DNA of 64,000 nt, taken from the NCBI RefSeq assembly GCF_018531495.1, contig NZ_JAHDTI010000001.1:682001-746000 (forward strand). The letters are read 5' to 3'. Source of the stretch: Nonomuraea sediminis (GTDB taxonomy: Bacteria; Actinomycetota; Actinomycetes; Streptosporangiales; Streptosporangiaceae). The notes under the pieces are model-generated. The model worked only from the letters and a program-made list of their open reading frames with translations. It had not been told where the DNA came from and did not search any database. The position numbers were made by a program, and so were the translations under genes. Of the stretch, positions 1 to 64,000 are shown piece by piece; positions within the stretch are counted from its first letter, which is position 1; every line of letters starts with the position of its first letter.

Positions 1-53
1 CACGTGCTGGATTCTTCAGTTGGAGCCACCGAGGGAAGAGGCGCCCCGCCACC

Positions 54-71
54 GTAAGCGGTACCGCTATC
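54..71 (-). promoter_or_regulatory. 18-bp dyad repeat, copy 1
   Basis: The core GCGGTACCGC is at 58-67 with right flank TATC; the left flank is degenerate. It lies just after the DnaJ-like gene stop (77) and would precede the next leftward gene outside the window. Confidence 0.6.
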
Positions 72-76
72 GGCCG

Positions 77-601
77 TCATCTTGCTCTCGGCGCCCGCCC
101 CGTCGCGTCATAGGTGACCCGCCGGCCGGGATCGGACAGGACGTGGTACGCCTCCCCGATCTCCTGGAACCTCTCCGCCACCGCCGGGTCGGGGTTGACG
201 TCTGGATGCAGCTGCCGGGCCAGCCTCCGGTACGCCCTCTTGATGTCGTCCTGGCTCGCGGTCCTCACGACGCCGAGCAGGTCGTACAGGTGTCCGGCTG
301 GCGGCGTCGCAGGCCTCTGTGGTGGCGGGGGCTGGGTTTGGACGCGTGGCCTGCCAGTGCAGGTGGCGGCGTGCGGCTTCATCCGCTTCGCTGGGGGGAC
401 GAGCGGACGGTCCTTGGTGATGCGGTGGGACCGCAGAACCCCGTGGACGTCCTTCCACACGGCGGTGTTGCCTTCCGGATGCGGGTCCGGGTCCACCGCG
501 AGGTCTGCGCTGTTCTCGGTTCGGGTCCACCGGACATACTTGCCGCACGGCAGCTTGTCCTTCGTCCCCATGCATGGCTTGAGGTCAGCTCGGGAGAACA
601 C
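77..601 (-). CDS. DnaJ-domain protein with N-terminal Cys region
   Basis: The 174-residue product ends in a J-domain (about residues 103-170) with helix II, the HPD tripeptide at 132-134 and the following conserved helix. J-domains stimulate the ATPase of Hsp70 (DnaK). The first 60 residues carry C10, C19 and a DPDPHPEGN stretch that recalls small actinophage proteins of unknown function, so the gene looks like a fusion. The start is GTG at 601, preceded by GGAGGGG. No G/F region or zinc-finger domain of full-length DnaJ is present. A role in recruiting host DnaK during phage replication is plausible but inferred. Confidence 0.75.
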   Translation of the reverse strand: MFSRADLKPCMGTKDKLPCGKYVRWTRTENSADLAVDPDPHPEGNTAVWKDVHGVLRSHRITKDRPLVPPAKRMKPHAATCTGRPRVQTQPPPPQRPATPPAGHLYDLLGVVRTASQDDIKRAYRRLARQLHPDVNPDPAVAERFQEIGEAYHVLSDPGRRVTYDATGRAPRAR

Positions 602-641
602 GCTGCCCCTCCGTGTCCGGATCGGGCAGGGTCGCGGTCAT
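585..641 (-). CDS. Possible 18-residue coupled mini-ORF
   Basis: Its ATG (641-639) overlaps the stop of the upstream gene as ATGA, and its TGA (587-585) lies just inside the DnaJ-like gene, whose GTG start is at 601. The product would be 18 residues beginning MTATLPDPD. The arrangement suits translational coupling rather than a functional peptide. A similar mini-ORF occurs at 1768-1818. Confidence 0.3.
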   Translation of the reverse strand: MTATLPDPDTEGQRVLPS

Positions 642-1768
642 GAAGAGGCTCCGCCGTACCGGGCGAACACGGCGTTGATGGCGGCGAGCTCGGCCCGCGC
701 CTGCTCCCCCTCGACCTCGGCCGTGCCGAGCCTGATCTGCAGGTCGTCGCGCTCGGTGCGCACCTTATCCAGCTCGCGCTTCGTCTCGTCCCGTTCGAGG
801 ATCGCCTGGTCTCGCTCGGCCTCAGTCCGCTGGATGGCCTGCTCGAACCCGATGAGCGCCCGCAGCGCCGGACCAGCGGGCGCTGGCGGCGCGACAGCGG
901 CGGGGGCCGATGTGACCGTCTTGACGGGCGCGGCCGCGACAGTCCGGGGGCCGGGTTTGGGCGTGGTCTTGGTGACGGTCAGGCCGCCGTTGTTCCACTC
1001 GAGCGCGACCCACCACACGGGCGGGGTGGCGCGAGGCCGGTGGCAGCGGGTGTGCTCAGTCCGGTTCAGGTACTGCCGGACTTCCTTCTCATGCAGGGCG
1101 TCCCAGTCGGAGCAGGCGGCCTTGATGATGTCGGCGAGGGCACCGCACCACTGGACGCCGACAACGCCGCCGTTGGTCAGCTGCTTGTCTCCCTGCTCGC
1201 GGGCCGCCTCGCGCAGCAGCCCCCACAGGGCTTCGGCGTCGGCCGCGATGTCGCGGGGCTTGATCCTGGTGACGTTGGCGGACTCGCCGATCGTCGGCAC
1301 AGCGGTGTCTCCTTCGGTGGTGGCGGTGACGGGGGTGGTGTTGGTGAGGTAGGCGATCACCTCGGCCTCGCGGGCGTGCAGCATGTCCGCGTACGGCTTG
1401 GCCTCGACCGGTCCGGGGGTGTGGAGGAGGCCGCCCGACACGTATGGCTTGATGCCGTTCGCGCGGGCCGCGGACAGGAGCGCTTCGACGCTCCACCAGG
1501 TGTCACGGGGCATGGTGTCGGCTTTCTCAGTGGCGAGGTCGGTGGCGGCGACCATGGGTGAAGGCTTCGTAGGGTGGTCGTGCAGCAGGGAGCGAATCTT
1601 CGTCCGGTAGTTGTCCAGGCCCCGGCCCATGGCCTGCAGCGGGATCTCGCCTGTGCGGCCGTTGTCGGGGTTGGTGATCAGCCAGCGGCCGTTAGCGAGC
1701 TGCATCGTGAAGCCCAGACGTTCCGTCTCGGCCTCAACGAGCTTGCGTACATCGGACTTGCTGGTCAT
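638..1768 (-). CDS. Hypothetical phage protein with C-terminal coiled coil
   Basis: The 376-residue product starts at ATG 1768, which overlaps the preceding stop as TAATG; an upstream in-frame extension would run through the neighbouring gene and is rejected. The last 75 residues are rich in E, R, Q and L with heptad spacing and form a probable coiled coil. The middle has an A/P-rich linker. Residues 1-50 contain the segment LANGRWLITNPDNGRTGEI, which could be a small beta-rich domain. I recognise no catalytic motif or family. It lies in the leftward early-gene cassette. Confidence 0.7.
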   Translation of the reverse strand: MTSKSDVRKLVEAETERLGFTMQLANGRWLITNPDNGRTGEIPLQAMGRGLDNYRTKIRSLLHDHPTKPSPMVAATDLATEKADTMPRDTWWSVEALLSAARANGIKPYVSGGLLHTPGPVEAKPYADMLHAREAEVIAYLTNTTPVTATTEGDTAVPTIGESANVTRIKPRDIAADAEALWGLLREAAREQGDKQLTNGGVVGVQWCGALADIIKAACSDWDALHEKEVRQYLNRTEHTRCHRPRATPPVWWVALEWNNGGLTVTKTTPKPGPRTVAAAPVKTVTSAPAAVAPPAPAGPALRALIGFEQAIQRTEAERDQAILERDETKRELDKVRTERDDLQIRLGTAEVEGEQARAELAAINAVFARYGGASS

Positions 1769-1818
1769 TACGGGTTGCCCCGCCAGTCGGTGAGCGTCAT
1801 CGGCTGCTGGTCGGTCAT
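1768..1818 (-). CDS. Possible 16-residue coupled mini-ORF
   Basis: It encodes MTDQQPMTLTDWRGNP. Its ATG overlaps the upstream stop (ATGA at 1818-1815) and its stop overlaps the next start (TAATG at 1770-1766). It bridges two genes that would otherwise be about 45 bp apart, so it may simply carry ribosomes across the gap. Confidence 0.35.
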   Translation of the reverse strand: MTDQQPMTLTDWRGNP

Positions 1819-2330
1819 CGGCTGTCTCCCTTGTGGGTGCAGGTGGCGACGGTCTCGCCGTGCAGGGCGAGGTGTTCCGCGCAGGGCCAGGTGGGGCAGG
1901 CATCGTTCGTGCAGTGGGTCACGGGCCGGGGCGCGCACATCGGACACATACTCAGGACCCCCTTGAGCCACTGCTTGTCGTGAGCGGGGCACGTAATCCA
2001 CGTCTCGGTCGTGGTCGGCTGGTGGCGGGCGTCGATACGGTCGAACGCGGCGCGAAGATCGGTGCCGTCCCGCTTGTCGAGAGGGGCGTCGCTGACGGAC
2101 ATTTCGGTCCTTCCGATGGCGGCCCAGTTCACGGCCTCGTCGATGATCACGAGAGAGGCGCGCTGCCCCTGCCAGGCTCGGCGCGCCTTCATGCGTTCCT
2201 TGATCTGGTCTTGAGTCGGCGGGGTCCAGCCGTGCCAGCCGGCCAAGCGGGTCCACCGCTGGAAGTGGCCGAGCTGCGCGATGCCGCACCAGCGGCACCC
2301 GCTCGGCTGCGCGACCACCCGCTCAGCCAT
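1815..2330 (-). CDS. Hypothetical Cys-rich protein
   Basis: The 171-residue product starts at ATG 2330 (MAERVVAQPSG), overlapping the preceding gene by 8 bp. It has several cysteine pairs: C-x2-C near residue 14, and in the C-terminal third CP/CPMC/C/CP/C/C spacing that suggests one or two zinc ribbons. The centre holds a VIIDEAVNW segment that resembles a Walker B strand, but no P-loop is present. Family unknown; it is part of the leftward early cassette. Confidence 0.6.
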   Translation of the reverse strand: MAERVVAQPSGCRWCGIAQLGHFQRWTRLAGWHGWTPPTQDQIKERMKARRAWQGQRASLVIIDEAVNWAAIGRTEMSVSDAPLDKRDGTDLRAAFDRIDARHQPTTTETWITCPAHDKQWLKGVLSMCPMCAPRPVTHCTNDACPTWPCAEHLALHGETVATCTHKGDSR

Positions 2331-2688
2331 GGCTGCGGCGCACCCTGCGCCGATCCCGCCGCGACATGTACAGCTGGATGCCGTAGGAGCCGCCACGGCG
2401 GTGGGCGATCCACTCGGCTTCGGTGTAGCCGCCGACCTCGACGCCGACCGTCCGCACGGTCTCGACCAGCTCGGTCATTGACATGGGGAACATGTGGCTC
2501 TCCGCGTCGAGCCACATGACGAACCCGGCGGCACGGCCGCGGGCGAACTGGGAGAGTTGCAGGCGCGCGGTGAACGGCTCCGGAGCGCGCCACACCACCT
2601 CCCCCTCAGGCACCCACGGCTTGCGCAGGAGGTTGCCGAACTCGTCGAACGGCACCATCGCCTTGTCGTCGTCCAGGTCAGCGGACAT
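2323..2688 (-). CDS. Hypothetical protein, 121 residues
   Basis: The start is set at ATG 2688 (MSADLDDDK), 10 bp inside the preceding gene; longer readings use another gene's frame. The product is acidic at the start and basic at its very end (RRDRRRVRRSHG). No family recognised. The next gene starts 8 bp upstream of its stop. Confidence 0.6.
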   Translation of the reverse strand: MSADLDDDKAMVPFDEFGNLLRKPWVPEGEVVWRAPEPFTARLQLSQFARGRAAGFVMWLDAESHMFPMSMTELVETVRTVGVEVGGYTEAEWIAHRRGGSYGIQLYMSRRDRRRVRRSHG

Positions 2689-2941
2689 CGGTCTTGTCTC
2701 CCTTGTTGAGCTGGGCCAGGGCGTGGCGGGCGATGTCCGCGCCATGCAGCCCGGTCGGCGGTGCGGGCGGAGCGGGTGGAGCCGCCGGCGGGGTGTGGGT
2801 CCACCTGTTTGCGCGGAGCCACGTGATGAACTCGAATGCGAAGTCGGTCGTGCTGGCCCGGTCTTCGGGTTCGGCGTGGTCGCGGTCGTAGACGCGGTGG
2901 GCGAGCGCCCGTATCGCGCTCTCTGTGGCGTCGCTCGTCAC
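2678..2941 (-). CDS. Hypothetical protein, 87 residues
   Basis: GTG 2941 overlaps the WhiB gene stop as GTGA. The product begins with helical residues, then a segment containing TDFAFEFITWLRANRW, followed by a P/A-rich linker (PPAAPPAPPAPPTG) and a short helix. No family recognised. Confidence 0.55.
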   Translation of the reverse strand: MTSDATESAIRALAHRVYDRDHAEPEDRASTTDFAFEFITWLRANRWTHTPPAAPPAPPAPPTGLHGADIARHALAQLNKGDKTDVR

Positions 2942-3231
2942 GATGCCTGCCTTCCTTCTCGTTTCCTGCGGAGTTGGCGGCGCCGGTAGGAGGTGCGTTC
3001 GTCCTCGTCGAGGCCTCCGGAGACGCCGTGCTGGGTCGCGCTGACCTGCACGTGCCACTGCAGGCACTCGTCCGTGACAGGGCACTGGCGGCAGATCGCC
3101 TTGGCCTTGTTGACCCGGGTCTCCTTCTGTTTGGTCGTCTCCCGGGTTTCTCCTTCACCTGGCCCGTAGAACAGGGCCAGGTCCTTGCCCTTGCAGGCGG
3201 CTCGGCCCTGCCACGCGAGCGGGCCGGCCAT
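2938..3231 (-). CDS. WhiB-family iron-sulfur transcription factor
   Basis: The 97-residue product has the four WhiB cysteines C13, C47, C50 and C56 (C-x33-C-x2-C-x5-C), which bind a [4Fe-4S] cluster. Next come the turn GVSGGLDEDER, with serine replacing the usual W, and a basic tail (RRRQLRRKREGR) for DNA contact. WhiB-like proteins act with the primary sigma factor. Phage versions such as that of TM4 can interfere with host WhiB2 and cell division; whether this one does is inference. ATG 3231 overlaps the upstream stop as ATGA. Confidence 0.9.
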   Translation of the reverse strand: MAGPLAWQGRAACKGKDLALFYGPGEGETRETTKQKETRVNKAKAICRQCPVTDECLQWHVQVSATQHGVSGGLDEDERTSYRRRQLRRKREGRQAS

Positions 3232-3551
3232 CAGCGCCTCCGCTCGGTCAGTCCCAACCTGCGGGCGGCCGCGCTGTACCGTTCGGCTTGGCGGGTCGAC
3301 ACCCGCATGGCGTCGGCGACCTCGTGCAGTGTCTTGCCGTCGTTAAGCAGGTCTGCGCATGTGTGGACCTTCGCGAGGCTCCGCGCCGTGACCGGCATCC
3401 AGGCCGGGCCCTGCTCGGGCCGGATGACCCGGTATCCAGCGTTGCCGAGCGCGTCGAGGATGTCGGTGGCGGTGGGCGTGGCCGCCGACAGGACGTCGGA
3501 GATGACGTCGGTGGCGGCGATAGCGGTTCCGCTTTCAGCATGCGCGTTCAC
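3231..3551 (-). CDS. Small HTH protein
   Basis: GTG 3551 overlaps the upstream stop as GTGA and gives 106 residues. The C-terminal half contains a helix-turn-helix of the sigma/resolvase type (about residues 70-100: LLNDGKTLHEVADAMRVS, then TRQAERYSAAARRLGL), so DNA binding is likely. Codons 5-11 coincide with a copy of the 18-bp dyad repeat, one of two copies inside a gene. Confidence 0.65.
   Translation of the reverse strand: MNAHAESGTAIAATDVISDVLSAATPTATDILDALGNAGYRVIRPEQGPAWMPVTARSLAKVHTCADLLNDGKTLHEVADAMRVSTRQAERYSAAARRLGLTERRR
3519..3536 (-). promoter_or_regulatory. 18-bp dyad repeat, copy 2 (intragenic)
   Basis: The sequence GATAGCGGTTCCGCTTTC lies within the first codons of the small HTH gene (start 3551) and encodes E-S-G-T-A-I. 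It is the only copy with A at position 4. Confidence 0.55.
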
Positions 3552-4474
3552 GCGGACTCCCGCAGCTTGTCTAGGTGGATCTTCGCCCGGAGTAGGGCCC
3601 GCTCCAGCGCTTCCCAACTCGTGCCGAGCCGCTCCGCGAGGCGGTCCCGGTCGATCTCCTCGGTGTCGGGGTCGATGGGCGGGTCAGTAGCGAGGATGAA
3701 TCGGGCGTCTTCGATCAGGGCCTTGCGGTTCCGCATGTTCCGCATTCCGTCGAGGGTGCCCCGCTCCTTGAGTCGGCCGAGGTGGTTGTCGCACAACAGC
3801 CGCTCGTCCTTCGACCCGTGGACGCAGGTCGGGTGAGAGCAGCGAACCATCTGCCACGGCTTGGCCTCGGGGTCGTCGATGGCGTCGGCCCACGCCTCCG
3901 CCGGGAACCACTCGTTGGTGACCGCCTCCTTACGGCAGCTGCTGACGGCGGACGCTCGCATGTGCTCATACGGGTTGAGCTGGATCAACTCTTCGTACGT
4001 CTCCCGGATCAGGCGGGCAGTCCGCAGGAGAACCGTGGTCCTCTCACCGCGCCGGAGGATTTTGAGCCCCACCCAGGCGGCTCCCGCGCGGTCGGACACC
4101 TGCCGCACAGACCATCCGGCGACGGCGAGGGCACGCAGCCGCCGCATGGACCCCACTGCGTTCACCATGCAGTTGTCAGGCAGGTCGTCCACGCTCACGG
4201 TGAGGAGCGCATCGGAGATTCGCGCCGTGATCCGGCGGGGCGGGGGAAGCTGACGGGACGGGGTACCTTCGGCGATGTGCTGGACGTTCGTGCCGTACAC
4301 GCCAGCGAGGTCGCCGATGGCGTCGTAGCTGACGAGCCAGATGCGGTGTAGCGCGAGCACGTGCTGGCGTGCCTCGTCGGCATCGACGAGGCCCCGCCAG
4401 GTGCCTGCTTTCATCTGCTGGTAGCGAGCTTGCCCGTAGCGGCGCCGGGCTTCGGCGACTGCGCTGCGGGTCAC
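3548..4474 (-). CDS. Phage HTH DNA-binding protein
   Basis: The 308-residue product starts at GTG 4474, overlapping the upstream stop as GTGA. Several helix-turn-helix-like segments are visible: about 50-75 (IWLVSYDAIGDLAGVYGTNVQHIA), about 110-130 (RRLRALAVAGWSVRQVSDRAG) and the C-terminus (RDRLAERLGTSWEALERALLRA). A cysteine cluster (C-x4-C, later C) follows in the centre. Multi-HTH proteins of this build are common in the early regions of actinophages; the target is unknown. Confidence 0.6.
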   Translation of the reverse strand: MTRSAVAEARRRYGQARYQQMKAGTWRGLVDADEARQHVLALHRIWLVSYDAIGDLAGVYGTNVQHIAEGTPSRQLPPPRRITARISDALLTVSVDDLPDNCMVNAVGSMRRLRALAVAGWSVRQVSDRAGAAWVGLKILRRGERTTVLLRTARLIRETYEELIQLNPYEHMRASAVSSCRKEAVTNEWFPAEAWADAIDDPEAKPWQMVRCSHPTCVHGSKDERLLCDNHLGRLKERGTLDGMRNMRNRKALIEDARFILATDPPIDPDTEEIDRDRLAERLGTSWEALERALLRAKIHLDKLRESA

Positions 4475-5022
4475 CGGGTCACCTCTGGCCACGTCAGCTT
4501 GTCCAGCGCGGCCCGGTGTGTCTTCGGCATGTCGGCCAGCGGGTGGCCGAGGTGGTCGGCGCCCATCGCGGCCAGGGTGGCGGCGTCGGCCATGTCGTGG
4601 TTGCCGCGGGTGACGAACATCGGCAGGCGGCGGGCGATCGAATCGACGATCTCGCCCTTGCTGCCGGAGCCCTTGCCGAGCGCGTACGTCTTCAGCGTGG
4701 CCTGCGGCACCTCGACGATGGGCACTCCGGCGTCCGCGATGGTGCCCATCACTCGGTAGTACAGGTAGGACCGCTCACCGGCGCCGCCGCGGCCGCCGTC
4801 CTGCCGGTTGAACACGAGCTTCTCGACCAGGACGAGGTCGGCCTTCTCGGCGTTGGTGAGCACGATGATTGTGCTGGCCAGGTCGTTGAGGGTTCGGTAG
4901 CGCATGCGCAGGGGCAGCTTGGTGATGCCGTCGCGTCCGACCTTTTCGCACCAGCCGAGTCCGGTGGCCATGCCGGTGCTGGTGATGGAAAGGTCGAGGC
5001 CGACGATGTGGGGGGAAGTCAC
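4471..5022 (-). CDS. RuvC/RNase H-fold nuclease-like protein
   Basis: The product (183 residues from GTG 5022; another GTG at 5031 adds three) opens with IVGLDLSITSTGMA, the first acidic strand of the RuvC/RNase H fold. A second acidic strand (ADLVLVEKL) and a C-terminal GNHDMADAATLA segment supply the further acidic residues expected. RuvC-like enzymes cut Holliday junctions, and phage forms help resolve replication or recombination intermediates before packaging. The start overlaps the upstream stop as GTGA. Confidence 0.75.
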   Translation of the reverse strand: MTSPHIVGLDLSITSTGMATGLGWCEKVGRDGITKLPLRMRYRTLNDLASTIIVLTNAEKADLVLVEKLVFNRQDGGRGGAGERSYLYYRVMGTIADAGVPIVEVPQATLKTYALGKGSGSKGEIVDSIARRLPMFVTRGNHDMADAATLAAMGADHLGHPLADMPKTHRAALDKLTWPEVTR

Positions 5023-5261
5023 GGTCTCCACTCCTTGGGGGTTCTGAGGATCTTGTGCAGGTCGTGGTCAAGGAAGTAGTCGGACCACATGGCGGGGTCC
5101 TTTGCGACCTGCTCGGCTGGTCGGGCGGCCCGGTGGTTGCGATTGCTGCGGAGGCGTCGCCGTTCAGCACGCCAGCTGAGTAGGGACAGTGCGACCAACC
5201 CGGCGGTGGCCAGCACGCAGAGCCCGCCGATCACCGCCAGGATGTCCTTCACGACGGTCAC
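5019..5261 (-). CDS. Small single-pass membrane protein
   Basis: The 80-residue product has one N-terminal hydrophobic helix (about residues 5-28, ILAVIGGLCVLATAGLVALSLL) followed by a very basic stretch (RAERRRLRSNRNHRAARPAE), which predicts a cytoplasmic C-terminus. GTG 5261 overlaps the upstream stop. Paired with the membrane protein upstream. No family recognised. Confidence 0.55.
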   Translation of the reverse strand: MTVVKDILAVIGGLCVLATAGLVALSLLSWRAERRRLRSNRNHRAARPAEQVAKDPAMWSDYFLDHDLHKILRTPKEWRP

Positions 5262-5653
5262 GCGTCGCCGTCCGTGTGGAGTGCGTCGAGCTGGGCGCGC
5301 AGCGACGTCTTCTCGGCTACCGTCGTCATCAGGTCACGTTCGGCCGACTCGGCGCGCTCCTCCTGGATGGTGCGCTCCTCGCTCAGCTTGTACACCAGCT
5401 CCGAGGCGGCTTCGTACTGGGCGCGCAGCGCAGTCATCTCGTCCGCCAGGTCGCGCCGGGCAAGTTCGATGCCGACGACCAGGCCGAGCATGATGCCGAC
5501 GACGAGGCAGACCACGGCGATGACGAGCGCCCACACGCCGCCGAAGATCACCAGGCCGCCGAAGAACGCGGCGGCCACGCCGAACACGAGGTACTTCTGA
5601 TATGGCTCGGCCTTCGCGGCGAAGATCTCGACCTTCACTTCGCTGCGGCTCAT
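5258..5653 (-). CDS. Membrane protein with C-terminal coiled coil
   Basis: Of the 131 residues, about 20-65 form two closely spaced hydrophobic helices. Residues 66-125 are E/R/A/L-rich with heptads, a likely coiled coil. ATG 5653 overlaps the upstream stop as ATGA. A membrane anchor for an assembly is a reasonable guess; superinfection exclusion or host-membrane function cannot be told apart from sequence. Confidence 0.55.
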   Translation of the reverse strand: MSRSEVKVEIFAAKAEPYQKYLVFGVAAAFFGGLVIFGGVWALVIAVVCLVVGIMLGLVVGIELARRDLADEMTALRAQYEAASELVYKLSEERTIQEERAESAERDLMTTVAEKTSLRAQLDALHTDGDA

Positions 5654-6039
5654 CCCACGCCGCCCTCGAGGGCTGCGTCGATGCGGGCCTGCTGGTCGGC
5701 GGGAACGTGCGGCCGTACCGCCGCCGCGATGACACTGGTCGCGGGCCGGCCTGCAAATCCCTGGCCTTCGACCTTCGCCTCCACGGCGAGCAGTCTCTTG
5801 ATGTCCCCCGGGAGCTCCACGTGGTGCTCAGCCAGGGTGTGCGCGAGGGCCTCGACGGTGGGGATCTCGCATGGTGTCGCGCCGATCCAGAACACCTCGA
5901 TCTCGTTATCGAACTCGTCGCCGGGCGCGGGCGGGTCGAACGACATCGCGAAGAACGTCGCGAGCGGCCGGTCCCAGCCGACCGAGGTAACGCGGCGGAG
6001 CGGTGACCCGGGCGGGTTGGGAATGATGTGACGGCTCAT
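5650..6039 (-). CDS. Hypothetical protein, 129 residues
   Basis: The start is set at ATG 6039 (MSRHIIPNPPG); the longer reading runs through the preceding gene. The product is acidic in the middle (PPAPGDEFDNEIEVFW) and helical at the C-terminus. No known family. Confidence 0.6.
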   Translation of the reverse strand: MSRHIIPNPPGSPLRRVTSVGWDRPLATFFAMSFDPPAPGDEFDNEIEVFWIGATPCEIPTVEALAHTLAEHHVELPGDIKRLLAVEAKVEGQGFAGRPATSVIAAAVRPHVPADQQARIDAALEGGVG

Positions 6040-6052
6040 GATGGGGCCTTCC

Positions 6053-6325
6053 TCAGTGGTTGTCGTCGGCGCGGACCTGGAGGAGGGCCACGCCGTCGTT
6101 GGTGTTCTTGGCCAGCTCGAGCGCGGCGTCGTAGCCGGGGAACGCTGTGGAGAGCTGGAGTCGGTTGTGCGCGTCGGCGGCGTCGAACGCGGCGAGCAGC
6201 TTCTGGACGAAGGTGCTGCCGGGTGAACCGCCCTGGCCGAGGTGGAACAGGATGTGTGCGGCAATCTCCGGGGTGATGTGCGGGTCGCTGATCACGCGAA
6301 CTCCCGTGGCGGTGGTGTCAGGCAT
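6053..6325 (-). CDS. Hypothetical phage protein, 90 residues
   Basis: The sequence shows a helical segment (ITPEIAAHILFHLGQGGSPGSTFVQKLLAAF) and an FPGYDAALELA motif, reminiscent of short conserved actinophage proteins without assigned function. It lies 13 bp after and 13 bp before its leftward neighbours. Confidence 0.6.
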   Translation of the reverse strand: MPDTTATGVRVISDPHITPEIAAHILFHLGQGGSPGSTFVQKLLAAFDAADAHNRLQLSTAFPGYDAALELAKNTNDGVALLQVRADDNH

Positions 6326-6338
6326 GGAGGACGAGGAG

Positions 6339-6593
6339 TCAGGCGGTGGCGTTCTCGCGGGCGTACTGGTCGGCGTCGAGCTTCTGCAGCGCGGCCACGA
6401 TGTCGCCGCGCCAGCCGACGACAGCGCCGGACAGCTTGTCGGCGATCTGCAGGGCTTCCAGCAGGGCGGCCCGGTCGTTCAGCGCGGCGGGGTAGCGGCG
6501 GTTCCCCATCGCGAGGACGGTCTCCTGAGCGGCCAGCTGGTGCTCGATCGTGGCGGGGGTGACGTCGTTGTACTCGACGGTGATGGACTTCAT
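6339..6593 (-). CDS. Hypothetical protein, 84 residues
   Basis: Largely helical and acidic-neutral; no cysteines and no recognisable motif. ATG 6593 follows an AAGGAG-type ribosome site. Part of the leftward early cassette. Confidence 0.55.
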   Translation of the reverse strand: MKSITVEYNDVTPATIEHQLAAQETVLAMGNRRYPAALNDRAALLEALQIADKLSGAVVGWRGDIVAALQKLDADQYARENATA

Positions 6594-6653
6594 GGGGCAC
6601 TCCTTGAGGGGCGAACCCGGCGTCGGCAGTGCGTGACGCCGGGCCGAGGTTGG

Positions 6654-7076
6654 TCAGGCGAAGTAGTCGGGCTTGATCGGGGCGTACGGGTCCTCGACCT
6701 CCTCGCCGTGCCAGGCGTTGGCGAGGCGGACGAGGACGACCCACGCGGCGTCGTGGACCGTGCGGGCCAGCGGCGTTCCGAGGCGGGCGGCTTCGGACAG
6801 GCTCTGGTGCACGTCGCGGATCCGCTCCAGGCGCTCCCGTAGCTCGTCGAGCTGGTGGCGGGCGTGCTCGTAGTCCTCGCGGACCGTGGGCTCGGGCACG
6901 TACTCGACGAGCAGCCCAAACGCCTTGCAGAGCAGGCAGTTGCGGCGGCTCTCACACGCTCCCGCGTGCCGCGCGATCTCCGCGAAGAGGGCGGTGCGCC
7001 GCTCGCGCTCGCGCTTGAGCCGCGCGAGTCGGTCAGCGCAGAGCGCCGCCCGCTGATCGTTGGTCAGCGTCATCAC
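6654..7076 (-). CDS. Hypothetical helical protein with Cys knuckle
   Basis: The 140-residue product has a C-x6-C-x2-C cluster near residues 40-51 (CESRRNCLLC), flanked by charged helices that could be coiled coil (about 65-100). Metal binding is possible. Its start overlaps the stop of the Gp3-like gene by 4 bp, indicating co-translation. Confidence 0.55.
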   Translation of the reverse strand: MMTLTNDQRAALCADRLARLKRERERRTALFAEIARHAGACESRRNCLLCKAFGLLVEYVPEPTVREDYEHARHQLDELRERLERIRDVHQSLSEAARLGTPLARTVHDAAWVVLVRLANAWHGEEVEDPYAPIKPDYFA

Positions 7077-8782
7077 TGGCCGCCGTCCGGGGTGATCTCA
7101 CTGTTGGTGAGCTTCTGGAGGAAGGCGGCGAGGTCGGCGTTGGTGGCCTCGGCGACCGGCTTCTTCATGTGCTGCTCGAACACGGCGGAGAGCTGCTGGT
7201 TGTTGCCGCCGAGGTCGGACCAAACATTGACGATGCGTTGCTGCAGGTCCTTGCGGCGGGCGGCGGCCTGCTGCATCAGCAGCTTGACCCCGGCGGCCAC
7301 CCGCTCGGCGCTGAGCTCCTTCGTCGAGGTGACGGTGACGCCCAGGTGCTCGGTGATCCAGGCGAACCGGGCCTCGTCGTTGCCCTTGGTCGCGCCCTTG
7401 CCGGTGTGGATGGTGACGCCGGCCTCGCCGAACCAGACACCGAGGTCGCGCAGCGCCTTGGCGGTGGGCTTCGGCTGGTCCTCGTCTTCGACGATCACCG
7501 CGTCCACGATGTCCGTGTCGTCCGCCGCCGCGGTGCTCTGCTCGCGGGGGGCCTCGAGGAGCGCGTCGGCGCGTTCGGACGCCTTGCGCGGTCCGTCCGC
7601 GATCGGGCCCGCCGCGGGCTGGCCAAGGTGGTCGGCGAACTCTTGGAGCTGCTGCAGGGTTGCGGCCTTCATGGTCGTGCCCGCGCGGTCGCGGAACGCG
7701 GTGTGGAGCTGGCTCGTCGTGCCCGCCCACGCGGTCATGATGTGCTGGCGGATCCGATCCGCTTCGGGGTCGCTCGGCGCCGGCGGCGTGTCCGATCCCT
7801 GCTGCGCGTATCCGCCTGGCGGCGGATTCTCGGGAGGTTCCTCCTCGTGCGTGGGTTCGTCAGCCGGGGCAGGCTGACCCAGGGGTGCACCGTCGCCCTG
7901 CGGCTGAGTGAAAGTGGCGACGCGGGCCTTGGCCGCGGCCTCGACCTCATCCGCCCGGCCTGCCCAGGCGGGGTCCAGCTTGGCCGTCTTCCAGATGGCC
8001 ACGACGGCATCGCGGCTCGAGGCCGCCTTGATCATCGCGAGGTAGTCGGTTGCGGGCGCGGCCTCGATCGCCCGCTGTGCACCGCCGCCCCGGGACAGCT
8101 CGGCGCGGCGAGCGACCTCGCCCGACATGAGCTCGTCGAACCCGATGCCCTCGATCGTCAGGCCGGGCACCATGTACGTAGTCGGCTTGGGCCGCCTGGT
8201 CCGTTCGTCGATGATCGTGCCGTTGCGCTTGGCGATGTAGAGCCAGGCGTCCACGTACGTGCCCGCGTGGGCCAGGAACTCGGCGGCGTTCGGGAGTTCC
8301 GCCGCGGCGTTCTTGCCCTTGCTGTCGAGCCGCCATAGGCCGAGGGACGGGACCTCCTTTAGGAAGACGCCGAGTCGCGTGTACGGCTTGCAGGGACGGC
8401 TGTCAAAGTCGCTTGTAGCGCCACACAGGCAGGGGCCGACGAACGGCGGCTGCATGGTCACGCCGGTGCAGCGGCGGACACAGACCTTGCTCTCCCACAG
8501 CTCCATGTTCTGCGACAGCCCGTTGGGCGGGACGACGACGGGGATGCGGGTCGCGTTAGTGATGACCTCGAACTGCGGACCCTCGGGTGACTGCCACGGC
8601 CTGGCCTGACCGCCGTACAACTCGGCCACACCCCGGATCATCTCCTCGGACGGCGACGTGAACCGGAACGTCTCGATCTTGCTCGGGTACTGGCTGCCAC
8701 TCTGGCTGGTCTTCTTCACGCCGAGACGGATACGGCCGTCCTGCCAATGGCGGCGCTGCAGTACGGAGGGGTCGATGGGCAT
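7073..8782 (-). CDS. Gp3-like recombination directionality factor family protein
   Basis: Residues 1 to about 250 match what I know of the actinobacterial family related to phiC31 Gp3 (also annotated as hydrolase or metal-binding protein): GRIRLG (16-21), YPSKIETFRFTSPS (32-45), VAELYGGQARPW (52-63), then cysteines 101, 105, 118, 120 and 131 in the order CVRRC, CLC, C. Gp3 switches a serine integrase to excision. The C-terminal 300 residues are acidic linkers and helices of unknown role. ATG 8782 overlaps the upstream stop as TGATG. The integrase seen here is a tyrosine enzyme, so its partner is unclear; a single-strand annealing or replication role is the alternative. Confidence 0.65.
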   Translation of the reverse strand: MPIDPSVLQRRHWQDGRIRLGVKKTSQSGSQYPSKIETFRFTSPSEEMIRGVAELYGGQARPWQSPEGPQFEVITNATRIPVVVPPNGLSQNMELWESKVCVRRCTGVTMQPPFVGPCLCGATSDFDSRPCKPYTRLGVFLKEVPSLGLWRLDSKGKNAAAELPNAAEFLAHAGTYVDAWLYIAKRNGTIIDERTRRPKPTTYMVPGLTIEGIGFDELMSGEVARRAELSRGGGAQRAIEAAPATDYLAMIKAASSRDAVVAIWKTAKLDPAWAGRADEVEAAAKARVATFTQPQGDGAPLGQPAPADEPTHEEEPPENPPPGGYAQQGSDTPPAPSDPEADRIRQHIMTAWAGTTSQLHTAFRDRAGTTMKAATLQQLQEFADHLGQPAAGPIADGPRKASERADALLEAPREQSTAAADDTDIVDAVIVEDEDQPKPTAKALRDLGVWFGEAGVTIHTGKGATKGNDEARFAWITEHLGVTVTSTKELSAERVAAGVKLLMQQAAARRKDLQQRIVNVWSDLGGNNQQLSAVFEQHMKKPVAEATNADLAAFLQKLTNSEITPDGGQ

Positions 8783-9756
8783 CAGGCGGCGTCCTTCCTG
8801 GTGTTGTTGATGGGCGGCTGCACCGGCTTGCACCCGCGCAGCTCTAGGCCGTGCATGTAGCGGGCCAGCGGCAGCAACCCGCAGAACGCGTCGAACGCGT
8901 CCCGGTCAGCGGGCAGCGGGACGAAGCCGTACGTTGTCTCGCGGAGGTTGAGGATCGCCGTGCCGACGAACTCGGGGACCTTGAACTCGTGGCTGGAGTC
9001 GTGGAACTCGGTCTCGCCGTACCGGCATTCCGGCGGGCATACCAGGGCGACTTCCGCGTGCCGCAGCGCGGCGAGCTGCATCACGTAGTCGTCGTAGATG
9101 GCGCTGGCCGGCTTGGTGAGGCTCGTCTTCAGGTCGATGAGCCACAGCCCGGACGGGGTGGGGATCGGGTCGGCCGGGACTGCGCGGGGCTTGAACTTCG
9201 GGATGATCGGCGACGTCGGGCTGTCGAATCGGAGGTTGGCCCAGATGTCGCTTGTTCCGCCGTAGCCGAGGGTGCGGTTCAGCACGGTGCACTCGGCTGC
9301 CTTGATGTCGCGGCGGATGTCGAGGCCGAAGTCCGCGAGGAACTGCCGGTAGGAGTTGACGAACGGTTCAGCTTCTTCGTCGGGGATGTACGGGGCGCCG
9401 AGGTTGATCGCTTCAGCGATGGCGTGGACGCGGGAGCCGAGGTCGGCCTTCTTGTCCCACTGGAGGCGGTACTGGCTCTTGGCCTCCTTGATGAACTTCT
9501 CCATGTCGTAGGGGTCGGCGGCCGCGCGGTTCGCGGCGGGGAGGTTGTCCATCAGCCAGATCGCGGTGTCCCTCGCCGCGGCGGGGGCCAGGGCCTCGAT
9601 CATGTGCTGGTCGATGGCGTTGGTGACCGAGATCTTCATTCGGTTGGGGTCGTCCGGGTCGCATGCCGGGTCGCAGTAGTAGCGGCCCTTGTTGGTGGGG
9701 ACGGCGTGGCTTGGGTCGTACTCGTCGCGCTCGTCCTCGCGGATGGTGATGCTCAC
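8782..9756 (-). CDS. PD-(D/E)XK (Cas4/RecB-like) phage exonuclease
   Basis: The 324-residue product carries the PD-(D/E)XK signature: an early glutamate strand (AAECTVLN), then GTSDIWA, then LWLIDLKTS with the D-x-K pair, and a following VMQLAALRHAEVAL helix typical of the Q-x3-Y region. Such nucleases resect DNA ends for phage recombination and usually sit beside a recombinase or annealing protein, here perhaps the adjacent Gp3-like product. GTG 9756 overlaps the upstream stop as GTGA. Confidence 0.75.
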   Translation of the reverse strand: MSITIREDERDEYDPSHAVPTNKGRYYCDPACDPDDPNRMKISVTNAIDQHMIEALAPAAARDTAIWLMDNLPAANRAAADPYDMEKFIKEAKSQYRLQWDKKADLGSRVHAIAEAINLGAPYIPDEEAEPFVNSYRQFLADFGLDIRRDIKAAECTVLNRTLGYGGTSDIWANLRFDSPTSPIIPKFKPRAVPADPIPTPSGLWLIDLKTSLTKPASAIYDDYVMQLAALRHAEVALVCPPECRYGETEFHDSSHEFKVPEFVGTAILNLRETTYGFVPLPADRDAFDAFCGLLPLARYMHGLELRGCKPVQPPINNTRKDAA

Positions 9757-9974
9757 GCACCACCGCCGATGTGCCCGTCGTAGTCGGCTTGGCCGAACCA
9801 GCCGAAGCGGTACTCGTCCTCGATCGTCGGGTCGAGCACCGGACCGCCGAGGTAGCTCGGCTGGCGCCGGGCGGGGAAGGCCTCGTACGGGTGCTGCTGT
9901 TCGTCGGTCTTGAGAGCGCCGATGAAGTCGGTCAGCTCCGTCTCGGTAGGGGGTGTGGTGGTCGGTGGGGTCAC
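9753..9974 (-). CDS. Hypothetical protein, 73 residues
   Basis: The short acidic product has a T/P-rich start and an aromatic C-terminus (YRFGWFGQADYDGHIGGGA). GTG 9974 overlaps the upstream stop. No family recognised. Confidence 0.5.
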   Translation of the reverse strand: MTPPTTTPPTETELTDFIGALKTDEQQHPYEAFPARRQPSYLGGPVLDPTIEDEYRFGWFGQADYDGHIGGGA

Positions 9975-10174
9975 TGGAGGTCCTCTTCGTATTCGGCGGC
10001 CAGGAGCTTTCGGCCGGTCTCCTCGATGCGCTGATAGGCGGCGTCGTAGTCGCCGAGGACGTCGGCGAGCAGAGCGGTCAACGCGCTCTTGGCCGTGTAG
10101 TCCCAGTGCTGTGCGGCTCTTGTGGCGATGAGCTGCACCAGGTCGTCGAGAGTCGGCGTTGTGGTGTTGGGCAT
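9971..10174 (-). CDS. Hypothetical helical protein, 67 residues
   Basis: Predicted all-helical; no motif. ATG 10174 lies four bases beyond the left end of dyad repeat copy 3, so it is the gene most closely apposed to a repeat. Confidence 0.55.
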   Translation of the reverse strand: MPNTTTPTLDDLVQLIATRAAQHWDYTAKSALTALLADVLGDYDAAYQRIEETGRKLLAAEYEEDLQ

Positions 10175-10177
10175 GCT

Positions 10178-10195
10178 GATTGCGGTTCCGCTATT
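10178..10195 (-). promoter_or_regulatory. 18-bp dyad repeat, copy 3
   Basis: Sequence GATTGCGGTTCCGCTATT. It overlaps the stop of the gene at 10191 and ends 3 bp before the next start codon. Confidence 0.6.
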
Positions 10196-10499
10196 GGCGG
10201 TCGGCGATGAACTGGGCGTGTACCCGGATGACCTTGGAGCCTGGGCCGGTGGCGACGGTCCTGGTGGTGGCCTTGTAGGCGCCGCCCTCGACGCGACGGA
10301 AGCCCCTGTAGCCGTTCTTGACGGCGCTGTACAGGCGTGCTGAGGCGCGCCTGCCCTCCAGGATGTCCGGGTATTCGGCGATCACGGCCCACTTGCCCGG
10401 GTGGTCCCGGAGTTCCGCGGCGATGGGGGCGTATTCGTCTTCGCTCTTTACGGGTGTTCTTGGGGCTGGGTCTTCCCAGCGGAGGATGCCTACGGGCAT
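10191..10499 (-). CDS. Hypothetical protein, first gene of the left early operon
   Basis: ATG 10499 (MPVGILRWEDP) gives 102 residues; longer readings cross the control region and are rejected. The product looks like a small RNA- or DNA-binding fold, with a basic C-terminal half (LYSAVKNGYRGFRRVEGGAYKA, then RTVATG). No family recognised. It is the promoter-proximal gene of the leftward operon that runs to position 77. Confidence 0.55.
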   Translation of the reverse strand: MPVGILRWEDPAPRTPVKSEDEYAPIAAELRDHPGKWAVIAEYPDILEGRRASARLYSAVKNGYRGFRRVEGGAYKATTRTVATGPGSKVIRVHAQFIADRQ

Positions 10500-10781
10500 G
10501 GCGCTCCGTTCGTTGCAGGCTGCGATTGAGGTTTGGCGGCATGTCAGCGCGGTCCGATTTCGGTCACTCACGCAACTACCGACATAACCGACACTATCGT
10601 CTCTTGACGCACCTTGCAACGCTTGACGCGTCAAATGCGTCTGTGCAGCTACCCCACTTCGATCACGCAGAGTAATCACGTATGTTGAGATTTCATAAGT
10701 ACGTCCTGACGCACTTGTTGATACCGTGTGCGCCAATAGCCATACGACGCTTCAACCGCCACGAAGGGACACGGACGCACC
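10500..10781. promoter_or_regulatory. Divergent control region with GACGC operator-like sites
   Basis: Lies between the leftward early operon and the rightward repressor candidate and is clearly AT-richer than its surroundings. TTGACGCGTCAAATGCGTC at 10623-10641 contains the perfect 12-bp palindrome TTGACGCGTCAA. Related half-sites are at 10604 (TTGACGCACC) and 10706 (CTGACGCAC). The same motif recurs near 22.46, 35.3 and 37.27 kb. It resembles an immunity region; promoter elements could not be set with confidence. Confidence 0.6.
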
Positions 10782-11306
10782 GTGGCCGACATCAGCCAGC
10801 CCTCAGCAGCTGTTCAACTCATCAGCGAACGCCGAGAACAGCCAGGACCTCTACGCCGCCGCATCTCCATCCGCGCCGCCGCCAAGCGCGCCACCGAACT
10901 GTCCGGCGAGATGTTCTCCGAACCCAACTGGCGCCGCATCGAATCAGGCGAAAAGAACCCGGAGGAGCGCGAGATCGTCTTCATGGCGGCCGCCATCAAC
11001 GACCTTGCCAACGACGTTGCCATCAGCCCCGACGACCTAGACCAGGCGGGCCGCCCAACGGCGGCCGAGCTCTTTCGCGAATGGATCCGCGAGCGAACCA
11101 AGGCCGACCCAGCGCTGGCTGGCATTGACCCGGATCTCACGCCCGACTCCCTGCAGCAGAGGCTCCAGTCGATGCTCGGCGAGATCCGCGCGCTGGCAGG
11201 CGTCTCCTCAGCAGAGAAGGCACAGATGGAAAAGGTCCTGCTCGAGCATCTCGACTCCACCCTCAAGGCCTACAGCGCCCAAATGCGCATCTTGCGGCCG
11301 AGGTAG
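10782..11306 (+). CDS. HTH regulator, candidate element repressor
   Basis: GTG 10782 after GAAGGGA gives 174 residues. The N-terminal half shows an XRE-like arrangement (RISIRAAAKRATELSGEMFSEPNWRRIESGEKNP) in which helix 2, the turn and the S-x3-I-x-S-G pattern of the recognition region are visible. The C-terminal half is helical and probably dimerises. It is the only rightward gene at the early control region, faces the leftward operon and adjoins the GACGC operator-like sites, so it is the best repressor candidate. That role is inference. Confidence 0.65.
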   Translation: MADISQPSAAVQLISERREQPGPLRRRISIRAAAKRATELSGEMFSEPNWRRIESGEKNPEEREIVFMAAAINDLANDVAISPDDLDQAGRPTAAELFREWIRERTKADPALAGIDPDLTPDSLQQRLQSMLGEIRALAGVSSAEKAQMEKVLLEHLDSTLKAYSAQMRILRPR

Positions 11307-11309
11307 CGG

Positions 11310-12260
11310 TCAGTTCATCCAGTGGCGCGACGCATAGGCGCCGAGCTGGAACAGCGTCGTAACGCCGGCTTTGCGCTTCAACTCGTCGAGGCGGCGATTC
11401 ACCGTACGTGAGTGGACTTTCAACGCGCTGGCAATGCGATCGACATGTGCGCCTCCCACCAGCAGTTCCACGATGACCATCTCGTCGGCGTCCAAGACGC
11501 CGAGGCTGGCGAACCGGCCTGGGTCGGGCTGGATCGGAAGCGCCCGTTCCCATTCGGTCTCGAAGATCTGGACAAGGAAGTCCAGCAGGGTGCCCGAGTG
11601 GACGAGGAGCATGTGGCTGACGTCGTGGTCCCGCGGGTAGCTGGGCGTCATTGCCATGCGCCTGTCTCCGATGAGGAGCTTGTGCGGCAGCCGGTCAGCG
11701 AGCCGGATCTCGCACCCCTGGTCGAGGGAGTGGTGCAGGCCGTTGATCGCGGACTGGTTTTGGAATACTCGCCACTCACATATGACGCGGCATTTGGCCG
11801 GGTGGTTTACAAGATCCGGGCTGGCGCTCGCGCCGGTCTGCTCGGGCGGGTTGAGCACGAGGAACGGGTGGGTGACGAGCTGCATGATCTCGTGCTCGGC
11901 CGTGGCGTTCAGTGTCTCGTACCACTGTTGGACCAGCTCGCGGCTGGTCAGCACGGTCACGGGCGCGGCATCGGTGGGCTGGTGGCCGTTGCCATAGAGC
12001 TGGTCGAGCTCCTCCACATACGTCTGGACACGTTGGAGTTCCGCCTCCTGCGCGGTGAGGACGCCTTTCATGGCGATCGAGGGTCGCCGGGCCATCAAGG
12101 GATTGCCGTGCACGAGGCCCCGCACCGTCAGTTCGTACAGGTCCTCGTGGACCTGGTCGCCGAACTGCTCCTGCAGCAATGGGATGCTACTGGGGCCCGT
12201 CGTGAGCAGGTGCCGGTAGAGGCGTTCCTGTTCCGGCGTCAGCCCGGAGATCCGTTGCAC
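11310..12260 (-). CDS. LuxR-type regulator with TrmB-like N-terminal HTH
   Basis: GTG 12260 (VQRISGLTPEQERLYR) gives 316 residues. Residues 5-75 resemble a winged helix of the TrmB/helix-turn-helix type seen in many Streptomyces orphan regulators. The middle has a PLD-like sensor region of unknown ligand. The last 60 residues are a LuxR-type HTH (DEMVIVELLVGGAHVDRIASALKVHSRTVNRRLDELKRKAG). Convergent with the repressor candidate (3 bp gap). More typical of host chromosomes than of phages, so it may be cargo. Confidence 0.75.
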   Translation of the reverse strand: MQRISGLTPEQERLYRHLLTTGPSSIPLLQEQFGDQVHEDLYELTVRGLVHGNPLMARRPSIAMKGVLTAQEAELQRVQTYVEELDQLYGNGHQPTDAAPVTVLTSRELVQQWYETLNATAEHEIMQLVTHPFLVLNPPEQTGASASPDLVNHPAKCRVICEWRVFQNQSAINGLHHSLDQGCEIRLADRLPHKLLIGDRRMAMTPSYPRDHDVSHMLLVHSGTLLDFLVQIFETEWERALPIQPDPGRFASLGVLDADEMVIVELLVGGAHVDRIASALKVHSRTVNRRLDELKRKAGVTTLFQLGAYASRHWMN

Positions 12261-12294
12261 GCCTACTTCCTCCTCGGTGGCCCGGCGATGATCA

Positions 12295-12585
12295 TCACCG
12301 GAGGCTAGCGGTGATCTTCCCCGACATATTCTCGAACAAACGTGCGTGTTTTTGGCCGAGTGCAAATGCTCGGCGGACAGCGCGTACGCGCTGCCAGCCC
12401 GAGATGGCGTGGAACGTGACAGGAGTAGATACGGCCAGGATCCACACCAGCAGTAGCGCCGCTGCGTAGCCATTCAGGCTGTCCTCGCCGATCAGGATGA
12501 GAAGAGAAGACGCCGTCGCCACCCAGCTCACGATCGACATGATCGCCATGCTGAGCAGCCACGCGCGCACCTCGCGGCTGATCAT
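12295..12585 (-). CDS. Small two-pass membrane protein
   Basis: ATG 12585 gives 96 residues with two hydrophobic helices (about 10-32 and 38-58) and a basic C-terminal tail (WQRVRAVRRAFALGQKHARLF). No family recognised. It precedes the LuxR-like gene by 34 bp on the same strand and may be co-transcribed. Confidence 0.55.
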   Translation of the reverse strand: MISREVRAWLLSMAIMSIVSWVATASSLLILIGEDSLNGYAAALLLVWILAVSTPVTFHAISGWQRVRAVRRAFALGQKHARLFENMSGKITASLR

Positions 12586-12617
12586 GGATTGGTTCCTTGT
12601 CCTTTCAGCCGTCGGCG

Positions 12618-12872
12618 CTACATACCGCCCATGTGTGCGGAATAGTCCGCCGGCACCGGCGCCTTCTGGCATTCCGCGTCGGACTCCGACTCGAAAGACG
12701 GAGGAGTGGCGGCAGCGGGGACGATAGGGCTTGCCACGTCTGCGACCTGGCAGACGGGAGCGGGCACATCGTCGGCGTTGGCCGCAGGCGCTCCCGCGCC
12801 CACAGCTAGCACCGCCGCGACGATGAGCGCGGCGGCGGACCTGGGCCAGCCCGAGAAGGAGCTCACGTGCAT
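12618..12872 (-). CDS. Small secreted protein
   Basis: The 84-residue product has a classic signal peptide (residues 1-33; hydrophobic core AAALIVAAVLAVGAGA, cleavage after ANA). The mature part is short and A/P-rich with two cysteines (C41 and about C68) that could form a disulfide. It heads the leftward group 12618-11310. Confidence 0.55.
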   Translation of the reverse strand: MHVSSFSGWPRSAAALIVAAVLAVGAGAPAANADDVPAPVCQVADVASPIVPAAATPPSFESESDAECQKAPVPADYSAHMGGM

Positions 12873-13092
12873 ACATCTCCTTATAGAGGGTGCGAACGAC
12901 GGTTTAGGGGCGTAGTGCGCTGGACAGCAGCACCTGTCCGCCCTACCACTTAGTCGGCGCTCACTGCGGGCATCAACTCTGGACGCACACTCAGGCAGCG
13001 AGCGTTTTGTCGTGGTTTACAGCCGAGCGATGATCTTTCCGGCGGACGCGAGCTTTGTCAACTGCGGAATAACACCCTTCACAAGATGTGTA

Positions 13093-13109
13093 CTGTTGGC
13101 ACACAACAG
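13093..13109 (+). promoter_or_regulatory. Inverted repeat upstream of the XRE-ImmA operon
   Basis: CTGTTG and CAACAG flank a 5-base spacer, 55 bp before the XRE start. This is a likely autoregulatory operator. The rest of the 12873-13163 gap holds no gene. Confidence 0.5.
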
Positions 13110-13163
13110 ATAGGGTGAACCGGTGCCCGACCAGGGCAGACCGGGCGTAAGGAGCGGGTAGAA

Positions 13164-13574
13164 GTGGCATTCTCGGCCGAGCGGCTGGCCATCGCGTTGG
13201 ACCGCAAGGGCATGTCCGCCCGCAAAGCCGCTCGCGAGCTGGGCCACATCCGGCCAGACCTGCGCATCACGAACGCCTACATCAGCGCCCTCGCGAAGGG
13301 GACGCGCACGAACCCATCCTCCGACGTCGCGTCGGCACTGGCTCAGCTGCTCGGCGTGACGGTTGACTGGCTTCTCGGTCAAGACCATCCCCCGCAGATG
13401 AGCGAAGAGGACCAGCGGCAACAACAGAAGGTCCGCGAAGGTCTGGCCGAGCTCGGCGTGCAGAACATCGCCGAGCGCATGGTCGGACTCTCGCCCCTGT
13501 CGCTGGAGGCCATCGACAAGATGGTCGAGGCAATGCGAGCGGCCGAACACCTCGACAACGATCCAGAGGGGTAG
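13164..13574 (+). CDS. XRE-family regulator (ImmR-like)
   Basis: The 136-residue product begins at GTG 13164, with AAGGAG 11 bases upstream. Residues 3-70 form a Cro/C1 HTH (SAERLAIALDRKGMSARKAA through ISALAKGTRTNPSSDVASALAQLLGVTVDWLL). The remainder is a helical tail. It heads a four-gene rightward operon with an ImmA-type metallopeptidase, the usual partner that cleaves or relieves such repressors. It probably binds the inverted repeat at 13093-13109. Confidence 0.85.
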   Translation: MAFSAERLAIALDRKGMSARKAARELGHIRPDLRITNAYISALAKGTRTNPSSDVASALAQLLGVTVDWLLGQDHPPQMSEEDQRQQQKVREGLAELGVQNIAERMVGLSPLSLEAIDKMVEAMRAAEHLDNDPEG

Positions 13575-13631
13575 AAGATCCATTCGGTCACCGGGCGCGG
13601 GTAGTCTGTTCCGCGCCTGGCCGAAAGGGTT

Positions 13632-14123
13632 GTGACATTGCCGTCCTCCACGCTGCTGGCTGCTTTATCAGCGGCGCCCATCCCCCAGCCGTTCACCCTG
13701 GACGCGTTCATCGCCCAGATGCGTGCCGTACGCCAGCGTCCGCTGCACATGCACGACCTGCCTGCCGAGGCAGCCAGCGCCGTGTCCGGGCTGTGGATCG
13801 CGACCCGCAAGGCGGACCACATCTTCATCGCCCCCGGCGCGTCGGGGCTGCTGCGCGTCAACATCGTCTTGCATGAGTTCTCGCACATGCTGCTGGGGCA
13901 CGGCCGGGTCGGCGGCGATGTGGAGGAGGTCTTGCGCAGACTCCTCGGGCCCTCGGTGATGGGGATGGCGGCTCGTGGCCGCTACGAGACCGTCGAGGAG
14001 CGCGACGCCGAAAAGCTGGCGACCCTCATCTTGACGCGCGCTCATACACCGCTCGAGGACGGCGACGAGGGTCTGCGCAAGCTCAAGAGGACATTCGGAT
14101 ACGACTTAGGGAGCCGCGAGTGA
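13632..14123 (+). CDS. ImmA/IrrE-type metallopeptidase
   Basis: The 163-residue product contains HEFSHMLLGH at about residues 78-87, the HExxH zinc motif of the ImmA/IrrE (peptidase M78) family, with downstream ERDAEKLA supplying the third ligand region. In ICEBs1 the homologue ImmA cleaves the repressor ImmR. GTG 13632 follows GAAAGGG. Its stop overlaps the next start by 4 bp. Confidence 0.85.
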   Translation: MTLPSSTLLAALSAAPIPQPFTLDAFIAQMRAVRQRPLHMHDLPAEAASAVSGLWIATRKADHIFIAPGASGLLRVNIVLHEFSHMLLGHGRVGGDVEEVLRRLLGPSVMGMAARGRYETVEERDAEKLATLILTRAHTPLEDGDEGLRKLKRTFGYDLGSRE

Positions 14124-15208
14124 GCGTTGTGGACTGGTTAGCTCTGATCCTTCTGTGGGGAGCGTCGATCTCACGCATCCGGCCAGCTCTGCACAGCCAT
14201 GAGCAACGTATGCTCTGGGGCGCTTTCACGGCCCTGGCATTGTCCCGCGTGTTCTCGGCGGCGCCTTTGGTGGCGTGGATGGACGCCGCCACCTCGACGG
14301 AGCTGGCAACGCTGCTGCGGCACCTGACCGGTCTGGCGTCGGCGTCCTGCCTGCTGGCCTACGTGGAGGCGATCACCCGGCACGGCCGACCGTCTCGAGC
14401 CCGCTGGATCTGGCCAACTGCTGCGCTGGTGGTCACGGTCCTCACCGCCATGTTCCTGCTGCGGGGCGGCCGCATCTACTGGATGGACGGCGCGTACGCA
14501 CCCGGCGAAACCGCGATCCAGGGGCGCAGCTACCTCACCGTGTTCGACGGCTGGTTGATGACCTGCTTGGCCGCGGCCGGAGTGCTTTTCGCGGGCTACG
14601 CGAGGATGGCGCCGCCGCTGCTGCGAGTTGGGTTGCTGCTGTCCACGGTCGGCATGGCGGCCGGCGTGCTCAACCGGGCGCACGTCATGGTCGTCAACGT
14701 GGCCACCCTGATCAACCCGGCAACGAGCTGGCGGGAAATCCCGATCCTGGGCAAGACGACGTTCCTGATCTGCATCGTCGGCATCACGGCAGGTACGTCC
14801 ATTCCGGCCTGGCGAGCGGGCATGGCGCGACTGCGGGACATGGCCGCGCTGCGCGAGCTGCGGCCGCTGTGGGAAGGGCTCACCGGCCAGTACCCGGATG
14901 TGGCGCTCCCCATGGAGGCCACGCTGAAGGAGCGGCTGGTGCGGCGGGTGTTGGAAATTCGCGATTGCATGCTCAACCTGACCTCGGTCGTGGCACCACC
15001 CGAAAGTGATGACCCCGGCGAGGTGGCCCAGTGGGTCGCCGACGCGCTGGGAGTTGCCCGCGCTGGGCGCGGGTCTGGAGTACCGTCCGGGACGATCCCG
15101 GGCCCTGATTTTGCTGGCGACATGGAGAGGGAGATTCAGTGGTTGCGTCAGGTAGCGACACGGTTCAGGCAACTGAAGGGCGAAAGAAGCGTGTCGCTCG
15201 GCTCTTGA
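14120..15208 (+). CDS. Multi-pass membrane protein, MAB_1171c-like
   Basis: Of 362 residues, the first 230 form about seven hydrophobic helices. The C-terminal 120 residues are a soluble helical domain (RLRDMAALRELRPLWEGLTGQYPD and following). This architecture fits the actinobacterial family annotated as MAB_1171c-like putative transporter, often found behind XRE-ImmA pairs; its function is not established. GTG 14120 overlaps the ImmA stop (GTGA). The C-terminus overlaps the next gene by 70 bp. Confidence 0.65.
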   Translation: MSVVDWLALILLWGASISRIRPALHSHEQRMLWGAFTALALSRVFSAAPLVAWMDAATSTELATLLRHLTGLASASCLLAYVEAITRHGRPSRARWIWPTAALVVTVLTAMFLLRGGRIYWMDGAYAPGETAIQGRSYLTVFDGWLMTCLAAAGVLFAGYARMAPPLLRVGLLLSTVGMAAGVLNRAHVMVVNVATLINPATSWREIPILGKTTFLICIVGITAGTSIPAWRAGMARLRDMAALRELRPLWEGLTGQYPDVALPMEATLKERLVRRVLEIRDCMLNLTSVVAPPESDDPGEVAQWVADALGVARAGRGSGVPSGTIPGPDFAGDMEREIQWLRQVATRFRQLKGERSVSLGS

Positions 15209-15762
15209 CGGACTTGTTCGCCCCGATGTGGATCGTGATGAGCCTCCCGCTTGTGGTGGGTGCGGTCACGTCGGGGTGGGCCGGGTTCGGCTGGGGTGTT
15301 CTCGCTGCGGCGTTGTGCGGTGGTGTTCCTGCGGTCGTCATCTTCGGCGGCGTGCGTCGGGGCTGGTTCGGCGATTGGCACATCGGAGAGCGTCGCCAGC
15401 GGCCCAAGCTGGTGGCCGTCATTGTGGCCCTGGTGGTGTTCGCCCTCACGCTGCTGGTGCTCCTGGGCGCTCCTCGGGTGATGGTGGCGTGCGTGGCCAT
15501 CATGCTGGCCACGCTCGCCGTGGTGGGACCGATCACCCTCGCGTGGAAGATCTCGTTTCACACCGCCGTGGCTGCGGGGAGCGTGGTAATGCTCGCATGG
15601 GTGCTCCCCGGGCCGCCGATCGTGCTCGCGGCTGGCGGGGTGCTGGTGGCGGGGATTGGGTGGGCGCGAGTCGTGATCCGTGACCACACGCCCGCCCAGA
15701 CGTTTGCAGGCGCCATGGCTGGGGCGGCCGCCACGGCGGTCACGCTGGCCGCATTACTGTGA
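15139..15762 (+). CDS. PAP2-like membrane phosphatase family protein
   Basis: The 207-residue product has five or six membrane helices and a recognisable PAP2 set: ERRQRPKL (the K/R-x-RP motif), WKISFHTAVAAGS (in place of PSGH, histidine retained) and RVVIRDHTPAQTFAGA (R-x3-H region). The first residues of the triad are altered, so catalysis is uncertain. Family members act on lipid phosphates or polyprenyl pyrophosphates. It starts 70 bp inside the preceding gene and ends the operon. Confidence 0.6.
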   Translation: MVASGSDTVQATEGRKKRVARLLTDLFAPMWIVMSLPLVVGAVTSGWAGFGWGVLAAALCGGVPAVVIFGGVRRGWFGDWHIGERRQRPKLVAVIVALVVFALTLLVLLGAPRVMVACVAIMLATLAVVGPITLAWKISFHTAVAAGSVVMLAWVLPGPPIVLAAGGVLVAGIGWARVVIRDHTPAQTFAGAMAGAAATAVTLAALL

Positions 15763-16161
15763 CCTGTCACGAGTCCACACAAATAGCCCATTCGCATAGA
15801 ACATCAGATTTGTCCGATTCGGCGTCAGCATGCCGGAATACGACAAGCAGCAAACCCGAGCGCGCTTCAAGTCGCACGGCCGGGCCGACTGAACCCAATC
15901 GCTGTCAGGAATACGACATGTCACCAAGACGCTGTCCCAAAGAGTAGACAGGACGACCGAAAACGACTTTTATGGACACCCTGGCTTTGGGCACGACATC
16001 CCGTACTGACAGATATGCCGCCCTGTCGCAGGCCATCCGAAACGCCAACGGTTGCCGCGCGGGCAGGGCGCCGACGTCGAGCTCTGGCAGAAGTTCCAGG
16101 CCGACTCCGGGCTGTGCTTGACCGCGCCAACAGGACCGCTCAAGACAATGGGGGCTAGATC
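15763..16161. other. Intergenic region without supported gene
   Basis: Only very short reading frames are present. The 11-mer GGAATACGACA appears twice (near 15834 and 15908). Codon bias and start sites give no support for a gene; it may be a decayed sequence. Confidence 0.4.
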
Positions 16162-16407
16162 ATGACACGGGCGATGGTGGCTATCACGCTGGTCTTCGTC
16201 GCAGGAACGGCGGCGTTTGCGGCGTCTCTGGTCCACCTCATCGCTTTCCACAAATTCAACGGCCTCGATGTCGTCTTCATGTCATCGGCCGGGCTGCTTG
16301 TCGCCGCCAGCGCGCTCGCAGCTGTACGGCGGCGCCCGGCCATGGGGCCAGCGTCAATCACCGATGCCTATGCGATGGGTTGCGGGTCCAAACGTGTCGA
16401 GCACTGA
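16162..16407 (+). CDS. Small membrane protein
   Basis: The 81-residue product has two hydrophobic segments (about 5-27 and 37-57) and a polar tail. No family recognised. Convergent with the GntR gene and separated from it by a strong hairpin. Confidence 0.45.
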   Translation: MTRAMVAITLVFVAGTAAFAASLVHLIAFHKFNGLDVVFMSSAGLLVAASALAAVRRRPAMGPASITDAYAMGCGSKRVEH

Positions 16408-16410
16408 GGA

Positions 16411-16454
16411 AGCCATGGAGCCGGACAGGTCATAGCCTGGCCGGCTCCATGGCT
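16411..16454. terminator. Bidirectional hairpin terminator
   Basis: A perfect 14-bp inverted repeat (16411-16424 with 16441-16454), plus an inner CAGG/CCTG pair, lies between two convergent genes. Confidence 0.7.
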
Positions 16455-16485
16455 GTGATTGCTGACGCGAACACAATTCCGCGGG

Positions 16486-16971
16486 TCACGGAGTATTGGG
16501 CCATTTATCGCGAGCCGCGACAAACGTCCCGATCGCGGGCACGGTGTACACCCAGCCCTGCTCGCGCAACAGAGCGACGGCTGCGCGGACCGTCTTTTTC
16601 GCCACGCCGTGCTGCTCCATCATCTCCGTCTCGGATGGCAGCACCTCGTCCGTCTCGTAGTTGCCTTTCTTGATGCCCTCGGCGATGGAGGCCGCGACCT
16701 GCTCGAACGGCCATGCCTTACGGATCTTTGGGGCGTCCTCGGGTCCGACGTAGGAGCCTTCGGGGCGGACGGTGTAGATGACGCTTTCCTCACGCAGGGC
16801 AGCTAGCGCCCTGCGCACCGTCAGCCGTGACGCGCCATGGGTCTCGCCGAGCTCGGCCTCCGTTGGCAGCGCCTGGCCAGGCTTGAGCCGACCGGAGGCG
16901 ATGTCGTCCTTGATGGCCTTGATGATCGTCTGGTAGATCGGCACCGGGCCGCGGGGGCCTCGTTTGGTCAT
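16486..16971 (-). CDS. Regulator with two tandem GntR winged helices
   Basis: ATG 16971 (MTKRGPRGPVPIYQ) gives 161 residues made of two GntR-type winged-helix domains in a row: about 8-75 (PGQALPTEAELGETHGASRLTVRRAL) and about 80-155 (DEVLPSETEMMEQHGVAKKTVRAAV). There is no room for an effector domain. A monomer could thus bind a repeated site by itself. GTATACG-type sequence just upstream (about 17000) is a possible operator. Confidence 0.8.
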   Translation of the reverse strand: MTKRGPRGPVPIYQTIIKAIKDDIASGRLKPGQALPTEAELGETHGASRLTVRRALAALREESVIYTVRPEGSYVGPEDAPKIRKAWPFEQVAASIAEGIKKGNYETDEVLPSETEMMEQHGVAKKTVRAAVALLREQGWVYTVPAIGTFVAARDKWPNTP

Positions 16972-17057
16972 GGCCGAAGCATACATCTCGGGTACCTTCG
17001 TATACGTCCGGGAAATCAATCAGTCATGGCGGGGACTGGCGATCCCCGGAAAATGAA

Positions 17058-17083
17058 GAAGCCCCGGCGACCACCGGGGCTTC
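17058..17083 (-). terminator. Hairpin terminator
   Basis: A perfect 10-bp stem (GAAGCCCCGG with CCGGGGCTTC) and 6-base loop lie downstream of the leftward operon 18995-17115. Confidence 0.7.
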
Positions 17084-17114
17084 CTCGCGCATTGTGCAGA
17101 TACGCACGGCAAGG

Positions 17115-17465
17115 TTACGCCGTGCCGCCTTCGACCGGCGTTGGCCTGTCCAGCGGGGCGCTGCAGTCCGCATGCAGTCGGTATTCGTCGTGGAAGTCGG
17201 TCCGAGAGAGGGGCTCGACCGTGGCGGGATCACATCCCGCGAACAGGTCGTAGGTCTTGAAAGCCTCACTGCACTTCAGACAGCACGGGCGGCCGCGATA
17301 GACCACGACCGGAGGCGCGAAGCATCCGCCGTGGTCGCATTCGTTGGCGTACTTGACGCAGGTGGCACAGTCGGCCAAGCCGACCCCGTGCAGCTCACAG
17401 GTCTGGCGTAGTTCGGCACGGCGAATGCTCGACCAGCGATTGGCGTAAACGACTTCGATCCGCAT
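17115..17465 (-). CDS. Cys-rich zinc-ribbon-like protein
   Basis: ATG 17465 gives 116 residues containing ten cysteines in paired knuckles (CELHG, CATC, CDHGGC, CCLKC, CDP). At least one, probably two, zinc sites are likely. No family recognised. It is the last gene of the DnaQ-like operon. Confidence 0.6.
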   Translation of the reverse strand: MRIEVVYANRWSSIRRAELRQTCELHGVGLADCATCVKYANECDHGGCFAPPVVVYRGRPCCLKCSEAFKTYDLFAGCDPATVEPLSRTDFHDEYRLHADCSAPLDRPTPVEGGTA

Positions 17466-17493
17466 GATCTTACCTCGCGTCAAGGACGGCGGG

Positions 17494-18219
17494 TTATACG
17501 CAGGGCCGTTGCCTGCCGCTGCGGATCGCGTCGTACACGTCGCGGACGACGCGGGCGTCTCCTGGCCCGGTGTGCTTGGTCGCCGGGTCCTGCTTGACGC
17601 CGACGATCTCCCATGAGGGGCTGTCGGTGGCACCCTGCAGCCAGTCCTCAACGTACGGCGCGGCCTCGAGCTCGAATGCCTCCTCCACCTGGCCGTCGTA
17701 GGCGGCGAGCCGACCATAGATGTAGCCGATCAGCATGTCCCGGACGTTCAGCATGCGGTGGTGGGCGGTGAGGATCTGCCCGTTGGCCCGCAGGAACTTG
17801 GCCAGGAACTTCTGATCGAACGCCGGGTTGTTGGCGATGATCGTGGCGCCGTCCAGGCGACGGGCGAGTTGCGCCGCGATGGCCTCGGCGGTCTCCTTCA
17901 TGTAGAAGTCGCCCTCGGCTGCGGGGTTGCCGGTGTAGGCCTTGGTCCACCCGCCGCTCTGGGGCTGGTTGGTGGTGGGGGCGAGCCTCTTGCCCATGCC
18001 GATGCGCGCGGTCGTGACGCGGGACCGCTCGTAGTACCGGCCGACCTTCAGGGAGTTTGGGTCGGCGAGGCTGAGGTCTGGGCGGACCTGCCACCAGAAT
18101 TCCTGGTCGGGGGCGGCGGGCTGCTGCAGGTCGCGGGTGATCAGTCCGATCTCCCACAGGTCGCCGCGGCGTTCGTCGAGGGAGGTCGTTTCGAGGTCAA
18201 GGATGGCGAGCTTCTGCAC
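17494..18219 (-). CDS. DnaQ-like 3'-5' exonuclease (DEDDh)
   Basis: The 241-residue product shows the Exo I motif D8-L-E10 (ILDLETTSLD), Exo II (IIANNPAFDQKFL) and Exo III (HTGPGDARVVRDVYD, with catalytic H and D). These place it in the DEDDh exonuclease family of polymerase III epsilon and phage nucleases. It would remove 3' nucleotides for proofreading or recycling. It follows a hairpin (18250-18270) and dyad repeat copy 4. Confidence 0.85.
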   Translation of the reverse strand: MQKLAILDLETTSLDERRGDLWEIGLITRDLQQPAAPDQEFWWQVRPDLSLADPNSLKVGRYYERSRVTTARIGMGKRLAPTTNQPQSGGWTKAYTGNPAAEGDFYMKETAEAIAAQLARRLDGATIIANNPAFDQKFLAKFLRANGQILTAHHRMLNVRDMLIGYIYGRLAAYDGQVEEAFELEAAPYVEDWLQGATDSPSWEIVGVKQDPATKHTGPGDARVVRDVYDAIRSGRQRPCV

Positions 18220-18249
18220 TGGTCTCTCTGTTCGTCGGGGGTGGTGCTG

Positions 18250-18270
18250 CCCCGCCCAGAGTGGGCGGGG
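18250..18270 (-). terminator. GC-rich hairpin after dyad repeat
   Basis: A 9-bp perfect stem (CCCCGCCCA with TGGGCGGGG, 3-base loop) lies between dyad copy 4 and the DnaQ-like start. It has no T-tract, as is common in actinomycetes. Confidence 0.6.
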
Positions 18271-18275
18271 CAGTG

Positions 18276-18293
18276 GATTGCGTTTCCGCTATC
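18276..18293 (-). promoter_or_regulatory. 18-bp dyad repeat, copy 4
   Basis: Sequence GATTGCGTTTCCGCTATC. It overlaps the stop of the ParB-like gene and lies about 57 bp before the DnaQ-like start. Confidence 0.65.
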
Positions 18294-18663
18294 AGCGGTA
18301 GTAGCCGAGGCCCTTGTCGCCGCCGTGTATGCGGACCTGGTACTCCTCTTCGGGCGTGAGGAGGTGGGCGGGCAGGGTTTCGACGCCGGTCTTGCGGGCC
18401 TTCCAGATGCGGTGCCAGCCGTCGATGATGAGGTTCCCGGCGTCGGGGATGGGGGCGACAATCAGGGGCTTGGAGAGGTCCACGGTGGCGGCGTAGTCCT
18501 CGTTGATGTGGACCAGGAACAGCGGTCCGGTTTCGTCGGCGCGGACGTAGTCGGGATCGCGGCCCTGGACGATGTCCTCGGCGAGGTTGATGTTCCAGGC
18601 ATAGGTCCCGAAGTGGAACACCTCGCGCATGCGCTGGCTCTGCTCGACGGGCTGGGTAGTCAA
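18292..18663 (-). CDS. ParB/sulfiredoxin-like nuclease-domain protein
   Basis: The 123-residue product contains PLIVAPIPDAGNLIIDGWHRIWKARKTG, which resembles the ParB N-terminal core (strand, then DG-x-HR helix). ParB-like domains in phages may be CTP-binding clamps, nucleases or kinases; no HTH follows, so this is not a partition ParB. The GTG start is at 18663. Confidence 0.6.
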   Translation of the reverse strand: MTTQPVEQSQRMREVFHFGTYAWNINLAEDIVQGRDPDYVRADETGPLFLVHINEDYAATVDLSKPLIVAPIPDAGNLIIDGWHRIWKARKTGVETLPAHLLTPEEEYQVRIHGGDKGLGYYR

Positions 18664-18683
18664 CGGATTCCCTTCGAGCCGAG

Positions 18684-18995
18684 CTAGCGAGTAGCGGAGG
18701 GCGTGGGCAAGAGCACCCAGCCTTCGGCGTCGAGTTCCTGGTAGAGGGCCGCCAGGAACTGGGACAGCGGTCCATCGATCCAGGGGATGTAACAGGTGTC
18801 GCCGATCTCCAGCGAGTCAACGTCCTGGTAGTCGTCGCCGGGGGCGAAAAAGTCGGCCGGCGCTTCATCCCCGTAGAAGTGGGTCATCCAGACGGGGCCG
18901 GGCTCGTCGGGCTGCACGTCGGGAGTGATCTCGTAGTGTTTGATCTCGATCTGCCCGTTGTCAGGGTTGGTGCGGGTGTAGAGCTGGATCTCCAT
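18684..18995 (-). CDS. Hypothetical acidic protein, 103 residues
   Basis: Starts at ATG 18995 with a ribosome site (GGAAGGGAAAG). Strongly acidic, no motif recognised. It is the first gene after the AT-rich promoter region at 19062-19260. Confidence 0.55.
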   Translation of the reverse strand: MEIQLYTRTNPDNGQIEIKHYEITPDVQPDEPGPVWMTHFYGDEAPADFFAPGDDYQDVDSLEIGDTCYIPWIDGPLSQFLAALYQELDAEGWVLLPTPSATR

Positions 18996-19024
18996 GGCTT
19001 TCCCTTCCGGGGTGTGTGGTGTTG

Positions 19025-19039
19025 CCCGCCTGGCGCGGG
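19025..19039 (-). terminator. Short hairpin after dyad repeat
   Basis: A 5-bp stem (CCCGC with GCGGG) in the same position relative to dyad copy 5 as the longer hairpins at other copies. Weak by itself. Confidence 0.35.
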
Positions 19040-19043
19040 TGCT

Positions 19044-19061
19044 GACGGCGGTACCGCTATC
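19044..19061 (-). promoter_or_regulatory. 18-bp dyad repeat, copy 5
   Basis: The core GCGGTACCGC with right flank TATC lies 49 bp before the 18995 start and at the edge of a divergent promoter region. Confidence 0.6.
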
Positions 19062-19260
19062 AGCGTGGCGAAGTCAGAAGTTGATCTTGAACTCTGATCA
19101 ACTCCCCTAAATATAACATACTGTAGACGTCTATATACCTATGAGAGCTGAGCAATAACATTTGATGTACCGATCATCTATGCTGTACGGTCCTACGCGA
19201 CAAGACGACGGAAACGCCGTACCGTTGGAACCCACGCCACCACAGGAAGCCCACACCGCC
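19062..19260. promoter_or_regulatory. AT-rich divergent promoter region
   Basis: Contains TTGATC and GATCAA as an inverted repeat (19081-19101), the palindrome TAGACGTCTA (19124-19133) and several TATA-like runs. It separates the leftward operon at 18995 from the rightward RHH gene. The string ACCGATCATC near 19173 is shared with the control region near 35282. Confidence 0.5.
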
Positions 19261-19716
19261 ATGACACGTAGGTCACCAGAGCAGCCGACAGCGGAACCGC
19301 AATCGGCCCGCACAGGCCCCCGCCGGACCCGCAAGCCCCAGTGGACAAGCCTCCATCCCACCATTGCTCATCTGTACACCGACATCGACCAACGCCTCAC
19401 CGACGGCCTCGAAACCACTGGCATGGGGCTGCAAGAGACGTTCGAGGCGGCCATCAACACCTACTGCGACGCGCTTGAGCCGCCCATCCCGGCCGAGATG
19501 CCGGAAGACGCCGATCTCAAGATGCCGCGCGATCCCAACGAGCCGCTGCCCGGCACACCGATCGATCGGCCAACCGCGCCGCCGGCCGTCGTACGGCTTC
19601 AGCGCAACACCCGAGCCCGGCTCGTGGCCGCGTGCAAACAGAAGCAGATGGGCGGCAAGGCCGTCATCAACGACGCCATCGAGGCGTACCTCGACGAGCT
19701 GGACCTGGAGCAGTAG
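19261..19716 (+). CDS. Ribbon-helix-helix DNA-binding protein
   Basis: ATG 19261 (MTRRSPEQP) follows CAGGAAG; an upstream in-frame start is possible. The 151-residue product has a disordered start and a C-terminal ribbon-helix-helix (PPAVVRLQRNTRARLVAACKQ, then GGKAVINDAIEAYLDEL). An earlier segment (about 42-80, LTDGLETTGMGLQETFEAAINTYCDAL) has the same pattern, so this may be a double RHH protein. CopG/Arc-type RHH proteins repress promoters or act in partition. Confidence 0.65.
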   Translation: MTRRSPEQPTAEPQSARTGPRRTRKPQWTSLHPTIAHLYTDIDQRLTDGLETTGMGLQETFEAAINTYCDALEPPIPAEMPEDADLKMPRDPNEPLPGTPIDRPTAPPAVVRLQRNTRARLVAACKQKQMGGKAVINDAIEAYLDELDLEQ

Positions 19717-19800
19717 CCGGGGCTAGTGCTTTGACCGGAGACGTTCACCGTGGTCCACACGTGTCTGGCAGAGTTCTCATAGGGCAAGGCGGGAGTCCAC

Positions 19801-20091
19801 ATGAGTGGCTGGGATGATGTGTTAAGTGTCATCGAGGAGAGCGCCAGCCGGCAGCGCCGGGAGGGACGCACCGTATTCTCCTCGATCGTGCCAATTGCCG
19901 GCTTCGTCCCGTACGACAAACCTGACGTTGCGGTTCAGGACCTAGTGTCAGAAGCCGTCCACCGGGTTGAAAGGCGCGGCTGGAAGCTGGACCAGGTGAG
20001 CGCCTACTCGGTCGCCCCGGCAAGAAACGCATCCCCCTCCAGCGAGGGTTTCTCCCACGCACTTCTGATCTTCCGGGCGGCGGACCACTAG
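19801..20091 (+). CDS. Hypothetical protein whose stop abuts an IS
   Basis: The 96-residue product has a C-terminal VHRVERRGWKLDQVSAYS, then SHALLIFR pattern reminiscent of DUF4177-type small proteins. The stop codon TAG (20089-20091) uses the first base of the inserted IS; without the IS the flanking bases would read TAA, so the protein is unchanged. Confidence 0.55.
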   Translation: MSGWDDVLSVIEESASRQRREGRTVFSSIVPIAGFVPYDKPDVAVQDLVSEAVHRVERRGWKLDQVSAYSVAPARNASPSSEGFSHALLIFRAADH

Positions 20092-21038
20092 GGTGTGTTT
20101 CAAATGTGGTCACAGCCACTCGTTGATGGCGGCGATGGTTACGGTGGCTTCGTAGCGGACGGCGAGCTTGTCGTACCTGGTCGTGACGGCGCGGTGGCGT
20201 TTGAGCCGGTTGATGCCGCATTCCACGGCGTGGCGCTCACGGTAGTCGATCTTGCAGAACTTGGGCGGCCTCCCGCCTCGGCTGCCCCGGTTGTTGCGGT
20301 GGCGGACCTGATCGGCCTTCTCCGGGATCGTGCACGCGATGCCGCGCCTGCGCAAGTAGTCGCGGTTGGCGCGCGAGCCGTACGCCTTGTCGGCACGGAC
20401 CCTGTTTGGACGCTTGCGCGGGCGTCCCGGCCCCAGCCGGGGCACACTGATCCGCTCCAGCACGGACTGGAACTGAGGAGAATCCCCGCGTTGACCAGCA
20501 GTGATGATCAGCGATAACAGCTTCTGGCCCTGCTCGACAGCCAGATGCAGCTTGGTGGTCAGCCCACCCCGAGAGCGGCCCAGCCCGTGGTCGGCGGGCT
20601 CGACATCGACGCCGCCGGGTGGCTCTACCTGCAGATCCCCCTTTTACGCGCACCAGCGGCGTGCTGGTGCGCGCGGGTGATCGTGGAGTCCACGCTCACC
20701 TCCCAGGTGATCAGGCCCTTGGCGTCGGCTCTGGCCTGCAGTTCTTTCAAGATCCGCGCCCACGTGCCGTCTCGCTGCCACCGCCGAAACAGCCCGTACA
20801 CCGTCTCCCACTCGCCGTACCGCTCGGGCACATCCCGCCAAGGCGCCCCGGTCCGGGTCCGCCATCGGATCCCATCGATAAGCTGCCGCTTCGTCCACTT
20901 CGGCGGCCGACCCGACTTCTTCCCCACCGGCAGCAACGGCTCCAGGACCGCCCACTGAGCGGCAGTCAAATCACCACGACCCACACCAAGATCATCCCAG
21001 ATGGATCACTCGGGCGATCCACTGCTCACAACAGGCCC
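20091..21038 (-). mobile_element. IS5-family insertion sequence
   Basis: A 948-bp element with imperfect terminal inverted repeats: left end GGGTGTGTTTCAAATGTGG, right end read inward GGGCCTGTTGTGAGCAGTGG. The dinucleotide TA (20089-20090 and 21039-21040) is a likely target duplication, fitting the IS427 group. It carries a two-frame transposase gene and sits in the non-conserved zone of the host element. Confidence 0.75.
20110..20984 (-). CDS. IS5-family transposase (ORFA/ORFB, -1 frameshift)
   Basis: ORFA (20984-20625, 119 residues) contains the N-terminal IS5 domain ([19 protein letters not shown]-type region and [13 protein letters not shown] with the first catalytic D). ORFB continues in the -1 frame from about 20644 to 20110, with [20 protein letters not shown] (second D region) and [18 protein letters not shown] (Y/E signature). 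The junction lies at AAAAGGGGG (20645-20637), a good slippery site; programmed frameshifting is known in this group. A simple inactivating indel is the alternative. Confidence 0.75.
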
Positions 21039-21050
21039 TAACGTTGGTCC

Positions 21051-21599
21051 ATGTCCGAAATGCCATCACGGGTCGAACTGCGCCCGCTCACCCTCTCCGA
21101 CCAGGACGAGTTCTGCTCGCTCGTGCAGGCCAGCACCGAGCTGCACCTGCCATGGATGCAGCTGCCCGCGACCGCGGAGGAGTTCCAGGTCTGGATGCGC
21201 CGCTTCGACGACGGCACCAACCTGGGCTTTCTTATCCGTGTCCGGGAGACCGGCGCAGCCGCCGGCACGGTCAACATCAACTCGATCATCCGGGGCCGCT
21301 ACCAGGGCGCCTCCCTCGGCTATGCAGCCTTCGGCCCGTCCGCAGGGCAGGGTTACATGACCGACGGGCTCACCGTCACCCTGCAGCACGCCTTCACCGA
21401 CCTGCGGCTCCACCGACTGGAGGCCAACATTCAGCCAGCGAACAAAGCTTCCCTGGCCCTGGCCCAGCGCCTGGGCTTCCGTTACGAAGGGCTGTCGCCC
21501 GCCTACCTCTACATCGACGGGGCCTGGCGCGACCATGAACGCTGGTCCATCACCGCACCAAACCCCTGGAAACCCGATCCCTCCCTTCCAGAGGTATGA
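21051..21599 (+). CDS. GNAT acetyltransferase, RimJ/RimL type
   Basis: The 182-residue product has the GNAT order: VELRPLTLSDQDEF at the start, GTVNINSI strand, GASLGYAAFGPSAGQGYMTDGL (acetyl-CoA binding, Q/R-x2-G-x-G/A variant), then LRLHRLEANIQPANKASLALAQRLGFRYEGL. This matches N-alpha- or aminoglycoside-like acetyltransferases of the RimJ/RimL branch; the substrate cannot be told. It begins 12 bp after the IS, so its original promoter was displaced and it may be read from the IS end. Confidence 0.85.
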   Translation: MSEMPSRVELRPLTLSDQDEFCSLVQASTELHLPWMQLPATAEEFQVWMRRFDDGTNLGFLIRVRETGAAAGTVNINSIIRGRYQGASLGYAAFGPSAGQGYMTDGLTVTLQHAFTDLRLHRLEANIQPANKASLALAQRLGFRYEGLSPAYLYIDGAWRDHERWSITAPNPWKPDPSLPEV

Positions 21600-21639
21600 G
21601 CCACACGGCGCCGCTTATGAAACACGTCCTAGTGCGGCG

Positions 21640-22055
21640 TTCGCCTGCCAAACCACCGAACCGAGTTGGGAAGGCCGTGAGCTCGTCGTAGGCCCGGCCG
21701 GTCTGCAGGCAGCGGAACAGGCAGCCGAGCAGCCGATTGAAAGCGTCGCGCAGTGCGCTGGAGTGCCTGTCACCGTCGTCCCGGCGGCGGTCATAGTGCG
21801 CACGAGGGGCGGGTGCTTTCAGGGAGGCAAAGGCCCAGACGTAGCCGGCGGCGGCCAGGCGCTGGTTCTTCACCTTGCGGTAGTGGATGACCAGGCTTTT
21901 GCCCGAGGCACAGGTGAAGGGTGCCGATCCGGCGTAGGCCTTGAGCGCGCGGGCGTCGGCGAAGCGGGTGCGGTCGTCGCCGAGCGCGGCGAGCACCCGG
22001 GCGCCGGTCAGGTCAGCCAGGCCAGGGAAGCTGGTGATGAGGCGGCGTCAGGGTG
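21640..22055 (-). pseudogene. IS110-family transposase remnant (C-terminal part)
   Basis: The leftward frame encodes the C-terminal (transposase_20) half of an IS110-type enzyme: LITSFPGLADLTGARVLAAL, then KAYAGSAPFTCASGKS, KVKNQRLAAAGYVWAFA and the NRLLGCLFRCL region. The N-terminal DEDD domain is missing and the element ends are not found, so it is a fragment. Confidence 0.75.
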
Positions 22056-22123
22056 CTGCCCGAAGGCTTCGCTGGTGGCGTCGGCGGCCCGCGCCCCCGC
22101 AGCGGACCGCCGACGAGCTGGTG

Positions 22124-22402
22124 TTATTTGTTGACAGCGTCCTTGGCTTCCTTGGCCGGACGGAACCGCATGACCCACTTGCCGGGGACGTTGATCTCAT
22201 CTCCGGTGTTCGGGTCACGGGCCACGCGGCCCTTGCGGTAGACGCGCTCGAAGACACCGAGCCCTCCGATACGGATCTCTTCACCCGTAGCGACGGTGCC
22301 CCTGATGACCTCGATGAACGCCTCAACGCCCCGCTTCGCGGCGGCCTTGGACGGGGCGTCGGCCCGCTTGCCCCACTCCTCGGCCAGGTCTGCCTTGTTC
22401 AT
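22124..22402 (-). CDS. HU/IHF-like nucleoid protein
   Basis: ATG 22402 (MNKADLAEEWGKRA) gives 92 residues with the HU fold: N-terminal helices, IRIGGLGVFERVYRKGRVARDPNTGDEI (the beta-arm start, with the conserved GFG-F replaced by GLGVF and R-NP-TG-E by RDPNTGDE) and a C-terminal VMRFRPAKEAKDAV strand-helix. HU proteins bend DNA and serve phage integration and replication. GACGC operator-like sites lie directly upstream (22456-22484). Confidence 0.85.
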   Translation of the reverse strand: MNKADLAEEWGKRADAPSKAAAKRGVEAFIEVIRGTVATGEEIRIGGLGVFERVYRKGRVARDPNTGDEINVPGKWVMRFRPAKEAKDAVNK

Positions 22403-22455
22403 GCCGTACCCCCGATATGACGGTTTCGCCAATACAGAACGGTAGAGCATGCGAC

Positions 22456-22484
22456 AGACGCAAATGACACGCCAGGCGCGTCAA
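22456..22484 (-). promoter_or_regulatory. GACGC operator-like sites upstream of HU gene
   Basis: AGACGCAAATGACACGC and GCGCGTCAA resemble the palindromic sites at 10623-10641, 35315-35369 and 37265-37290. They lie 54-82 bp before the HU start. Confidence 0.45.
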
Positions 22485-23068
22485 TCGTTCTCGTCCACGC
22501 CTTCACCTCCGAGCGGGGTGTCATGCGCGGCCTTGCGCCGTCTGGCCTCATGCGAGGACTCAGCGACCTCGACCAGCCCGCACGGGCAGCGCAGCCACCA
22601 GGTGTGCCGGTGACGGACCCGCAGGTGGGCGCCGTTCGACGAAAACGCCTCGTACCGCTCGGTGTGCTTGGTGACCGACACCCGATGCACCGGCTCCACG
22701 CCCACCACCCGGTGCGGGATCATGTCCGGCCGCAGCCTGGCCAACATCTTGTACGCCTCAGTCCACTCCATCCGGAGCTGGGCGAGTCGCGCGTCATCCA
22801 GCAGAGCGACGTACCCGCACCCCAAAAGGTCCTCCTGCCAGCGGCAGTACTCCTCCAACAGCGGCCGCGGCGGGTCCTCCACATCGGTCCCCGCGAACTC
22901 CCGCCGGTGTTCACCGAAGTCCACGAGGTAGCCGAAGAACGCGGGCTTGCTCCGCCGGATCACCTCCACGACGCGGCCAATCACGCCGTACGCGCGCCGC
23001 ACCTGCACGCGGTCCCCCGGCTCGTACGTCTTCGGCCTCGGCTGCCGGGCCGGCTTGCGGCTAGGCAC
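22481..23068 (-). CDS. KOW/SH3-like basic protein
   Basis: GTG 23068 overlaps the preceding gene by 8 bp and gives 195 residues. A basic start (SRKPARQPRPK) leads to an SH3/KOW-like barrel (about 17-65: YEPGDRVQVRRAYGVIGRVVEV, YLVDFGEHRREF). The C-terminal part has an HRHTWWLRCPCG metal-like segment. Nucleic-acid binding is likely; no family assigned. Confidence 0.5.
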   Translation of the reverse strand: MPSRKPARQPRPKTYEPGDRVQVRRAYGVIGRVVEVIRRSKPAFFGYLVDFGEHRREFAGTDVEDPPRPLLEEYCRWQEDLLGCGYVALLDDARLAQLRMEWTEAYKMLARLRPDMIPHRVVGVEPVHRVSVTKHTERYEAFSSNGAHLRVRHRHTWWLRCPCGLVEVAESSHEARRRKAAHDTPLGGEGVDEND

Positions 23069-23336
23069 GGGCCTTCTCCTCGATGAGCTCGCGGGCACGC
23101 GCGTACGCGTCGTCGATGGGGATGCCGTAGTCCTGCGCCACGATGAGGTCCACCAGGTCGTTGACGGCGCGGGCGGCGTCCCACGCGGACACGACCTGGA
23201 CGGCCTGGTCCTCGTCGGACTCGGCGACGAGCGCAGCGAAGCCGATCTCCTTGACCGCCTTGTCGGTGGCGTCCTGGAGCAGGGCGCGCCTGCATTGGTC
23301 CAGCGGTTCGCGGCAGTGGAAGCACATGACAGACAT
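23061..23336 (-). CDS. Hypothetical protein, 91 residues
   Basis: Starts at ATG 23336 after GAAAGGG. It opens with CFHCREPLDQC, a three-cysteine cluster, and is otherwise helical. Function unknown. Confidence 0.55.
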   Translation of the reverse strand: MSVMCFHCREPLDQCRRALLQDATDKAVKEIGFAALVAESDEDQAVQVVSAWDAARAVNDLVDLIVAQDYGIPIDDAYARARELIEEKARA

Positions 23337-23347
23337 CAAGATCCCTT

Positions 23348-24115
23348 TCAGAGCAGGGTGAGTTGTACAGAGTCGTAAAAGGCAGCGGGGATGCGCGGTG
23401 CGGTCGTGACTGTGCGCCCGGACGCGAGGCTGTAGCGACCGTCGTACGGGTCGTGCACCAACCGGCACGCGTCGATCAGTGACGGCGCTTCCTCGAGCAG
23501 AAGTTGCCACGTCCAACGCAGGACGGACGGCAGGTGCTTGTCTGGGCCGTTGGCGAGGAGCGTTCCGTCCGCCGAGTCGGCGTCCATCGCCGCCGCGGCG
23601 TACCGCAGCCGTTTGAACGAGTTGACCCGCCCGACGTGGACCCACAGCCCGGCCGCGCACGCAGCCCGCGCGAGCACGGCGGCCGCCGGCGATAGCTTCC
23701 ACGCCGTCGATCCGCCGATGAACAGGCAGTCGAAGTCCTCCCAGCGCCACCAGTCGCAGAACTCGAGGTGGTCCTGGGCGACCAGCGCGACCGGGTATCC
23801 CAATCGCCGGATGCGGTCGAGGTACGGGTATGAGTGGCTGATGGTGGCGAACGCGTTGAAGGGGACGTCGGGCGCCGTCGCGAACAGGCATCGGTCGGCG
23901 AACTCCACGCGTTCCTCCAGCCAGTCCATGTAAGCCTCGTCGCCGACGTACGAGTTGCCGAAGATGCCGCTGTCGGCGGCCCAGTAGCCCTCTTCAGGGA
24001 CTCGGTTGCCCGAGGAGGGGGTGAGGATGGCGCCGAGCCGGCGCGCGTGGATGTGCTCTCGGATCCGGTTGGTGCTCGGCGGCGCCAGGTACAGCGGGGC
24101 GTGTATCAACAGCAA
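23348..24115 (-). CDS. TGT-like/DpdA-like DNA transglycosylase
   Basis: About 255 residues from TTG 24115 (or 253 from TTG 24109, which overlaps the upstream stop). The order of motifs follows tRNA-guanine transglycosylase: YWAADSGIFGN with D48-S-G, LFATAPDVPF, ALVAQDH, LFIGGSTAWK, WVHVGRVNSFKRLRYA and DGTLLA. Phage DpdA proteins of this kind exchange guanine in DNA for a 7-deazaguanine. No zinc-binding C-terminus of canonical TGT is seen. Next to a PP-loop ATPase and DNA methyltransferases, a DNA base-modification role is the best inference. Confidence 0.7.
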   Translation of the reverse strand: MLLIHAPLYLAPPSTNRIREHIHARRLGAILTPSSGNRVPEEGYWAADSGIFGNSYVGDEAYMDWLEERVEFADRCLFATAPDVPFNAFATISHSYPYLDRIRRLGYPVALVAQDHLEFCDWWRWEDFDCLFIGGSTAWKLSPAAAVLARAACAAGLWVHVGRVNSFKRLRYAAAAMDADSADGTLLANGPDKHLPSVLRWTWQLLLEEAPSLIDACRLVHDPYDGRYSLASGRTVTTAPRIPAAFYDSVQLTLL

Positions 24116-24894
24116 GCCGCCGCAGGGTCGAACAGGCTGGCCTGCCGAATCCTCTTGCGGCGACGGACTAGACCTGCCTCATACCGGCGGCGCAGTTCCG
24201 CGAGCGTGAGCGGGTACTTCACCCCGGCGACGGTCTCGGTGAGGATCGCCACGTCCTTGTCGTGTGTGGCGCGGAACTTCTCTTCCAACTCTTCGGCGTA
24301 GGCGTACCGAGCTGGGAAGGTGTCCAGCGTGAGCAGCCACTGCTCGCGCCCGGCCCGGACGCACAGACCGCCGCAGTTGTTGTGCTCGTAGCCCAGCTCG
24401 TACAGCCGGGGCACGACGATGCCGAGCGCCCTGCACTCGTCGAGCATCCGGTCCTTGGACCAGTACGGCTCGTCGCACATCGGGAACTCGACTCGCCACG
24501 GCGACCAGCCATTCACGGTGCCAGGCAAACGCCGAGTCTCTGCATGATCGAACCCGACGTAGGCGATGGTGTCGGCCGGGTCGCAATGGTCGGTCATCCA
24601 CTTCCGGCAGGGCACCTGCTTAAGGTGCTTGCTGCACGGCGCGAGCCGGGAGTTGCCGAGCCATTTGACGTCGAAGAACACCTCGAACGGCGTGCGGCCG
24701 TCCTGGACGATGGTCGGCGCGACGCCCAGGTGGGCGCTGGCGTCGTCCATGAACCGGTAGAGATCTTCGTCCTCGGTTAGGGTGTCGGCGAACAGCAGCA
24801 CCAGGTTGTCGGTGCCGTGCTGTGCTGCGACGCGCTTAGCGGCCCAGAACGATCCGATGCCGCCGCTCATCTGGACTACATGGCGGGTGGCCAT
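24106..24894 (-). CDS. PP-loop ATPase (PAPS reductase-like) 1
   Basis: The 262-residue product begins with a nucleotide-binding strand and SGGIGSFWAA (residues 10-19), the PP-loop of the PAPS reductase/ATP sulfurylase class. LLFADTLTEDEDLYRF follows, then APCSKHLKQVPCRKW and YEHNNCGGLCVRAGREQW. Such enzymes adenylate or reduce substrates; relatives include DndC and QueC-type proteins. ATG 24894 has AAGGAG upstream. It overlaps the DpdA-like gene by about 10 bp, so the two are co-translated. Confidence 0.75.
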   Translation of the reverse strand: MATRHVVQMSGGIGSFWAAKRVAAQHGTDNLVLLFADTLTEDEDLYRFMDDASAHLGVAPTIVQDGRTPFEVFFDVKWLGNSRLAPCSKHLKQVPCRKWMTDHCDPADTIAYVGFDHAETRRLPGTVNGWSPWRVEFPMCDEPYWSKDRMLDECRALGIVVPRLYELGYEHNNCGGLCVRAGREQWLLTLDTFPARYAYAEELEEKFRATHDKDVAILTETVAGVKYPLTLAELRRRYEAGLVRRRKRIRQASLFDPAAACC

Positions 24895-24923
24895 GACGGT
24901 CTCCTTCGATGGTGGGGGTACGG

Positions 24924-24944
24924 CCCCGCCGCGGCACGGCGGGG
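24924..24944 (-). terminator. GC-rich hairpin after dyad repeat
   Basis: An 8-bp perfect stem (CCCCGCCG with CGGCGGGG) and 5-base loop lie between dyad copy 6 and the PP-loop start. Confidence 0.6.
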
Positions 24945-24946
24945 TC

Positions 24947-24964
24947 GATTGCGGAACCGCTATC
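24947..24964 (-). promoter_or_regulatory. 18-bp dyad repeat, copy 6
   Basis: Sequence GATTGCGGAACCGCTATC. It overlaps the methyltransferase stop codon and lies 53 bp before the PP-loop 1 start. Confidence 0.65.
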
Positions 24965-26882
24965 AGGCGGCAAGGTCGTAGTCGAACCTGGACAGCTCGA
25001 TGTTGAGAATCGCCTCGATGATGGCGCAGGTCAGGATCTCGGCCATGGGCGGCGGGACCGCGTTGCCGATGAGCTTGACCTTGTCGCGCGCCGTGTCGGC
25101 GACGAACTCGTAGTTGTCGGGGAACGACTGCGCCCGCCGGAGCTCATGGATCCGCAGCATCCGGAACAGGATGGACGACACATCGATCTGGCCATCTGAG
25201 GTGAGCAGAGCCCACCGGTCGCGGGTCGGCAGGGTCCCCACCGGCTCGTTCACATCCTGCGTACGACCGTTGCCGTAGTACGCCATGAGCAGCGTCTCGG
25301 GCACGGGCAGGCCGGGAGGGGCTGTGACCAGCGACTGGTGCCCGGTCGTGGTAACCGTGCGCATGTGCTCGCTCGTCGGGGTGACGTGCTCGCGCCCGTC
25401 GCCCTTGCTGCCGTTGTTGCGCATGAGCAGCGACGGCGGCGGCTCCCAGCCGGGAGGGACTCCGAGCCCGTGATGGAAGCCGCCGGCCGTGACCGCGTGT
25501 GCGGGGTCCTCGAACGCGGGCCTCGACTTGAACTCGTCACCCCCGCCTCGGAACGGGAACATCAGCGGCAGCATCCCGTCCTGGAAGGCTGGGTCGCTGG
25601 CCAGCGCGTGGTTGGAGCCGTCCGAGACGAGGGTCGCCAGCGGGTCCGTGGTCGGGTTGGTGTTCCGAGCGCGGTCCGACCGCATCAGGGACAGGAACGC
25701 CGGGAACGCCCCGGGCGGGGCGTCGGGGTCGATCGCGATGGCGTCTTCCAGGCGGGTTGTGCTGGTCCGCTTCGGCAGGCTGGTCGGCCGCGCCTTCTTG
25801 CCGTCGCGGCCTTCGCACGGTACGACGAGCGCGTTCGCCTCGCGCGTGGTGAGTGCGGGGATGGGCTCGTCCACTCCCCGCGGCCCGTCGTTCCAGGTGC
25901 CGCCCGCGGGGACGGTGAAGGGCTTGATCCAGTGCTCCTGGACTCCGGCGCGGACGCGCGCCATCGTCTTCGGTGCCAAGCCCTCCGGTTTCTTCTTCGT
26001 CTTCTTCCTGCTGCCGATCGGCGTCCCGAGGTCGGTCCAGTCGATCGCGTACGCGGCGGGAAGCACCGGCGGTTCGATGATCTGTCCCTGGCACGCCAGT
26101 TCGGGGCAGACGTACACGTACTGGCCGTTCTTGATGCCGTAGACGCCCATGTCCACGCCGGGGCGCTTCCACGCCTTGACGGCCTGCACCCATCCGCCGT
26201 GGCGGTGGCAGAAGGCGTGCGGGTTGAACCACTTGTCGTAGTTCGGCGTGCGGCCCACGGACTCGTGGATGCCGGACACGAGCATCCGGTCGCGGGACTG
26301 CGGGGTGGGCAGCGTGGTGCGTCCCTGCACGTGCGCGGCGTTCACGGCGTGGATCTGGATGATGTAGCCGAGCTTCCGCAGCTCGCGGATCCACCGGTCC
26401 CAGTGCGCCCACAGCCGGGCCTGCACGACGTTCTCGACACCGAAGCCCAGCACCGGCTTGCCGTATTTCTCCTGGCAGTGGCGCAGGTAGGTGACTACCT
26501 CCTCCATCAGGGCGCGGCTTCTGATGCGGGTCTTCTGGTGCTCGGTCAGGTTGTCCAGGTCGTCGGCCCACAGGGCCATCTGGTTTTCCTTGTCGAAGTA
26601 CCGCGTCTCACCCGATGCGGTGCTGAACGCGGGGCAAGCCGGGCTCGCCCAGAAGAACGAGGCGTACGGGAACTTCTCGATAGCGTCGGCCGCCTGGACG
26701 TCGCCGAGCCAGAAGTCCACGTCGGGGTGGTTCTCGACGTACGTCCACTTCGCGGGCTTCGCGTGGTTGGCTGCGAACTTTAGCTTCGTGCCGGGGACGG
26801 CAGCGATTCCGGTTCCGGAGCCGCCACCGCCTGCGAACATCTCGACAACGTCGAGGTCGTCGGGGAACAGCCGGTTCAGCAC
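24963..26882 (-). CDS. DNA (cytosine-5) methyltransferase
   Basis: The 639-residue product has all main C5-MTase motifs in order: I (VEMFAGGGGSGTG, 13-25), IV with catalytic C83 (ASPACPAFS), VI (GFGVENV, about 155), VIII (QSRDRML), a long target-recognition region, IX (RRAQSFPDNY) and X (LIGNAVPPPMAEIL). It would methylate cytosine at C5 in a short sequence that cannot be predicted. No restriction endonuclease is adjacent, so it is probably a solitary, protective enzyme. The start is GTG 26882, overlapping the upstream gene by 7 bp. Confidence 0.9.
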   Translation of the reverse strand: MLNRLFPDDLDVVEMFAGGGGSGTGIAAVPGTKLKFAANHAKPAKWTYVENHPDVDFWLGDVQAADAIEKFPYASFFWASPACPAFSTASGETRYFDKENQMALWADDLDNLTEHQKTRIRSRALMEEVVTYLRHCQEKYGKPVLGFGVENVVQARLWAHWDRWIRELRKLGYIIQIHAVNAAHVQGRTTLPTPQSRDRMLVSGIHESVGRTPNYDKWFNPHAFCHRHGGWVQAVKAWKRPGVDMGVYGIKNGQYVYVCPELACQGQIIEPPVLPAAYAIDWTDLGTPIGSRKKTKKKPEGLAPKTMARVRAGVQEHWIKPFTVPAGGTWNDGPRGVDEPIPALTTREANALVVPCEGRDGKKARPTSLPKRTSTTRLEDAIAIDPDAPPGAFPAFLSLMRSDRARNTNPTTDPLATLVSDGSNHALASDPAFQDGMLPLMFPFRGGGDEFKSRPAFEDPAHAVTAGGFHHGLGVPPGWEPPPSLLMRNNGSKGDGREHVTPTSEHMRTVTTTGHQSLVTAPPGLPVPETLLMAYYGNGRTQDVNEPVGTLPTRDRWALLTSDGQIDVSSILFRMLRIHELRRAQSFPDNYEFVADTARDKVKLIGNAVPPPMAEILTCAIIEAILNIELSRFDYDLAA

Positions 26883-27070
26883 CCGGACTCCCCGCGGGAC
26901 GATTCCTCGGCGGCGGCCTGCGCTGCGCAGACCTGCCTGACCGCCTTGGCCAGCTCGCCCTCCGAGGGGAACGGGATGCGGATCATCTCCGGGATCTGGC
27001 GGTAGAAGATGAAGCCGGAGGCCATCAGGACCGCCTCGTAGCGGCCGGGTGACGTCCAGAGCACGGACAC
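26876..27070 (-). CDS. Hypothetical protein, 64 residues
   Basis: GTG 27070; short, with an alternating hydrophobic start (YEAVLMASGFIFYRQIPEMIRIPF) and a helical C-terminus. No family recognised. Coupled to the methyltransferase by overlap. Confidence 0.5.
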   Translation of the reverse strand: MSVLWTSPGRYEAVLMASGFIFYRQIPEMIRIPFPSEGELAKAVRQVCAAQAAAEESSRGESGC

Positions 27071-27150
27071 GGCCCCATGGCTCGAAGCCCGGGGTCGAGC
27101 GCCAACGCCGAGTGATTCGGGGCAGGAGGTACTGCAGAGTGGCGGTTCAT
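27025..27150 (-). CDS. Possible 41-residue ORF
   Basis: ATG 27150 follows a GAAAGG sequence; the product has no motif and overlaps the next gene by 46 bp in another frame. It may be real, or only a bridge between 27183 and 27070. Confidence 0.25.
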   Translation of the reverse strand: MNRHSAVPPAPNHSALALDPGLRAMGPCPCSGRHPAATRRS

Positions 27151-27182
27151 CAGTGGTGTTGCCTTTCGCAGATAGCGAGGGG

Positions 27183-28355
27183 TTAGAACGAGAGCGAGAG
27201 CTGGGCGGGCCCGTTCAGGCCAGCCAGCCAAGACCGCTCGAAGGACTTGAAGGTCTTGTCGTGCGCCAGCGCAGGCGCGACGACCAGGGCGTGCTCGACG
27301 CACGGGTAGTAGAGGTTCCGGGTGCGCAGCCACAGCCGGTGGTGGCGGCCGTCCGTCTCGACCTCGCGGCCGAGCAGGTGGGCGGCCCGGTCAAGGCGGG
27401 CCAGCACGTCGGCGCGCGTGCCCTCGACCAGCAGCTCCAGCGACCGGTAGGTCTGGCCGCGCGCCATGGCGTCGCCGGGCTTGGCACCCATGGCGCGGCG
27501 TACGTCGTAGACGGCCCACGGCAGCCGGTCGAGACGCCGCTCGAACAGCTCCAGCAGCGGCCCGCTGTCTGGGTTCGAGGCGATCAGGTCGTACAGCTGC
27601 TCGCCCGCGAGGAGCCCCTGCCGCGGGTTGATCGCGACGGCGAGGTGCTCCATCGTCAGCCCAAGCAGCGCCTCGTGCGGGTTGGCCAGGTAGCGCGGGA
27701 TAGTCCGGTCACGGCCCTCTGCCAGGGAAAACGCGAACGGACACTGCACGCACGCCGACTTCGGCCATTTCACGCCGAGCTTGCCGAGGATGTACTGCTC
27801 CGCGGCGGCCCGATCCCAGCCCCACTCGATCAGCGGGTAGGACGGGATCCGGGTCGGCAGGCCGAGCGGCATGTCCTGCAGCATCCGGCGAGCCTCGTTC
27901 GCCTCGAACCCGACGACGTGCACGAACTCGTCGTCGCCGACGATCTGGGCGATGACCTGGTCGAGGACCCAGCCCTTAAATTTCAGCGAGCATTTGCGCA
28001 CACCTCCGGACTGGGGGACGGTCGCCACCGACAGCAGCTCGTCCGACAGCCGGTAGGCGCCCGGGGCCGACGTCAGGCACAGGATGGGGTTGGTGGTGTC
28101 GTCGAGAGTGACGATGCCGTCCTTCTGGCGCGGGCCGGCACGTGACACCTGCACGGTGCGTACGCCGTGGCGGGCGAGCAGCGGGTAGATGTGCTGCTCG
28201 ACGAGGTAGGCGGTCTCCACCCACTCATCGCCGGTCTGCGCCGTGACGACGACGAGGTCACGCAGGTCGAACCAGCGCGTGCCGGGCTCGGTGAGCCAGC
28301 GCAGCAGGATCGCCGTCGAGTCCACGCCGAGCCCGTACGAAAGGATGATCTTCAC
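27183..28355 (-). CDS. PP-loop ATPase (PAPS reductase-like) 2
   Basis: GTG 28355 gives 390 residues. It opens with KIILSYGLGVDSTAILLRW, a PP-loop of the PAPS reductase class, followed by VVVTAQTGDEW, the cysteine motif RKCSLKFKGWV, and SACVQCPFAFS (C-x2-C). The C-terminal 150 residues are helical. Both PP-loop proteins of this block share the C-S-x(2)-x-K type motif but differ in length and order, so they are not simple duplicates. Chemistry could be adenylation or sulfur transfer; the substrate is unknown. Confidence 0.75.
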   Translation of the reverse strand: MKIILSYGLGVDSTAILLRWLTEPGTRWFDLRDLVVVTAQTGDEWVETAYLVEQHIYPLLARHGVRTVQVSRAGPRQKDGIVTLDDTTNPILCLTSAPGAYRLSDELLSVATVPQSGGVRKCSLKFKGWVLDQVIAQIVGDDEFVHVVGFEANEARRMLQDMPLGLPTRIPSYPLIEWGWDRAAAEQYILGKLGVKWPKSACVQCPFAFSLAEGRDRTIPRYLANPHEALLGLTMEHLAVAINPRQGLLAGEQLYDLIASNPDSGPLLELFERRLDRLPWAVYDVRRAMGAKPGDAMARGQTYRSLELLVEGTRADVLARLDRAAHLLGREVETDGRHHRLWLRTRNLYYPCVEHALVVAPALAHDKTFKSFERSWLAGLNGPAQLSLSF

Positions 28356-28368
28356 GGACGCTCCGGGG

Positions 28369-28394
28369 ATGCCCCGCCCGCCGGGGCGGGGCAT
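28369..28394 (-). terminator. GC-rich hairpin after dyad repeat
   Basis: A 10-bp perfect stem (ATGCCCCGCC with GGCGGGGCAT) and 6-base loop lie between dyad copy 7 and the PP-loop 2 start. Confidence 0.65.
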
Positions 28395-28400
28395 TACGTT

Positions 28401-28418
28401 GGTGGCGGTTCCGCTATC
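28401..28418 (-). promoter_or_regulatory. 18-bp dyad repeat, copy 7
   Basis: The core GCGGTTCCGC with right flank TATC overlaps the preceding gene's stop and lies 46 bp before the PP-loop 2 start. Confidence 0.65.
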
Positions 28419-30024
28419 AGGCGGCGATGACCACGACGACCGTGTTGATGCCGGTCGCCGGGGCGAACGAGCCGGCGGGAAGCGGCTCGAACTCGCCACC
28501 GCGCTCCTCGACCAGGACGCGGAACTTCTCGGCTGTCCTGGACTGGTGGAAGATGATCCCGGCGCCCATGACGGCGACGAGCCGGCCGCCGGGCTTGAGG
28601 AACCGCAGGGCGTGGGTGACGTGCGCGATGTCCTTGCCGCCAGAGAACGGCGGGTTCATCACGATCCGGTCGCATGTCGGCTCGTCCGGCTCCTCCAAGT
28701 CGAGGAAGTCCCGGATGTGGATGGAGTTCGCCCCGGGGACGCGCTCGGCCAGAACCTTCGCCAAGCCCTGATCAATCTCGACGCAGTCCACGACCGCGCC
28801 ACGCTCGACGGCTGCCGCCGCGATGTTGCCGGTTCCCGCCGATGGTTCGAGGACAGTCATGCCGGGCTGGATGTCGGCCAGCTCCATGAGCTTGTCCACC
28901 ACGGCGGGCGGGGACACGAACGCTTCCCGCCCGGCGCCCACCTGCATGTTGCTGACGGTTTGCGAGGCCGCCTGCAGCTGCTCGGTGTCGACCTTCGGCA
29001 CCTCGACCTTCGGCCGGTTCGGCGCCTGCTTGACGCGTCGCTTCGGCGCGATGACCGCGGGCCCGTCCTCGCCGTGCGGGCACTCGATGGCGAGGATGTC
29101 GGTGAAGGGCACCTTGTCGGGCCAGGAGTAGCCGGAATCGGCGCTCACGGTCTTTCGGTTGACCTTCAGCACGACGCTCCTGCGCCAGTAGACGACCGTG
29201 TCGCCCACGTGCACGTTGTGCGGCCCCCACTTGACGTACTCGCCCGCCTCCACCGCGGCGGCGAGCTGCGCCCGGTCGTATTCGAGCTGGTTCTCCAGCT
29301 GCGCCTTGCGGGCGAGCTGCATCTCCCGGTAGTCGCCCTGGGCGGGCTCGTGGCTCTCGATGTAGCACGGGTTGCCAGCGTGGTCGAGGTGCCTGCGCTC
29401 GTAGCCGTCCAGCGACTTCTGGATCTTGCGCAGCTCGGCCTCAGCCGTCTTGATCCGGCGCGCGGTCACGGCCGGAGTCGCGGAGCGCCGCAGCTGCCTG
29501 CCGACCGCGTTCGCGCGCTCGGCCGCGCTCTGCGCCGCGTCGTTCTCGGCGATGCTGGTCCGCATCGCCTGGTCCATCCGCTTCCGGTCGCGTCGCGCGC
29601 CCCGCTCGGAGTGGTGACCGACCAGGATGGGCTGGCCAGCCGCGAACCGCTCGCTGATCTGGTGAGCCCGCTCGTGCGCGGCCGACGCCGCACCGGCGTG
29701 ACGGTCGGCCTTCCGCTCCAGCGCGTCGCGGCGGTCTTCGAGCCGGTCGGCCTTATCTTCCAGGACTTGGGCGCGGTCGCGGAAGTTGTCGTCGATCTCG
29801 ACCTCGACCTCGAACCCCGCCTTGCGCAGGGCCTCGGCCGCGGCGTTGATCGCCCACCGGTCGGCGACCCGGTCACGCGAGTTGCGGAGCCCGATCATGC
29901 GGAGGGAGGGGAAGAACTTGAAGCCGCCGTTCTCGTACTTGCGGATGATGTCGTACACGCCGTCGCCCTTGCGGGTGCCGTAGACGAGCGTGCCGTCCTC
30001 GTGGGTGTGCTTGATCCTGATCAA
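28417..30024 (-). CDS. DUF3560 plus N6-adenine-type methyltransferase fusion
   Basis: The 535-residue product starts at TTG 30024. Residues 1 to about 130 match DUF3560 (HTHEDGTLVYGTRKGDGVYDI, then FFPSLRMIGLRNSRDR). A basic coiled coil follows (130-290). The C-terminus is a class I SAM methyltransferase: MTVLEPSAGTGNIAAAAVERGA (motif I), VDCVEID, and catalytic NPPFSGG (motif IV), typical of adenine-N6 enzymes. DUF3560 is frequent on plasmids and phages beside anti-restriction genes. It likely modifies the element's DNA. Confidence 0.85.
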   Translation of the reverse strand: MIRIKHTHEDGTLVYGTRKGDGVYDIIRKYENGGFKFFPSLRMIGLRNSRDRVADRWAINAAAEALRKAGFEVEVEIDDNFRDRAQVLEDKADRLEDRRDALERKADRHAGAASAAHERAHQISERFAAGQPILVGHHSERGARRDRKRMDQAMRTSIAENDAAQSAAERANAVGRQLRRSATPAVTARRIKTAEAELRKIQKSLDGYERRHLDHAGNPCYIESHEPAQGDYREMQLARKAQLENQLEYDRAQLAAAVEAGEYVKWGPHNVHVGDTVVYWRRSVVLKVNRKTVSADSGYSWPDKVPFTDILAIECPHGEDGPAVIAPKRRVKQAPNRPKVEVPKVDTEQLQAASQTVSNMQVGAGREAFVSPPAVVDKLMELADIQPGMTVLEPSAGTGNIAAAAVERGAVVDCVEIDQGLAKVLAERVPGANSIHIRDFLDLEEPDEPTCDRIVMNPPFSGGKDIAHVTHALRFLKPGGRLVAVMGAGIIFHQSRTAEKFRVLVEERGGEFEPLPAGSFAPATGINTVVVVIAA

Positions 30025-30081
30025 AATTCCTCGCTCAAGGGAGAGCGCAGGGCAGCCACCCGCCGCCCTGCGCGCGGGTAG

Positions 30082-30735
30082 CTACTGCTGGGGGCCGTGC
30101 TCCTCGTCGGCGTCCTTGAGCTGGGCCTGCATCAGCTCCAGGACGAGCTCGCGGGGAGGCTTGCCGCCGGGCCGGGGCGCGAACACCGCGCAGTCCGGCG
30201 GGCACAGCGTGGTGCGGTCCTCGGGGCCGGTCGGGGTGGTGCCGCAGCGCGGGCACTTCACGATGGGCCGGGTCTGGGTCACGTCCCACGTGCCGCGCTT
30301 CACGTAGTAGCGAGGCCCGCGCTTGGACGACTGCCAGCCCTCCTCGGCCAGCTTCTTCTCCTCGGCCTTCTGCTCCTCGGTCTGCTTGCGGCCGATGTGA
30401 CGGAACGTGCCGAGTGCCTTCTCCCCCTCGGCGACGCAGCGACCCTGCTCCAGCCAGTAGTCGAAGCCGCCGCAGTGGACGAGCGGCCGCCGCTGCGCGG
30501 CCAGCAGCGCGGCGTTTTGCAGCGAATAGCCGCCGTCGTCGCTGGCCGGGTCGAACTTCCACCCGATGCTCGCGGCGATCGAGCGGAACTCCTCCAGCTC
30601 AGCCGGGTCGGACAGGCACAGCACGGCGTAGTTGTGCAGCGCGTCGTTCGCGGCGGCCCTGCTCGCCTGCGACTGGGCCTTCATCTCGTCGGTGACGGGA
30701 CGGCGCTTGCGGCGCTTCTCCGTGGCGGTCGCCAT
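30082..30735 (-). CDS. ArdC-like ssDNA-binding anti-restriction protein
   Basis: ATG 30735 gives 217 residues. Residues 40-125 follow the ArdC N-terminal domain: YSLQNAALLAAQRRPLVHCGG, FDYWLEQGRCVAEGEKALGTF. The metallopeptidase half of full ArdC is missing; instead a short zinc-ribbon-like CPRCGTTPTG, then C-P-D-C, is present. ArdC-type proteins bind single-stranded DNA and protect incoming plasmids from host restriction. It sits in the DNA-modification block. Confidence 0.7.
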   Translation of the reverse strand: MATATEKRRKRRPVTDEMKAQSQASRAAANDALHNYAVLCLSDPAELEEFRSIAASIGWKFDPASDDGGYSLQNAALLAAQRRPLVHCGGFDYWLEQGRCVAEGEKALGTFRHIGRKQTEEQKAEEKKLAEEGWQSSKRGPRYYVKRGTWDVTQTRPIVKCPRCGTTPTGPEDRTTLCPPDCAVFAPRPGGKPPRELVLELMQAQLKDADEEHGPQQ

Positions 30736-30762
30736 CGTGGCGTTTCTCCTTGTCGTGATGTT

Positions 30763-30780
30763 GATTGCGGTATTGCTATC
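30763..30780 (-). promoter_or_regulatory. 18-bp dyad repeat, copy 8
   Basis: Sequence GATTGCGGTATTGCTATC, with two departures in the right half. It lies 27 bp before the ArdC-like start; no hairpin follows. Confidence 0.55.
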
Positions 30781-30785
30781 AGCGT

Positions 30786-31154
30786 CTAGGGATAGTTGAG
30801 CTCGTAGCCGTCCGGCAGCGACACGCGCCGGGTGCACTGCTGGCACTCGAAGCCGTCGCCCTCGAAGTAGCCGTCGCCAAGGCTCACGCTGATGACGCCC
30901 GGCTCGGTAATGGTCATCTCGTTGGACCGCGTGGCCACGTCCAGCTCAACGATGTCGTCGGCGGCGCCGCAGTCGCCGAAGGGGCAGACGAGTTTGCCGT
31001 CCTCGACGAGCGCGGTCGGCGCGTCGTTCAGGTCGGGGATCACGGCCTCGCAGCACGCGGAGACGATCGTGCCGTCCGAGTCGCCGCGGGTGATGATGCG
31101 CGAGCGCTCACCGCACGTCGGGCACATCCGAGTCTCGGGAAGAAAGGTGATCAC
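30786..31154 (-). CDS. Zinc-ribbon protein, 122 residues
   Basis: Contains CPTCGER at residues 11-17 paired with ACCEA, and CPFGDCG with CQQCTR near the C-terminus, suggesting two zinc sites. GTG 31154 overlaps the upstream stop. No family recognised. Confidence 0.55.
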   Translation of the reverse strand: MITFLPETRMCPTCGERSRIITRGDSDGTIVSACCEAVIPDLNDAPTALVEDGKLVCPFGDCGAADDIVELDVATRSNEMTITEPGVISVSLGDGYFEGDGFECQQCTRRVSLPDGYELNYP

Positions 31155-31600
31155 ACCGTCACCTCTTCCTCGGCCCTGACGTGCGTGGTGTATGGCTCGC
31201 CGACGCGACCTCGGTCGTAGTGGACGACCAGCCGGACCTTCGTCTCGTCGTCGGGGATGATGTCCTTCACCGTCCCCGCCTGGTCGCCGACGATGACGCG
31301 CTGGCCACGACGGAAGGCCGACATCTCCTCCCGGTTGCCCCGCAGGTAACGGGCCATCAGGCCGAGCGACAGCACCCCAGCCGGGTGGGTCTGGCCGGGG
31401 TACTTGACGGCGGCAGCGAACGCCGTGTGCCCCTTGAAGCCGACGTAGATGACCCAGTCGTCGCGGGTCAGGGTCAGCTCGGTGACGCCTTCCTCATAGG
31501 TCGGGCTGGTGGCGATGGCCCACCCGCCCAGGTCCGCCTTCGTGGTGATCGCCGGGCGGTAGGTGTTCGGGTTGACGGCAGGCCGGACTCTTCTGGTCAT
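31151..31600 (-). CDS. Hypothetical protein with KOW-like C-terminus
   Basis: The 149-residue product has a beta-rich N-terminal half and a C-terminal FRRGQRVIVGDQAGTVKDIIPDDETKVRLVV segment that resembles a small SH3/KOW barrel. ATG 31600 overlaps the upstream stop as ATGA. Function unknown. Confidence 0.5.
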   Translation of the reverse strand: MTRRVRPAVNPNTYRPAITTKADLGGWAIATSPTYEEGVTELTLTRDDWVIYVGFKGHTAFAAAVKYPGQTHPAGVLSLGLMARYLRGNREEMSAFRRGQRVIVGDQAGTVKDIIPDDETKVRLVVHYDRGRVGEPYTTHVRAEEEVTV

Positions 31601-32007
31601 CGTGTTCCCCTCGGTACGGAGTCGGACACGGCACGCGCTGTGTCGTAGATGGGGTCAGGCAGGTCCGCGGGGGCGCCGCAGTGGCACAGGCCGGTGAGGA
31701 CGACGCCGCCGCGCAGGTCGAGCCACCATCGGTCGGCGGCGGCCGTGAAGTACTGGTCGAGCAGCATCCCGGCGATCGGGTTGCGCGCCCGGCCGCCCGG
31801 GTGGGCCAGTCGGGCGACGAGGAGATGCAGGTGCGGGTACTCCTCGACCTCGCAGATCTCGGTGTCGGTGTCGCCCTCGCCGAGGGTGAGCGCGCCGGAC
31901 AGGTACGGGTGGTCGAGGCGGTCACCCTCGTCGGACAGCAGCAGCGCCAGCCGGTCGCCCTGGTTGAGGTCGGTGGTGAGCAGCAGCCCCATCACGGTGT
32001 TCGTCAC
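31597..32007 (-). CDS. Hypothetical protein, 136 residues
   Basis: Acidic N-terminal half, then CHCGAP near residue 108. No family. GTG 32007 overlaps the PP2C gene stop by 4 bp. Confidence 0.5.
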   Translation of the reverse strand: MTNTVMGLLLTTDLNQGDRLALLLSDEGDRLDHPYLSGALTLGEGDTDTEICEVEEYPHLHLLVARLAHPGGRARNPIAGMLLDQYFTAAADRWWLDLRGGVVLTGLCHCGAPADLPDPIYDTARAVSDSVPRGTR

Positions 32008-32732
32008 GCGGGCTCCCCCTCGTGCGGGACGAGGTCAATAACGGCGACCGTCGTGTTGTCGTGGCCGCGGCCCCGCTTGGCCAGGCCGAGCAACTCCGCT
32101 GCGACGTACTCGCCGTCAAGATCGGGCGCGGCCAGCTGCGTGAGGTCGTCGAGCATGGCGTTCATGTGGTCGAGCCGACCGGCGAGCGGCAGGTGCGCGG
32201 TCAGCCCGTCCGAGGCGAGGATGATCCGGGCATAGTCGTCTGTGTAGGTGTAGAGGTGGTGCGGCCAGCCGCCGTCCGCTTCGTGCGACTCCTCGACGTT
32301 GCACGGCGTCATGCAGGGGTGGCACGACGGGGTGGTCAGCGGGACGACCTTGCCGTCCAGCTGCACCGCCCACGCCGGCGAGTCGCCGACCCAGGCGAGG
32401 TCCAGCCCGCCGCAGGTGATCGACGCGACGACCGCCGTGGTGATGCCCTCCTGGCCGGGCGGCGCCCCCTCGTTGCGCTGCTGCAGGTAGGTGCGGGCCG
32501 CGTGCAGGCCCTCGGCGCCGCTGTTGGTGGAGCCTGCGACGGCGGCCGCGATCTGCGCGCTGATCTGCGCGGCGTCGGCCGCGTCGGAGTCGTCGTCCGC
32601 GCCGTCGCACACCGCGACGGCCAGCGCCCAGGAGCCATCGACTACGGCGACGTAGTCGGCTTGGGTGTCGCGGCCGTTCTGGATGCTGTCGTAGAAGACG
32701 CGGGCGACGCCCGGCACGTACATGAGGGGCAT
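32004..32732 (-). CDS. PP2C-family Ser/Thr phosphatase
   Basis: ATG 32732 gives 242 residues with the PP2C motif order: AVCDGADDDSD (metal-binding D-x-x-x-DG region), GITTAVVASI (TT), DLAWVGDSPAWAV (VGDS), IILASDGLTAHL (SDG) and GRGHDNTTVAVI (DN). These residues bind the two metal ions. It would dephosphorylate Ser/Thr residues; host STPK targets are possible. An intact PP2C on a phage-like element is uncommon. It lies in the operon 35054-30786. Confidence 0.85.
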   Translation of the reverse strand: MPLMYVPGVARVFYDSIQNGRDTQADYVAVVDGSWALAVAVCDGADDDSDAADAAQISAQIAAAVAGSTNSGAEGLHAARTYLQQRNEGAPPGQEGITTAVVASITCGGLDLAWVGDSPAWAVQLDGKVVPLTTPSCHPCMTPCNVEESHEADGGWPHHLYTYTDDYARIILASDGLTAHLPLAGRLDHMNAMLDDLTQLAAPDLDGEYVAAELLGLAKRGRGHDNTTVAVIDLVPHEGEPA

Positions 32733-32743
32733 ATGGTTCCCTT

Positions 32744-33022
32744 TCAGTTGTCCCAGCCCTGCTCGGGCAGGCAGTTGAGGAGGCCGATGATGTGGGTGGC
32801 GCCGCTGCATTTCCGGGTGCTGTGGTTCAGCTGCCAGGTGAGGGTGATCCGCAGGGCGCGGCCCTTGTCGGCGGAGACGTCGAGAGTGCCGAAGTACAGG
32901 CCACGACTGAGCCGAAGCTGGTAGATGCGGCGGTATGGCTCCTCGGGGATGTTCACGGTGAACCCGTCATCGCGGAGCCGCCGGATGATTCCGGACGCAC
33001 TGCGGTTGGGCTGCATGGGCAT
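32744..33022 (-). CDS. Hypothetical protein, 92 residues
   Basis: ATG 33022 (MPMQPNRSASGIIRRLRDDG). Mixed alpha/beta, one C-x20-C pair, no known family. 11 bp upstream of the PP2C gene start. Confidence 0.5.
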   Translation of the reverse strand: MPMQPNRSASGIIRRLRDDGFTVNIPEEPYRRIYQLRLSRGLYFGTLDVSADKGRALRITLTWQLNHSTRKCSGATHIIGLLNCLPEQGWDN

Positions 33023-33096
33023 GTGCTGGTCCTTTCTTGCGAGCAGCGCAGGGCCCGCCCCGGGGGCGGCAGCGAGGCGGGGCCGGGCGTGATCGG

Positions 33097-33264
33097 CTAG
33101 TTCCAGTTGATGGAGCAGGAGACGTGGTGCTCCTGTGGGGGCGCGTCCCATCGGGCCGGGCAGTCGCCGCACTGGTCATGGATCTCGAAAGGGAAGACGT
33201 CGGTGATGTTCACCGGCTCTTGCTCGGTGTCGTCGTCGTGGCTGTCGGCGGTGGCGCGGTTCAC
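33097..33264 (-). CDS. Small protein, 55 residues
   Basis: GTG 33264 with GGGGAG 9 bases upstream. The product is acidic and ends with a CGDCPARW knuckle, a histidine pair and a further C (EHHVSCSINWN), so a single zinc knuckle is possible. Confidence 0.45.
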   Translation of the reverse strand: MNRATADSHDDDTEQEPVNITDVFPFEIHDQCGDCPARWDAPPQEHHVSCSINWN

Positions 33265-33412
33265 GAATGCTCCCCTTCTGAGCGGTCTGTCTTGGGTGGG
33301 TGCGTTACGCTGGGACGCACTGGGTCTTCGTTGTGGCGACGAGGGTCCGGGGCTTTCTGTGGTGTTGGGATGGCCGGGCCTGTGGCGGGCCCGGCCATCG
33401 CCGTTCCCGGGG

Positions 33413-33979
33413 CTACTCGCGCGGCAGGACGCGCAGGGCGCAGTGGTTGACCGCCTCGACCCAAACGCCCACAGGCAGCCGAACCGGCTCGTACTCCACA
33501 GGCGAGTAGTCCGACCGGCCGCCGTGGCGGACCAAGAACGTCCAGTCGTCCACGCCGTGCTCCCAGACGATGACGCGGCCGCCCCCTTCGTCCCAATCGG
33601 CGTCCATGACCTGCGGCCAGTAATTGCGGTCACCGCTGAAGTGCTCGCCGATCGCGTCGGCGATCTGCTGCGCCAGCTCGTCGCTGATCTCGGTAGGAGT
33701 ACCGTTCGTCGAGTTCAGCACGTGGATTGCGGTATCGCTTTCACCAACACGGGTGACGAGCATCGCGTCGAACAGCGTCGAGCCTTCCTGCATCGCGTGC
33801 TGGATGGCCTCGCTGGCGTGCGCGGGGCCCCAGTCTGCCGACTCCATGATCGCGATGAGCGCCCGCTGGGCGTGCCCGTACGGGCCAGGGTCGCAGGCAA
33901 GCTTCTGGTCATCGGCCTGGTTGAGGCGGCGCAGGACGAGCAGCAGGTCTTCGGCGATGCCGCGGGTCGTGGTGTCCAT
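33413..33979 (-). CDS. Hypothetical protein, 188 residues
   Basis: ATG 33979. The N-terminal 85 residues share the segment LFDAMLVT with the LLDAMLVA segment of the gene upstream (33999-35054). The C-terminal half is distinct, with D/E-rich and W-rich portions. Dyad copy 9 lies inside, near codon 80, and a GTG follows it, so two ancestral genes may have been joined. No function assigned. Confidence 0.55.
   Translation of the reverse strand: MDTTTRGIAEDLLLVLRRLNQADDQKLACDPGPYGHAQRALIAIMESADWGPAHASEAIQHAMQEGSTLFDAMLVTRVGESDTAIHVLNSTNGTPTEISDELAQQIADAIGEHFSGDRNYWPQVMDADWDEGGGRVIVWEHGVDDWTFLVRHGGRSDYSPVEYEPVRLPVGVWVEAVNHCALRVLPRE
33725..33742 (-). promoter_or_regulatory. 18-bp dyad repeat, copy 9 (intragenic)
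   Basis: Sequence GATTGCGGTATCGCTTTC, reading E-S-D-T-A-I in the gene, similar to the peptide at copy 2. Confidence 0.5.
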
Positions 33980-33998
33980 CGTGTGCTCCGTTGCGCTC

Positions 33999-35054
33999 TC
34001 AGTGGCCGGTGTTGGCGCAGACGGGCTTGCCGTCCGTCGTGCGGGAGACGGCAGGGCTGTCACAGGTGCGACAGGTGGCGCGTTCGCGGATCACGTCGAG
34101 CGCGGTGTCGATCGCCGCGCACGCGGCCATGAATAGGCGCCGCTTGCAGTCGAGGCCGGCGTTGCCCCGGACGATCTGCTCGAACGCGAGCCGGTCGTCC
34201 ACGGCGGCGCGGGAGGCGCTGATCAGCAGCAGTTCGACGCCGACGAGGTCGAGGTCGTACTTGGCGGGGTTGGTGGCCTGGGCGGCGGTGAACGTTGCGA
34301 CGAGCATCGCGTCGAGCAGCGAGCCTCGCTCGTCGAGCTTCTTGCGGCCGGCGAGGTAGTACGGCATCGGGCGGCCGTCGTGGTATTCGATGCCCGGCGG
34401 CGTCGTCTCCGGGTGGGCTGGGGCAACCTCGTGCACAGCGTTGTCGGGGTAGCCGTCGCTCTCGCCGATCAGCTTCCAGGCGTGAACGTTGAGCAGGTCG
34501 CCCAGCGCGGGGGCGTCGTCGTCGAGGGGGACGCCGGAGTCGAGGATGGCGACGACCTTGGGCAGGGGGAACAGCATTGTCTCGCCGTCCTCGGTGTACT
34601 CCTCGGCCTCGGCGATGGCTACCAGGTGGTGTGCCGGGAGGGAAGCCCCGTCGAGGCCGAGCTCGAAGGTGTGGGGTTCGTCGATCGCGACGGCCAGGTA
34701 GCGAGTGGTCGCGACTGTCGCGAGCGGCCGGGCGGGCGTCTCGGCTGCGTCGTCTCGCTCTCCGAACTCGAAGACCACGCTCCGGATGACGACCATTTGG
34801 CCTTCGGGGGTGAGGTCGTCGTACGTGGCGTCGTCCGGGTACGGCGTGGCGCCGGTGTCCTTCTCGTAGGCGAAGTGAAAGGCCGCGGCCTGGGTGACGG
34901 CGGCCAGGTTCTCCTCGAACTCCTCCGGGGCGGAGGGGTTGGTCAGCATCCGGGCGATCGTCGCGAGCATCTGACTGGTGGTTCCGCCCTCGTTGCGGAC
35001 TTCCTTCACAGCGGCCAGCAGTTCGGTGCGGGTCCGAACGGTGATCGTGTCCAT
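33999..35054 (-). CDS. Hypothetical protein, 351 residues
   Basis: ATG 35054 (MDTITVRTRTELL). The extension back to 35144 runs through the hairpin and dyad copy 10 and is rejected. Acidic overall, with a C-terminal CRTCDSPAV, then C-A-N zinc-knuckle-like end. No family recognised. First gene of the leftward operon from the 35-kb control region. Confidence 0.55.
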   Translation of the reverse strand: MDTITVRTRTELLAAVKEVRNEGGTTSQMLATIARMLTNPSAPEEFEENLAAVTQAAAFHFAYEKDTGATPYPDDATYDDLTPEGQMVVIRSVVFEFGERDDAAETPARPLATVATTRYLAVAIDEPHTFELGLDGASLPAHHLVAIAEAEEYTEDGETMLFPLPKVVAILDSGVPLDDDAPALGDLLNVHAWKLIGESDGYPDNAVHEVAPAHPETTPPGIEYHDGRPMPYYLAGRKKLDERGSLLDAMLVATFTAAQATNPAKYDLDLVGVELLLISASRAAVDDRLAFEQIVRGNAGLDCKRRLFMAACAAIDTALDVIRERATCRTCDSPAVSRTTDGKPVCANTGH

Positions 35055-35078
35055 GCTGTTCTCCTCGTGACATGCCGC

Positions 35079-35107
35079 GGCCCCGCGACCGTGGCGGTCG
35101 CGGGGCC
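35079..35107 (-). terminator. Strong GC-rich hairpin after dyad repeat
   Basis: A 13-bp perfect stem (35079-35091 with 35095-35107) and 3-base loop lie between dyad copy 10 and the 35054 start. It lies in the leader of the operon, so it could attenuate transcription rather than end an upstream gene. Confidence 0.65.
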
Positions 35108-35121
35108 AGAGCCGGTTAACT

Positions 35122-35139
35122 GATTGCGGCACCGCTATC
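35122..35139 (-). promoter_or_regulatory. 18-bp dyad repeat, copy 10
   Basis: Sequence GATTGCGGCACCGCTATC, in the leader region 67 bp before the 35054 start. Confidence 0.65.
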
Positions 35140-35464
35140 AGCATGTGTCGTTGGATCCATCCAGCCGGGTGGGGCGCCGGTTACGGCGCTCCTTCCGGTG
35201 TTTCGGCTGGTCAGCGGCGCTTTTCGTGTGTTACGTCTTCGACGCTAACACATGTGGGGGGTGTACCTATACATATAGGAGACCGATCATCGTTTCTCTC
35301 CATAACGATACGATCAACGCGTCAGATGCGTTCTGCGCTCTCTAGAGTGCTTGACGAGTCAGACGCACCAGACCCAAGCGATAGCGCGTCTCCGTCGATC
35401 TGACGCGCGTACAGCGCTGCTCTTGGACGTTCACCGCACCCGGCTCCCGCCTTTACCATGTAGA
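35140..35464. promoter_or_regulatory. Control region with GACGC operator-like sites
   Basis: About 325 bp without a gene. AACGCGTCAGATGCGTT (35316-35332) and TTGACGAGTCAGACGCACC (35351-35369) match the sites at 10623-10641; a further TGACGCGCG is at 35400. AT-rich strings (TACCTATACATATAGGA near 35265) are candidate promoter elements for the leftward operon. Confidence 0.55.
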
Positions 35465-35785
35465 TCAGGATTTGTCGTTTTGTCGGGCCGCGCGTTCGGC
35501 GCGGCCACGCATCCTCGCCCGCGCCAGCGACACCCGGCGCCGCTCTGCTACCTCATCCACCACCTCTGCCCCCGGCTCCGGAACCCAGGTCTCAACAAGA
35601 GACGGCGGCGCCTCGGCAACCTCCTGCGCGACCTTGTCGATCCACTCCCATCTCCATGGATCCACCACCCGCCTCGGCCGCGCCGCCTCCACTTCACGAG
35701 CACGCATCGCCCTGGCGGCCGCCGACGACGAGCGCGCCAGCAGTTCCCGCGCCTGCTGGGCCCGGTCGGCGTACGACCCGCTCAC
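35465..35785 (-). CDS. Small basic helical protein
   Basis: GTG 35785 overlaps the upstream stop as GTGA and gives 106 residues, rich in A, R and E and almost all helical, with a very basic C-terminus (RRRVSLARARMRGRAERAAR). DNA binding or an accessory role to the upstream protein is possible. No family recognised. Confidence 0.5.
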   Translation of the reverse strand: MSGSYADRAQQARELLARSSSAAARAMRAREVEAARPRRVVDPWRWEWIDKVAQEVAEAPPSLVETWVPEPGAEVVDEVAERRRVSLARARMRGRAERAARQNDKS

Positions 35786-36882
35786 GACTTCGACTCCAAC
35801 CACCGAAGGCGCGCAGCCTCCTGCACCAGCCTCCTGGCGTCCAGCGCAGCTCGAGCCGCACGGTAGGCCGCGGTCGGGCCGCACGCCTCGGCATGGGTGA
35901 CGGGAGGCAACGGCGCGAGAGCTTCAGCCCGGCTCGGGCGGGCCGCAAGCTGCAGCGGACCGCCAACGCGCTGCGCGTTCGCCGCCTCCCGTCCCGCCCG
36001 CCACACGTCCTGCTCTGCGCGCAGCCGAGCGGCCGCGGCCTCGAGCCGCTGCGACTTGCCGGGCAAGGGTCGGCCGTGCTCGTCCAGCCAGGCGTCGAGC
36101 CGGTACCGCATCCAGCCGGGCACGTTGCGGATCTCGTCGCGGCTGGTCCACGTGTAGCTCCAGGCCGAGCCGTCCGGTTGGTGGTCGAGGGCGTGTAGCA
36201 CGTCGTCGGCTTTCCACCCAGCGGCGACGAATGCCCGGGTCAGGTGCCGGATGTACCACGGCGACAGCCGCCGCAGCGTGGTGCTCTCGTCGTGGATCTG
36301 CTGCGCGATCTGGAGCGCGTGCTTGCGGGTCCCCGGCGTTGCGGTGGGCTCTTGCGTCGTCGAGGTTCGGTTCCGGCGACGCGAAGGTGATCTTTCCTCG
36401 CGCGCGTGCGTAGGACCTTCCTGTACTCCCCTACGGGAAGTACAGGAAGGGGGTTCAGTTGTCGTTTTGTCGGTGTGCGGGCCGGTCTCCTCCAGCTCAG
36501 GAGCCGGAACGCACAGCACCCACACCGCCGCCCGGTTCCCTAGGCCGTCGTCGTCGAGCCCGCACCGGTTCCCTCTGCGGTACCGGTTGGTCGTGCCCTC
36601 CTCCACGACGCCGAGGAAGCCTCGCTCACGCAGCCACCGAACCCAGCGCTTCACGGTGGACAGCGCCAGGTCGAGATCGTCAGCGATGCGCTGCTCGGTG
36701 GGGCGGGTGGTCATCGTTGTCCAGTCGGCCCAGTCGGCCAGCTTGGCCGTCACCGCCGTCAGGTTCCGGTAGGCGTGGCACCGTAACGCGAGCGCGTCGG
36801 CGTGCTCCTTGACGGCGCGAAGGAAAGCCTGTTGCGAGGTGGCACAGCGCATCCTCTCGGGGACGGCCGACAGGACCGCCAC
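35782..36882 (-). CDS. Winged-helix protein, possible replication initiator
   Basis: The start is GTG 36882 (366 residues) or ATG 36852 (356). About residues 40-90 hold a winged helix: TTRPTEQRIADDLDLALSTVKRWVRWLRERGFLGVV, similar to plasmid or phage Rep proteins of actinomycetes. A disordered basic middle (SPSRRRNRTSTTQ) is followed by a second domain (LSPWYIRHLTRAFVAAGWKADDVLHALDH, then VPGWMRYRLDAWL) also seen in Streptomyces Rep-like proteins. It lies next to the integrase, as replication genes often do in integrative elements. The frame stays open to 37314, but codon use gives no support there. Confidence 0.55.
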   Translation of the reverse strand: MAVLSAVPERMRCATSQQAFLRAVKEHADALALRCHAYRNLTAVTAKLADWADWTTMTTRPTEQRIADDLDLALSTVKRWVRWLRERGFLGVVEEGTTNRYRRGNRCGLDDDGLGNRAAVWVLCVPAPELEETGPHTDKTTTEPPSCTSRRGVQEGPTHAREERSPSRRRNRTSTTQEPTATPGTRKHALQIAQQIHDESTTLRRLSPWYIRHLTRAFVAAGWKADDVLHALDHQPDGSAWSYTWTSRDEIRNVPGWMRYRLDAWLDEHGRPLPGKSQRLEAAAARLRAEQDVWRAGREAANAQRVGGPLQLAARPSRAEALAPLPPVTHAEACGPTAAYRAARAALDARRLVQEAARLRWLESKS

Positions 36883-37459
36883 ACGAGATGGGGTTAACGA
36901 GGGTTGAGAGACGTTCGGACGCGGCGGGGCCCAGGTGTCGGGGCGCGCCGGGGCGAACGCTTGGCGAGGTGATATCTTCGGCTCCAAGCATTTCGAGCAC
37001 CCGCCCGATCGGCTCGCCTGGCGACCAACCTTGGAGCCGGTCAGGGGATGCGGTGTCGTTGCTGATGTGGGATAGGCGCTCTTCGCTCTGCGGGGGGCGC
37101 CTTTCTTGTTGTCTGGCCGGGCGGCTCCTGAGGGACAGGCGGCTCGGATACGGGCATGGTGGTGCTCCCCCCGGCCCCCGCTGAGGGACCCGCCCCACTG
37201 AGGGATAGGGCGGTTGGGCGGTCGCCCGTTCCGGCGGTCTCGTGTGATACAAACAGCAGAATTCGACGCTTCAGACGCGTCAGACACACCATAGCGCGAC
37301 GGGTGCGTATGCACGAGACGTGTTCACGAAGATCACCAAGCTCGTCATACGGACTCCGGAGAGGGCGGAATCGCCACGGACCCGCTGGCCCGACACCCGG
37401 CGAACACCCAAACGGAGTAGCCCGACGCGCGCCCGCCACGACCCCTCAGGAGAAGCACG
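36883..37459. promoter_or_regulatory. Intergenic control region before the integrase
   Basis: No supported gene. GACGCTTCAGACGCGTCA at 37265-37282 continues into GACACACC and matches the GACGC sites elsewhere in the element. An AGGCGC/GCGCCT stem (37074-37079 with 37097-37102) followed by TTTCTTG could terminate rightward transcription. The attachment site may lie here or beyond the integrase. Confidence 0.45.
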
Positions 37460-38710
37460 ATGGCCCGCGTCAGAGATCTGTGGTTCACGACGGTCAAGGG
37501 ACCTGACGGCAAACCCATGCGCAAGAAGACCGCCAAACATCCCGACAACGGCGGGAACCCGAAAGCCAAGCGGTGGCAGGCCGTATGGATCGGGCCCGAT
37601 GGCAACGAGAAGACAGCGACCAGGCGCGTCAAGGACGAGGCCAAGAAGTACGCACGGAAGATGGAGGAGGACCTGGCGCGGGGCGAGTACATCGACCCGG
37701 CAGCCGGCAACGCGACATTCGACACGTACGGACAGCGGTGGATGGCCTCTCGGGCCGGCATCGACCCAGCCTCCCTTATCCGCTACGAGTCGATATACCG
37801 GCTCCATATCCAGCCGAAGTTCGGCAAGCGCAAGGTGGGGTCGATCAAGCCGTCAGAGGTGCAAGCATTCCTTGCCGAGCTCTCTGAGCGGTACGAGGCC
37901 TCCACTCCGATCACGGCGCTTCTCGTCCTCCAAGGCATCCTCGATCTCGCCGTTGCCGACGAGAAGATCAAGAAGAACCCGGCCAAGGCCGAGATCGTAA
38001 AGGCACCAGCGCACGCATACAAGAAGGTGGTCCCGTGGACCGACCTGGCGGTTCTTTCCATCATCGCCGCCCATCCTGAGCACCTGCGAGCCATGCCCGT
38101 CCTCGGGGCTGGATGCGGCATGCGGGCAGGCGAGTGGTTCGGCCTGGCGCTCGAAGACGTGGACTTCGATGAGATGACCATCCATGTGCGGCGGCAGATC
38201 AAGAAGCTGAACAGCGACTTCGTCTTCGCCCTGCCGAAGAGGGACAAAGAGCGCACGATCCCCCTGTCTCAATGGGTGGCCGACTTTCTGCGCACGCACA
38301 TCAAGGCTCATGAGCCGCGGCCGTACACCTTGCCCTGGGAGAAGCCCAGCGGGAAGCCGCGTACTCACAACCTGTTGTTTCGCTGGGCCACCGACGACTT
38401 ACACATCCGGCACCGCAACTACGACGAGACCGTCTGGAAGCCCGCGCTCGTCGCGGCCAGGGTCATCCCCGAGCCAACCAAGGACACACGAGGTCGGCGA
38501 CGGTACCTCACCACACGGCAGCAGGGCACGCACCAGCTTCGCCACTACTTCGCCAGCGTCACCCTGGCGGGTGGCGTGACGATCAAGGATCTCTCCGAGT
38601 ACTTGGGACACGTAGACCCGGCGCTTACGCTCCGTGTCTACGCTCACATGCTGCCTTCGTCGCACGACCGGGTCCGCGAGGCCATCGATCGGCAGTTCCG
38701 GCACCCCTAA
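37460..38710 (+). CDS. int: Tyrosine integrase
   Basis: The 416-residue product has a basic arm-binding N-terminus, a core-binding domain (about 85-185) and the catalytic domain with R222 (CGMRAGE), a lysine strand (LPKRDKERTIPL), H358-x2-R361 (HQLRHYF), H384 (YLGH) and the nucleophile Y394 (RVYAHML). It inserts the element into the chromosome by strand exchange. ATG 37460 follows AGGAG. It is the only rightward gene of the element's right arm and marks its end. Confidence 0.93.
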   Translation: MARVRDLWFTTVKGPDGKPMRKKTAKHPDNGGNPKAKRWQAVWIGPDGNEKTATRRVKDEAKKYARKMEEDLARGEYIDPAAGNATFDTYGQRWMASRAGIDPASLIRYESIYRLHIQPKFGKRKVGSIKPSEVQAFLAELSERYEASTPITALLVLQGILDLAVADEKIKKNPAKAEIVKAPAHAYKKVVPWTDLAVLSIIAAHPEHLRAMPVLGAGCGMRAGEWFGLALEDVDFDEMTIHVRRQIKKLNSDFVFALPKRDKERTIPLSQWVADFLRTHIKAHEPRPYTLPWEKPSGKPRTHNLLFRWATDDLHIRHRNYDETVWKPALVAARVIPEPTKDTRGRRRYLTTRQQGTHQLRHYFASVTLAGGVTIKDLSEYLGHVDPALTLRVYAHMLPSSHDRVREAIDRQFRHP

Positions 38711-38721
38711 AGCCGCCGAGG

Positions 38722-38818
38722 CAGAACTGAGACAGAACTGACGTCCGCGCCCCGGCGAGGGGCCAGTCAGGGGTGGTGTGTCGCGACGACGGCCCTGCGG
38801 TCACGCCACCCCACTGAC
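38722..38818. repeat. Direct repeats and hairpin at the element-host junction
   Basis: CAGAACTGA occurs twice (38722-38730, 38733-38741), as expected for integrase arm sites. A long stem (38766-38780 with 38802-38818, two-base bulge) lies between the convergent stops of the integrase and the acyl-CoA dehydrogenase and probably terminates both. Confidence 0.5.
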
Positions 38819-38829
38819 GTGCGAATCTC

Positions 38830-40038
38830 TCACCGCACCGGCAGCCCTGTGACGGCCCGGCCAATGATCAGGCGTTGGATCTCCGAGGTGCCTTCAAAGA
38901 TGGTGTAGATCTTGGCGTCGCGATGGAAGCGCTCGACCGGGTGCTCGCGTGTGTACCCGGCGCCGCCGAGGATCTGGATGGCCTGCTCGCTGACCCACAC
39001 CGCCGTCTCGCCCGCGACGAGCTTGGACATCGAGCCCTCCGCCTGCTGGAACTGGCGGCCGTTGCGGGCCATCCAGGCCGCCCGCCAGGTCAGCAGGCGG
39101 GCCATGTCCACCCGGGTGGCCATCTCGGCCAGCAGGAACGCGATCGCCTGGTTCTCGCCGATCTTGCGGCCGAACTGCTCGCGCTCGCGCGCGTAGTCCC
39201 GCGCGTACTCGTAGGAGGCGCGCGCGATCCCCACCGCCATGGCCGCCACGGACGGGCGGGTGGTCTCGAAGGTGCGCATCGCCGCCTGCTCACCTGTCCG
39301 CTCGCCGTTGCGGGTGCGCGCCAGGCGTGCCTCCAGTTTTTCCTTCCCGCCGAGCAGGCAGGATCCGGGTACGCGCACGTTGTCCAGGACGACCTCGGCC
39401 GTGTGGGACGCCCGGATGCCGTGCTTCTTGAACTTCTGCCCCATCGACAATCCTGGCGTCCCCGGCGGGATCACGAAGGAGGCCTGCCCGCGGGTGCCCA
39501 ATGAGGGGTCGACGGAGGCCACCACGACGTGCACGTTGGCGATGCCCCCGTTGGTGGCCCAGGTCTTGACGCCGTTGATGATCCAGTCGTCGCCGTCGGG
39601 CACGGCACGGGTGCGGATGGAGCCGATGTCGGACCCGGCTTCCGGCTCGGAGGCGCAGAAGGCGCCCAGTTTGACGTCGTTCTCGGTGCCGAACATCTGC
39701 GGCAGCCACTCGCCCATCTGCTCGGGCGTACCGCTCGAGGACAGCGCGGCGGCCGCCAGCCCGGTGCCGACGATCGACAGCGCGATGCCCGCGTCGCCCC
39801 AGAACAGCTCCTCGAACGCGACCGGCAGCGCCAGCCCCGAGACCTCGAACCACTGGGTGGCGAAGAAGTCCAGCGAGTAGAGCCCGATCTTGGCGGCCTC
39901 CTGGATGACCGGCCAGGGAGTTTCCTCGCGTTCATCCCATTCGGCGCCGGCCGGGCGGATCACGTCGTGGGCGAACTCGTGCACCCAGTCGCGTACCTGC
40001 ACCACGTCCTCGCCCAGCTCCGGACAGAACCCGCCCAT
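38830..40038 (-). CDS. Acyl-CoA dehydrogenase
   Basis: ATG 40038 gives 402 residues with the standard fold: helical N-domain, FAD/substrate strand region (GAFCASEPEAGSDIGSI, then WIINGVKTWATNGG), C-domain helices with REQFGRKIGENQAIAFLLAEMA, ILGGAGYTREHPVERFHRDAKIYTIFEGTSEIQR. It oxidises an acyl-CoA to the 2-enoyl-CoA with FAD. The catalytic glutamate lies in the YTIFEGTSE loop. Chain-length preference is not evident. Its 3' end faces the element, and its promoter carries a palindromic operator. Confidence 0.9.
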   Translation of the reverse strand: MGGFCPELGEDVVQVRDWVHEFAHDVIRPAGAEWDEREETPWPVIQEAAKIGLYSLDFFATQWFEVSGLALPVAFEELFWGDAGIALSIVGTGLAAAALSSSGTPEQMGEWLPQMFGTENDVKLGAFCASEPEAGSDIGSIRTRAVPDGDDWIINGVKTWATNGGIANVHVVVASVDPSLGTRGQASFVIPPGTPGLSMGQKFKKHGIRASHTAEVVLDNVRVPGSCLLGGKEKLEARLARTRNGERTGEQAAMRTFETTRPSVAAMAVGIARASYEYARDYAREREQFGRKIGENQAIAFLLAEMATRVDMARLLTWRAAWMARNGRQFQQAEGSMSKLVAGETAVWVSEQAIQILGGAGYTREHPVERFHRDAKIYTIFEGTSEIQRLIIGRAVTGLPVR

Positions 40039-40063
40039 GCTCGCCACACTCCCCGACGCGCCC

Positions 40064-40078
40064 GTTACCATTGGTAAC
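40064..40078 (-). promoter_or_regulatory. Palindromic operator of acyl-CoA dehydrogenase
   Basis: GTTACCATTGGTAAC is a perfect odd palindrome 26-40 bp before the start codon. It suits a TetR-family fatty-acid or polyketide-type repressor; the regulator is not nearby. Confidence 0.6.
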
Positions 40079-40184
40079 ACCCTACCGATCAGTAAGGTCC
40101 AAGCAAAGCCCTCTTCTGGTTCGCGCCAAACGACCACGCAGAGTAATATGACGGCCACCCACCGTTCCTCCCACGGAAGCCCCC

Positions 40185-41303
40185 ATGAACCGCTGGCTCG
40201 TCGCACTGCTGGCCGCGCTCGCCGTCGCGGCCGGATTCCTGCTGCTCAAGCCCGCCTCCACCACCCGGGTCACCGCGTACTTCGACCGGGCGGTGGGCCT
40301 GTATCCCGGCTCGGACGTGCGGATCCTCGGCGTACGGGTGGGCAGCGTGGCCGGCGTCACGCCGATGGGCGACCGGGTGAAGGTGGAGCTCGCCTATGAC
40401 GCCTCCAGACGGGTGCCCGCGGACGCCCAGGCGGTGATCGTGGCCCGATCCGTGGTGGCCGACCGGTATGTCCAGCTGGCCCCGCCGTACACCTCGGGCC
40501 CTGTTCTCCGCGACGGGGCGACGCTGACCAGCACGCGCTCGCCCGTCGAGATCGACGAGGCGCTGAGCGGCTTCGACGGCCTGACCAGGGCGCTCGGACC
40601 GCAGGGCGCGAACGCCGACGGCGCGCTGTCGCGGCTGCTGAAGGTGTCGGCCGGCACGTTCGGCGGCCAGGGCGAGTCGGTGGGCACCACGGTACGCGCC
40701 CTGTCCGACGCGACCTCCGCTCTGGCCGGCGACCGGGATGACTTCTCCCAGAACGTCCGGAACCTGGCGGCGATCACGTCCTTGATGGCCCGCGACGACG
40801 CCCGGATCCGCCGTTTCATGAAGGACCTGGCCGACGTCTCCGGTCAGCTCGACGACGAGCGCCAAGAGCTGCGCGCCGTACTCCAAGGCCTGTCGGGGAC
40901 GCTCACGCAGGTGGCCGACTTCGTCGACGACAACCGCGGCGAGATCACCGCGAACACCCGCGACCTCGCCCACATCACCAAACTCCTCGTACGGCACCGC
41001 AAGTCCCTCGAAACGTTCCTCCAGACGGCCCCGCTCGGCGTCAACAACGCCAACAACGCCTACGACGCGACCAGCGGCTCGTTCCGCGCCCGCTTCGACC
41101 TCAACGGACAGACGGACGACCTGGCGATGTGGCTGTGCTCCCTCGCCTACTCCCTCGGCACACCCCCGTCACGCTGCGAGCCCCTCCTCCGCCCCCTCAA
41201 CCCCCTCGGCAAATCCCTCAACACCCTCACCCTCGACCCGTCCCCCCTCATCCAGCCCCTCGACCCCACCCTCGGCGGCTTACTCCCCCGCCCCCACAAC
41301 TGA
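40185..41303 (+). CDS. MCE-family lipid-transport protein
   Basis: The 372-residue product has an N-terminal signal anchor (about 4-20), a MlaD/MCE domain (residues 27-105: TRVTAYFDRAVGLYPGSDVRILGVRVGSVAGV, then VVADRYVQLAPPY) and a long helical needle region (120-300). The C-terminus is P/L-rich. MCE proteins form hexameric channels that carry lipids or sterols across the envelope and normally come in six-gene operons with YrbE permeases. Here it stands alone, divergent from the dehydrogenase. Confidence 0.85.
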   Translation: MNRWLVALLAALAVAAGFLLLKPASTTRVTAYFDRAVGLYPGSDVRILGVRVGSVAGVTPMGDRVKVELAYDASRRVPADAQAVIVARSVVADRYVQLAPPYTSGPVLRDGATLTSTRSPVEIDEALSGFDGLTRALGPQGANADGALSRLLKVSAGTFGGQGESVGTTVRALSDATSALAGDRDDFSQNVRNLAAITSLMARDDARIRRFMKDLADVSGQLDDERQELRAVLQGLSGTLTQVADFVDDNRGEITANTRDLAHITKLLVRHRKSLETFLQTAPLGVNNANNAYDATSGSFRARFDLNGQTDDLAMWLCSLAYSLGTPPSRCEPLLRPLNPLGKSLNTLTLDPSPLIQPLDPTLGGLLPRPHN

Positions 41304-42070
41304 CCTCCTCTCCCCCACAAGCCCGCCGCCCCCACCGCACGAATCTTCCGCCCTCACGACAGGCCACCACCGCACGGGTCTTCCACCTATACGACAGGCC
41401 ACCACCGCGCCCGGGCCTTCGCCTGTACGGCAAGCCACCCCACCGCCAGTCGCCGCACTTCGGCTGGGCTCTGTCCAGGGAGACGCCACGGCAAGCAGGA
41501 CGGGGCCGCCCGCCGTTACGATCCTCCGTCACCCCGGACCGGGCACGCTCGCTCCCCAGCCTTCGTCACCCACCGCCCCTCGATCCCGCGAAACGAGACT
41601 CCTTCAAGGGAGCTCGCGGACCCACGCGGCAGAACCCTTGGGCTACGCGCGTCGAGACACCCGGCAGGCGATGTCCCGGGATGAAGCGTGGGGGTTGCGT
41701 CCACGGCACGTGTACGAGTTTGACCTGGTCACAAGCGTGGCGCGAGCTCATCCGTACGGGCCGTGGAGATCACCCATCAGAAAGCTCCCAGCGGAGACCA
41801 CCGTGAGATCGCCCATGCCCATCGGGCAGTTCCCTGCGGGGCGTGGCATGCACTCGCTGTTCGGCATAGCAGATGGTGACGCGCAGGCCTACCAGGCGGC
41901 ACTCGAAGGTTGGCAGGGACGGCGTCGCGAGGACTTGCCTCGTGAGGTGCGGCCGAGCACGCGGGGACGGGCGAGCCCGAAGCAGACGGGCCCGGGTGAT
42001 CGGGACCGGCTGCCTCGGGCCGGGGAGGAATGGGTTCGGAGGGTGCGCGGGGAGGGACGCGGTCGGGAGG
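41304..42070. other. 767-bp region without supported gene; short tandem repeats
   Basis: Three imperfect units of 35-37 bp lie at 41326-41434 (GCCACCACCGC, then a CTT-C and TACGAC/GGC-AG part). The open frames are GC-driven and overlap the MFS gene. Confidence 0.5.
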
Positions 42071-43507
42071 TTAGGGGTGGGAGGGGCGGGTGGAGGCTAG
42101 GACGGCTAGGGCGGCGGCGGTCATGGCTGCGGCCAGGCCGTACATCAGGGGGGTGAAGCCGCCGAAGGCGGCGGCGACCTGGGGGCCGGCGCTGCCGCCG
42201 ACCGCGAGGGCGAAGGAGAAGAGGGCGAGGGCCGTGCCGCGGGCGGGGCCGGCCTGGGAGGAGATGGCCTCGTTGAGGCTCGGGAGGCCGCCGGTGATGC
42301 CGGCCACGTAGAGCGCGAGCAGGAGCGCCAGACCGAGCGCCGTCACGTGGGTGAAGCCGATCACGGCCAGGCCGAGGGCGCCGAGCGCGAGGAACGCGGC
42401 GGCGCGGGCGGTCGACGGGATGCGTCCGAGCCAGGGCATGAGGAGCGGCACCAGGACGATCGCGGGGAGTCCGGCGGCGCGCAGGCCGAGGAGCGCGCCG
42501 GAGGAGGTGGTCACGCCGTAGATCTGCATACCGGTGTAGACGGCGACGAATCCCACCATCAGCACGATCGTCGCGACATAGCGCAGCGCGAGCACGCGGT
42601 TGAACACCAGCCCGGGCACCGAACGGTAGACCGACAGCAGCGACCCTGCGCTCTGCCTGGGCAGGTCGGGCAGCATCACGGCGCGCAGCGCGAGGGCCGC
42701 GAGCGCGAACCCGGCCGCCGACAGCGCGAACAGCCCGCGCCACCCGATCGCACCCACCAGCAGCTGGGCGGCCACCTGCAGCAGTACGGCGGAGGCCAGG
42801 AACGCGCCGGTGATCGCGGAGATGGCGACGACGCGGCGGCGCGGCTCGATGCGCTCGGCCAGGTACGCCATGCCCGCAGGCGGGAACATCGCGACCGCGA
42901 TGCCCTGGATCATCCGCAGGGCGTAGGCGACCTCCGGCGACGGGCTCAAAGCCACCAACGCGGACGTGATGGCGGCGAGCGGCAATCCGATCATCAACAG
43001 CCGCCTGCGCCCGAACCGGTCGGAAAGCGGGCCGAACACCAGGAACCCGATCCCGTATCCCACCCCGAACGCCGTCACCAGCCACGTCAACGCGCCCGCC
43101 GACGCGTGCCAGCCGTCGGCCATGTCGTGCAGGAGCGGGATCACGATGTAGAGCTGGCCGCTGACGAGGATCGCGGTGAGCGTGAAGGCCAACATGGTCC
43201 GCGCGAAAGGCGCCCGCAATCCCGCAGCCTTCGACGAGCTGGTCTCATCGCCGCGATCAGCCAAATCAGGCGCGACGGCAGCCGCTCGCGGGGTGCTCAC
43301 CTCACGGCCCCGGGCCTTGCGGTCAGCCACGTTCACGCCGTCGGTCAAGGTGGCGGCATCGCGGCTGGCGCTATCCCTGGCATCACCCAGAACGCCGTTG
43401 ACGGTCGTGGGTGGGGTGGCGCCGGGTTCGGGGATCGGGGGGTTGGGGGCCGCGGGGCCGCGGTGGGCGGCGTGGCGGGCCGTACGGCGAGAAAACGTAA
43501 TAGCCAT
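42071..43507 (-). CDS. MFS transporter (drug:H+ antiporter type)
   Basis: ATG 43507 gives 478 residues. The first 95 are a disordered A/T/P-rich extension, unusual for the family. Twelve hydrophobic helices follow, with the MFS motif A FGPLSDRFGRRRLLMIG after TM2 and a charged central loop. It probably exports a small molecule by proton antiport. It is divergent from a TetR gene, with three shared inverted repeats between them, which strongly suggests repression by that TetR and induction by an exported compound. Confidence 0.85.
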   Translation of the reverse strand: MAITFSRRTARHAAHRGPAAPNPPIPEPGATPPTTVNGVLGDARDSASRDAATLTDGVNVADRKARGREVSTPRAAAVAPDLADRGDETSSSKAAGLRAPFARTMLAFTLTAILVSGQLYIVIPLLHDMADGWHASAGALTWLVTAFGVGYGIGFLVFGPLSDRFGRRRLLMIGLPLAAITSALVALSPSPEVAYALRMIQGIAVAMFPPAGMAYLAERIEPRRRVVAISAITGAFLASAVLLQVAAQLLVGAIGWRGLFALSAAGFALAALALRAVMLPDLPRQSAGSLLSVYRSVPGLVFNRVLALRYVATIVLMVGFVAVYTGMQIYGVTTSSGALLGLRAAGLPAIVLVPLLMPWLGRIPSTARAAAFLALGALGLAVIGFTHVTALGLALLLALYVAGITGGLPSLNEAISSQAGPARGTALALFSFALAVGGSAGPQVAAAFGGFTPLMYGLAAAMTAAALAVLASTRPSHP

Positions 43508-43522
43508 GGCCCGAGACAGTAG

Positions 43523-43577
43523 CCAACTAAACGGTTGGACGTCAACCAACTAGTTGGATTGCAACCAACCATTTGGT
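43523..43577. promoter_or_regulatory. Triple CCAAC/GTTGG operator between MFS and TetR
   Basis: Three inverted repeats: CCAACTAAACGGTTGG (43523-43538), CCAACTAGTTGG (43546-43557) and ACCAACCATTTGGT (43564-43577). They fill most of the 87-bp divergent gap and are likely TetR-binding sites. Confidence 0.7.
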
Positions 43578-43594
43578 CGTGGCAGAATGTGCAC

Positions 43595-44191
43595 ATGGCA
43601 CCGAAGGTCTCGACCACCGCCACCCGCACCGCGCTCCTGGAGGCGGCCCGCGAGGAGTTCGCCGCGTACGGCATCGCGGGCGCCCGCGTCGACCGCATCG
43701 CTGAGCGCGCCGGCGTGAACAAGGAGCGCATCTACGGCCATTTCGGGAGCAAGGAGAAGCTCTTCGACGCCGTGATCACGGAGGCGCTCGACGACCTGAC
43801 GGCCCAGATCGCGCTCCCGGGCAAGGACCCGGTCGACTACATCACCCGCCTGACCGAGTACTACCAGGAGCACCCTGACACGGTCCGCCTGCTGATGTGG
43901 GAGGCGCTCAACTACCGCGGCCAGGACCTGCTGCCCGGCCAGGAGGCCCGGGTGGAGCGCTGCGGCCGCAAGACCGCCTCGCTCGCCGAGGGCCAGGGCG
44001 TCGAGCCGACCGTCGACACGGCACGCACGCTCTTCCTGCTCACGGGGCTGGCGCTGCTGCCGTCGATGCTGCCGCAACTCGCCCGCATCATCGTCGGCGA
44101 CCCGGGCGACTCCCTCGAATTCCGCGCCGCGATGCGCGCCCACATCGCCGACTTCGTCGCCGCCGCGATGACCAGCCCGTCACAAGACTGA
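43595..44191 (+). CDS. TetR-family regulator
   Basis: The 198-residue product has an N-terminal TetR HTH (ATRTALLEAAREEFAAYGIAG, ARVDRIAERAGVNKERIYGHFGSKEKLFDAVI) and a helical ligand-binding domain. It is divergent from the MFS gene and most likely represses it, and itself, through the CCAAC/GTTGG sites. The ligand is unknown. Confidence 0.9.
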   Translation: MAPKVSTTATRTALLEAAREEFAAYGIAGARVDRIAERAGVNKERIYGHFGSKEKLFDAVITEALDDLTAQIALPGKDPVDYITRLTEYYQEHPDTVRLLMWEALNYRGQDLLPGQEARVERCGRKTASLAEGQGVEPTVDTARTLFLLTGLALLPSMLPQLARIIVGDPGDSLEFRAAMRAHIADFVAAAMTSPSQD

Positions 44192-44831
44192 ACATCTTGT
44201 ACGGCAAGCCACACCACCCGCTCCCCGCCGACGCCCCACCCGCCCGTCACTCCCACGCCACCCGGGCGCACACCCGAAGACCGTAACGTCGCTTCCGGAC
44301 CCACCTTCGTGGGTTCCCCGGCGACGTGAACCCACGAATCAGGCCGCACGCGGATGCCGTGGACCCTCACCGCCATGCGAAACCCGCAGCCACACGGATG
44401 CGGGAACGCACTCTCACCTCGACTACAACCTGAAGCCCCTACGGTCGATCCCCGCTCCGGGCCACATACAGGTGTGGCACATTCGTGGCCCCGAACAGGA
44501 ACACGGATGCGAGGGCATGCCCGACGCCCGCAGCCCCGGACGGGGACAGTCGAGGTGTGACGTGCGTACAGGGAAACCGAGGTGAGAGCCCCCGCGCCCT
44601 CGGACGGGGGCAACGGATGTGAAAACGTGCGCGACGCCTGCGGGATAGCGGGGTGAGAACCCCGCGGATTGGGACAACGGATATGGGGACGTGATCGACG
44701 CCCCACGCGGGACACCGATCGGGCCGCACTCGAGCGCCGCCGCCCGTCCTTGACGTCTGCGACCCTGGGCAGGGGCTGGCTTGCCGTACCGGACTCGATG
44801 GCCTGGTTGAAGGCGAGCGGCGGGCCGGGGC
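44192..44831. repeat. Gene-free region with hairpin and imperfect repeats
   Basis: A hairpin (GGACCCAC with GTGGGTTCC, 44297-44317) lies about 100 bp after the TetR stop and may be its terminator. Four copies of ACGGATG(C/T/A)G-type units start near 44394, 44502, 44611 and 44675; the last three continue into (A/C)(A/G)TG(C/A)-CGACGCC. Spacings are about 108, 109 and 64 bp. No gene is supported. Confidence 0.45.
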
Positions 44832-47800
44832 TCAGGGCTTGGGGAGGGTGGTTTGGATGGTGGTGAGGCGGTTGGTGTAGTGGGGCCAGGCGAAGCCCGA
44901 CGACGCGTACTCCAACGTGACCTCCTTGACGAGGGCCGACGCCCCGGTGAGGTCGCCTGAGGCCAGAGCGTGGCCGGCCAGGACGGCGCGGGCCGCGAGC
45001 CAGGGCGTGCTGCCCTCGGGCGCGTCAACGAAGATGGCGTCGAGCAGCGGGGTCGCCTCGTCGGGCCGCCCGCGCCGGACCAGGACGTCCGCCAGGTCGA
45101 TGTGCGCCATCGTGATCCCGGTGCCGTCCGTCACCGCGTATCCGACCGCCGTCCGCAGGTGCGACTCCGCCGTCTCCAGGTCGTCGCCGAGGAGGGCCGC
45201 GTGCGCCCTGACGACCTCGTTGAGCGGGAGGATCTGCCGGTCGTCCAGCCGGGTGGCGTAATGGTCGGATTCATCCGCCATCGCCAGCGCCTCGGCCGCC
45301 AGCCCCAGCCCGATGAACGCCTGCCCCTGGTTGCTCAGCCCGCGCGCCAGCCCGTGCTCGTCGCCCGCCTCCCGGTCGAGCGTCAGCGCGGACACGTACA
45401 GCTCGAGCGCCGAACGGGGATTGCCCGAGTAGAGGTGCAGCGTGCCCAGCGCGTCGGCGAAGGCCGACTGCCGCTGCCCGTGGTCGAGGTCCCTGGCCAG
45501 CTTGAGCCCGGCAAGCAACGGCGTGAACGCCTCGCGCAACAGCCCGCGTTCGATGTCGACGATCCCGCGGTAGTAGAGCACGCTCATCGTCGCCGAGTCG
45601 TCGCCCACCTCGTCGACCAGCTCGGCCGCCCGGCTCAGCAGGTCGGCGGCCTCGTCGAACCGCCCCACCATCGTGGCGACGAACCCGTGGTCGCTCAGCG
45701 CGTTCAACCGCTCGAGCGGGGTGCTGCCAGGGGCGTCGCCCAGGGCCGCGAAGTGCCGTCTCGCCTCGCCGTACCAGCCGCGGATCAGCCACGGGGTGTG
45801 CAACGCGAGCGCCAGCCGCAGCCCGTCGGCCGCCCGCGCCGTGCCCGGTGCGCGCTCCAGCGCGTCGAGGAGGTTGGGCCACTCGGCGAACAGCACCGCC
45901 ACGTCCTCCGCCGCGGCGAAGTCCCCCGGCTCGCCGGCCTGCCGTACGAACTCCAGACACCACGACAGATGGGCGGCTTGTACGGCATCGCCCTCGCCGG
46001 CCTCGTCCAACCTCGCCCGCGCGTAATCCCGTACGGTCTCCAGCAGCCGGAACCGCCGCCGCCCCGCACCGCTCTCCACGGTCACCAGACTCCGGTCCGC
46101 CAACTCGGCCAGCACCGGCGCCACATCTCCCCGCTCCACCACCACCCTCCCGGTACGGCCGGCCTCCACACCATCGCGCGCCCCATACCCCGACAAGCCC
46201 CTGTCCCCCGCAGCTCCGCCATACGCGGGCACGCCGGCATCGCGGGCCGTGAAGCGGCTACCAGCCCCGGGCGCGCCGGGATCGTGGATGGGGTGAGTGC
46301 CGTGACCTGGGGCGCCGGGATCGTGGATCACCGGGGCGGTGCTGTGACCTTGCGTGTCGCGATCGTGAGGCGCCACGGAAGCATCGCGGTCCGCCGCGGA
46401 GGGTGAAGGCGAGGCGTGCACTGGCGCTGCGGTATCCCCGGTGTCCGTGGCAGGCGTGCCTTGCCCGGGCACACCGCGATCGCGGGCGGGGATGACGTGT
46501 TCGGCGGCTTCGAGGGTGAAGCCGCCGGTGAAGACAGCGGTACGGCGGAGCACCGTGCGTTCGCGGTCGTCGAGGAGGTCGTGGCTCCAGTCGAGAGCCG
46601 CGCGGAGGCTGGAGTGGCGGCCGCCGCGGACTCGGGTCCCGCCTACCAGGAGGCGGAGGCGGTCGTTGACCCGTTCGGCTAGCTGGCGGACCGTGAGGGT
46701 GCGGGTGAGTCCGGCGGCCAGTTCGATGCCGAGCGGGAGGCGGTCGACCGCTTCGCACACGGATGCCACGTCGCGCGGGTCGGCTTCCGTCTGGTCGGGG
46801 GCGCAGCGCTGGGCGAACAGGCGGGCGGCGGCCTCGGGGCCGAGGGGGCCGACGTGCACCAGTTCCTCCGCCGGGACCAGCAGCGGACGTTGCGAGGTGA
46901 CCAGCACGCTGAGCGACTGGGTGCGTCCCATCAGCGCCATCACGAGGTCGGCGACCTGCTCGACCAGGTGCTCGGCGTTGTCCAGCACCAGCAGCGAGCC
47001 CTCCAGCTGCTCCGCGACCTCGGGAACGGGATCGTCGCCCGCGCTCGCGCCGACTGCCGCCGCGACGGCCGCGCTCACGGCGCCGTCCCTGTGCAGCGGT
47101 GCCAGCTCGACCAGCGTCACCGACCTCCCGGTGTGCGCCACGGCCCTGGCCGCCTCGATCGCCAGCCGGGACTTCCCGCTCCCGGGACCGCCGGTCAGCG
47201 TGACGACTCCGGCCCGCGACAGTCGCGCCACGGTGGCGGCTACGTCTCCTTCACGCCCGACGAAGCTCGTCGCCGGAGCCGGCAACACCACTTTGCGTAC
47301 GCCTGCGGAGGCCTCGGCTTGGGATGCGCCGGGAGCAAGGGTGGCTCCGGGTTCCGCAAGACCCGGGACGGAAGCGCCGAGACCAGCACCGTCGACCTCA
47401 CCCGGAGCGGGAAGTCCGGGAGCGGAACCCGGCAGCGAGGGAACGGGAGCGCCGGAACCCGCAGGCCAGGAGGCGGGAGCGGGGGTGTCGGGACCTGTGG
47501 GCGTAGGGGTGGGAGCAGGTGCGCCGGGACCTGGGGACGACGAGGCAGGAGTCGGGGGCGAGGTGGCGGGAGCGCCTGGGACCGTGGTCGCAGGGGTGTG
47601 AGTGGAGGCGCCGGGCCATGGAGGCGAGGGGGCGGAGGCCGGGGACGACGGGGTCGGAGTCGGGGGCGAGGTAGCGGGAGCGCCCGGGGCCGAGATCGCG
47701 GAGGCGGGGCCGGAGGCGTCTGGGTTCGATGGTGGAGGGGTGGGAGCGGAGGCGCCGGGGTCCTGGGGTGAGGGGGCGGGGGTCGGGGACGCGGGAGGTG

Positions 47801-49211
47801 GGGTGACGGGATCCAGGGGCGAAGGGGCGCCGGGAACCGGGGATGGGTCCTGGGGCGAGGGGGCGCCGGGAACCGGGGACGGGTTCTGGGGCGAAGGGGT
47901 GGGTGCGCTGGGGCTCTGGGGCGAGGGGGTGGGGGTGGGTTTTGGGTGGGGGGTTAGGGCGGGTGTTGGGTGGGGGCTGAAAGGGGGTGGGGCGGGGGTG
48001 AGGAGGGTGGGGTCTTGGCGGAGGAGGCGGAGTTCTGTGGTGGCCGTTTCGGGGGACGGGTCCACGCCGAGTTCCTCCGCGAGCGTTCGGCGGAGGCGGG
48101 CCAGGCGGTCGAGGCTGTCGGCTTGGCGGCCTGAGCGGTAGAGGGCCAGGGCGAGCAGGGTGCACACGCGTTCGTGCAGGGGGTGGTCGGCGGACAGGCG
48201 TTCGAGTTCGTGGATCACCTCGGTGGCGGCGCCCAGGGCGAGGTCGGCGGTGAGGCGTTCTACCAGGAGGTCCAGGCGCCATGCGTCGAGGCGTTCGCCC
48301 TCGGCGGCCGCGTAGGGGATGGTGCGCAGGTCGCCGAGTGCGGGGCCGCGCCAGTGGGCCAGCGCTTCCCTGGCCGCGGCGGCTGCGGTCAGGTGGTCGC
48401 CGGAACGGGCGGCGGCGTGGGTGCGTTCCGCCGCGATGCGGGCCGCCTTGAGGTCGACGGGCTCGGCGGCCAGGGCGTATCCACCGGCCCGCCGTACCAG
48501 CAACGTGCCCAGACTCTCCCCACGCCTCTCGCTCCCACCCACCGCCCCAGAAGACCGCGTCGCACCAGAAGACCCAGCCGCCCCAGAAGGCCCCGCCGCA
48601 TCAGAGGAGCCCACCGCGCCAGAAGGGCCAGACGCACCAGAAGACCCCGATGCACCAGAGCCAGCCGCGCCGGAAGAACCCGAAGCGCCAGAGGAGGCAG
48701 TCGTACCAGACGAACCCTCGGCGCCAGAAGGCTCGAGCGCACCAGAAGATCCGCCGGCACCAAAAGGCCCTCCGGCACCAGAGGGACCCTCCATACCAGA
48801 GGTGCTCTCGGGGCCAGGAGCCCTCGATCCATCAGAAGACCCTTCAGGACCAGAAGACCCCGCCGCACCAAAGAAGCCCGCCGTACCAGAAGACCCCTCT
48901 GCGCCAGGCGACCCCAACGCATCAGAAGACCCCGCGGCACCGAAGGAGCCCGCCGTACGGGCTGAAATGCCTGAAGCGGACAGAGTGGCGCGGAGGCGGG
49001 AGGACAGGACGCGGAGGCGTTCCGTGGGGCGGGCCAGGTCCGCCGGGCCCCAGAGGTCGGCGGCGAGGCGTTCGTCGGGCACAGGGGTGCCGGAGGCCAG
49101 GGCGAGACGCGCCAGCAGCGCCCGCTCCAGCAGGCGTTCGACACGGAGAGGAACCTCCCCGGCACTGACGGAAACCGGTCCGAGCACCAGGACGTCGAGG
49201 AGGGGCACCAC
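44832..49211 (-). CDS. Giant AfsR/SARP-like regulator with low-complexity inserts
   Basis: The start is GTG 49211 (or 49208), giving 1459 residues; the open frame upstream belongs to the divergent gene. Order: OmpR-type DNA-binding domain (1-83), a 150-residue G/S/A insert (84-233), bacterial transcriptional activation domain (234-395), a P/A/T/S-rich linker of about 230 residues, an NB-ARC-type ATPase with P-loop GGPGSGKS (about 675) and LLVLDNAEH, a third insert rich in D/G/P/H (about 907-1020), and TPR repeats to the end. This is the AfsR plan, which activates secondary metabolism; the target here is unknown. The first insert interrupts the DNA-binding half. Confidence 0.8.
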   Translation of the reverse strand: MVPLLDVLVLGPVSVSAGEVPLRVERLLERALLARLALASGTPVPDERLAADLWGPADLARPTERLRVLSSRLRATLSASGISARTAGSFGAAGSSDALGSPGAEGSSGTAGFFGAAGSSGPEGSSDGSRAPGPESTSGMEGPSGAGGPFGAGGSSGALEPSGAEGSSGTTASSGASGSSGAAGSGASGSSGASGPSGAVGSSDAAGPSGAAGSSGATRSSGAVGGSERRGESLGTLLVRRAGGYALAAEPVDLKAARIAAERTHAAARSGDHLTAAAAAREALAHWRGPALGDLRTIPYAAAEGERLDAWRLDLLVERLTADLALGAATEVIHELERLSADHPLHERVCTLLALALYRSGRQADSLDRLARLRRTLAEELGVDPSPETATTELRLLRQDPTLLTPAPPPFSPHPTPALTPHPKPTPTPSPQSPSAPTPSPQNPSPVPGAPSPQDPSPVPGAPSPLDPVTPPPASPTPAPSPQDPGASAPTPPPSNPDASGPASAISAPGAPATSPPTPTPSSPASAPSPPWPGASTHTPATTVPGAPATSPPTPASSSPGPGAPAPTPTPTGPDTPAPASWPAGSGAPVPSLPGSAPGLPAPGEVDGAGLGASVPGLAEPGATLAPGASQAEASAGVRKVVLPAPATSFVGREGDVAATVARLSRAGVVTLTGGPGSGKSRLAIEAARAVAHTGRSVTLVELAPLHRDGAVSAAVAAAVGASAGDDPVPEVAEQLEGSLLVLDNAEHLVEQVADLVMALMGRTQSLSVLVTSQRPLLVPAEELVHVGPLGPEAAARLFAQRCAPDQTEADPRDVASVCEAVDRLPLGIELAAGLTRTLTVRQLAERVNDRLRLLVGGTRVRGGRHSSLRAALDWSHDLLDDRERTVLRRTAVFTGGFTLEAAEHVIPARDRGVPGQGTPATDTGDTAAPVHASPSPSAADRDASVAPHDRDTQGHSTAPVIHDPGAPGHGTHPIHDPGAPGAGSRFTARDAGVPAYGGAAGDRGLSGYGARDGVEAGRTGRVVVERGDVAPVLAELADRSLVTVESGAGRRRFRLLETVRDYARARLDEAGEGDAVQAAHLSWCLEFVRQAGEPGDFAAAEDVAVLFAEWPNLLDALERAPGTARAADGLRLALALHTPWLIRGWYGEARRHFAALGDAPGSTPLERLNALSDHGFVATMVGRFDEAADLLSRAAELVDEVGDDSATMSVLYYRGIVDIERGLLREAFTPLLAGLKLARDLDHGQRQSAFADALGTLHLYSGNPRSALELYVSALTLDREAGDEHGLARGLSNQGQAFIGLGLAAEALAMADESDHYATRLDDRQILPLNEVVRAHAALLGDDLETAESHLRTAVGYAVTDGTGITMAHIDLADVLVRRGRPDEATPLLDAIFVDAPEGSTPWLAARAVLAGHALASGDLTGASALVKEVTLEYASSGFAWPHYTNRLTTIQTTLPKP

Positions 49212-49272
49212 CCCAGTATCTGTGAAACGCTGGTGAGATGGCGGTGCAAGGGCACCACGACACGCTTGAGAC

Positions 49273-50631
49273 ATGACAGTGGACATCGGGAGCCCGGCCG
49301 TACGTGGGCAGATTCTGCGCGCGGGCGATCCAGGATACGAGGACGCGCGCGCCCTCTTCAACGGCATGATCGACCGCAGGCCCGCCATGCTGGTGCGGGT
49401 CAGCGACGCGGCGGACGTGGCCGAGGCGCTGCGGTTCGCGCGCGAGCACGGGCTCGAGGTGAGCGTGCGCGGCGGCGGGCACGGCGTGGCGGGGCGGGCG
49501 CTGGGCGGCGACCTGGTCATCGACCTGTCGGCGCTGCGCGCGGTGACGGTCGACCCTGACAGCAGGACGGCCGTCGTACAGGGCGGCGCCACCTGGGGCG
49601 AGGTCGACCATGCCACTCAGGCGCACGGGCTGGCGGTGCCGGGCGGGCGCATCACGCACACGGGCGTCGCGGGGCTGACGCTCGGCGGCGGCGAGGGCTG
49701 GCTGTCGGTCAAGCACGGGCTGGCCTGCGACAACCTGCTGGCCGTCGAGCTGGTCACGGCCGACGGCCGCATCCTGCGGGTGGACGACGACATCGAGCCG
49801 GAGCTGATGTGGGCGCTGCGCGGCGGCGGGGGCAACTTCGGCGTCGTGGTCTCCTTCACCTTCCGGCTCCACCCGGTCGGGCCGATGGTCTACGGAGGCA
49901 TGATCGGCTACCGGGTGTCGGACGCGCAGGCCGTACTGGAGCTGCTGGACAGGCTCTACGCGCAAGGGTCGGAGGACTTCGGCGCGGCGGCGGTGTCCAT
50001 GCACGCGCCACCGGCGCCGTTCGTCCCGGCCGACCTGGTGGGGCAGCACATCCTGGCCGTCGTGCCCACCTGGTTCGGCGACGTGGAGGCGGGCGCGCAG
50101 GCCCTCGCGCCGCTGCGCGAGGAGGTGGAACCGCTCATCGACGGGGTCGGGCCGCTGCCGTACGTGGCGCTCCAGGCGATGCTGGACCCCGGCCAGCCGC
50201 CGGGGCTGCGGAACAGGTGGGGAGCGGGATTCGCAGAAAAGCTCACGCCCGAGCTGATCGCGGCCGCGCAGGAGCCGCTGCCGGGCCAACTGGCGCACCT
50301 CATCATCTTGCCGCTGCCCGAGGCGGTCAGGCGGCTGCCCGAGCTGCCGGGTGCCTTCCCGTCGCGAATGGGCGGCCGGTGGCTGGTGCATCCCGTCGCG
50401 ACGTGGGCGGATCCCGCCGAGGACGAGCAGAACCGGGCCTGGGTGGCGCGGATGAACGCGGCCGTCAAGTCGACGGGGACCTACCTCAACGTGGAGGCGC
50501 CCGACGACGACCGCGTCCGGTGGGCGATGGGCGAGACGCGGTACAGGCGGCTGCAGAAGGTCAAGGCCACCTGGGACCCCGACGACGTCTTCCGCCACTG
50601 CGCCCACATCTCCCCCGGGGACGGGTCATGA
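49273..50631 (+). CDS. FAD-linked oxidase (BBE type)
   Basis: The 452-residue product has the PCMH FAD domain: residues 40-60 (LVRVSDAADVAEALRFAREHG), RGGGHGVAGRA with H70 as the likely covalent FAD ligand, GGATWGEVDHATQAHGL, GGGEGWLSVKHGLACDN. The C-terminal berberine-bridge segment (VRWAMGETRYRRLQKVKATWDPDDVFRH) closes it. The usual second FAD-linked cysteine is absent. Such oxidases act on alcohols, sugars or alkaloid-like substrates. It is divergent from the AfsR-like gene (61-bp gap), which may control it. Confidence 0.88.
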   Translation: MTVDIGSPAVRGQILRAGDPGYEDARALFNGMIDRRPAMLVRVSDAADVAEALRFAREHGLEVSVRGGGHGVAGRALGGDLVIDLSALRAVTVDPDSRTAVVQGGATWGEVDHATQAHGLAVPGGRITHTGVAGLTLGGGEGWLSVKHGLACDNLLAVELVTADGRILRVDDDIEPELMWALRGGGGNFGVVVSFTFRLHPVGPMVYGGMIGYRVSDAQAVLELLDRLYAQGSEDFGAAAVSMHAPPAPFVPADLVGQHILAVVPTWFGDVEAGAQALAPLREEVEPLIDGVGPLPYVALQAMLDPGQPPGLRNRWGAGFAEKLTPELIAAAQEPLPGQLAHLIILPLPEAVRRLPELPGAFPSRMGGRWLVHPVATWADPAEDEQNRAWVARMNAAVKSTGTYLNVEAPDDDRVRWAMGETRYRRLQKVKATWDPDDVFRHCAHISPGDGS

Positions 50632-51047
50632 GATTTCGCCACCTGGCGGTGGTGCTCGTCGCGGCGGTGTGTACGGCGTGCGGCGCGAGCCTGCCGAACG
50701 CCTCGCAGCGGGAGCCGCTGCCCGCCGCCGCGAGCGACCCCGCCCTGCCGCAGGCCACGGCGAAGGCCGGATCGGGCGAGCTGTGCAAGGCGATCGAGAA
50801 GCTGGACCCCCAGGCCGCGATGGAGCACGTCAAGCAGGGCCCGGCGGGTATGAAGAAGGCCGCGGACACCTTCGACGACCTGGCCACCGTCGCCCCCGCC
50901 GACGTCGGCGCCGACCTGCGCCAGATCGCCGACGTGTACCGGAAGCTGGCCGACGGGCAGATGGACCCCGCGGCGGCCGGGGAGAAGGTGGGCCCGCTCT
51001 GGCAGGAGTACCTCACCTACGTCACCAAGCACTGCGTAGGAGGCTAG
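50628..51047 (+). CDS. Putative lipoprotein
   Basis: The 139-residue product starts at ATG 50628, overlapping the oxidase stop (ATGA). The signal sequence ends in a lipobox-like VCTAC, with C18 as the lipidation site. The rest is a helical domain with two further cysteines that may form a disulfide. Function unknown. Confidence 0.65.
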   Translation: MRFRHLAVVLVAAVCTACGASLPNASQREPLPAAASDPALPQATAKAGSGELCKAIEKLDPQAAMEHVKQGPAGMKKAADTFDDLATVAPADVGADLRQIADVYRKLADGQMDPAAAGEKVGPLWQEYLTYVTKHCVGG

Positions 51048-51079
51048 AAAATGGGCGGAATTTCTGTCTAAGATTCCCT

Positions 51080-52552
51080 ATGGCCTCCTTGCTCGGTGAA
51101 GAACCGCTGTCTTTGACGCAGGAGCTGGATCTCATCGCGTTTGGGCAGCGGCTTCGCCACCTGCGCAAACAGCGCGGCCTCACCCTGTCCGACCTGGGTG
51201 AACGCGTGCACAGGGCGCCGAGCCAGCTGTCGCTGCTGGAGAACGGCAAGCGCGAGCCCAAGCTGTCGCTGCTCAAGTCGCTGGCGACCGCGCTCGGCGT
51301 CCCGGTCGAGGAGCTGCTGCGCCGCCAGCCGCCCAACCGCCGCGCGCAGCTCGAGATCGCGCTGGAGGAGGCCCAGCGCGACCCGATCTACAGCGCGCTC
51401 GGCCTGGCACGGCTCAAGGTCTCCGCGCGCGTGCCCAACGACGTGCTCGAGCACATCCTCGGCCTGTACGGCGAGCTGCGCGCGCGGCAGGCACGGGGGA
51501 CGGCGACGCCGGAGGAGGCCAGGGTCGCCAACGCCGAGCTGCGGCGCAGGCAGCGGGAGCTGGGCAACTACTTCCCCGACATCGAGAAGGCGGCGGCCGA
51601 GGCGCTGTCGGCGGTCGGCTACCGTACCGGCGCCCTGTCGCAGAGCACGGTGCAGGCGCTGGTCACCCACTTCGGGTACACGGTGCACACCGCGCAGGAC
51701 CTGCCCAGGTCGGTGCGTTCCATCACCGACCTCCGCAACCGCCGCGTCTACGTCAAGCACGAGCAGCTGGGCATGCACACGCCGCGCACGATCCTGCTGC
51801 AGACGCTCGGCCACCTGGCGCTCGGCCACGGCAAGCCGCGCGACTTCGCCGACTTCCTGCGCCAGCGGACCGAGGCCAACTACTTCGCCGCCGCGGTGCT
51901 CGTGCCGGAGAAGGCGGCCGCGCTCTACCTGCAGGAGGCCAAGGCCGACAGGGCGCTGTCGGTGGAGGACCTGCGCGACGTGTTCGCCGTCTCCTACGAG
52001 ATGGCCGCGCACCGCTTCACCAACCTGGCCACCCACCACCTGGATCTGGTCTGCCACTTCGTCCGCAACGACGCGGGCGGCACGATCTACAAGGCGTACG
52101 AGAACGACGGGATCGTCTTCCCCGCCGACGAGCAGGGGGCGATCGAGGGTCAGCGGATGTGCCTGCAGTGGTCGGGACGGCAGGTGTTCCTGTCGCCGGA
52201 CAGGTTCTCGGTCTACTACCAGTACTCGGACTCGCCGACGGGCACGTATTTCTGCGTGGCGCACGTGGATCCGTCGCGGGAGCGGGACTTCGCGATCACG
52301 CTGGGCGTGCCGTTCAAGGAGTCGCGCTGGTTCCGCGGCCGGGAGACGACGAACCGCACCAAGTCCAACTGCCCCAACGGCGACTGCTGCCGCCGCCCTC
52401 CGGCGGAGCTGGCGGAGCGCTGGGAGGGCTACGCCTGGCCCTCGGCCAGGGCCAACTCCCACGTCCTCGCCGCACTTCCGCCGGGCTCGTTCCCCGGCGT
52501 CGACGAGGCGGACGTCTACACCTTCCTCGAACGCCACGCCATCACGGGATAG
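51080..52552 (+). CDS. ramB: RamB/ScfR-family regulator
   Basis: The 490-residue product has an XRE HTH (about 22-75: FGQRLRHLRKQRGLTLSDLGERV, SQLSLLENGKREP), an IrrE-like middle domain whose metal site is degenerate (QTLGHLALGHG, no glutamate) and the C-terminal DUF2083 region with cysteines NCPNGDCC. This is the RamB architecture; RamB represses acetate and glyoxylate-shunt genes in corynebacteria and mycobacteria. Isocitrate lyase lies 2 kb away. No ribosome site precedes ATG 51080; TAAGAT at 51069-51074 suggests a leaderless transcript. Confidence 0.85.
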   Translation: MASLLGEEPLSLTQELDLIAFGQRLRHLRKQRGLTLSDLGERVHRAPSQLSLLENGKREPKLSLLKSLATALGVPVEELLRRQPPNRRAQLEIALEEAQRDPIYSALGLARLKVSARVPNDVLEHILGLYGELRARQARGTATPEEARVANAELRRRQRELGNYFPDIEKAAAEALSAVGYRTGALSQSTVQALVTHFGYTVHTAQDLPRSVRSITDLRNRRVYVKHEQLGMHTPRTILLQTLGHLALGHGKPRDFADFLRQRTEANYFAAAVLVPEKAAALYLQEAKADRALSVEDLRDVFAVSYEMAAHRFTNLATHHLDLVCHFVRNDAGGTIYKAYENDGIVFPADEQGAIEGQRMCLQWSGRQVFLSPDRFSVYYQYSDSPTGTYFCVAHVDPSRERDFAITLGVPFKESRWFRGRETTNRTKSNCPNGDCCRRPPAELAERWEGYAWPSARANSHVLAALPPGSFPGVDEADVYTFLERHAITG

Positions 52553-53330
52553 CCGCATCGGCGTTGATCACGGCTCGGCTGCCCAGCGGCGCCTTCAGCG
52601 TCACCGTGCGCGTGTCGATGCGGAGCATCATGTCGCACATGGTGTCAGGAGCGGACATCCGAACCTCGGCCCCGACGACCACCACGTCGCTCTCCTCACG
52701 CACGAAGATCCTCCGCACGCTATCGCACGACCCGTGGGTGACCTCAAAGGTCAGCGTGGACCCCGGGCCTGGGCGGTAGCTCCGGAAGGGCATGGCATCT
52801 CTCGAGACAGCGATCCTCTCCTCATCCACGGCCGCCTGGTAGACCGTGCCGGGGACACCCTTGACCCAGAGCCGCCAGGCGGGCACGGTCGCGGGGCCGC
52901 GGTTCGTCTCCACCCGCATCGTGGTCATGTGGGCCCTGGTCACCTCGTAGATGTCACATTCGGGTGGGCCGCAGATCGGCCTCGGCGCGCTCTGCGCGAG
53001 CTCGGTTACCACGTAGCCGGCCGTGAGAAGAGGGACGCGCAGACTGGAGCCGTCGTCCCAGCGGATCTCGCCGTAAGCCGGGCCGCGGGGGTTCCCGGCG
53101 CGCAGCCGCCACGTGAGCTCGTCCTCCAGGGCCTTGGCCGTCCTCGGGGACATCGCCGTGGTGTCGCCGACCGGGACGTAGCCGTGCCGCCAGGTCTCGG
53201 CCGCGCCGCTGCTGCGCCAGCGGGCGATGGCGGCGTCGGCGCGCTGGGAGAAGGTGGGTTCGGGGATCGCGCTCGCGCTGGCCGTGGCCGCCAGAAGCGT
53301 GAGGATGCACGCAAGCACGTGTCTGATCAT
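52542..53330 (-). CDS. Secreted protein of unknown function
   Basis: ATG 53330 gives 262 residues with a signal peptide (1-20, cleavage near ASA). The mature domain is beta-rich with two cysteine pairs (CGPPEC, and two single C near 205 and 235). No family recognised. It converges on ramB with an 11-bp overlap of the ends. Confidence 0.65.
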   Translation of the reverse strand: MIRHVLACILTLLAATASASAIPEPTFSQRADAAIARWRSSGAAETWRHGYVPVGDTTAMSPRTAKALEDELTWRLRAGNPRGPAYGEIRWDDGSSLRVPLLTAGYVVTELAQSAPRPICGPPECDIYEVTRAHMTTMRVETNRGPATVPAWRLWVKGVPGTVYQAAVDEERIAVSRDAMPFRSYRPGPGSTLTFEVTHGSCDSVRRIFVREESDVVVVGAEVRMSAPDTMCDMMLRIDTRTVTLKAPLGSRAVINADAAIP

Positions 53331-53386
53331 CGCGCCAGACCCTACCGCGTGCCTGGTCACGTCCGGGTGCTGCGTAAGGTTGGGGC

Positions 53387-54343
53387 GTGACTGACGGGGT
53401 ATCGGGGTGGCACGGCATGCCGGCTGAGGTGGAGGCCTGGCTGCGACGCCGTACCTCGGCGACCGCGGACTGGCCGCTGGGCGCGCTGATCGAGGCGAAG
53501 GCCGCGACGTCCGTGAGCGTGGTGCTGCCCGCGCGCGACGAGCAGGAGACCGTGGGCGAGATCGTCGAGGCGATCCGCCATGAGCTCGACCGGGTCGTGG
53601 ACGAGGTCGTGGTGATCGACTCGCGTTCGCGCGACGACACCGCGCAGGTGGCCTCGCGGGCGGGGGCCAAGGTGTTCGCCCAGGACGACATCCTGCCGCA
53701 CCTGGCGCCGCTGGACGGCAAGGGCGAGGCGCTGTGGAAGTCGCTGGCCGTCACCTCGGGCGACGTGCTGGTCTTCGTCGACGCCGACATCCGCAACTTC
53801 CAGACCTCGCTGGTGACCGGCCTGCTCGGGCCGCTGCTGACCGACCCGACCGTCGCGTACGCCAAGGGGTGCTACGACCGCCCGCTGCGCGGGGCCCCCA
53901 CGGGCGGCGGCCGGGTGACCGAGCTGGTGGCGCGGCCGCTCATCAACCTGCACTGGCCGCAGCTGGCGGGGTTCATCCAGCCACTGGCCGGTGAGTACGC
54001 GGGCCGCCGCTCGGCGCTGGAGCGCGTGCCGTTCATCACCGGCTACGGGGTGGAGCTCGGCCTGCTGGTGGACCTGCTCGAGCTGGCGGGGCTGGACGGG
54101 CTGGCCCAGGTGGACCTCGGCGCGCGCGAGCACTCGCACCAGTCGACCGAGGCGCTGGGCGGGATGGCGGCCCAGATCATGCTGGCCGCCTGGTCGCGGC
54201 TTGAGCGCCAGGGCAAGATCCACGCCTCTCACGAGCCCGCGGTACGGCTGGCCCAGTTCCACCGCACCGATTCCGGTTACGAGGCCTTCACGAGGGACGT
54301 CTCGATCGACGAGCGCCCCCCGATGCTCACGATCCGCGCGTAA
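53387..54343 (+). CDS. gpgS: Glucosyl-3-phosphoglycerate synthase
   Basis: The 318-residue GT-A (GT81) enzyme has VSVVLPARDEQETVGEIVEAI (nucleotide-binding start), VVVIDSRSRDDT, the metal-binding VFVDADIRNF and GEYAGRRSALERVPFITGYGVELGLLVD, characteristic of GpgS. It transfers glucose from UDP-glucose to 3-phosphoglycerate, the first step to glucosylglycerate and methylglucose lipopolysaccharides. GTG 53387 lies 6 bp after TAAGGT (53375-53380), so the mRNA is probably leaderless. Confidence 0.9.
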   Translation: MTDGVSGWHGMPAEVEAWLRRRTSATADWPLGALIEAKAATSVSVVLPARDEQETVGEIVEAIRHELDRVVDEVVVIDSRSRDDTAQVASRAGAKVFAQDDILPHLAPLDGKGEALWKSLAVTSGDVLVFVDADIRNFQTSLVTGLLGPLLTDPTVAYAKGCYDRPLRGAPTGGGRVTELVARPLINLHWPQLAGFIQPLAGEYAGRRSALERVPFITGYGVELGLLVDLLELAGLDGLAQVDLGAREHSHQSTEALGGMAAQIMLAAWSRLERQGKIHASHEPAVRLAQFHRTDSGYEAFTRDVSIDERPPMLTIRA

Positions 54344-54352
54344 AACCACAAA

Positions 54353-54372
54353 GGACCCACCCAGGTGGGTCC
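54353..54372 (+). terminator. Hairpin terminator after gpgS
   Basis: A 9-bp stem GGACCCACC with GGTGGGTCC begins 10 bp after the gpgS stop. Confidence 0.75.
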
Positions 54373-54519
54373 CGTTCGTGACGTTACGGTGCTCGCCTGC
54401 GCGCCCGAATGGCGTGGAAATGACGGGCGGGCAGGGCGTCGGCGGGGGGTGGGTGGTGCGGCCCGCCGTACAAGATCAGCGGGCCGCATCAGCGACATCA
54501 GTCGGCCGCAGCAGCGAGA

Positions 54520-55806
54520 TCAGTGGGCGGCGGCGAACTGCTCTTCCTCGGTTGAGCCCTTGAGGGCCGTGGTGGAGGAGTCGGGGGCGATCGCGGTGCT
54601 GACCAGGTCGAAGTAGCCCGTGCCGACCTCGCGCTGGTGGCGGGTGGCGGTGTAGCCGCGCGACTCGGCGGCGAACTCCGCCTCCTGCAGGTCGACGTAG
54701 GCCGTCATGCCGTCGTTGGCGTACCCCTGGGCCAGGTCGAACATCGAGTAGTTCAGCGAGTGGAACCCGGCCAGGGTGATGAACTGGAACTTGTACCCCA
54801 TGTGCCCGAGCTCCTTCTGGAACTTGGCGATCGTGGAGTCGTCCAGGTGCTTCTTCCAGTTGAACGACGGCGAGCAGTTGTAGGCCAGCATCTGGTCGGG
54901 GTACTCGGCCTTGATCGCCTCGGCGAACTCGCGGGCGACGTCCAGGTCGGGCGTGCCGGTCTCCATCCACAGCAGGTCGGAGTGGGGCGCGTAGGCCAGG
55001 CCGCGCGCGATGCAGGCCTGCACGCCGTTGCGCACCCGGTAGAAGCCCTCGGCGGTACGGTCGCCGGTGGTGAAGCGCTGGTCGCGGGGGTCGACGTCGC
55101 TGGTCAGGAGCGTCGCGGCCTGAGCGTCGGTCCGCGCGATGATCAGCGTCGGCACCCCGCACACGTCGGCCGCGAGGCGGGCCGCGTTGAGGGTCTTGAT
55201 GTGCTGGCCGGTCGGGATGAGCACCTTGCCGCCCAGGTGGCCGCACTTCTTCTCAGAGGCCAGTTGGTCCTCCCAGTGGACGCCCGCGGCACCGGCGGCG
55301 ATCATGCCCTTCATCAGTTCGAAGGCGTTGAGCACGCCGCCGAACCCGGCCTCGGCGTCGGCCACGATCGGCGCGAGCCAGTTACCCGGGTTGCCCTCGG
55401 ACCAGGTGATCTGGTCGGCGCGCAGCAGCGCGTTGTTGATGCGGCGCACGACGGCCGGCACGGAGTTGGCCGGGTACAGGCTCTGGTCGGGGTAGGTCTG
55501 CCCGCCGAGGTTGGCGTCGGCCGCCACCTGCCAGCCGGACAGGTAGATGGCGCGCAGCCCCGCCCTGACCTGCTGCACGGCCTGGTTGCCCGTCAGCGCG
55601 CCGAGCGCGTGCACGTAGTCCTCGCTCTGCAGCAGGTCCCACAGCCGGTTGGCGCCCAGCCGCGCCAGCGTGTGCTCTTCCTGGACCGTGCCGCGCAAGC
55701 GGATCACGTCTTCGGCGCTGTAGGTGCGCTCCACGTTCTGCCAGCGGGGGTCGTTGTCCCACTCGTCCTGCAGCTGCTCGGCAGCTCCCTTGAGGCGATC
55801 GCTCAT
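54520..55806 (-). CDS. aceA: Isocitrate lyase
   Basis: The 428-residue product has the ICL signature KKCGH at 186-190 (catalytic C188), [22 protein letters not shown] (metal and substrate binding) and [13 protein letters not shown]. It cleaves isocitrate to glyoxylate and succinate in the glyoxylate shunt. Its length fits the bacterial AceA/Icl1 class. ATG 55806 has AAAGGAG upstream. The upstream region carries a nested palindrome that is a candidate RamB operator. Confidence 0.95.
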
Positions 55807-55882
55807 TATCCGCTCCTTTGTCGTCCCCTGGGGCTTGTGTCGAGTCTGTGCCCTCGCCTGGCCTGTCGATAAGCCACGATGC

Positions 55883-55908
55883 GCGAGAAGATTCGCGAAT
55901 TTTCTCGC
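55883..55908 (-). promoter_or_regulatory. Nested inverted repeat upstream of aceA
   Basis: GCGAGAA (55883-55889) and TTCTCGC (55902-55908) enclose the palindrome TTCGCGAA (55892-55899). It lies 77-102 bp before the aceA start. Binding by the nearby RamB-like protein is inferred. Confidence 0.55.
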
Positions 55909-56028
55909 CAGGAAATGACTGGCCGGTATTCAGTAGAGAAGAATTTGCAGGTTTTCCCGATGGACTAGACCAATGTCGTGAGACGCCGGTGAGACGCCCG
56001 TGGAACGGCCCGCCGACACGCTGAAGCA

Positions 56029-57462
56029 ATGCGAACTCTCACCGCGCCGCTCGCCTGCGGAGCTGCGCTCGTGCTCGGACTTACGGCCTGCAACCCGGTA
56101 CGGCAGGCCCAGCCTGAACCGCCGACCAGCCAGTCCCCCGCCAAGGCCGCCTTACCGCCGGACAAGACCCCGGACGCCCCCGCGACCACCCCCTCGGCGC
56201 AGCAGGCGGAAGGCGTCACCGCGGGTCCCGTCTCCACCGCCTACCCGGTGGAGGGCAGGAACCTCAAGCTGGTCAGAACCGGCGACACCCTGGCGCTGCA
56301 GTTCGACTTCTACAACGGCACCCAGGACCCGCTGTCGATCGACAGCTTCGGCCTGGACGCCCGCGAGCAGCTGATGGCCCTGGTCGACCTGCCCAGGGGC
56401 ACCGCCTACGGCCCGGTCGGCGACTCGGGCGCCGACGCCCGGGTGGCCGCCTCCTCCGACGAGCGGATCGAGCCGGGCGGGTCGGTCACGGTGACCGCCG
56501 TGTTCGCGGCCCCGCCGAAGGAGGCCAGGGAGATGCTGGTGCTGCTGGACGGGCTGCTCCCGGTGAAGGTCCCGATCACGGAGGGCGGCCTGGCCGACAG
56601 CCCGGCGCTGCACGGCGGCCCGGCGGACAAGCCGCGGACGGGTCCGTTGCTGTGCAAGGCGAGCGGCCCGCAGACGGAGACGTTCAAGCTGCCCAGCGAC
56701 GTGCTGTTCGCCTTCGGCAGCGCCCAGCTCTCACCGGCGGCCAAGGCGGCGCTGGCCGCGCTGCGCAACCGGGTGGAGGCCGAGTCCGGCTCCGTCACGG
56801 TCAACGGCCACACCGACGCCATCGGCGACAACGCCTCCAACCAGCGCCTGTCGCAGCAGCGCGCCGCCGCCGTCGACCAGGCGCTGCGCGCGGGCCTGGG
56901 CGGCGAGTTCAGCTACGCCGACAAGGGCCACGGCGAGAGCGAGCCCGTCGCCCCCAACACGCTGCCCGACGGCAGCGACAACCCCGACGGCCGCGCGCAG
57001 AACCGCCGCGTCGAGGTCGAGATCAAGAGCGGCACCCAGGTCAAGCAGCGCACCACCGACACCTCGCTCAGCGACGCGGGCCTCGACGTGCAGGTGGCCG
57101 GCCTGCGACGGATGTCCGGCTACGTACTGGCCGGCGTCAAGGTCACCAACCCCGGCTCCGAACCCGCCATGATCGACTACGACAACTCGTTCACCCCGCA
57201 CGAGCTGACCGCCGGGCAGGTGTCGCTGGCGGGCAAGTCCGGCACCTACGACCTGTGCGCGTTCGACCCGCCGACGTACTTCGACTTCATCGGCACGCTC
57301 AGCCAGCGCTTCAGCCCCGGCAAGCTCGGCATCATCCCCGCCGGGGCCAGCGTGACGCTGTGGGGCCTGTTCCCCGCCCCGCCCGCCGCCACCACCTCGT
57401 TGCAGGTCCAGATCGGCGGGTACGGCGAGCGGCTCCCCGCCGAGATCACCCAGGAAGGGTGA
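56029..57462 (+). CDS. OmpA-domain lipoprotein
   Basis: The 477-residue product has a lipobox (LGLTACNPV, C21), a P/T/A-rich linker, a beta-rich middle domain (about 75-185), an OmpA/MotB peptidoglycan-binding domain (about 220-340: VLFAFGSAQLSPAAKAALAALR, VNGHTDAIGDNASNQRLSQQRAAAV, NRRVEVEI) and a C-terminal beta domain. It is anchored outside the membrane and likely grips peptidoglycan. Similar actinomycete proteins have no assigned process. Confidence 0.85.
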   Translation: MRTLTAPLACGAALVLGLTACNPVRQAQPEPPTSQSPAKAALPPDKTPDAPATTPSAQQAEGVTAGPVSTAYPVEGRNLKLVRTGDTLALQFDFYNGTQDPLSIDSFGLDAREQLMALVDLPRGTAYGPVGDSGADARVAASSDERIEPGGSVTVTAVFAAPPKEAREMLVLLDGLLPVKVPITEGGLADSPALHGGPADKPRTGPLLCKASGPQTETFKLPSDVLFAFGSAQLSPAAKAALAALRNRVEAESGSVTVNGHTDAIGDNASNQRLSQQRAAAVDQALRAGLGGEFSYADKGHGESEPVAPNTLPDGSDNPDGRAQNRRVEVEIKSGTQVKQRTTDTSLSDAGLDVQVAGLRRMSGYVLAGVKVTNPGSEPAMIDYDNSFTPHELTAGQVSLAGKSGTYDLCAFDPPTYFDFIGTLSQRFSPGKLGIIPAGASVTLWGLFPAPPAATTSLQVQIGGYGERLPAEITQEG

Positions 57463-58279
57463 GCCCCGGCCGCAGCACCAGCAGGTAGAACGCGACGATC
57501 GCGATGTACAGCACGAACCCCCAGGCGGGAGTGGGCCACTCCGCCCGCTCCCCCGCCCGCGCGGGCCGCTCGTAGGGCCGCCTCGCCCACATCGTCATGA
57601 AGCCGACCAGCGCCATCCCCGGGCCCCAGCACCCGAACAGCCCCACCAGCACGATCACCGGGTCGCCGCCGATCCCTGCGGGGATCAGCAGCACGAACCC
57701 GATCAGGTAGGGGATCCACAGCCGGCTCACCGTCCGCCGCCGGTCGTCCGCCGTGGTCAGCGGCACCCCGGCGGGCAGCGTGTCCAGCCACATCGTGGCC
57801 AGCGGCCGGCAGGCGAAGTACAGCGCGACCATCGACCCTGCCGCGATGACGTACCTGGCCACCACCGGGATGCCGAAGGTGTCGGCGATCACGGCGGTGT
57901 CGCCGATGGTCAGGAACGGCATCACCACCACGTAGCCGACCGCCGACACGATCCCGGTCATGGCCAGCCACATCATCAGCATCCCGCCGAAGCCGTGACG
58001 CCGCGACGGCCTGCGGTACACGGCGCAGAACAGCAGGCCGACCACGAGGCTGCCGACCGGCCCCGCCGCCGCGATCACCGCGTGCGCGCCGGACGTGGAG
58101 CCCTCCACCGTGGAGTTCTCCACGAATTGGCCGATCGTCGGCGGGTAGCCCAGCACCAGCGCCGCCACGGCGTGCGACCCCTCGTGCAGGAAGACCTCGA
58201 TCAGCTGCGCGATCGCGAAGGTCAGCGCCAGCGGCACCCACGAACGGGTGCCCTGGGAGGTGCTCACAGTGGTGGTCAT
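57446..58279 (-). CDS. Membrane HExxH protein (M50-like)
   Basis: ATG 58279 gives 277 residues with about seven membrane helices and HEGSHAVAALVLG (HExxH at about 34-38), the zinc motif of M50/YwnH-type membrane metallopeptidases. A distal partner motif is not clear, so catalysis is uncertain. It converges with the OmpA gene with 17 bp of overlap. Confidence 0.6.
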   Translation of the reverse strand: MTTTVSTSQGTRSWVPLALTFAIAQLIEVFLHEGSHAVAALVLGYPPTIGQFVENSTVEGSTSGAHAVIAAAGPVGSLVVGLLFCAVYRRPSRRHGFGGMLMMWLAMTGIVSAVGYVVVMPFLTIGDTAVIADTFGIPVVARYVIAAGSMVALYFACRPLATMWLDTLPAGVPLTTADDRRRTVSRLWIPYLIGFVLLIPAGIGGDPVIVLVGLFGCWGPGMALVGFMTMWARRPYERPARAGERAEWPTPAWGFVLYIAIVAFYLLVLRPGLTLPG

Positions 58280-58333
58280 GCCACGGACGCTAGCCACCCC
58301 CGACATCCCAAAATATCCACCGATCGGTGGACG

Positions 58334-59860
58334 TCACTGTCCGGTCGAGGGCGCGGTAGCCGTGGGCGTCTGCGACACCGTGGGCGTCACCGAGGGCGAC
58401 TCGCCGGGGCCGTCCTGCGGGATCGTGGTGATCGACGTCGAAGGCTGCGGGCAGTCGTGGCGGGCCGACTTGCCGCGCTGCTTGCCCGCCGGGTTCATGC
58501 AGTCGCCCTGGTCGCCGGTGCCCGGCTCGCCCGGCCGGTTGTCGACCACGGGCGGCTGGCCGCCCTGCCGGTCGGGCGTCGGGATCAGGGTGGTGACCAT
58601 GCCCCTGGTCGGCGACTGGGTGACGAACACCGTGGGCGCGGTGGCGGTCGCGGTGACCGTGCCGTAGGAGGCGGGCAGCGGGCTCGTCGGGCGCAGCGTG
58701 GAGTCGACGGTGCCGTGCGGCTGCACCATCGGCGGTACGGCGGGCAGTTGCGAGCTGCCGCCGATCCGCATGCCGTCGCCGGTGCCGGCCGCGATCACGG
58801 TCACGGCCGCGATCGACACGGTGGCCAGGGCGGCGAAGCTGGCGTGCGACAGGTGGGCTCCCGCCTTGGCCCTGCGGCGACGGGGCGCGGCGGTCTCCTG
58901 CTCGGCGGCGGGTCGCGGCGCCAGCCGTACCCTGCCCGCACCGGCCGGATAGGGGACGGGCGTCCAGATCTCCTCCAGGACGCCCGTCACCGCGTCGCGC
59001 AGGTCCCAGGGGTCGCCGACACCCCCGGCGGCCAGCAGCGCGCGTAACAGGTCGGCCGCCTTGGGCCGCTCGGCGGGCGCCTTGGCCAGCGTCGCCTCCA
59101 CGGCGGGCCGCAGCAGCGCGGGCACGCCCTCGAGCCGCGGCGGCTCCAGCAGGATGCGCCGCGTCAGCACGTCCGCCTCGCCCCCGCCGAAGGGATGCTC
59201 GCCCGAGGCGGCGAAGGCGACCAGGCACCCCCAGGAGAAGACATCGGAGGCCGGTACGGCAGCGCCGCCGGTGAGCCGCTCGGGCGCCACCCAGCCGGGG
59301 CTGCCCATCACCTGGCCGGCCTGCGTGTGCGCGGCGAGCGTGTCGACGTCGCGGGCGATGCCGAAGTCGATCACGCGCGGCCCGTGCGTCGACAGCAGCA
59401 CGTTGCCCGGCTTCAGGTCGCGGTGGACGAGCCCCGCCTCGTGCACCGCGACCAGCGCGGCCGCCACGCCCAGGGCCACGCCGTAGGCCAGATCGGGGGT
59501 CAGCGGCCCGCGCGCCATCACCACCTGTGACAGCGCGGGACCCGGGATGTACTCGGTGACCAGGTAGGGCCGGTCCTTGTCGGTGCCGTCCTCGATGACC
59601 GCGGCCGTGCAGAAGGGCACCACTCGCCGGGAGAAGGACACCTCCTCGGCGAAGCGGGCCCGCAGCGTCGGGTCGTTCAGGTGCACCGCGTGCGGGGTCT
59701 TCAGCGCGACCAGCCCGCCCTGCGGGTGCTCGGCCAGGTAGACCACGCCCATGCCGCCTGTGCCCAGGCGGCCGAGCAGGAGGTATCGGCCGATGATGAC
59801 CGGGTCGCCCACCGTAAGCGGTCGCACGCCTGGAGGCATGTCGCTCGAACCACGCGCCAT
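58334..59860 (-). CDS. PknB-type Ser/Thr protein kinase
   Basis: ATG 59860 gives 508 residues: kinase domain 22-285 with GTGGMG (33-38), K54, HRDLKPGN (HRD 146-148), DFG 165-167 and APE. A juxtamembrane region, one membrane helix (about 350-368) and an extracellular P/T/S-rich tail follow. No PASTA domain is present; the tail has two cysteines. It phosphorylates Ser/Thr in signalling. The target is unknown. Confidence 0.92.
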   Translation of the reverse strand: MARGSSDMPPGVRPLTVGDPVIIGRYLLLGRLGTGGMGVVYLAEHPQGGLVALKTPHAVHLNDPTLRARFAEEVSFSRRVVPFCTAAVIEDGTDKDRPYLVTEYIPGPALSQVVMARGPLTPDLAYGVALGVAAALVAVHEAGLVHRDLKPGNVLLSTHGPRVIDFGIARDVDTLAAHTQAGQVMGSPGWVAPERLTGGAAVPASDVFSWGCLVAFAASGEHPFGGGEADVLTRRILLEPPRLEGVPALLRPAVEATLAKAPAERPKAADLLRALLAAGGVGDPWDLRDAVTGVLEEIWTPVPYPAGAGRVRLAPRPAAEQETAAPRRRRAKAGAHLSHASFAALATVSIAAVTVIAAGTGDGMRIGGSSQLPAVPPMVQPHGTVDSTLRPTSPLPASYGTVTATATAPTVFVTQSPTRGMVTTLIPTPDRQGGQPPVVDNRPGEPGTGDQGDCMNPAGKQRGKSARHDCPQPSTSITTIPQDGPGESPSVTPTVSQTPTATAPSTGQ

Positions 59861-60015
59861 CCGGTTTTCGCCTCTCCTGTCTGGGACACGGCAAAGCACA
59901 CTGTGGTCCCAACCGAGAGGCGATTCCGCATGTCTTTCACAAGGGGTATCGCAGGTAAGGCGTTCCTACCCTCCAGGTAAGTAAGAGCTGTGACTCGACG
60001 GTCTGAAGTGGCGTT

Positions 60016-60855
60016 TTACGACGAAGCGAGCTCCGCCGACTCCTCCGCCTCGATCTGTCGGTTCCAGTCCTTCTTGACCGCGCGCCAGCCCTCGTCGTCG
60101 ACGCCCAGCCGCCAGTAGCCGGAGATCGACAGCCGCTCGGCCGGGACCCGCCGCTCCACCCGCAGCAGGTGCCGCAGCTGCTTGACGAAGGCCGCCTCGC
60201 CGTGGACGAAGGCGTGTACGTCCTGGCCAGGGAACTCCAGCTCCCGCACCGCGGCTACCAGCGCCTCGCCCGCCTTCGCGCCGCGCCTGTGTACCCAGGT
60301 GATGCGGGCGTCGGCGGCCGTCTCCAGCTTCTGCTCCTCCTCCGACGCCTCCACCTCGACGAACACGTGCGCGAGCGCGCCCGCGGGCAGCGCCTCGAGC
60401 GCGGTGGCGATCGCGGGCAGCGCGCTCTCGTCGCCCGCCAGCAGGTGCCAGCCCGCGGCGGGATCGGGCGCGTAGCCACCGCCGGGGCCGAGCATCATCA
60501 GCACGTCGCCCGGCTTGGCGTTGGCCGCCCACGGGCCCGCCAGGCCCTCGTCGCCGTGGTAGACGAAGTCCAGCGTGAGCTCGCCCGCGTCGGGGTCCCA
60601 GGCGCGCACGGTGTAGGTGCGCAGGCGCGGCCACAGCTCGCGGGGCATCGTCTCGCGCACGTTGCGCACGCTGAACGGCTCCGGGTAGTCGACCCCCTCG
60701 TGCGGGAAGACGAGCTTGACGTAGTGGTCGGTGAGCCCCTCGGTGGCGAAATCCTTCAGCCCGTCACCCCCGACCACGACGCGGATCATGTGCGGAGTGA
60801 TCCGCTCTGTACGCAGCACGATGCCGCGGTGGTGGTCTGTGGGCTTGTCGGCCAT
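60016..60855 (-). CDS. Siderophore-interacting protein (ferric reductase)
   Basis: The 279-residue product has an FAD-binding barrel with RTYTVRAWD (about 78-86), then a NAD(P)H-type domain ending in LSISGYWRLGVDDEGWRAVKKDW, the ViuB/SIP family signature. It reduces ferric siderophores to release iron in the cytoplasm. An 18-bp iron box lies 18 bp before the start, so iron-dependent repression by an IdeR/DtxR protein is expected. Confidence 0.9.
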   Translation of the reverse strand: MADKPTDHHRGIVLRTERITPHMIRVVVGGDGLKDFATEGLTDHYVKLVFPHEGVDYPEPFSVRNVRETMPRELWPRLRTYTVRAWDPDAGELTLDFVYHGDEGLAGPWAANAKPGDVLMMLGPGGGYAPDPAAGWHLLAGDESALPAIATALEALPAGALAHVFVEVEASEEEQKLETAADARITWVHRRGAKAGEALVAAVRELEFPGQDVHAFVHGEAAFVKQLRHLLRVERRVPAERLSISGYWRLGVDDEGWRAVKKDWNRQIEAEESAELASS

Positions 60856-60872
60856 CCCGTGCTCCTCCGGCT

Positions 60873-60890
60873 AGTTAGGCTTGCCTAACT
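60873..60890 (-). promoter_or_regulatory. IdeR/DtxR iron box
   Basis: AGTTAGGCTTGCCTAACT is a perfect 18-bp dyad matching the IdeR/DmdR consensus, just upstream of the siderophore-interacting protein gene. Confidence 0.85.
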
Positions 60891-60909
60891 CAACCGTACC
60901 GTACCGCGA

Positions 60910-61878
60910 TCAGGCCGCGGCAGCCGTATTCTCGCCCGCGGGCGGTTCGAGCGCGGACAGGAAGCCCGCCATGTGGCGGAAGGCCAGGCGCGCCTCCGGC
61001 AGCACGTCGGCCAGGATCGGGAACACGTGCGGCATCCGCGGCCACTCCTCGTAGGTGACCGGCACCCCCGCCTGGCGGGCGCGCAGCGCCACCCTACGTC
61101 CCTCGTCCCGCAGCACCTCCGTCGAACCCGTCACGATCATCAGCGGCGGCAGCCCCGTGTAGTCGCCGAGCACCGGCGAGACCAGCGGATCGCGCGCATC
61201 CAAGCCGGCGGTCCAGCGCCGGGCCAGCCAGCGGATCCTGCTCTCCGGCAGCATCGGGTCCTGCCACCGGTTCGCGCGGCGCGGCACGTCGGTCAGGTCC
61301 GCCCACGGCGACAGGCAGATCGCCGCCGCCGGCACCGGCAGGCCGCGGTCGCGCAGCGCCAGCAGCGTCGCCAGCGTCAGGTGCCCGCCGGCAGAATCCC
61401 CGGCTAACAGCACGTCACCCGGCTCGTAGCCGCGATCGAGCAGGCAGCGGTAGGCCTCGACGGCGTCGCTCAGCGAGGCCGACAGCGGGTGCACCGGCCC
61501 TTGCCGGTAGTCCAGCGCCAGCACCGGGCGCCGCGCGGTCACCGACAGCCGCCAGGTGATCGGCCGGTGCGTGCGCGGCGAGCAGGCGAAGTAGCCGCCG
61601 CCGTGGAAGTACAGCAGCACCTTGCGCTCGTCCAGGCCCTGCCCGGCGCGGATCCACTCGCCGCCGCACGCCGTGAATCTGGCCGGCGCCACGCCCACGT
61701 GCGCCGGCAGCGGCAGCGGCCTGGCCAGGCCGCCCAGGCGGGAGGCCCCGTGCAGCGCCAGCGGATGGCGCATCAGCAGGCTCGAGGCGGGCTTCAGCGT
61801 GGTACGCATCAGGCCCGTGAGCGCACGGGCCTGCCAGCTGAGGGGGTAGTCGGGGATCACGTCCCTGTCGATCTGCAT
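60910..61878 (-). CDS. Alpha/beta hydrolase, HSL family
   Basis: The 322-residue product has the oxyanion motif HGGG (92-95), GDSAGG with nucleophile S162, a DPLVSP segment bearing the acid and HVF with the catalytic histidine. This is the hormone-sensitive lipase (bacterial esterase IV) family, acting on short-chain esters. The iron box lies after its stop and concerns the next gene. Confidence 0.88.
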   Translation of the reverse strand: MQIDRDVIPDYPLSWQARALTGLMRTTLKPASSLLMRHPLALHGASRLGGLARPLPLPAHVGVAPARFTACGGEWIRAGQGLDERKVLLYFHGGGYFACSPRTHRPITWRLSVTARRPVLALDYRQGPVHPLSASLSDAVEAYRCLLDRGYEPGDVLLAGDSAGGHLTLATLLALRDRGLPVPAAAICLSPWADLTDVPRRANRWQDPMLPESRIRWLARRWTAGLDARDPLVSPVLGDYTGLPPLMIVTGSTEVLRDEGRRVALRARQAGVPVTYEEWPRMPHVFPILADVLPEARLAFRHMAGFLSALEPPAGENTAAAA

Positions 61879-61964
61879 GGGATCCCTCCGATGAATATCC
61901 TTCCCCGTAGAACATCGCTCTACTCGTTACGCGCGGATTTCGGACGTGTGCCACGCTGTCCTTC

Positions 61965-62348
61965 ATGGCCGGATACTCGGGGACTCCCCTGCCGCGCAAG
62001 CTGGGCATCAAGGACGACTCCCGCGTACTCGCCGTCGGCATGCCCGCCGGGCTCGACGTCGGCCTCGTCGACGAGCGTCCCGACGGCCTGCCGTACGACG
62101 TCATCCTGATCTTCTGCCCCGACGAGGCGACGCTGCGCGCGGAGTTCCCCTCGGCGGCCGGGCGGCTGGTCAAGAACGGCGGGCTGTGGGTGTGCTGGCC
62201 CAAACGCTCCAGCGGCGTGCCCACCGACCTGTCGGAGAACCCCATCCGCGACTACGGGCTGTCCATGGGCCTGGTCGACAACAAGGTCGCCGCCGTGGAC
62301 CAGACCTGGTCGGCGCTGCGTTTCGTTTATCGCGTTGCGGACCGCTGA
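61965..62348 (+). CDS. DUF3052 protein
   Basis: The 127-residue product matches the actinobacterial DUF3052 family: YSGTPLPRKLGIK, YDVILIFCPDEATL, NGGLWVCWPKRSSGVPTDLSENPIRDYGL, VDQTWSALRFVYR. Function unknown, although widely conserved. Confidence 0.85.
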   Translation: MAGYSGTPLPRKLGIKDDSRVLAVGMPAGLDVGLVDERPDGLPYDVILIFCPDEATLRAEFPSAAGRLVKNGGLWVCWPKRSSGVPTDLSENPIRDYGLSMGLVDNKVAAVDQTWSALRFVYRVADR

Positions 62349-62408
62349 CGACCCGGCGGATAATTCCACCTCCCCATCGATCGGCCCGCGCGAAAGCGTC
62401 GTGCCGTC

Positions 62409-63206
62409 ATGCCCTGGAGGTGCGCCCTCATCCCGTTGTACGTCCGGCTCGTCCGGTACGGCTTCCGCAAACACGCCACCTACGTCTGGGCGGCGCTGGC
62501 AGGCGCGTTCACCAACAGCGTCTTCGGCATCCTGCGCGCCTACATCCTCATCGCCCTCTGGCAGGCCAGGCCGGGCCTGGCCGGCTACGACGTCACCGAC
62601 GCCGTCACCTTCTGCTTCCTCACGCAGGCCTTCATCGGGCCGATGCAGCTGTTCGGCGGCGGCCTGACCCTTCCTGAGCGCATCCGCAGCGGCGACATCG
62701 CGCTCGACCTCGTCCGTCCAGCCTCGCTGCAACTGTGGTCGCTGGCCGAGGACCTGGGCAGGGCGGGCTACCTGTTCCTGGTGCGCGGCATCCCGCCGAC
62801 GCTGCTCGGCGCGGTCGTGTTCGGCATCACGCTGCCGCGCGAGCCGGTCGCGTTCCTGGCCGGCTTCACGCTGGGCGTGCTGGTCAGCTTCGGCTGGCGC
62901 TACCTGGTGGCGCTGTCGGTCTGCTGGCTCGTCGACGACCGCGCGGTGTCCACGCTGTCGCTGGTGCTGACCACGTTCATGTCCGGGATGATGATCCCTC
63001 TGGCGATCTTCCCCGGCTGGGTGGGCGAGACGGCCAGGGCGCTGCCGTGGGCGGCCATGGTCCAAGCGCCATCCGACCTGTATCTCGGCAAGGCTCCCGC
63101 CGGGCAGACCCTGGCCTTCCAGCTGTTCTGGGCCGTCGCGCTGCTCGCCCTGGGCGCGCTCGGCACCCGCGCGATCCGCCACAAGGTGGTGATCCAGGGT
63201 GGTTAG
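62409..63206 (+). CDS. ABC-2 type permease 1
   Basis: The 265-residue product has six membrane helices and a layout matching the ABC-2 permease family PF06182 (DUF990). It pairs with the next gene, which overlaps it by 8 bp, to form the membrane part of an exporter whose ATPase gene begins at 63990. Substrate unknown. Confidence 0.8.
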   Translation: MPWRCALIPLYVRLVRYGFRKHATYVWAALAGAFTNSVFGILRAYILIALWQARPGLAGYDVTDAVTFCFLTQAFIGPMQLFGGGLTLPERIRSGDIALDLVRPASLQLWSLAEDLGRAGYLFLVRGIPPTLLGAVVFGITLPREPVAFLAGFTLGVLVSFGWRYLVALSVCWLVDDRAVSTLSLVLTTFMSGMMIPLAIFPGWVGETARALPWAAMVQAPSDLYLGKAPAGQTLAFQLFWAVALLALGALGTRAIRHKVVIQGG

Positions 63207-63987
63207 AAGCTATGTCCTGCTGGCCTGGACCTGGACCCGCGCGGCCTCTGGGTATCCCGTGTCGTTCGTCATGCTGCTGGTGACCGGCTTCGTCATCGCC
63301 GGCCTGGACCTCGGCGTCATCCTGGTGATCTTCGCCAACACCACGACGCTGGCCGGCTTCTCCCGCGAGGAGGTCCTGTTCCTGTACGGCACGGCGATGG
63401 TCGCCTTCACCGTGGCCGACACGTTCTTCGGCAACCTGGACCGGATCAGCATCCATATCAAGGCGGGCACGCTCGACACGATGCTGATCAGGCCCGTCAG
63501 CGCGTGGATCCAGGCGGCCACCGACCGGTTCATGCCCACCCGGGCGAGCCGCGTCCTGCAGGCGCTGCTCGTCCTGGGATATGCCATGTCCGCGCTGCGC
63601 CTGGAGGCCGGGCGGCTGTGGATGATCCCGGTGATGATCGGGTGCGGGATCGTCATCTACGCCTCGCTGTGGACGATGGCAGGGGCGGTGCAGTTCGTGC
63701 TGACCGACGCGCCCGAGGTGGTCAACGCCTTCACCTACGGCAGCGGGGAGATGTCGCAGTACCCGTTCAGCGTCTACGGGCGCGACCTGGTGCGCGGCGT
63801 GACCTACGTGCTGCCGCTCGCCTTCATCAACTGGCAGCCGGCGCTGTACGTGCTGGGGCGCGAGGACCCGTTCGGCACGCCGTACTTCATGCGGTTCCTC
63901 GGGCCCGTCGCCGCCCTGCTGCTGGCCGTGCCGGCCGGGGCGGCCTGGCGGTGGGGCATCCGCAAGTACCGATCGACGGGGAGTTAG
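63199..63987 (+). CDS. ABC-2 type permease 2
   Basis: The 262-residue product has six membrane helices and the same family pattern (TLDTMLIRPVSAW after TM2, PLAFINWQPALYVLGRED near the end). It is the second half of the heterodimeric permease. Confidence 0.82.
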   Translation: MVRSYVLLAWTWTRAASGYPVSFVMLLVTGFVIAGLDLGVILVIFANTTTLAGFSREEVLFLYGTAMVAFTVADTFFGNLDRISIHIKAGTLDTMLIRPVSAWIQAATDRFMPTRASRVLQALLVLGYAMSALRLEAGRLWMIPVMIGCGIVIYASLWTMAGAVQFVLTDAPEVVNAFTYGSGEMSQYPFSVYGRDLVRGVTYVLPLAFINWQPALYVLGREDPFGTPYFMRFLGPVAALLLAVPAGAAWRWGIRKYRSTGS

Positions 63988-63989
63988 GG

Positions 63990-64000
63990 ATGATCGAACT
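63990..64000 (+). CDS. Start of next gene, probably the ABC ATPase (partial)
   Basis: ATG 63990 with GGGGAG upstream follows the permease stop by 2 bp. Only the first residues (M-I-E) are inside the window; the ATPase identity is inferred from operon order. Confidence 0.5.

What the first reader, a model, noticed from the sequence alone, without database searches (positions are those of the whole stretch)
54..35139. Ten copies of an 18-bp dyad form a one-orientation regulatory network across the element
The consensus GATWGCGGNNCCGCWATC occurs at 54, 3519, 10178, 18276, 19044, 24947, 28401, 30763, 33725 and 35122. The palindrome keeps a fixed T/T mismatch, so all copies point the same way relative to leftward transcription. 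Eight copies lie between genes, usually overlapping or just after the upstream stop and 3-70 bp before a start. This recalls the stoperators of cluster A mycobacteriophages, but the site is palindromic and longer. No described actinophage repeat known to me has this sequence.
Basis: partly seen in the sequence, partly recalled or inferred. Interest (0 to 1): 0.75.

Follow-up and report, generated by a model that had tools for sequence, protein, structure and literature searches.

The report
Phage-wide operator network with likely regulator
An integrated virus of a soil bacterium carries about seventeen copies of one mirror-image DNA site, mostly between its genes; related viruses carry the same or a different matching set, and the evidence points to one small virus protein as the likely binder, probably to keep the virus quiet.

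Summary
The motif is real and specific. All ten listed sites are present, plus an eleventh, reversed one at 19287. At up to 2 mismatches, 17 of 21 genome-wide places lie in one ~95.7-kb prophage and 4 elsewhere in 12.1 Mb. Homologous elements, some in other genera, carry it at the same gene junctions. It is a 24-bp DNA palindrome; 11 of 12 symmetric pairs show no RNA-type covariation.

The "fixed T/T mismatch, one orientation" fails as stated: T/T in 6 of 11 window sites; polarity reversed in 4 of 15 informative classes.

The likely binder is gp129 (19261-19716 +), a predicted tandem ribbon-helix-helix protein. All 12 closest gp129 homologues have a site within ~1.5 kb (10 of those genomes were already known from the motif). 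Among 11 more distant elements, 3 clearly carry GTTGGCGGNNCCGCCAAC instead; GATW and GTTG types exclude each other.

Best reading: a dispersed phage-repressor operator network, stoperator-like in placement, of the kind of the phiC31 repeats but with unrelated operator and regulator. Binding and silencing are inferred.

The parts
54..71 (-). site, 5 bp after the stop of gene 77-601 and 63 bp before the next leftward start
   Evidence: class I94, 7 elements
3519..3536 (-). site in the 5' end of the called gene 3231-3551 (start uncertain; between called genes in G049, G039, G024, G080)
   Evidence: class H101, 6 elements
10178..10195 (-). site overlapping the stop of gene 10191-10499, 3 bp before the start of 9971-10174
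   Evidence: class G113, 7 elements
18276..18293 (-). site whose upstream half contains the stop codon of gene 18292-18663; a GC hairpin follows
   Evidence: class F126, 7 elements
19044..19061 (-). site in the divergent interval between 18684-18995 (-) and 19261-19716 (+), about 200 bp upstream of the proposed regulator gene
   Evidence: (class E129)
24947..24964 (-). site containing the stop codon of gene 24963-26882; a hairpin follows (z only -0.8)
28401..28418 (-). site containing the stop codon of gene 28417-30024; a hairpin follows
30763..30780 (-). site between genes 30786-31154 and 30082-30735
   Evidence: class C143, 6 elements
33725..33742 (-). site inside gene 33413-33979, at the same distance from the called start in 6 elements
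   Evidence: class B150
35122..35139 (-). site in the long noncoding interval upstream of gene 33999-35054; a GC hairpin (z -4.4) follows
   Evidence: class A151, 7 elements
19261..19716 (+). gp129, proposed cognate regulator: predicted tandem ribbon-helix-helix protein, 151 aa (start uncertain)
10782..11306 (+). gene 115, weak helix-turn-helix match; rival binder, no site near its own start in this element
16486..16944 (-). gene 124, two GntR-type domains; rival binder, no site near its own start, no homologue found in the 80 kb of G004
37460..38710 (+). tyrosine integrase at the right end of the prophage; the 20-bp end repeat follows it (window 38719-38738)

Best explanation
The sites are operators of a phage-encoded regulator, most likely gp129. 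gp129 is predicted to carry two ribbon-helix-helix units in one chain; two molecules would bind one 24-bp palindrome, one per half. It would control itself through a site about 200 bp upstream and a second site inside the 5' end of its own gene. The other ~15 sites sit mostly between the stop codon of one gene and the ribosome-binding site of the next in long same-strand operons. There a bound protein would silence the prophage by blocking start or passage of RNA polymerase in many operons at once, and its specificity would set the immunity group. Shown: the sites, their element specificity, conservation, DNA-type pattern, and different palindromes in elements with diverged gp129. Predicted: the gp129 fold. 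Inferred: binding, silencing, the roadblock step and immunity.
Confidence: 0.57

Rival explanations
1. The same operator network, but bound by the XRE-like gp115 (10782) or the double-GntR gp124 (16486).
For: Both are DNA-binding-type proteins found in the main GATW elements. In G004 and G041 C14 a palindrome lies 275 and 376 bp from the gp115 homologue.
Against: In this element no site near the starts of 10782 or 16486 (best scores 5.7 and -6.5 in the stretches scanned). gp124 was not found in the 80 kb of G004, which has 12 sites. The conserved self-site is at gp129.
Confidence: 0.22
2. The network is a lytic-phase timing system: the regulator activates or staggers early and late operons instead of silencing them.
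For: Sites occur in early and late regions alike; class K89 abuts a promoter-like sequence (by eye).
Against: At many junctions the site is 3-35 bp from the next start codon, leaving little room for a promoter; gp129 is transcribed against most other genes of the element.
Confidence: 0.2
3. The palindrome works as an RNA hairpin (processing, termination or antitermination) in the leftward transcripts.
For: Location between stop and start; GC hairpins follow several sites.
Against: No covariation at 11 of 12 pairs; the exception (1/18, p 0.0004) goes with element-wide G/A preference by my reading. A/A and T/T at positions 4/15 are common (33 and 10 of 99 distinct sites). A 2-nt centre leaves no loop.
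Confidence: 0.06
4. A DNA-maintenance site set (partition, transfer or packaging) dispersed over the element.
For: The predicted gp129 fold is closest to chains of the F relaxosome, a transfer complex. By eye the element has a ParB-like-domain gene; a gene that I read as FtsK/Tra-like had no Pfam match.
Against: Sites follow gene junctions and the gp129 gene rather than one cluster; no ParA recognised by eye in the proteins printed.
Confidence: 0.06

Closest known systems
phiC31 inverted repeats (CIRs), bound by the c repressor (name and repressor link recalled)
   Same: Palindrome of similar length dispersed over an actinophage genome; 15 places around CCTACTCACGTGAGTAGG in AJ006589, some with a changed end base, several directly between a stop and the next start.
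   Different: Unrelated sequence: best score of our PWM in phiC31 is 7.3. No gp129 profile match in phiC31 at E 0.01.
Stoperators of cluster A mycobacteriophages (L5, TipsytheTRex; PMC9283540, passages read)
   Same: More than twenty repressor sites in promoters and short intergenic spaces.
   Different: 13-bp asymmetric site bound by a monomer with two DNA-binding domains; reversing the site abolishes repression. Here a palindrome, with only partial polarity, and an RHH-type candidate.
17-bp dyad repeats of cluster O mycobacteriophages (PMC4351075, passages read)
   Same: TGTTCGGNNNCCGAACA, 34 copies in Corndog; 14 between genes and 10 near gene 5' ends.
   Different: Function unknown there; no stable lysogens recovered, no integrase. 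Here a prophage with a candidate binder and several matched palindrome types.
F plasmid TraY (PMC12117103, passages read) and archaeal virus AvtR (4hv0)
   Different: TraY acts at oriT in conjugation; 12-15% identity over the aligned part.

Membership tests
Dispersed phage-repressor operator network | Many near-identical sites confined to the phage genome | tested here: met
   17 of 21 genome-wide places in the element
Dispersed phage-repressor operator network | Sites mostly intergenic | tested here: met
   11 of 17 in G000, with 10.8% of the stretch noncoding
Dispersed phage-repressor operator network | Sites bound by the phage's own repressor, giving immunity | not testable with these tools
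   needs binding and lysogen tests
Cluster A stoperators | Asymmetric 13-bp site | tested here: not met
   24-bp palindrome
Cluster A stoperators | Orientation tied to transcription | tested here: inconclusive
   11 of 15 informative classes agree, 4 reversed
Cluster A stoperators | Repressor with HTH plus stoperator domain | tested here: inconclusive
   the proposed binder gp129 is predicted RHH, but the binder is not proven
phiC31 CIR system | Same inverted-repeat sequence | tested here: not met
   best PWM score 7.3 in phiC31
Ribbon-helix-helix proteins (gp129) | Beta strand plus two helices, twice in one chain | tested here: met
   on a predicted model only, pLDDT 83.7; RHH_1 cut-off passed by homologue L333, just missed by L328, no match for gp129 itself
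RNA hairpin element | Compensatory base changes | tested here: not met
   11 of 12 pairs show none in 99 distinct sites; pair 1/18 p 0.0004

The most novel reading that the evidence does not exclude
A family of large Streptosporangiaceae prophages is governed by a tandem ribbon-helix-helix (TraY-fold) master repressor working through dispersed palindromic stoperators. The repressor and its whole set of 6-17 sites change specificity together, creating immunity groups (GATW, GTTG, GACA/GCCA) that let different elements live in one host, as in G041.
Probability: 0.38. Interest if true: 0.78.

Novelty: new variant of a known kind. Interest (0 to 1): 0.62.

Why it matters
To my knowledge (recalled) genome-wide repressor site networks are known from few phages, and how a repressor and a dozen or more scattered sites change specificity together is not settled; PMC9283540 (passages read) takes up the evolution of new immune specificities. 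Here at least two clear site types of one regulator family can be read side by side, with the two predicted beta strands of the regulator as the obvious place to look for the determinants. If gp129 is the binder, this adds another DNA-binding fold to the stoperator-like systems and gives small proteins for direct tests.

Tried and rejected
RNA hairpin: rejected by lack of covariation at 11 of 12 pairs. Chance: rejected. Host-chromosome motif: rejected. XRE gene 119 as the master regulator: not found in the G049, G039 and G080 stretches that carry the motif. gp129 had no match in the phages or plasmids collections; viral contigs gave 3 loci, of which L389 has 4 PWM hits, L390 1 and L391 none. 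First AF2 run with 7 sequences gave pLDDT 43 and was not used. Two Streptomyces phage-plasmids with a 58% and 55% identical terminase have no gp129 match, and their best palindrome clusters (10 and 13) are low-complexity and close to the Markov control (8 and 9). De novo palindrome search in G047, G030, G020, G017 and G008C541 gave no convincing repeated family (G017 has 3 copies of a GTTCGCGG type). Iterons suspected upstream of 35122: 10 matches in the window against 7.7 expected. Five of 112 PWM hits fitted no class and were left out of class counts: G041 C38:2034 and 4117, G041 C104:18654, G053a, G005. Gene calls come from my own simple caller, so starts are uncertain. Eight paper searches: no listing I saw describes this motif or gp129; passages of five papers were read.

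Full report
Observation. The pattern GATWGCGGNNCCGCWATC gives 11 matches at up to 3 mismatches in the window, against a mean of 1.18 in shuffles and 0 of 100 shuffles with 11. Ten are the listed sites; 19287 is new. The window is C11:682001-746000 of a 12.09-Mb genome. At up to 2 mismatches there are 21 places, 17 within C11:627480-717139 and 4 elsewhere; the reversed pattern gives 12.

The element. A 20-bp direct repeat at C11:625023 and 720719, the right copy just after a tyrosine integrase (window 37460-38710), bounds about 95.7 kb. It carries a terminase, an exonuclease and, by eye, portal, capsid, tape measure and lysin genes, mostly leftward. I did not test for an empty site. One PWM hit (622731, score 16.8) lies outside this boundary.

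Relatives. Of 197 genomes searched, 86 have a match at up to 1 mismatch, most with only a few; G000, G041, G049, G039, G026, G024, G053 and G080 stand out in number or clustering. G080 shares the 27,402-bp contig length of Thermocatellispora tengchongensis, family Streptosporangiaceae; that the host is Nonomuraea-like is my inference from genome size and kinship. A PWM trained on the 11 window sites found 112 hits above 17, those 11 included, in 17 sequence sets; 1.6 Mb of Markov sequence gave none above 16. 107 of the 112 fall into 18 positional classes. I treated 14 as intergenic and 4 (E129, B150, N57, P22) as coding, but the G000 sites of J92 and H101 also lie inside called genes. Distances to flanking genes are often identical to the base.

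Anatomy. The full motif is GCTRAYWGCGGTACCGCWRTYAGC. In 26 of 99 class members the stop codon of the upstream gene is the T-R-A of the upstream half; in 51 of 99 the stop lies within 6 bp, against 1.5% expected at random. Of nine G000 sites folded with their downstream 60 nt, z is -4.4, -3.0, -2.9 and -2.7 for A151, 28401, F126 and J92 (57563), and between -1.0 and +1.8 for the other five, 24947 among them, which has a plain hairpin all the same. Over 99 distinct sites, 11 of 12 symmetric pairs show no excess of complementary changes; pair 1/18 does (p 0.0004), which I read as element-wide G/A preference. This is the pattern of two protein half-sites, not of an RNA stem.

Polarity. At position 4 the upstream half prefers A in 11 classes, the reverse holds in I94, K89, O47 and P22, and 3 classes are neutral (sign-flip p 0.016). 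Overall half-site score favours the upstream half in 10 of 18. A strict orientation rule as in cluster A is not supported.

The binder. Candidates were gp115, gp119, gp124 and gp129. gp119 was not found in the G049, G039 and G080 stretches. In this element gp129 is the only one with sites at its own gene. A profile search of 341 family genomes found gp129 relatives in 35. Of the 30 loci returned, the 12 with E <= 6.2e-42 all carry the motif within about 1.5 kb; of the other 18, 1 does. Ten of those 12 genomes were already known from the motif; G305 and G302 were not. Among 11 more distant elements, G004, G040 and G007 clearly carry GTTGGCGGNNCCGCCAAC (13, 16 and 10 at up to 3 mismatches, shuffles 0-1, 0-2 and 0-5); G041 C14 and G036 show a GACA/GCCA type with modest excess (9 against 0-2; 10 against 2-5); G053c has 4 copies of another palindrome at up to 4 mismatches against 0-1; five gave nothing convincing. 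The cross table at up to 2 mismatches shows GATW 7-17 and GTTG 0 in eight elements, GTTG 6-16 and GATW 0 in three; G041 C14 and G036 are mixed among the related types. An operator-like palindrome at +20..+125 of gp129 occurs in 10 of 12 close and 11 of 14 distant homologues, against 95 of 944 gene starts; upstream in 7 of 12 and 6 of 14, against 210 of 944. The homologues are not independent (G019, G012 and G038 are near-identical there), the test is lax, and the internal stretch codes for a partly conserved A-E/K-P. Against gp129: in G004 and G041 C14 a palindrome lies 275 and 376 bp from the gp115 homologue. In the 12 distant regions gp115 was found in 5, gp124 in 8, gp119 in 1; some regions are cut by contig ends.

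Known systems. A de novo scan of phiC31 recovered 15 places around CCTACTCACGTGAGTAGG, which I take from memory to be its repressor repeats; this served as a positive control and shows that the kind exists in actinophages. Cluster O repeats and cluster A stoperators were compared from passages of PMC4351075 and PMC9283540. The case is a new variant: new operator, different candidate regulator fold, several palindrome types in one regulator family.

Weight (my estimates). Real element-specific regulatory network: about 0.95. gp129 as binder: about 0.7, lowered from 0.75 on rechecking because of the gp115-near sites and because 10 of 12 close loci were found by the motif; best explanation and novel case lowered slightly for the same reason. 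Silencing by blocked transcription: about 0.5.

Noticed in passing
C11:633364-645317 (outside the window; L007 and L008): Rightward cargo block with thymidylate-synthase-like, carbamoyltransferase, glycosyltransferase-like, APH-family phosphotransferase and epimerase genes; possibly DNA-base or surface modification.
   Followed up: partly
leftwards of the site at C11:677115 (L009, about 14970-15114): A very conserved stretch follows this site in 7 elements: by eye promoter-like TTGCG..TGTAACAC, a short leader and a hairpin with a T run in G000. It may encode a small RNA or leader.
   Followed up: no
window 35140-35465: Conserved ~300-bp noncoding interval with CGCGTCAGAT/ATCTGACGCG arms and, by eye, a GTGTTA..TAACAC dyad, near a gene with a weak replication-initiation match; possible origin.
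   Followed up: partly
C11:623595, 624903 and 720897: AAGATGGTGTAGATCT(TG) occurs three times around the two ends of the prophage, perhaps a trace of an earlier integration.
   Followed up: no
G041 C38/C104/C363 and G041 C14: One genome holds at least two related elements with different palindromes, as expected for different immunity groups.
   Followed up: partly
L332 and L333 (G036, G047): gp129 homologues that by eye hold four RHH-like repeats instead of two.
   Followed up: no
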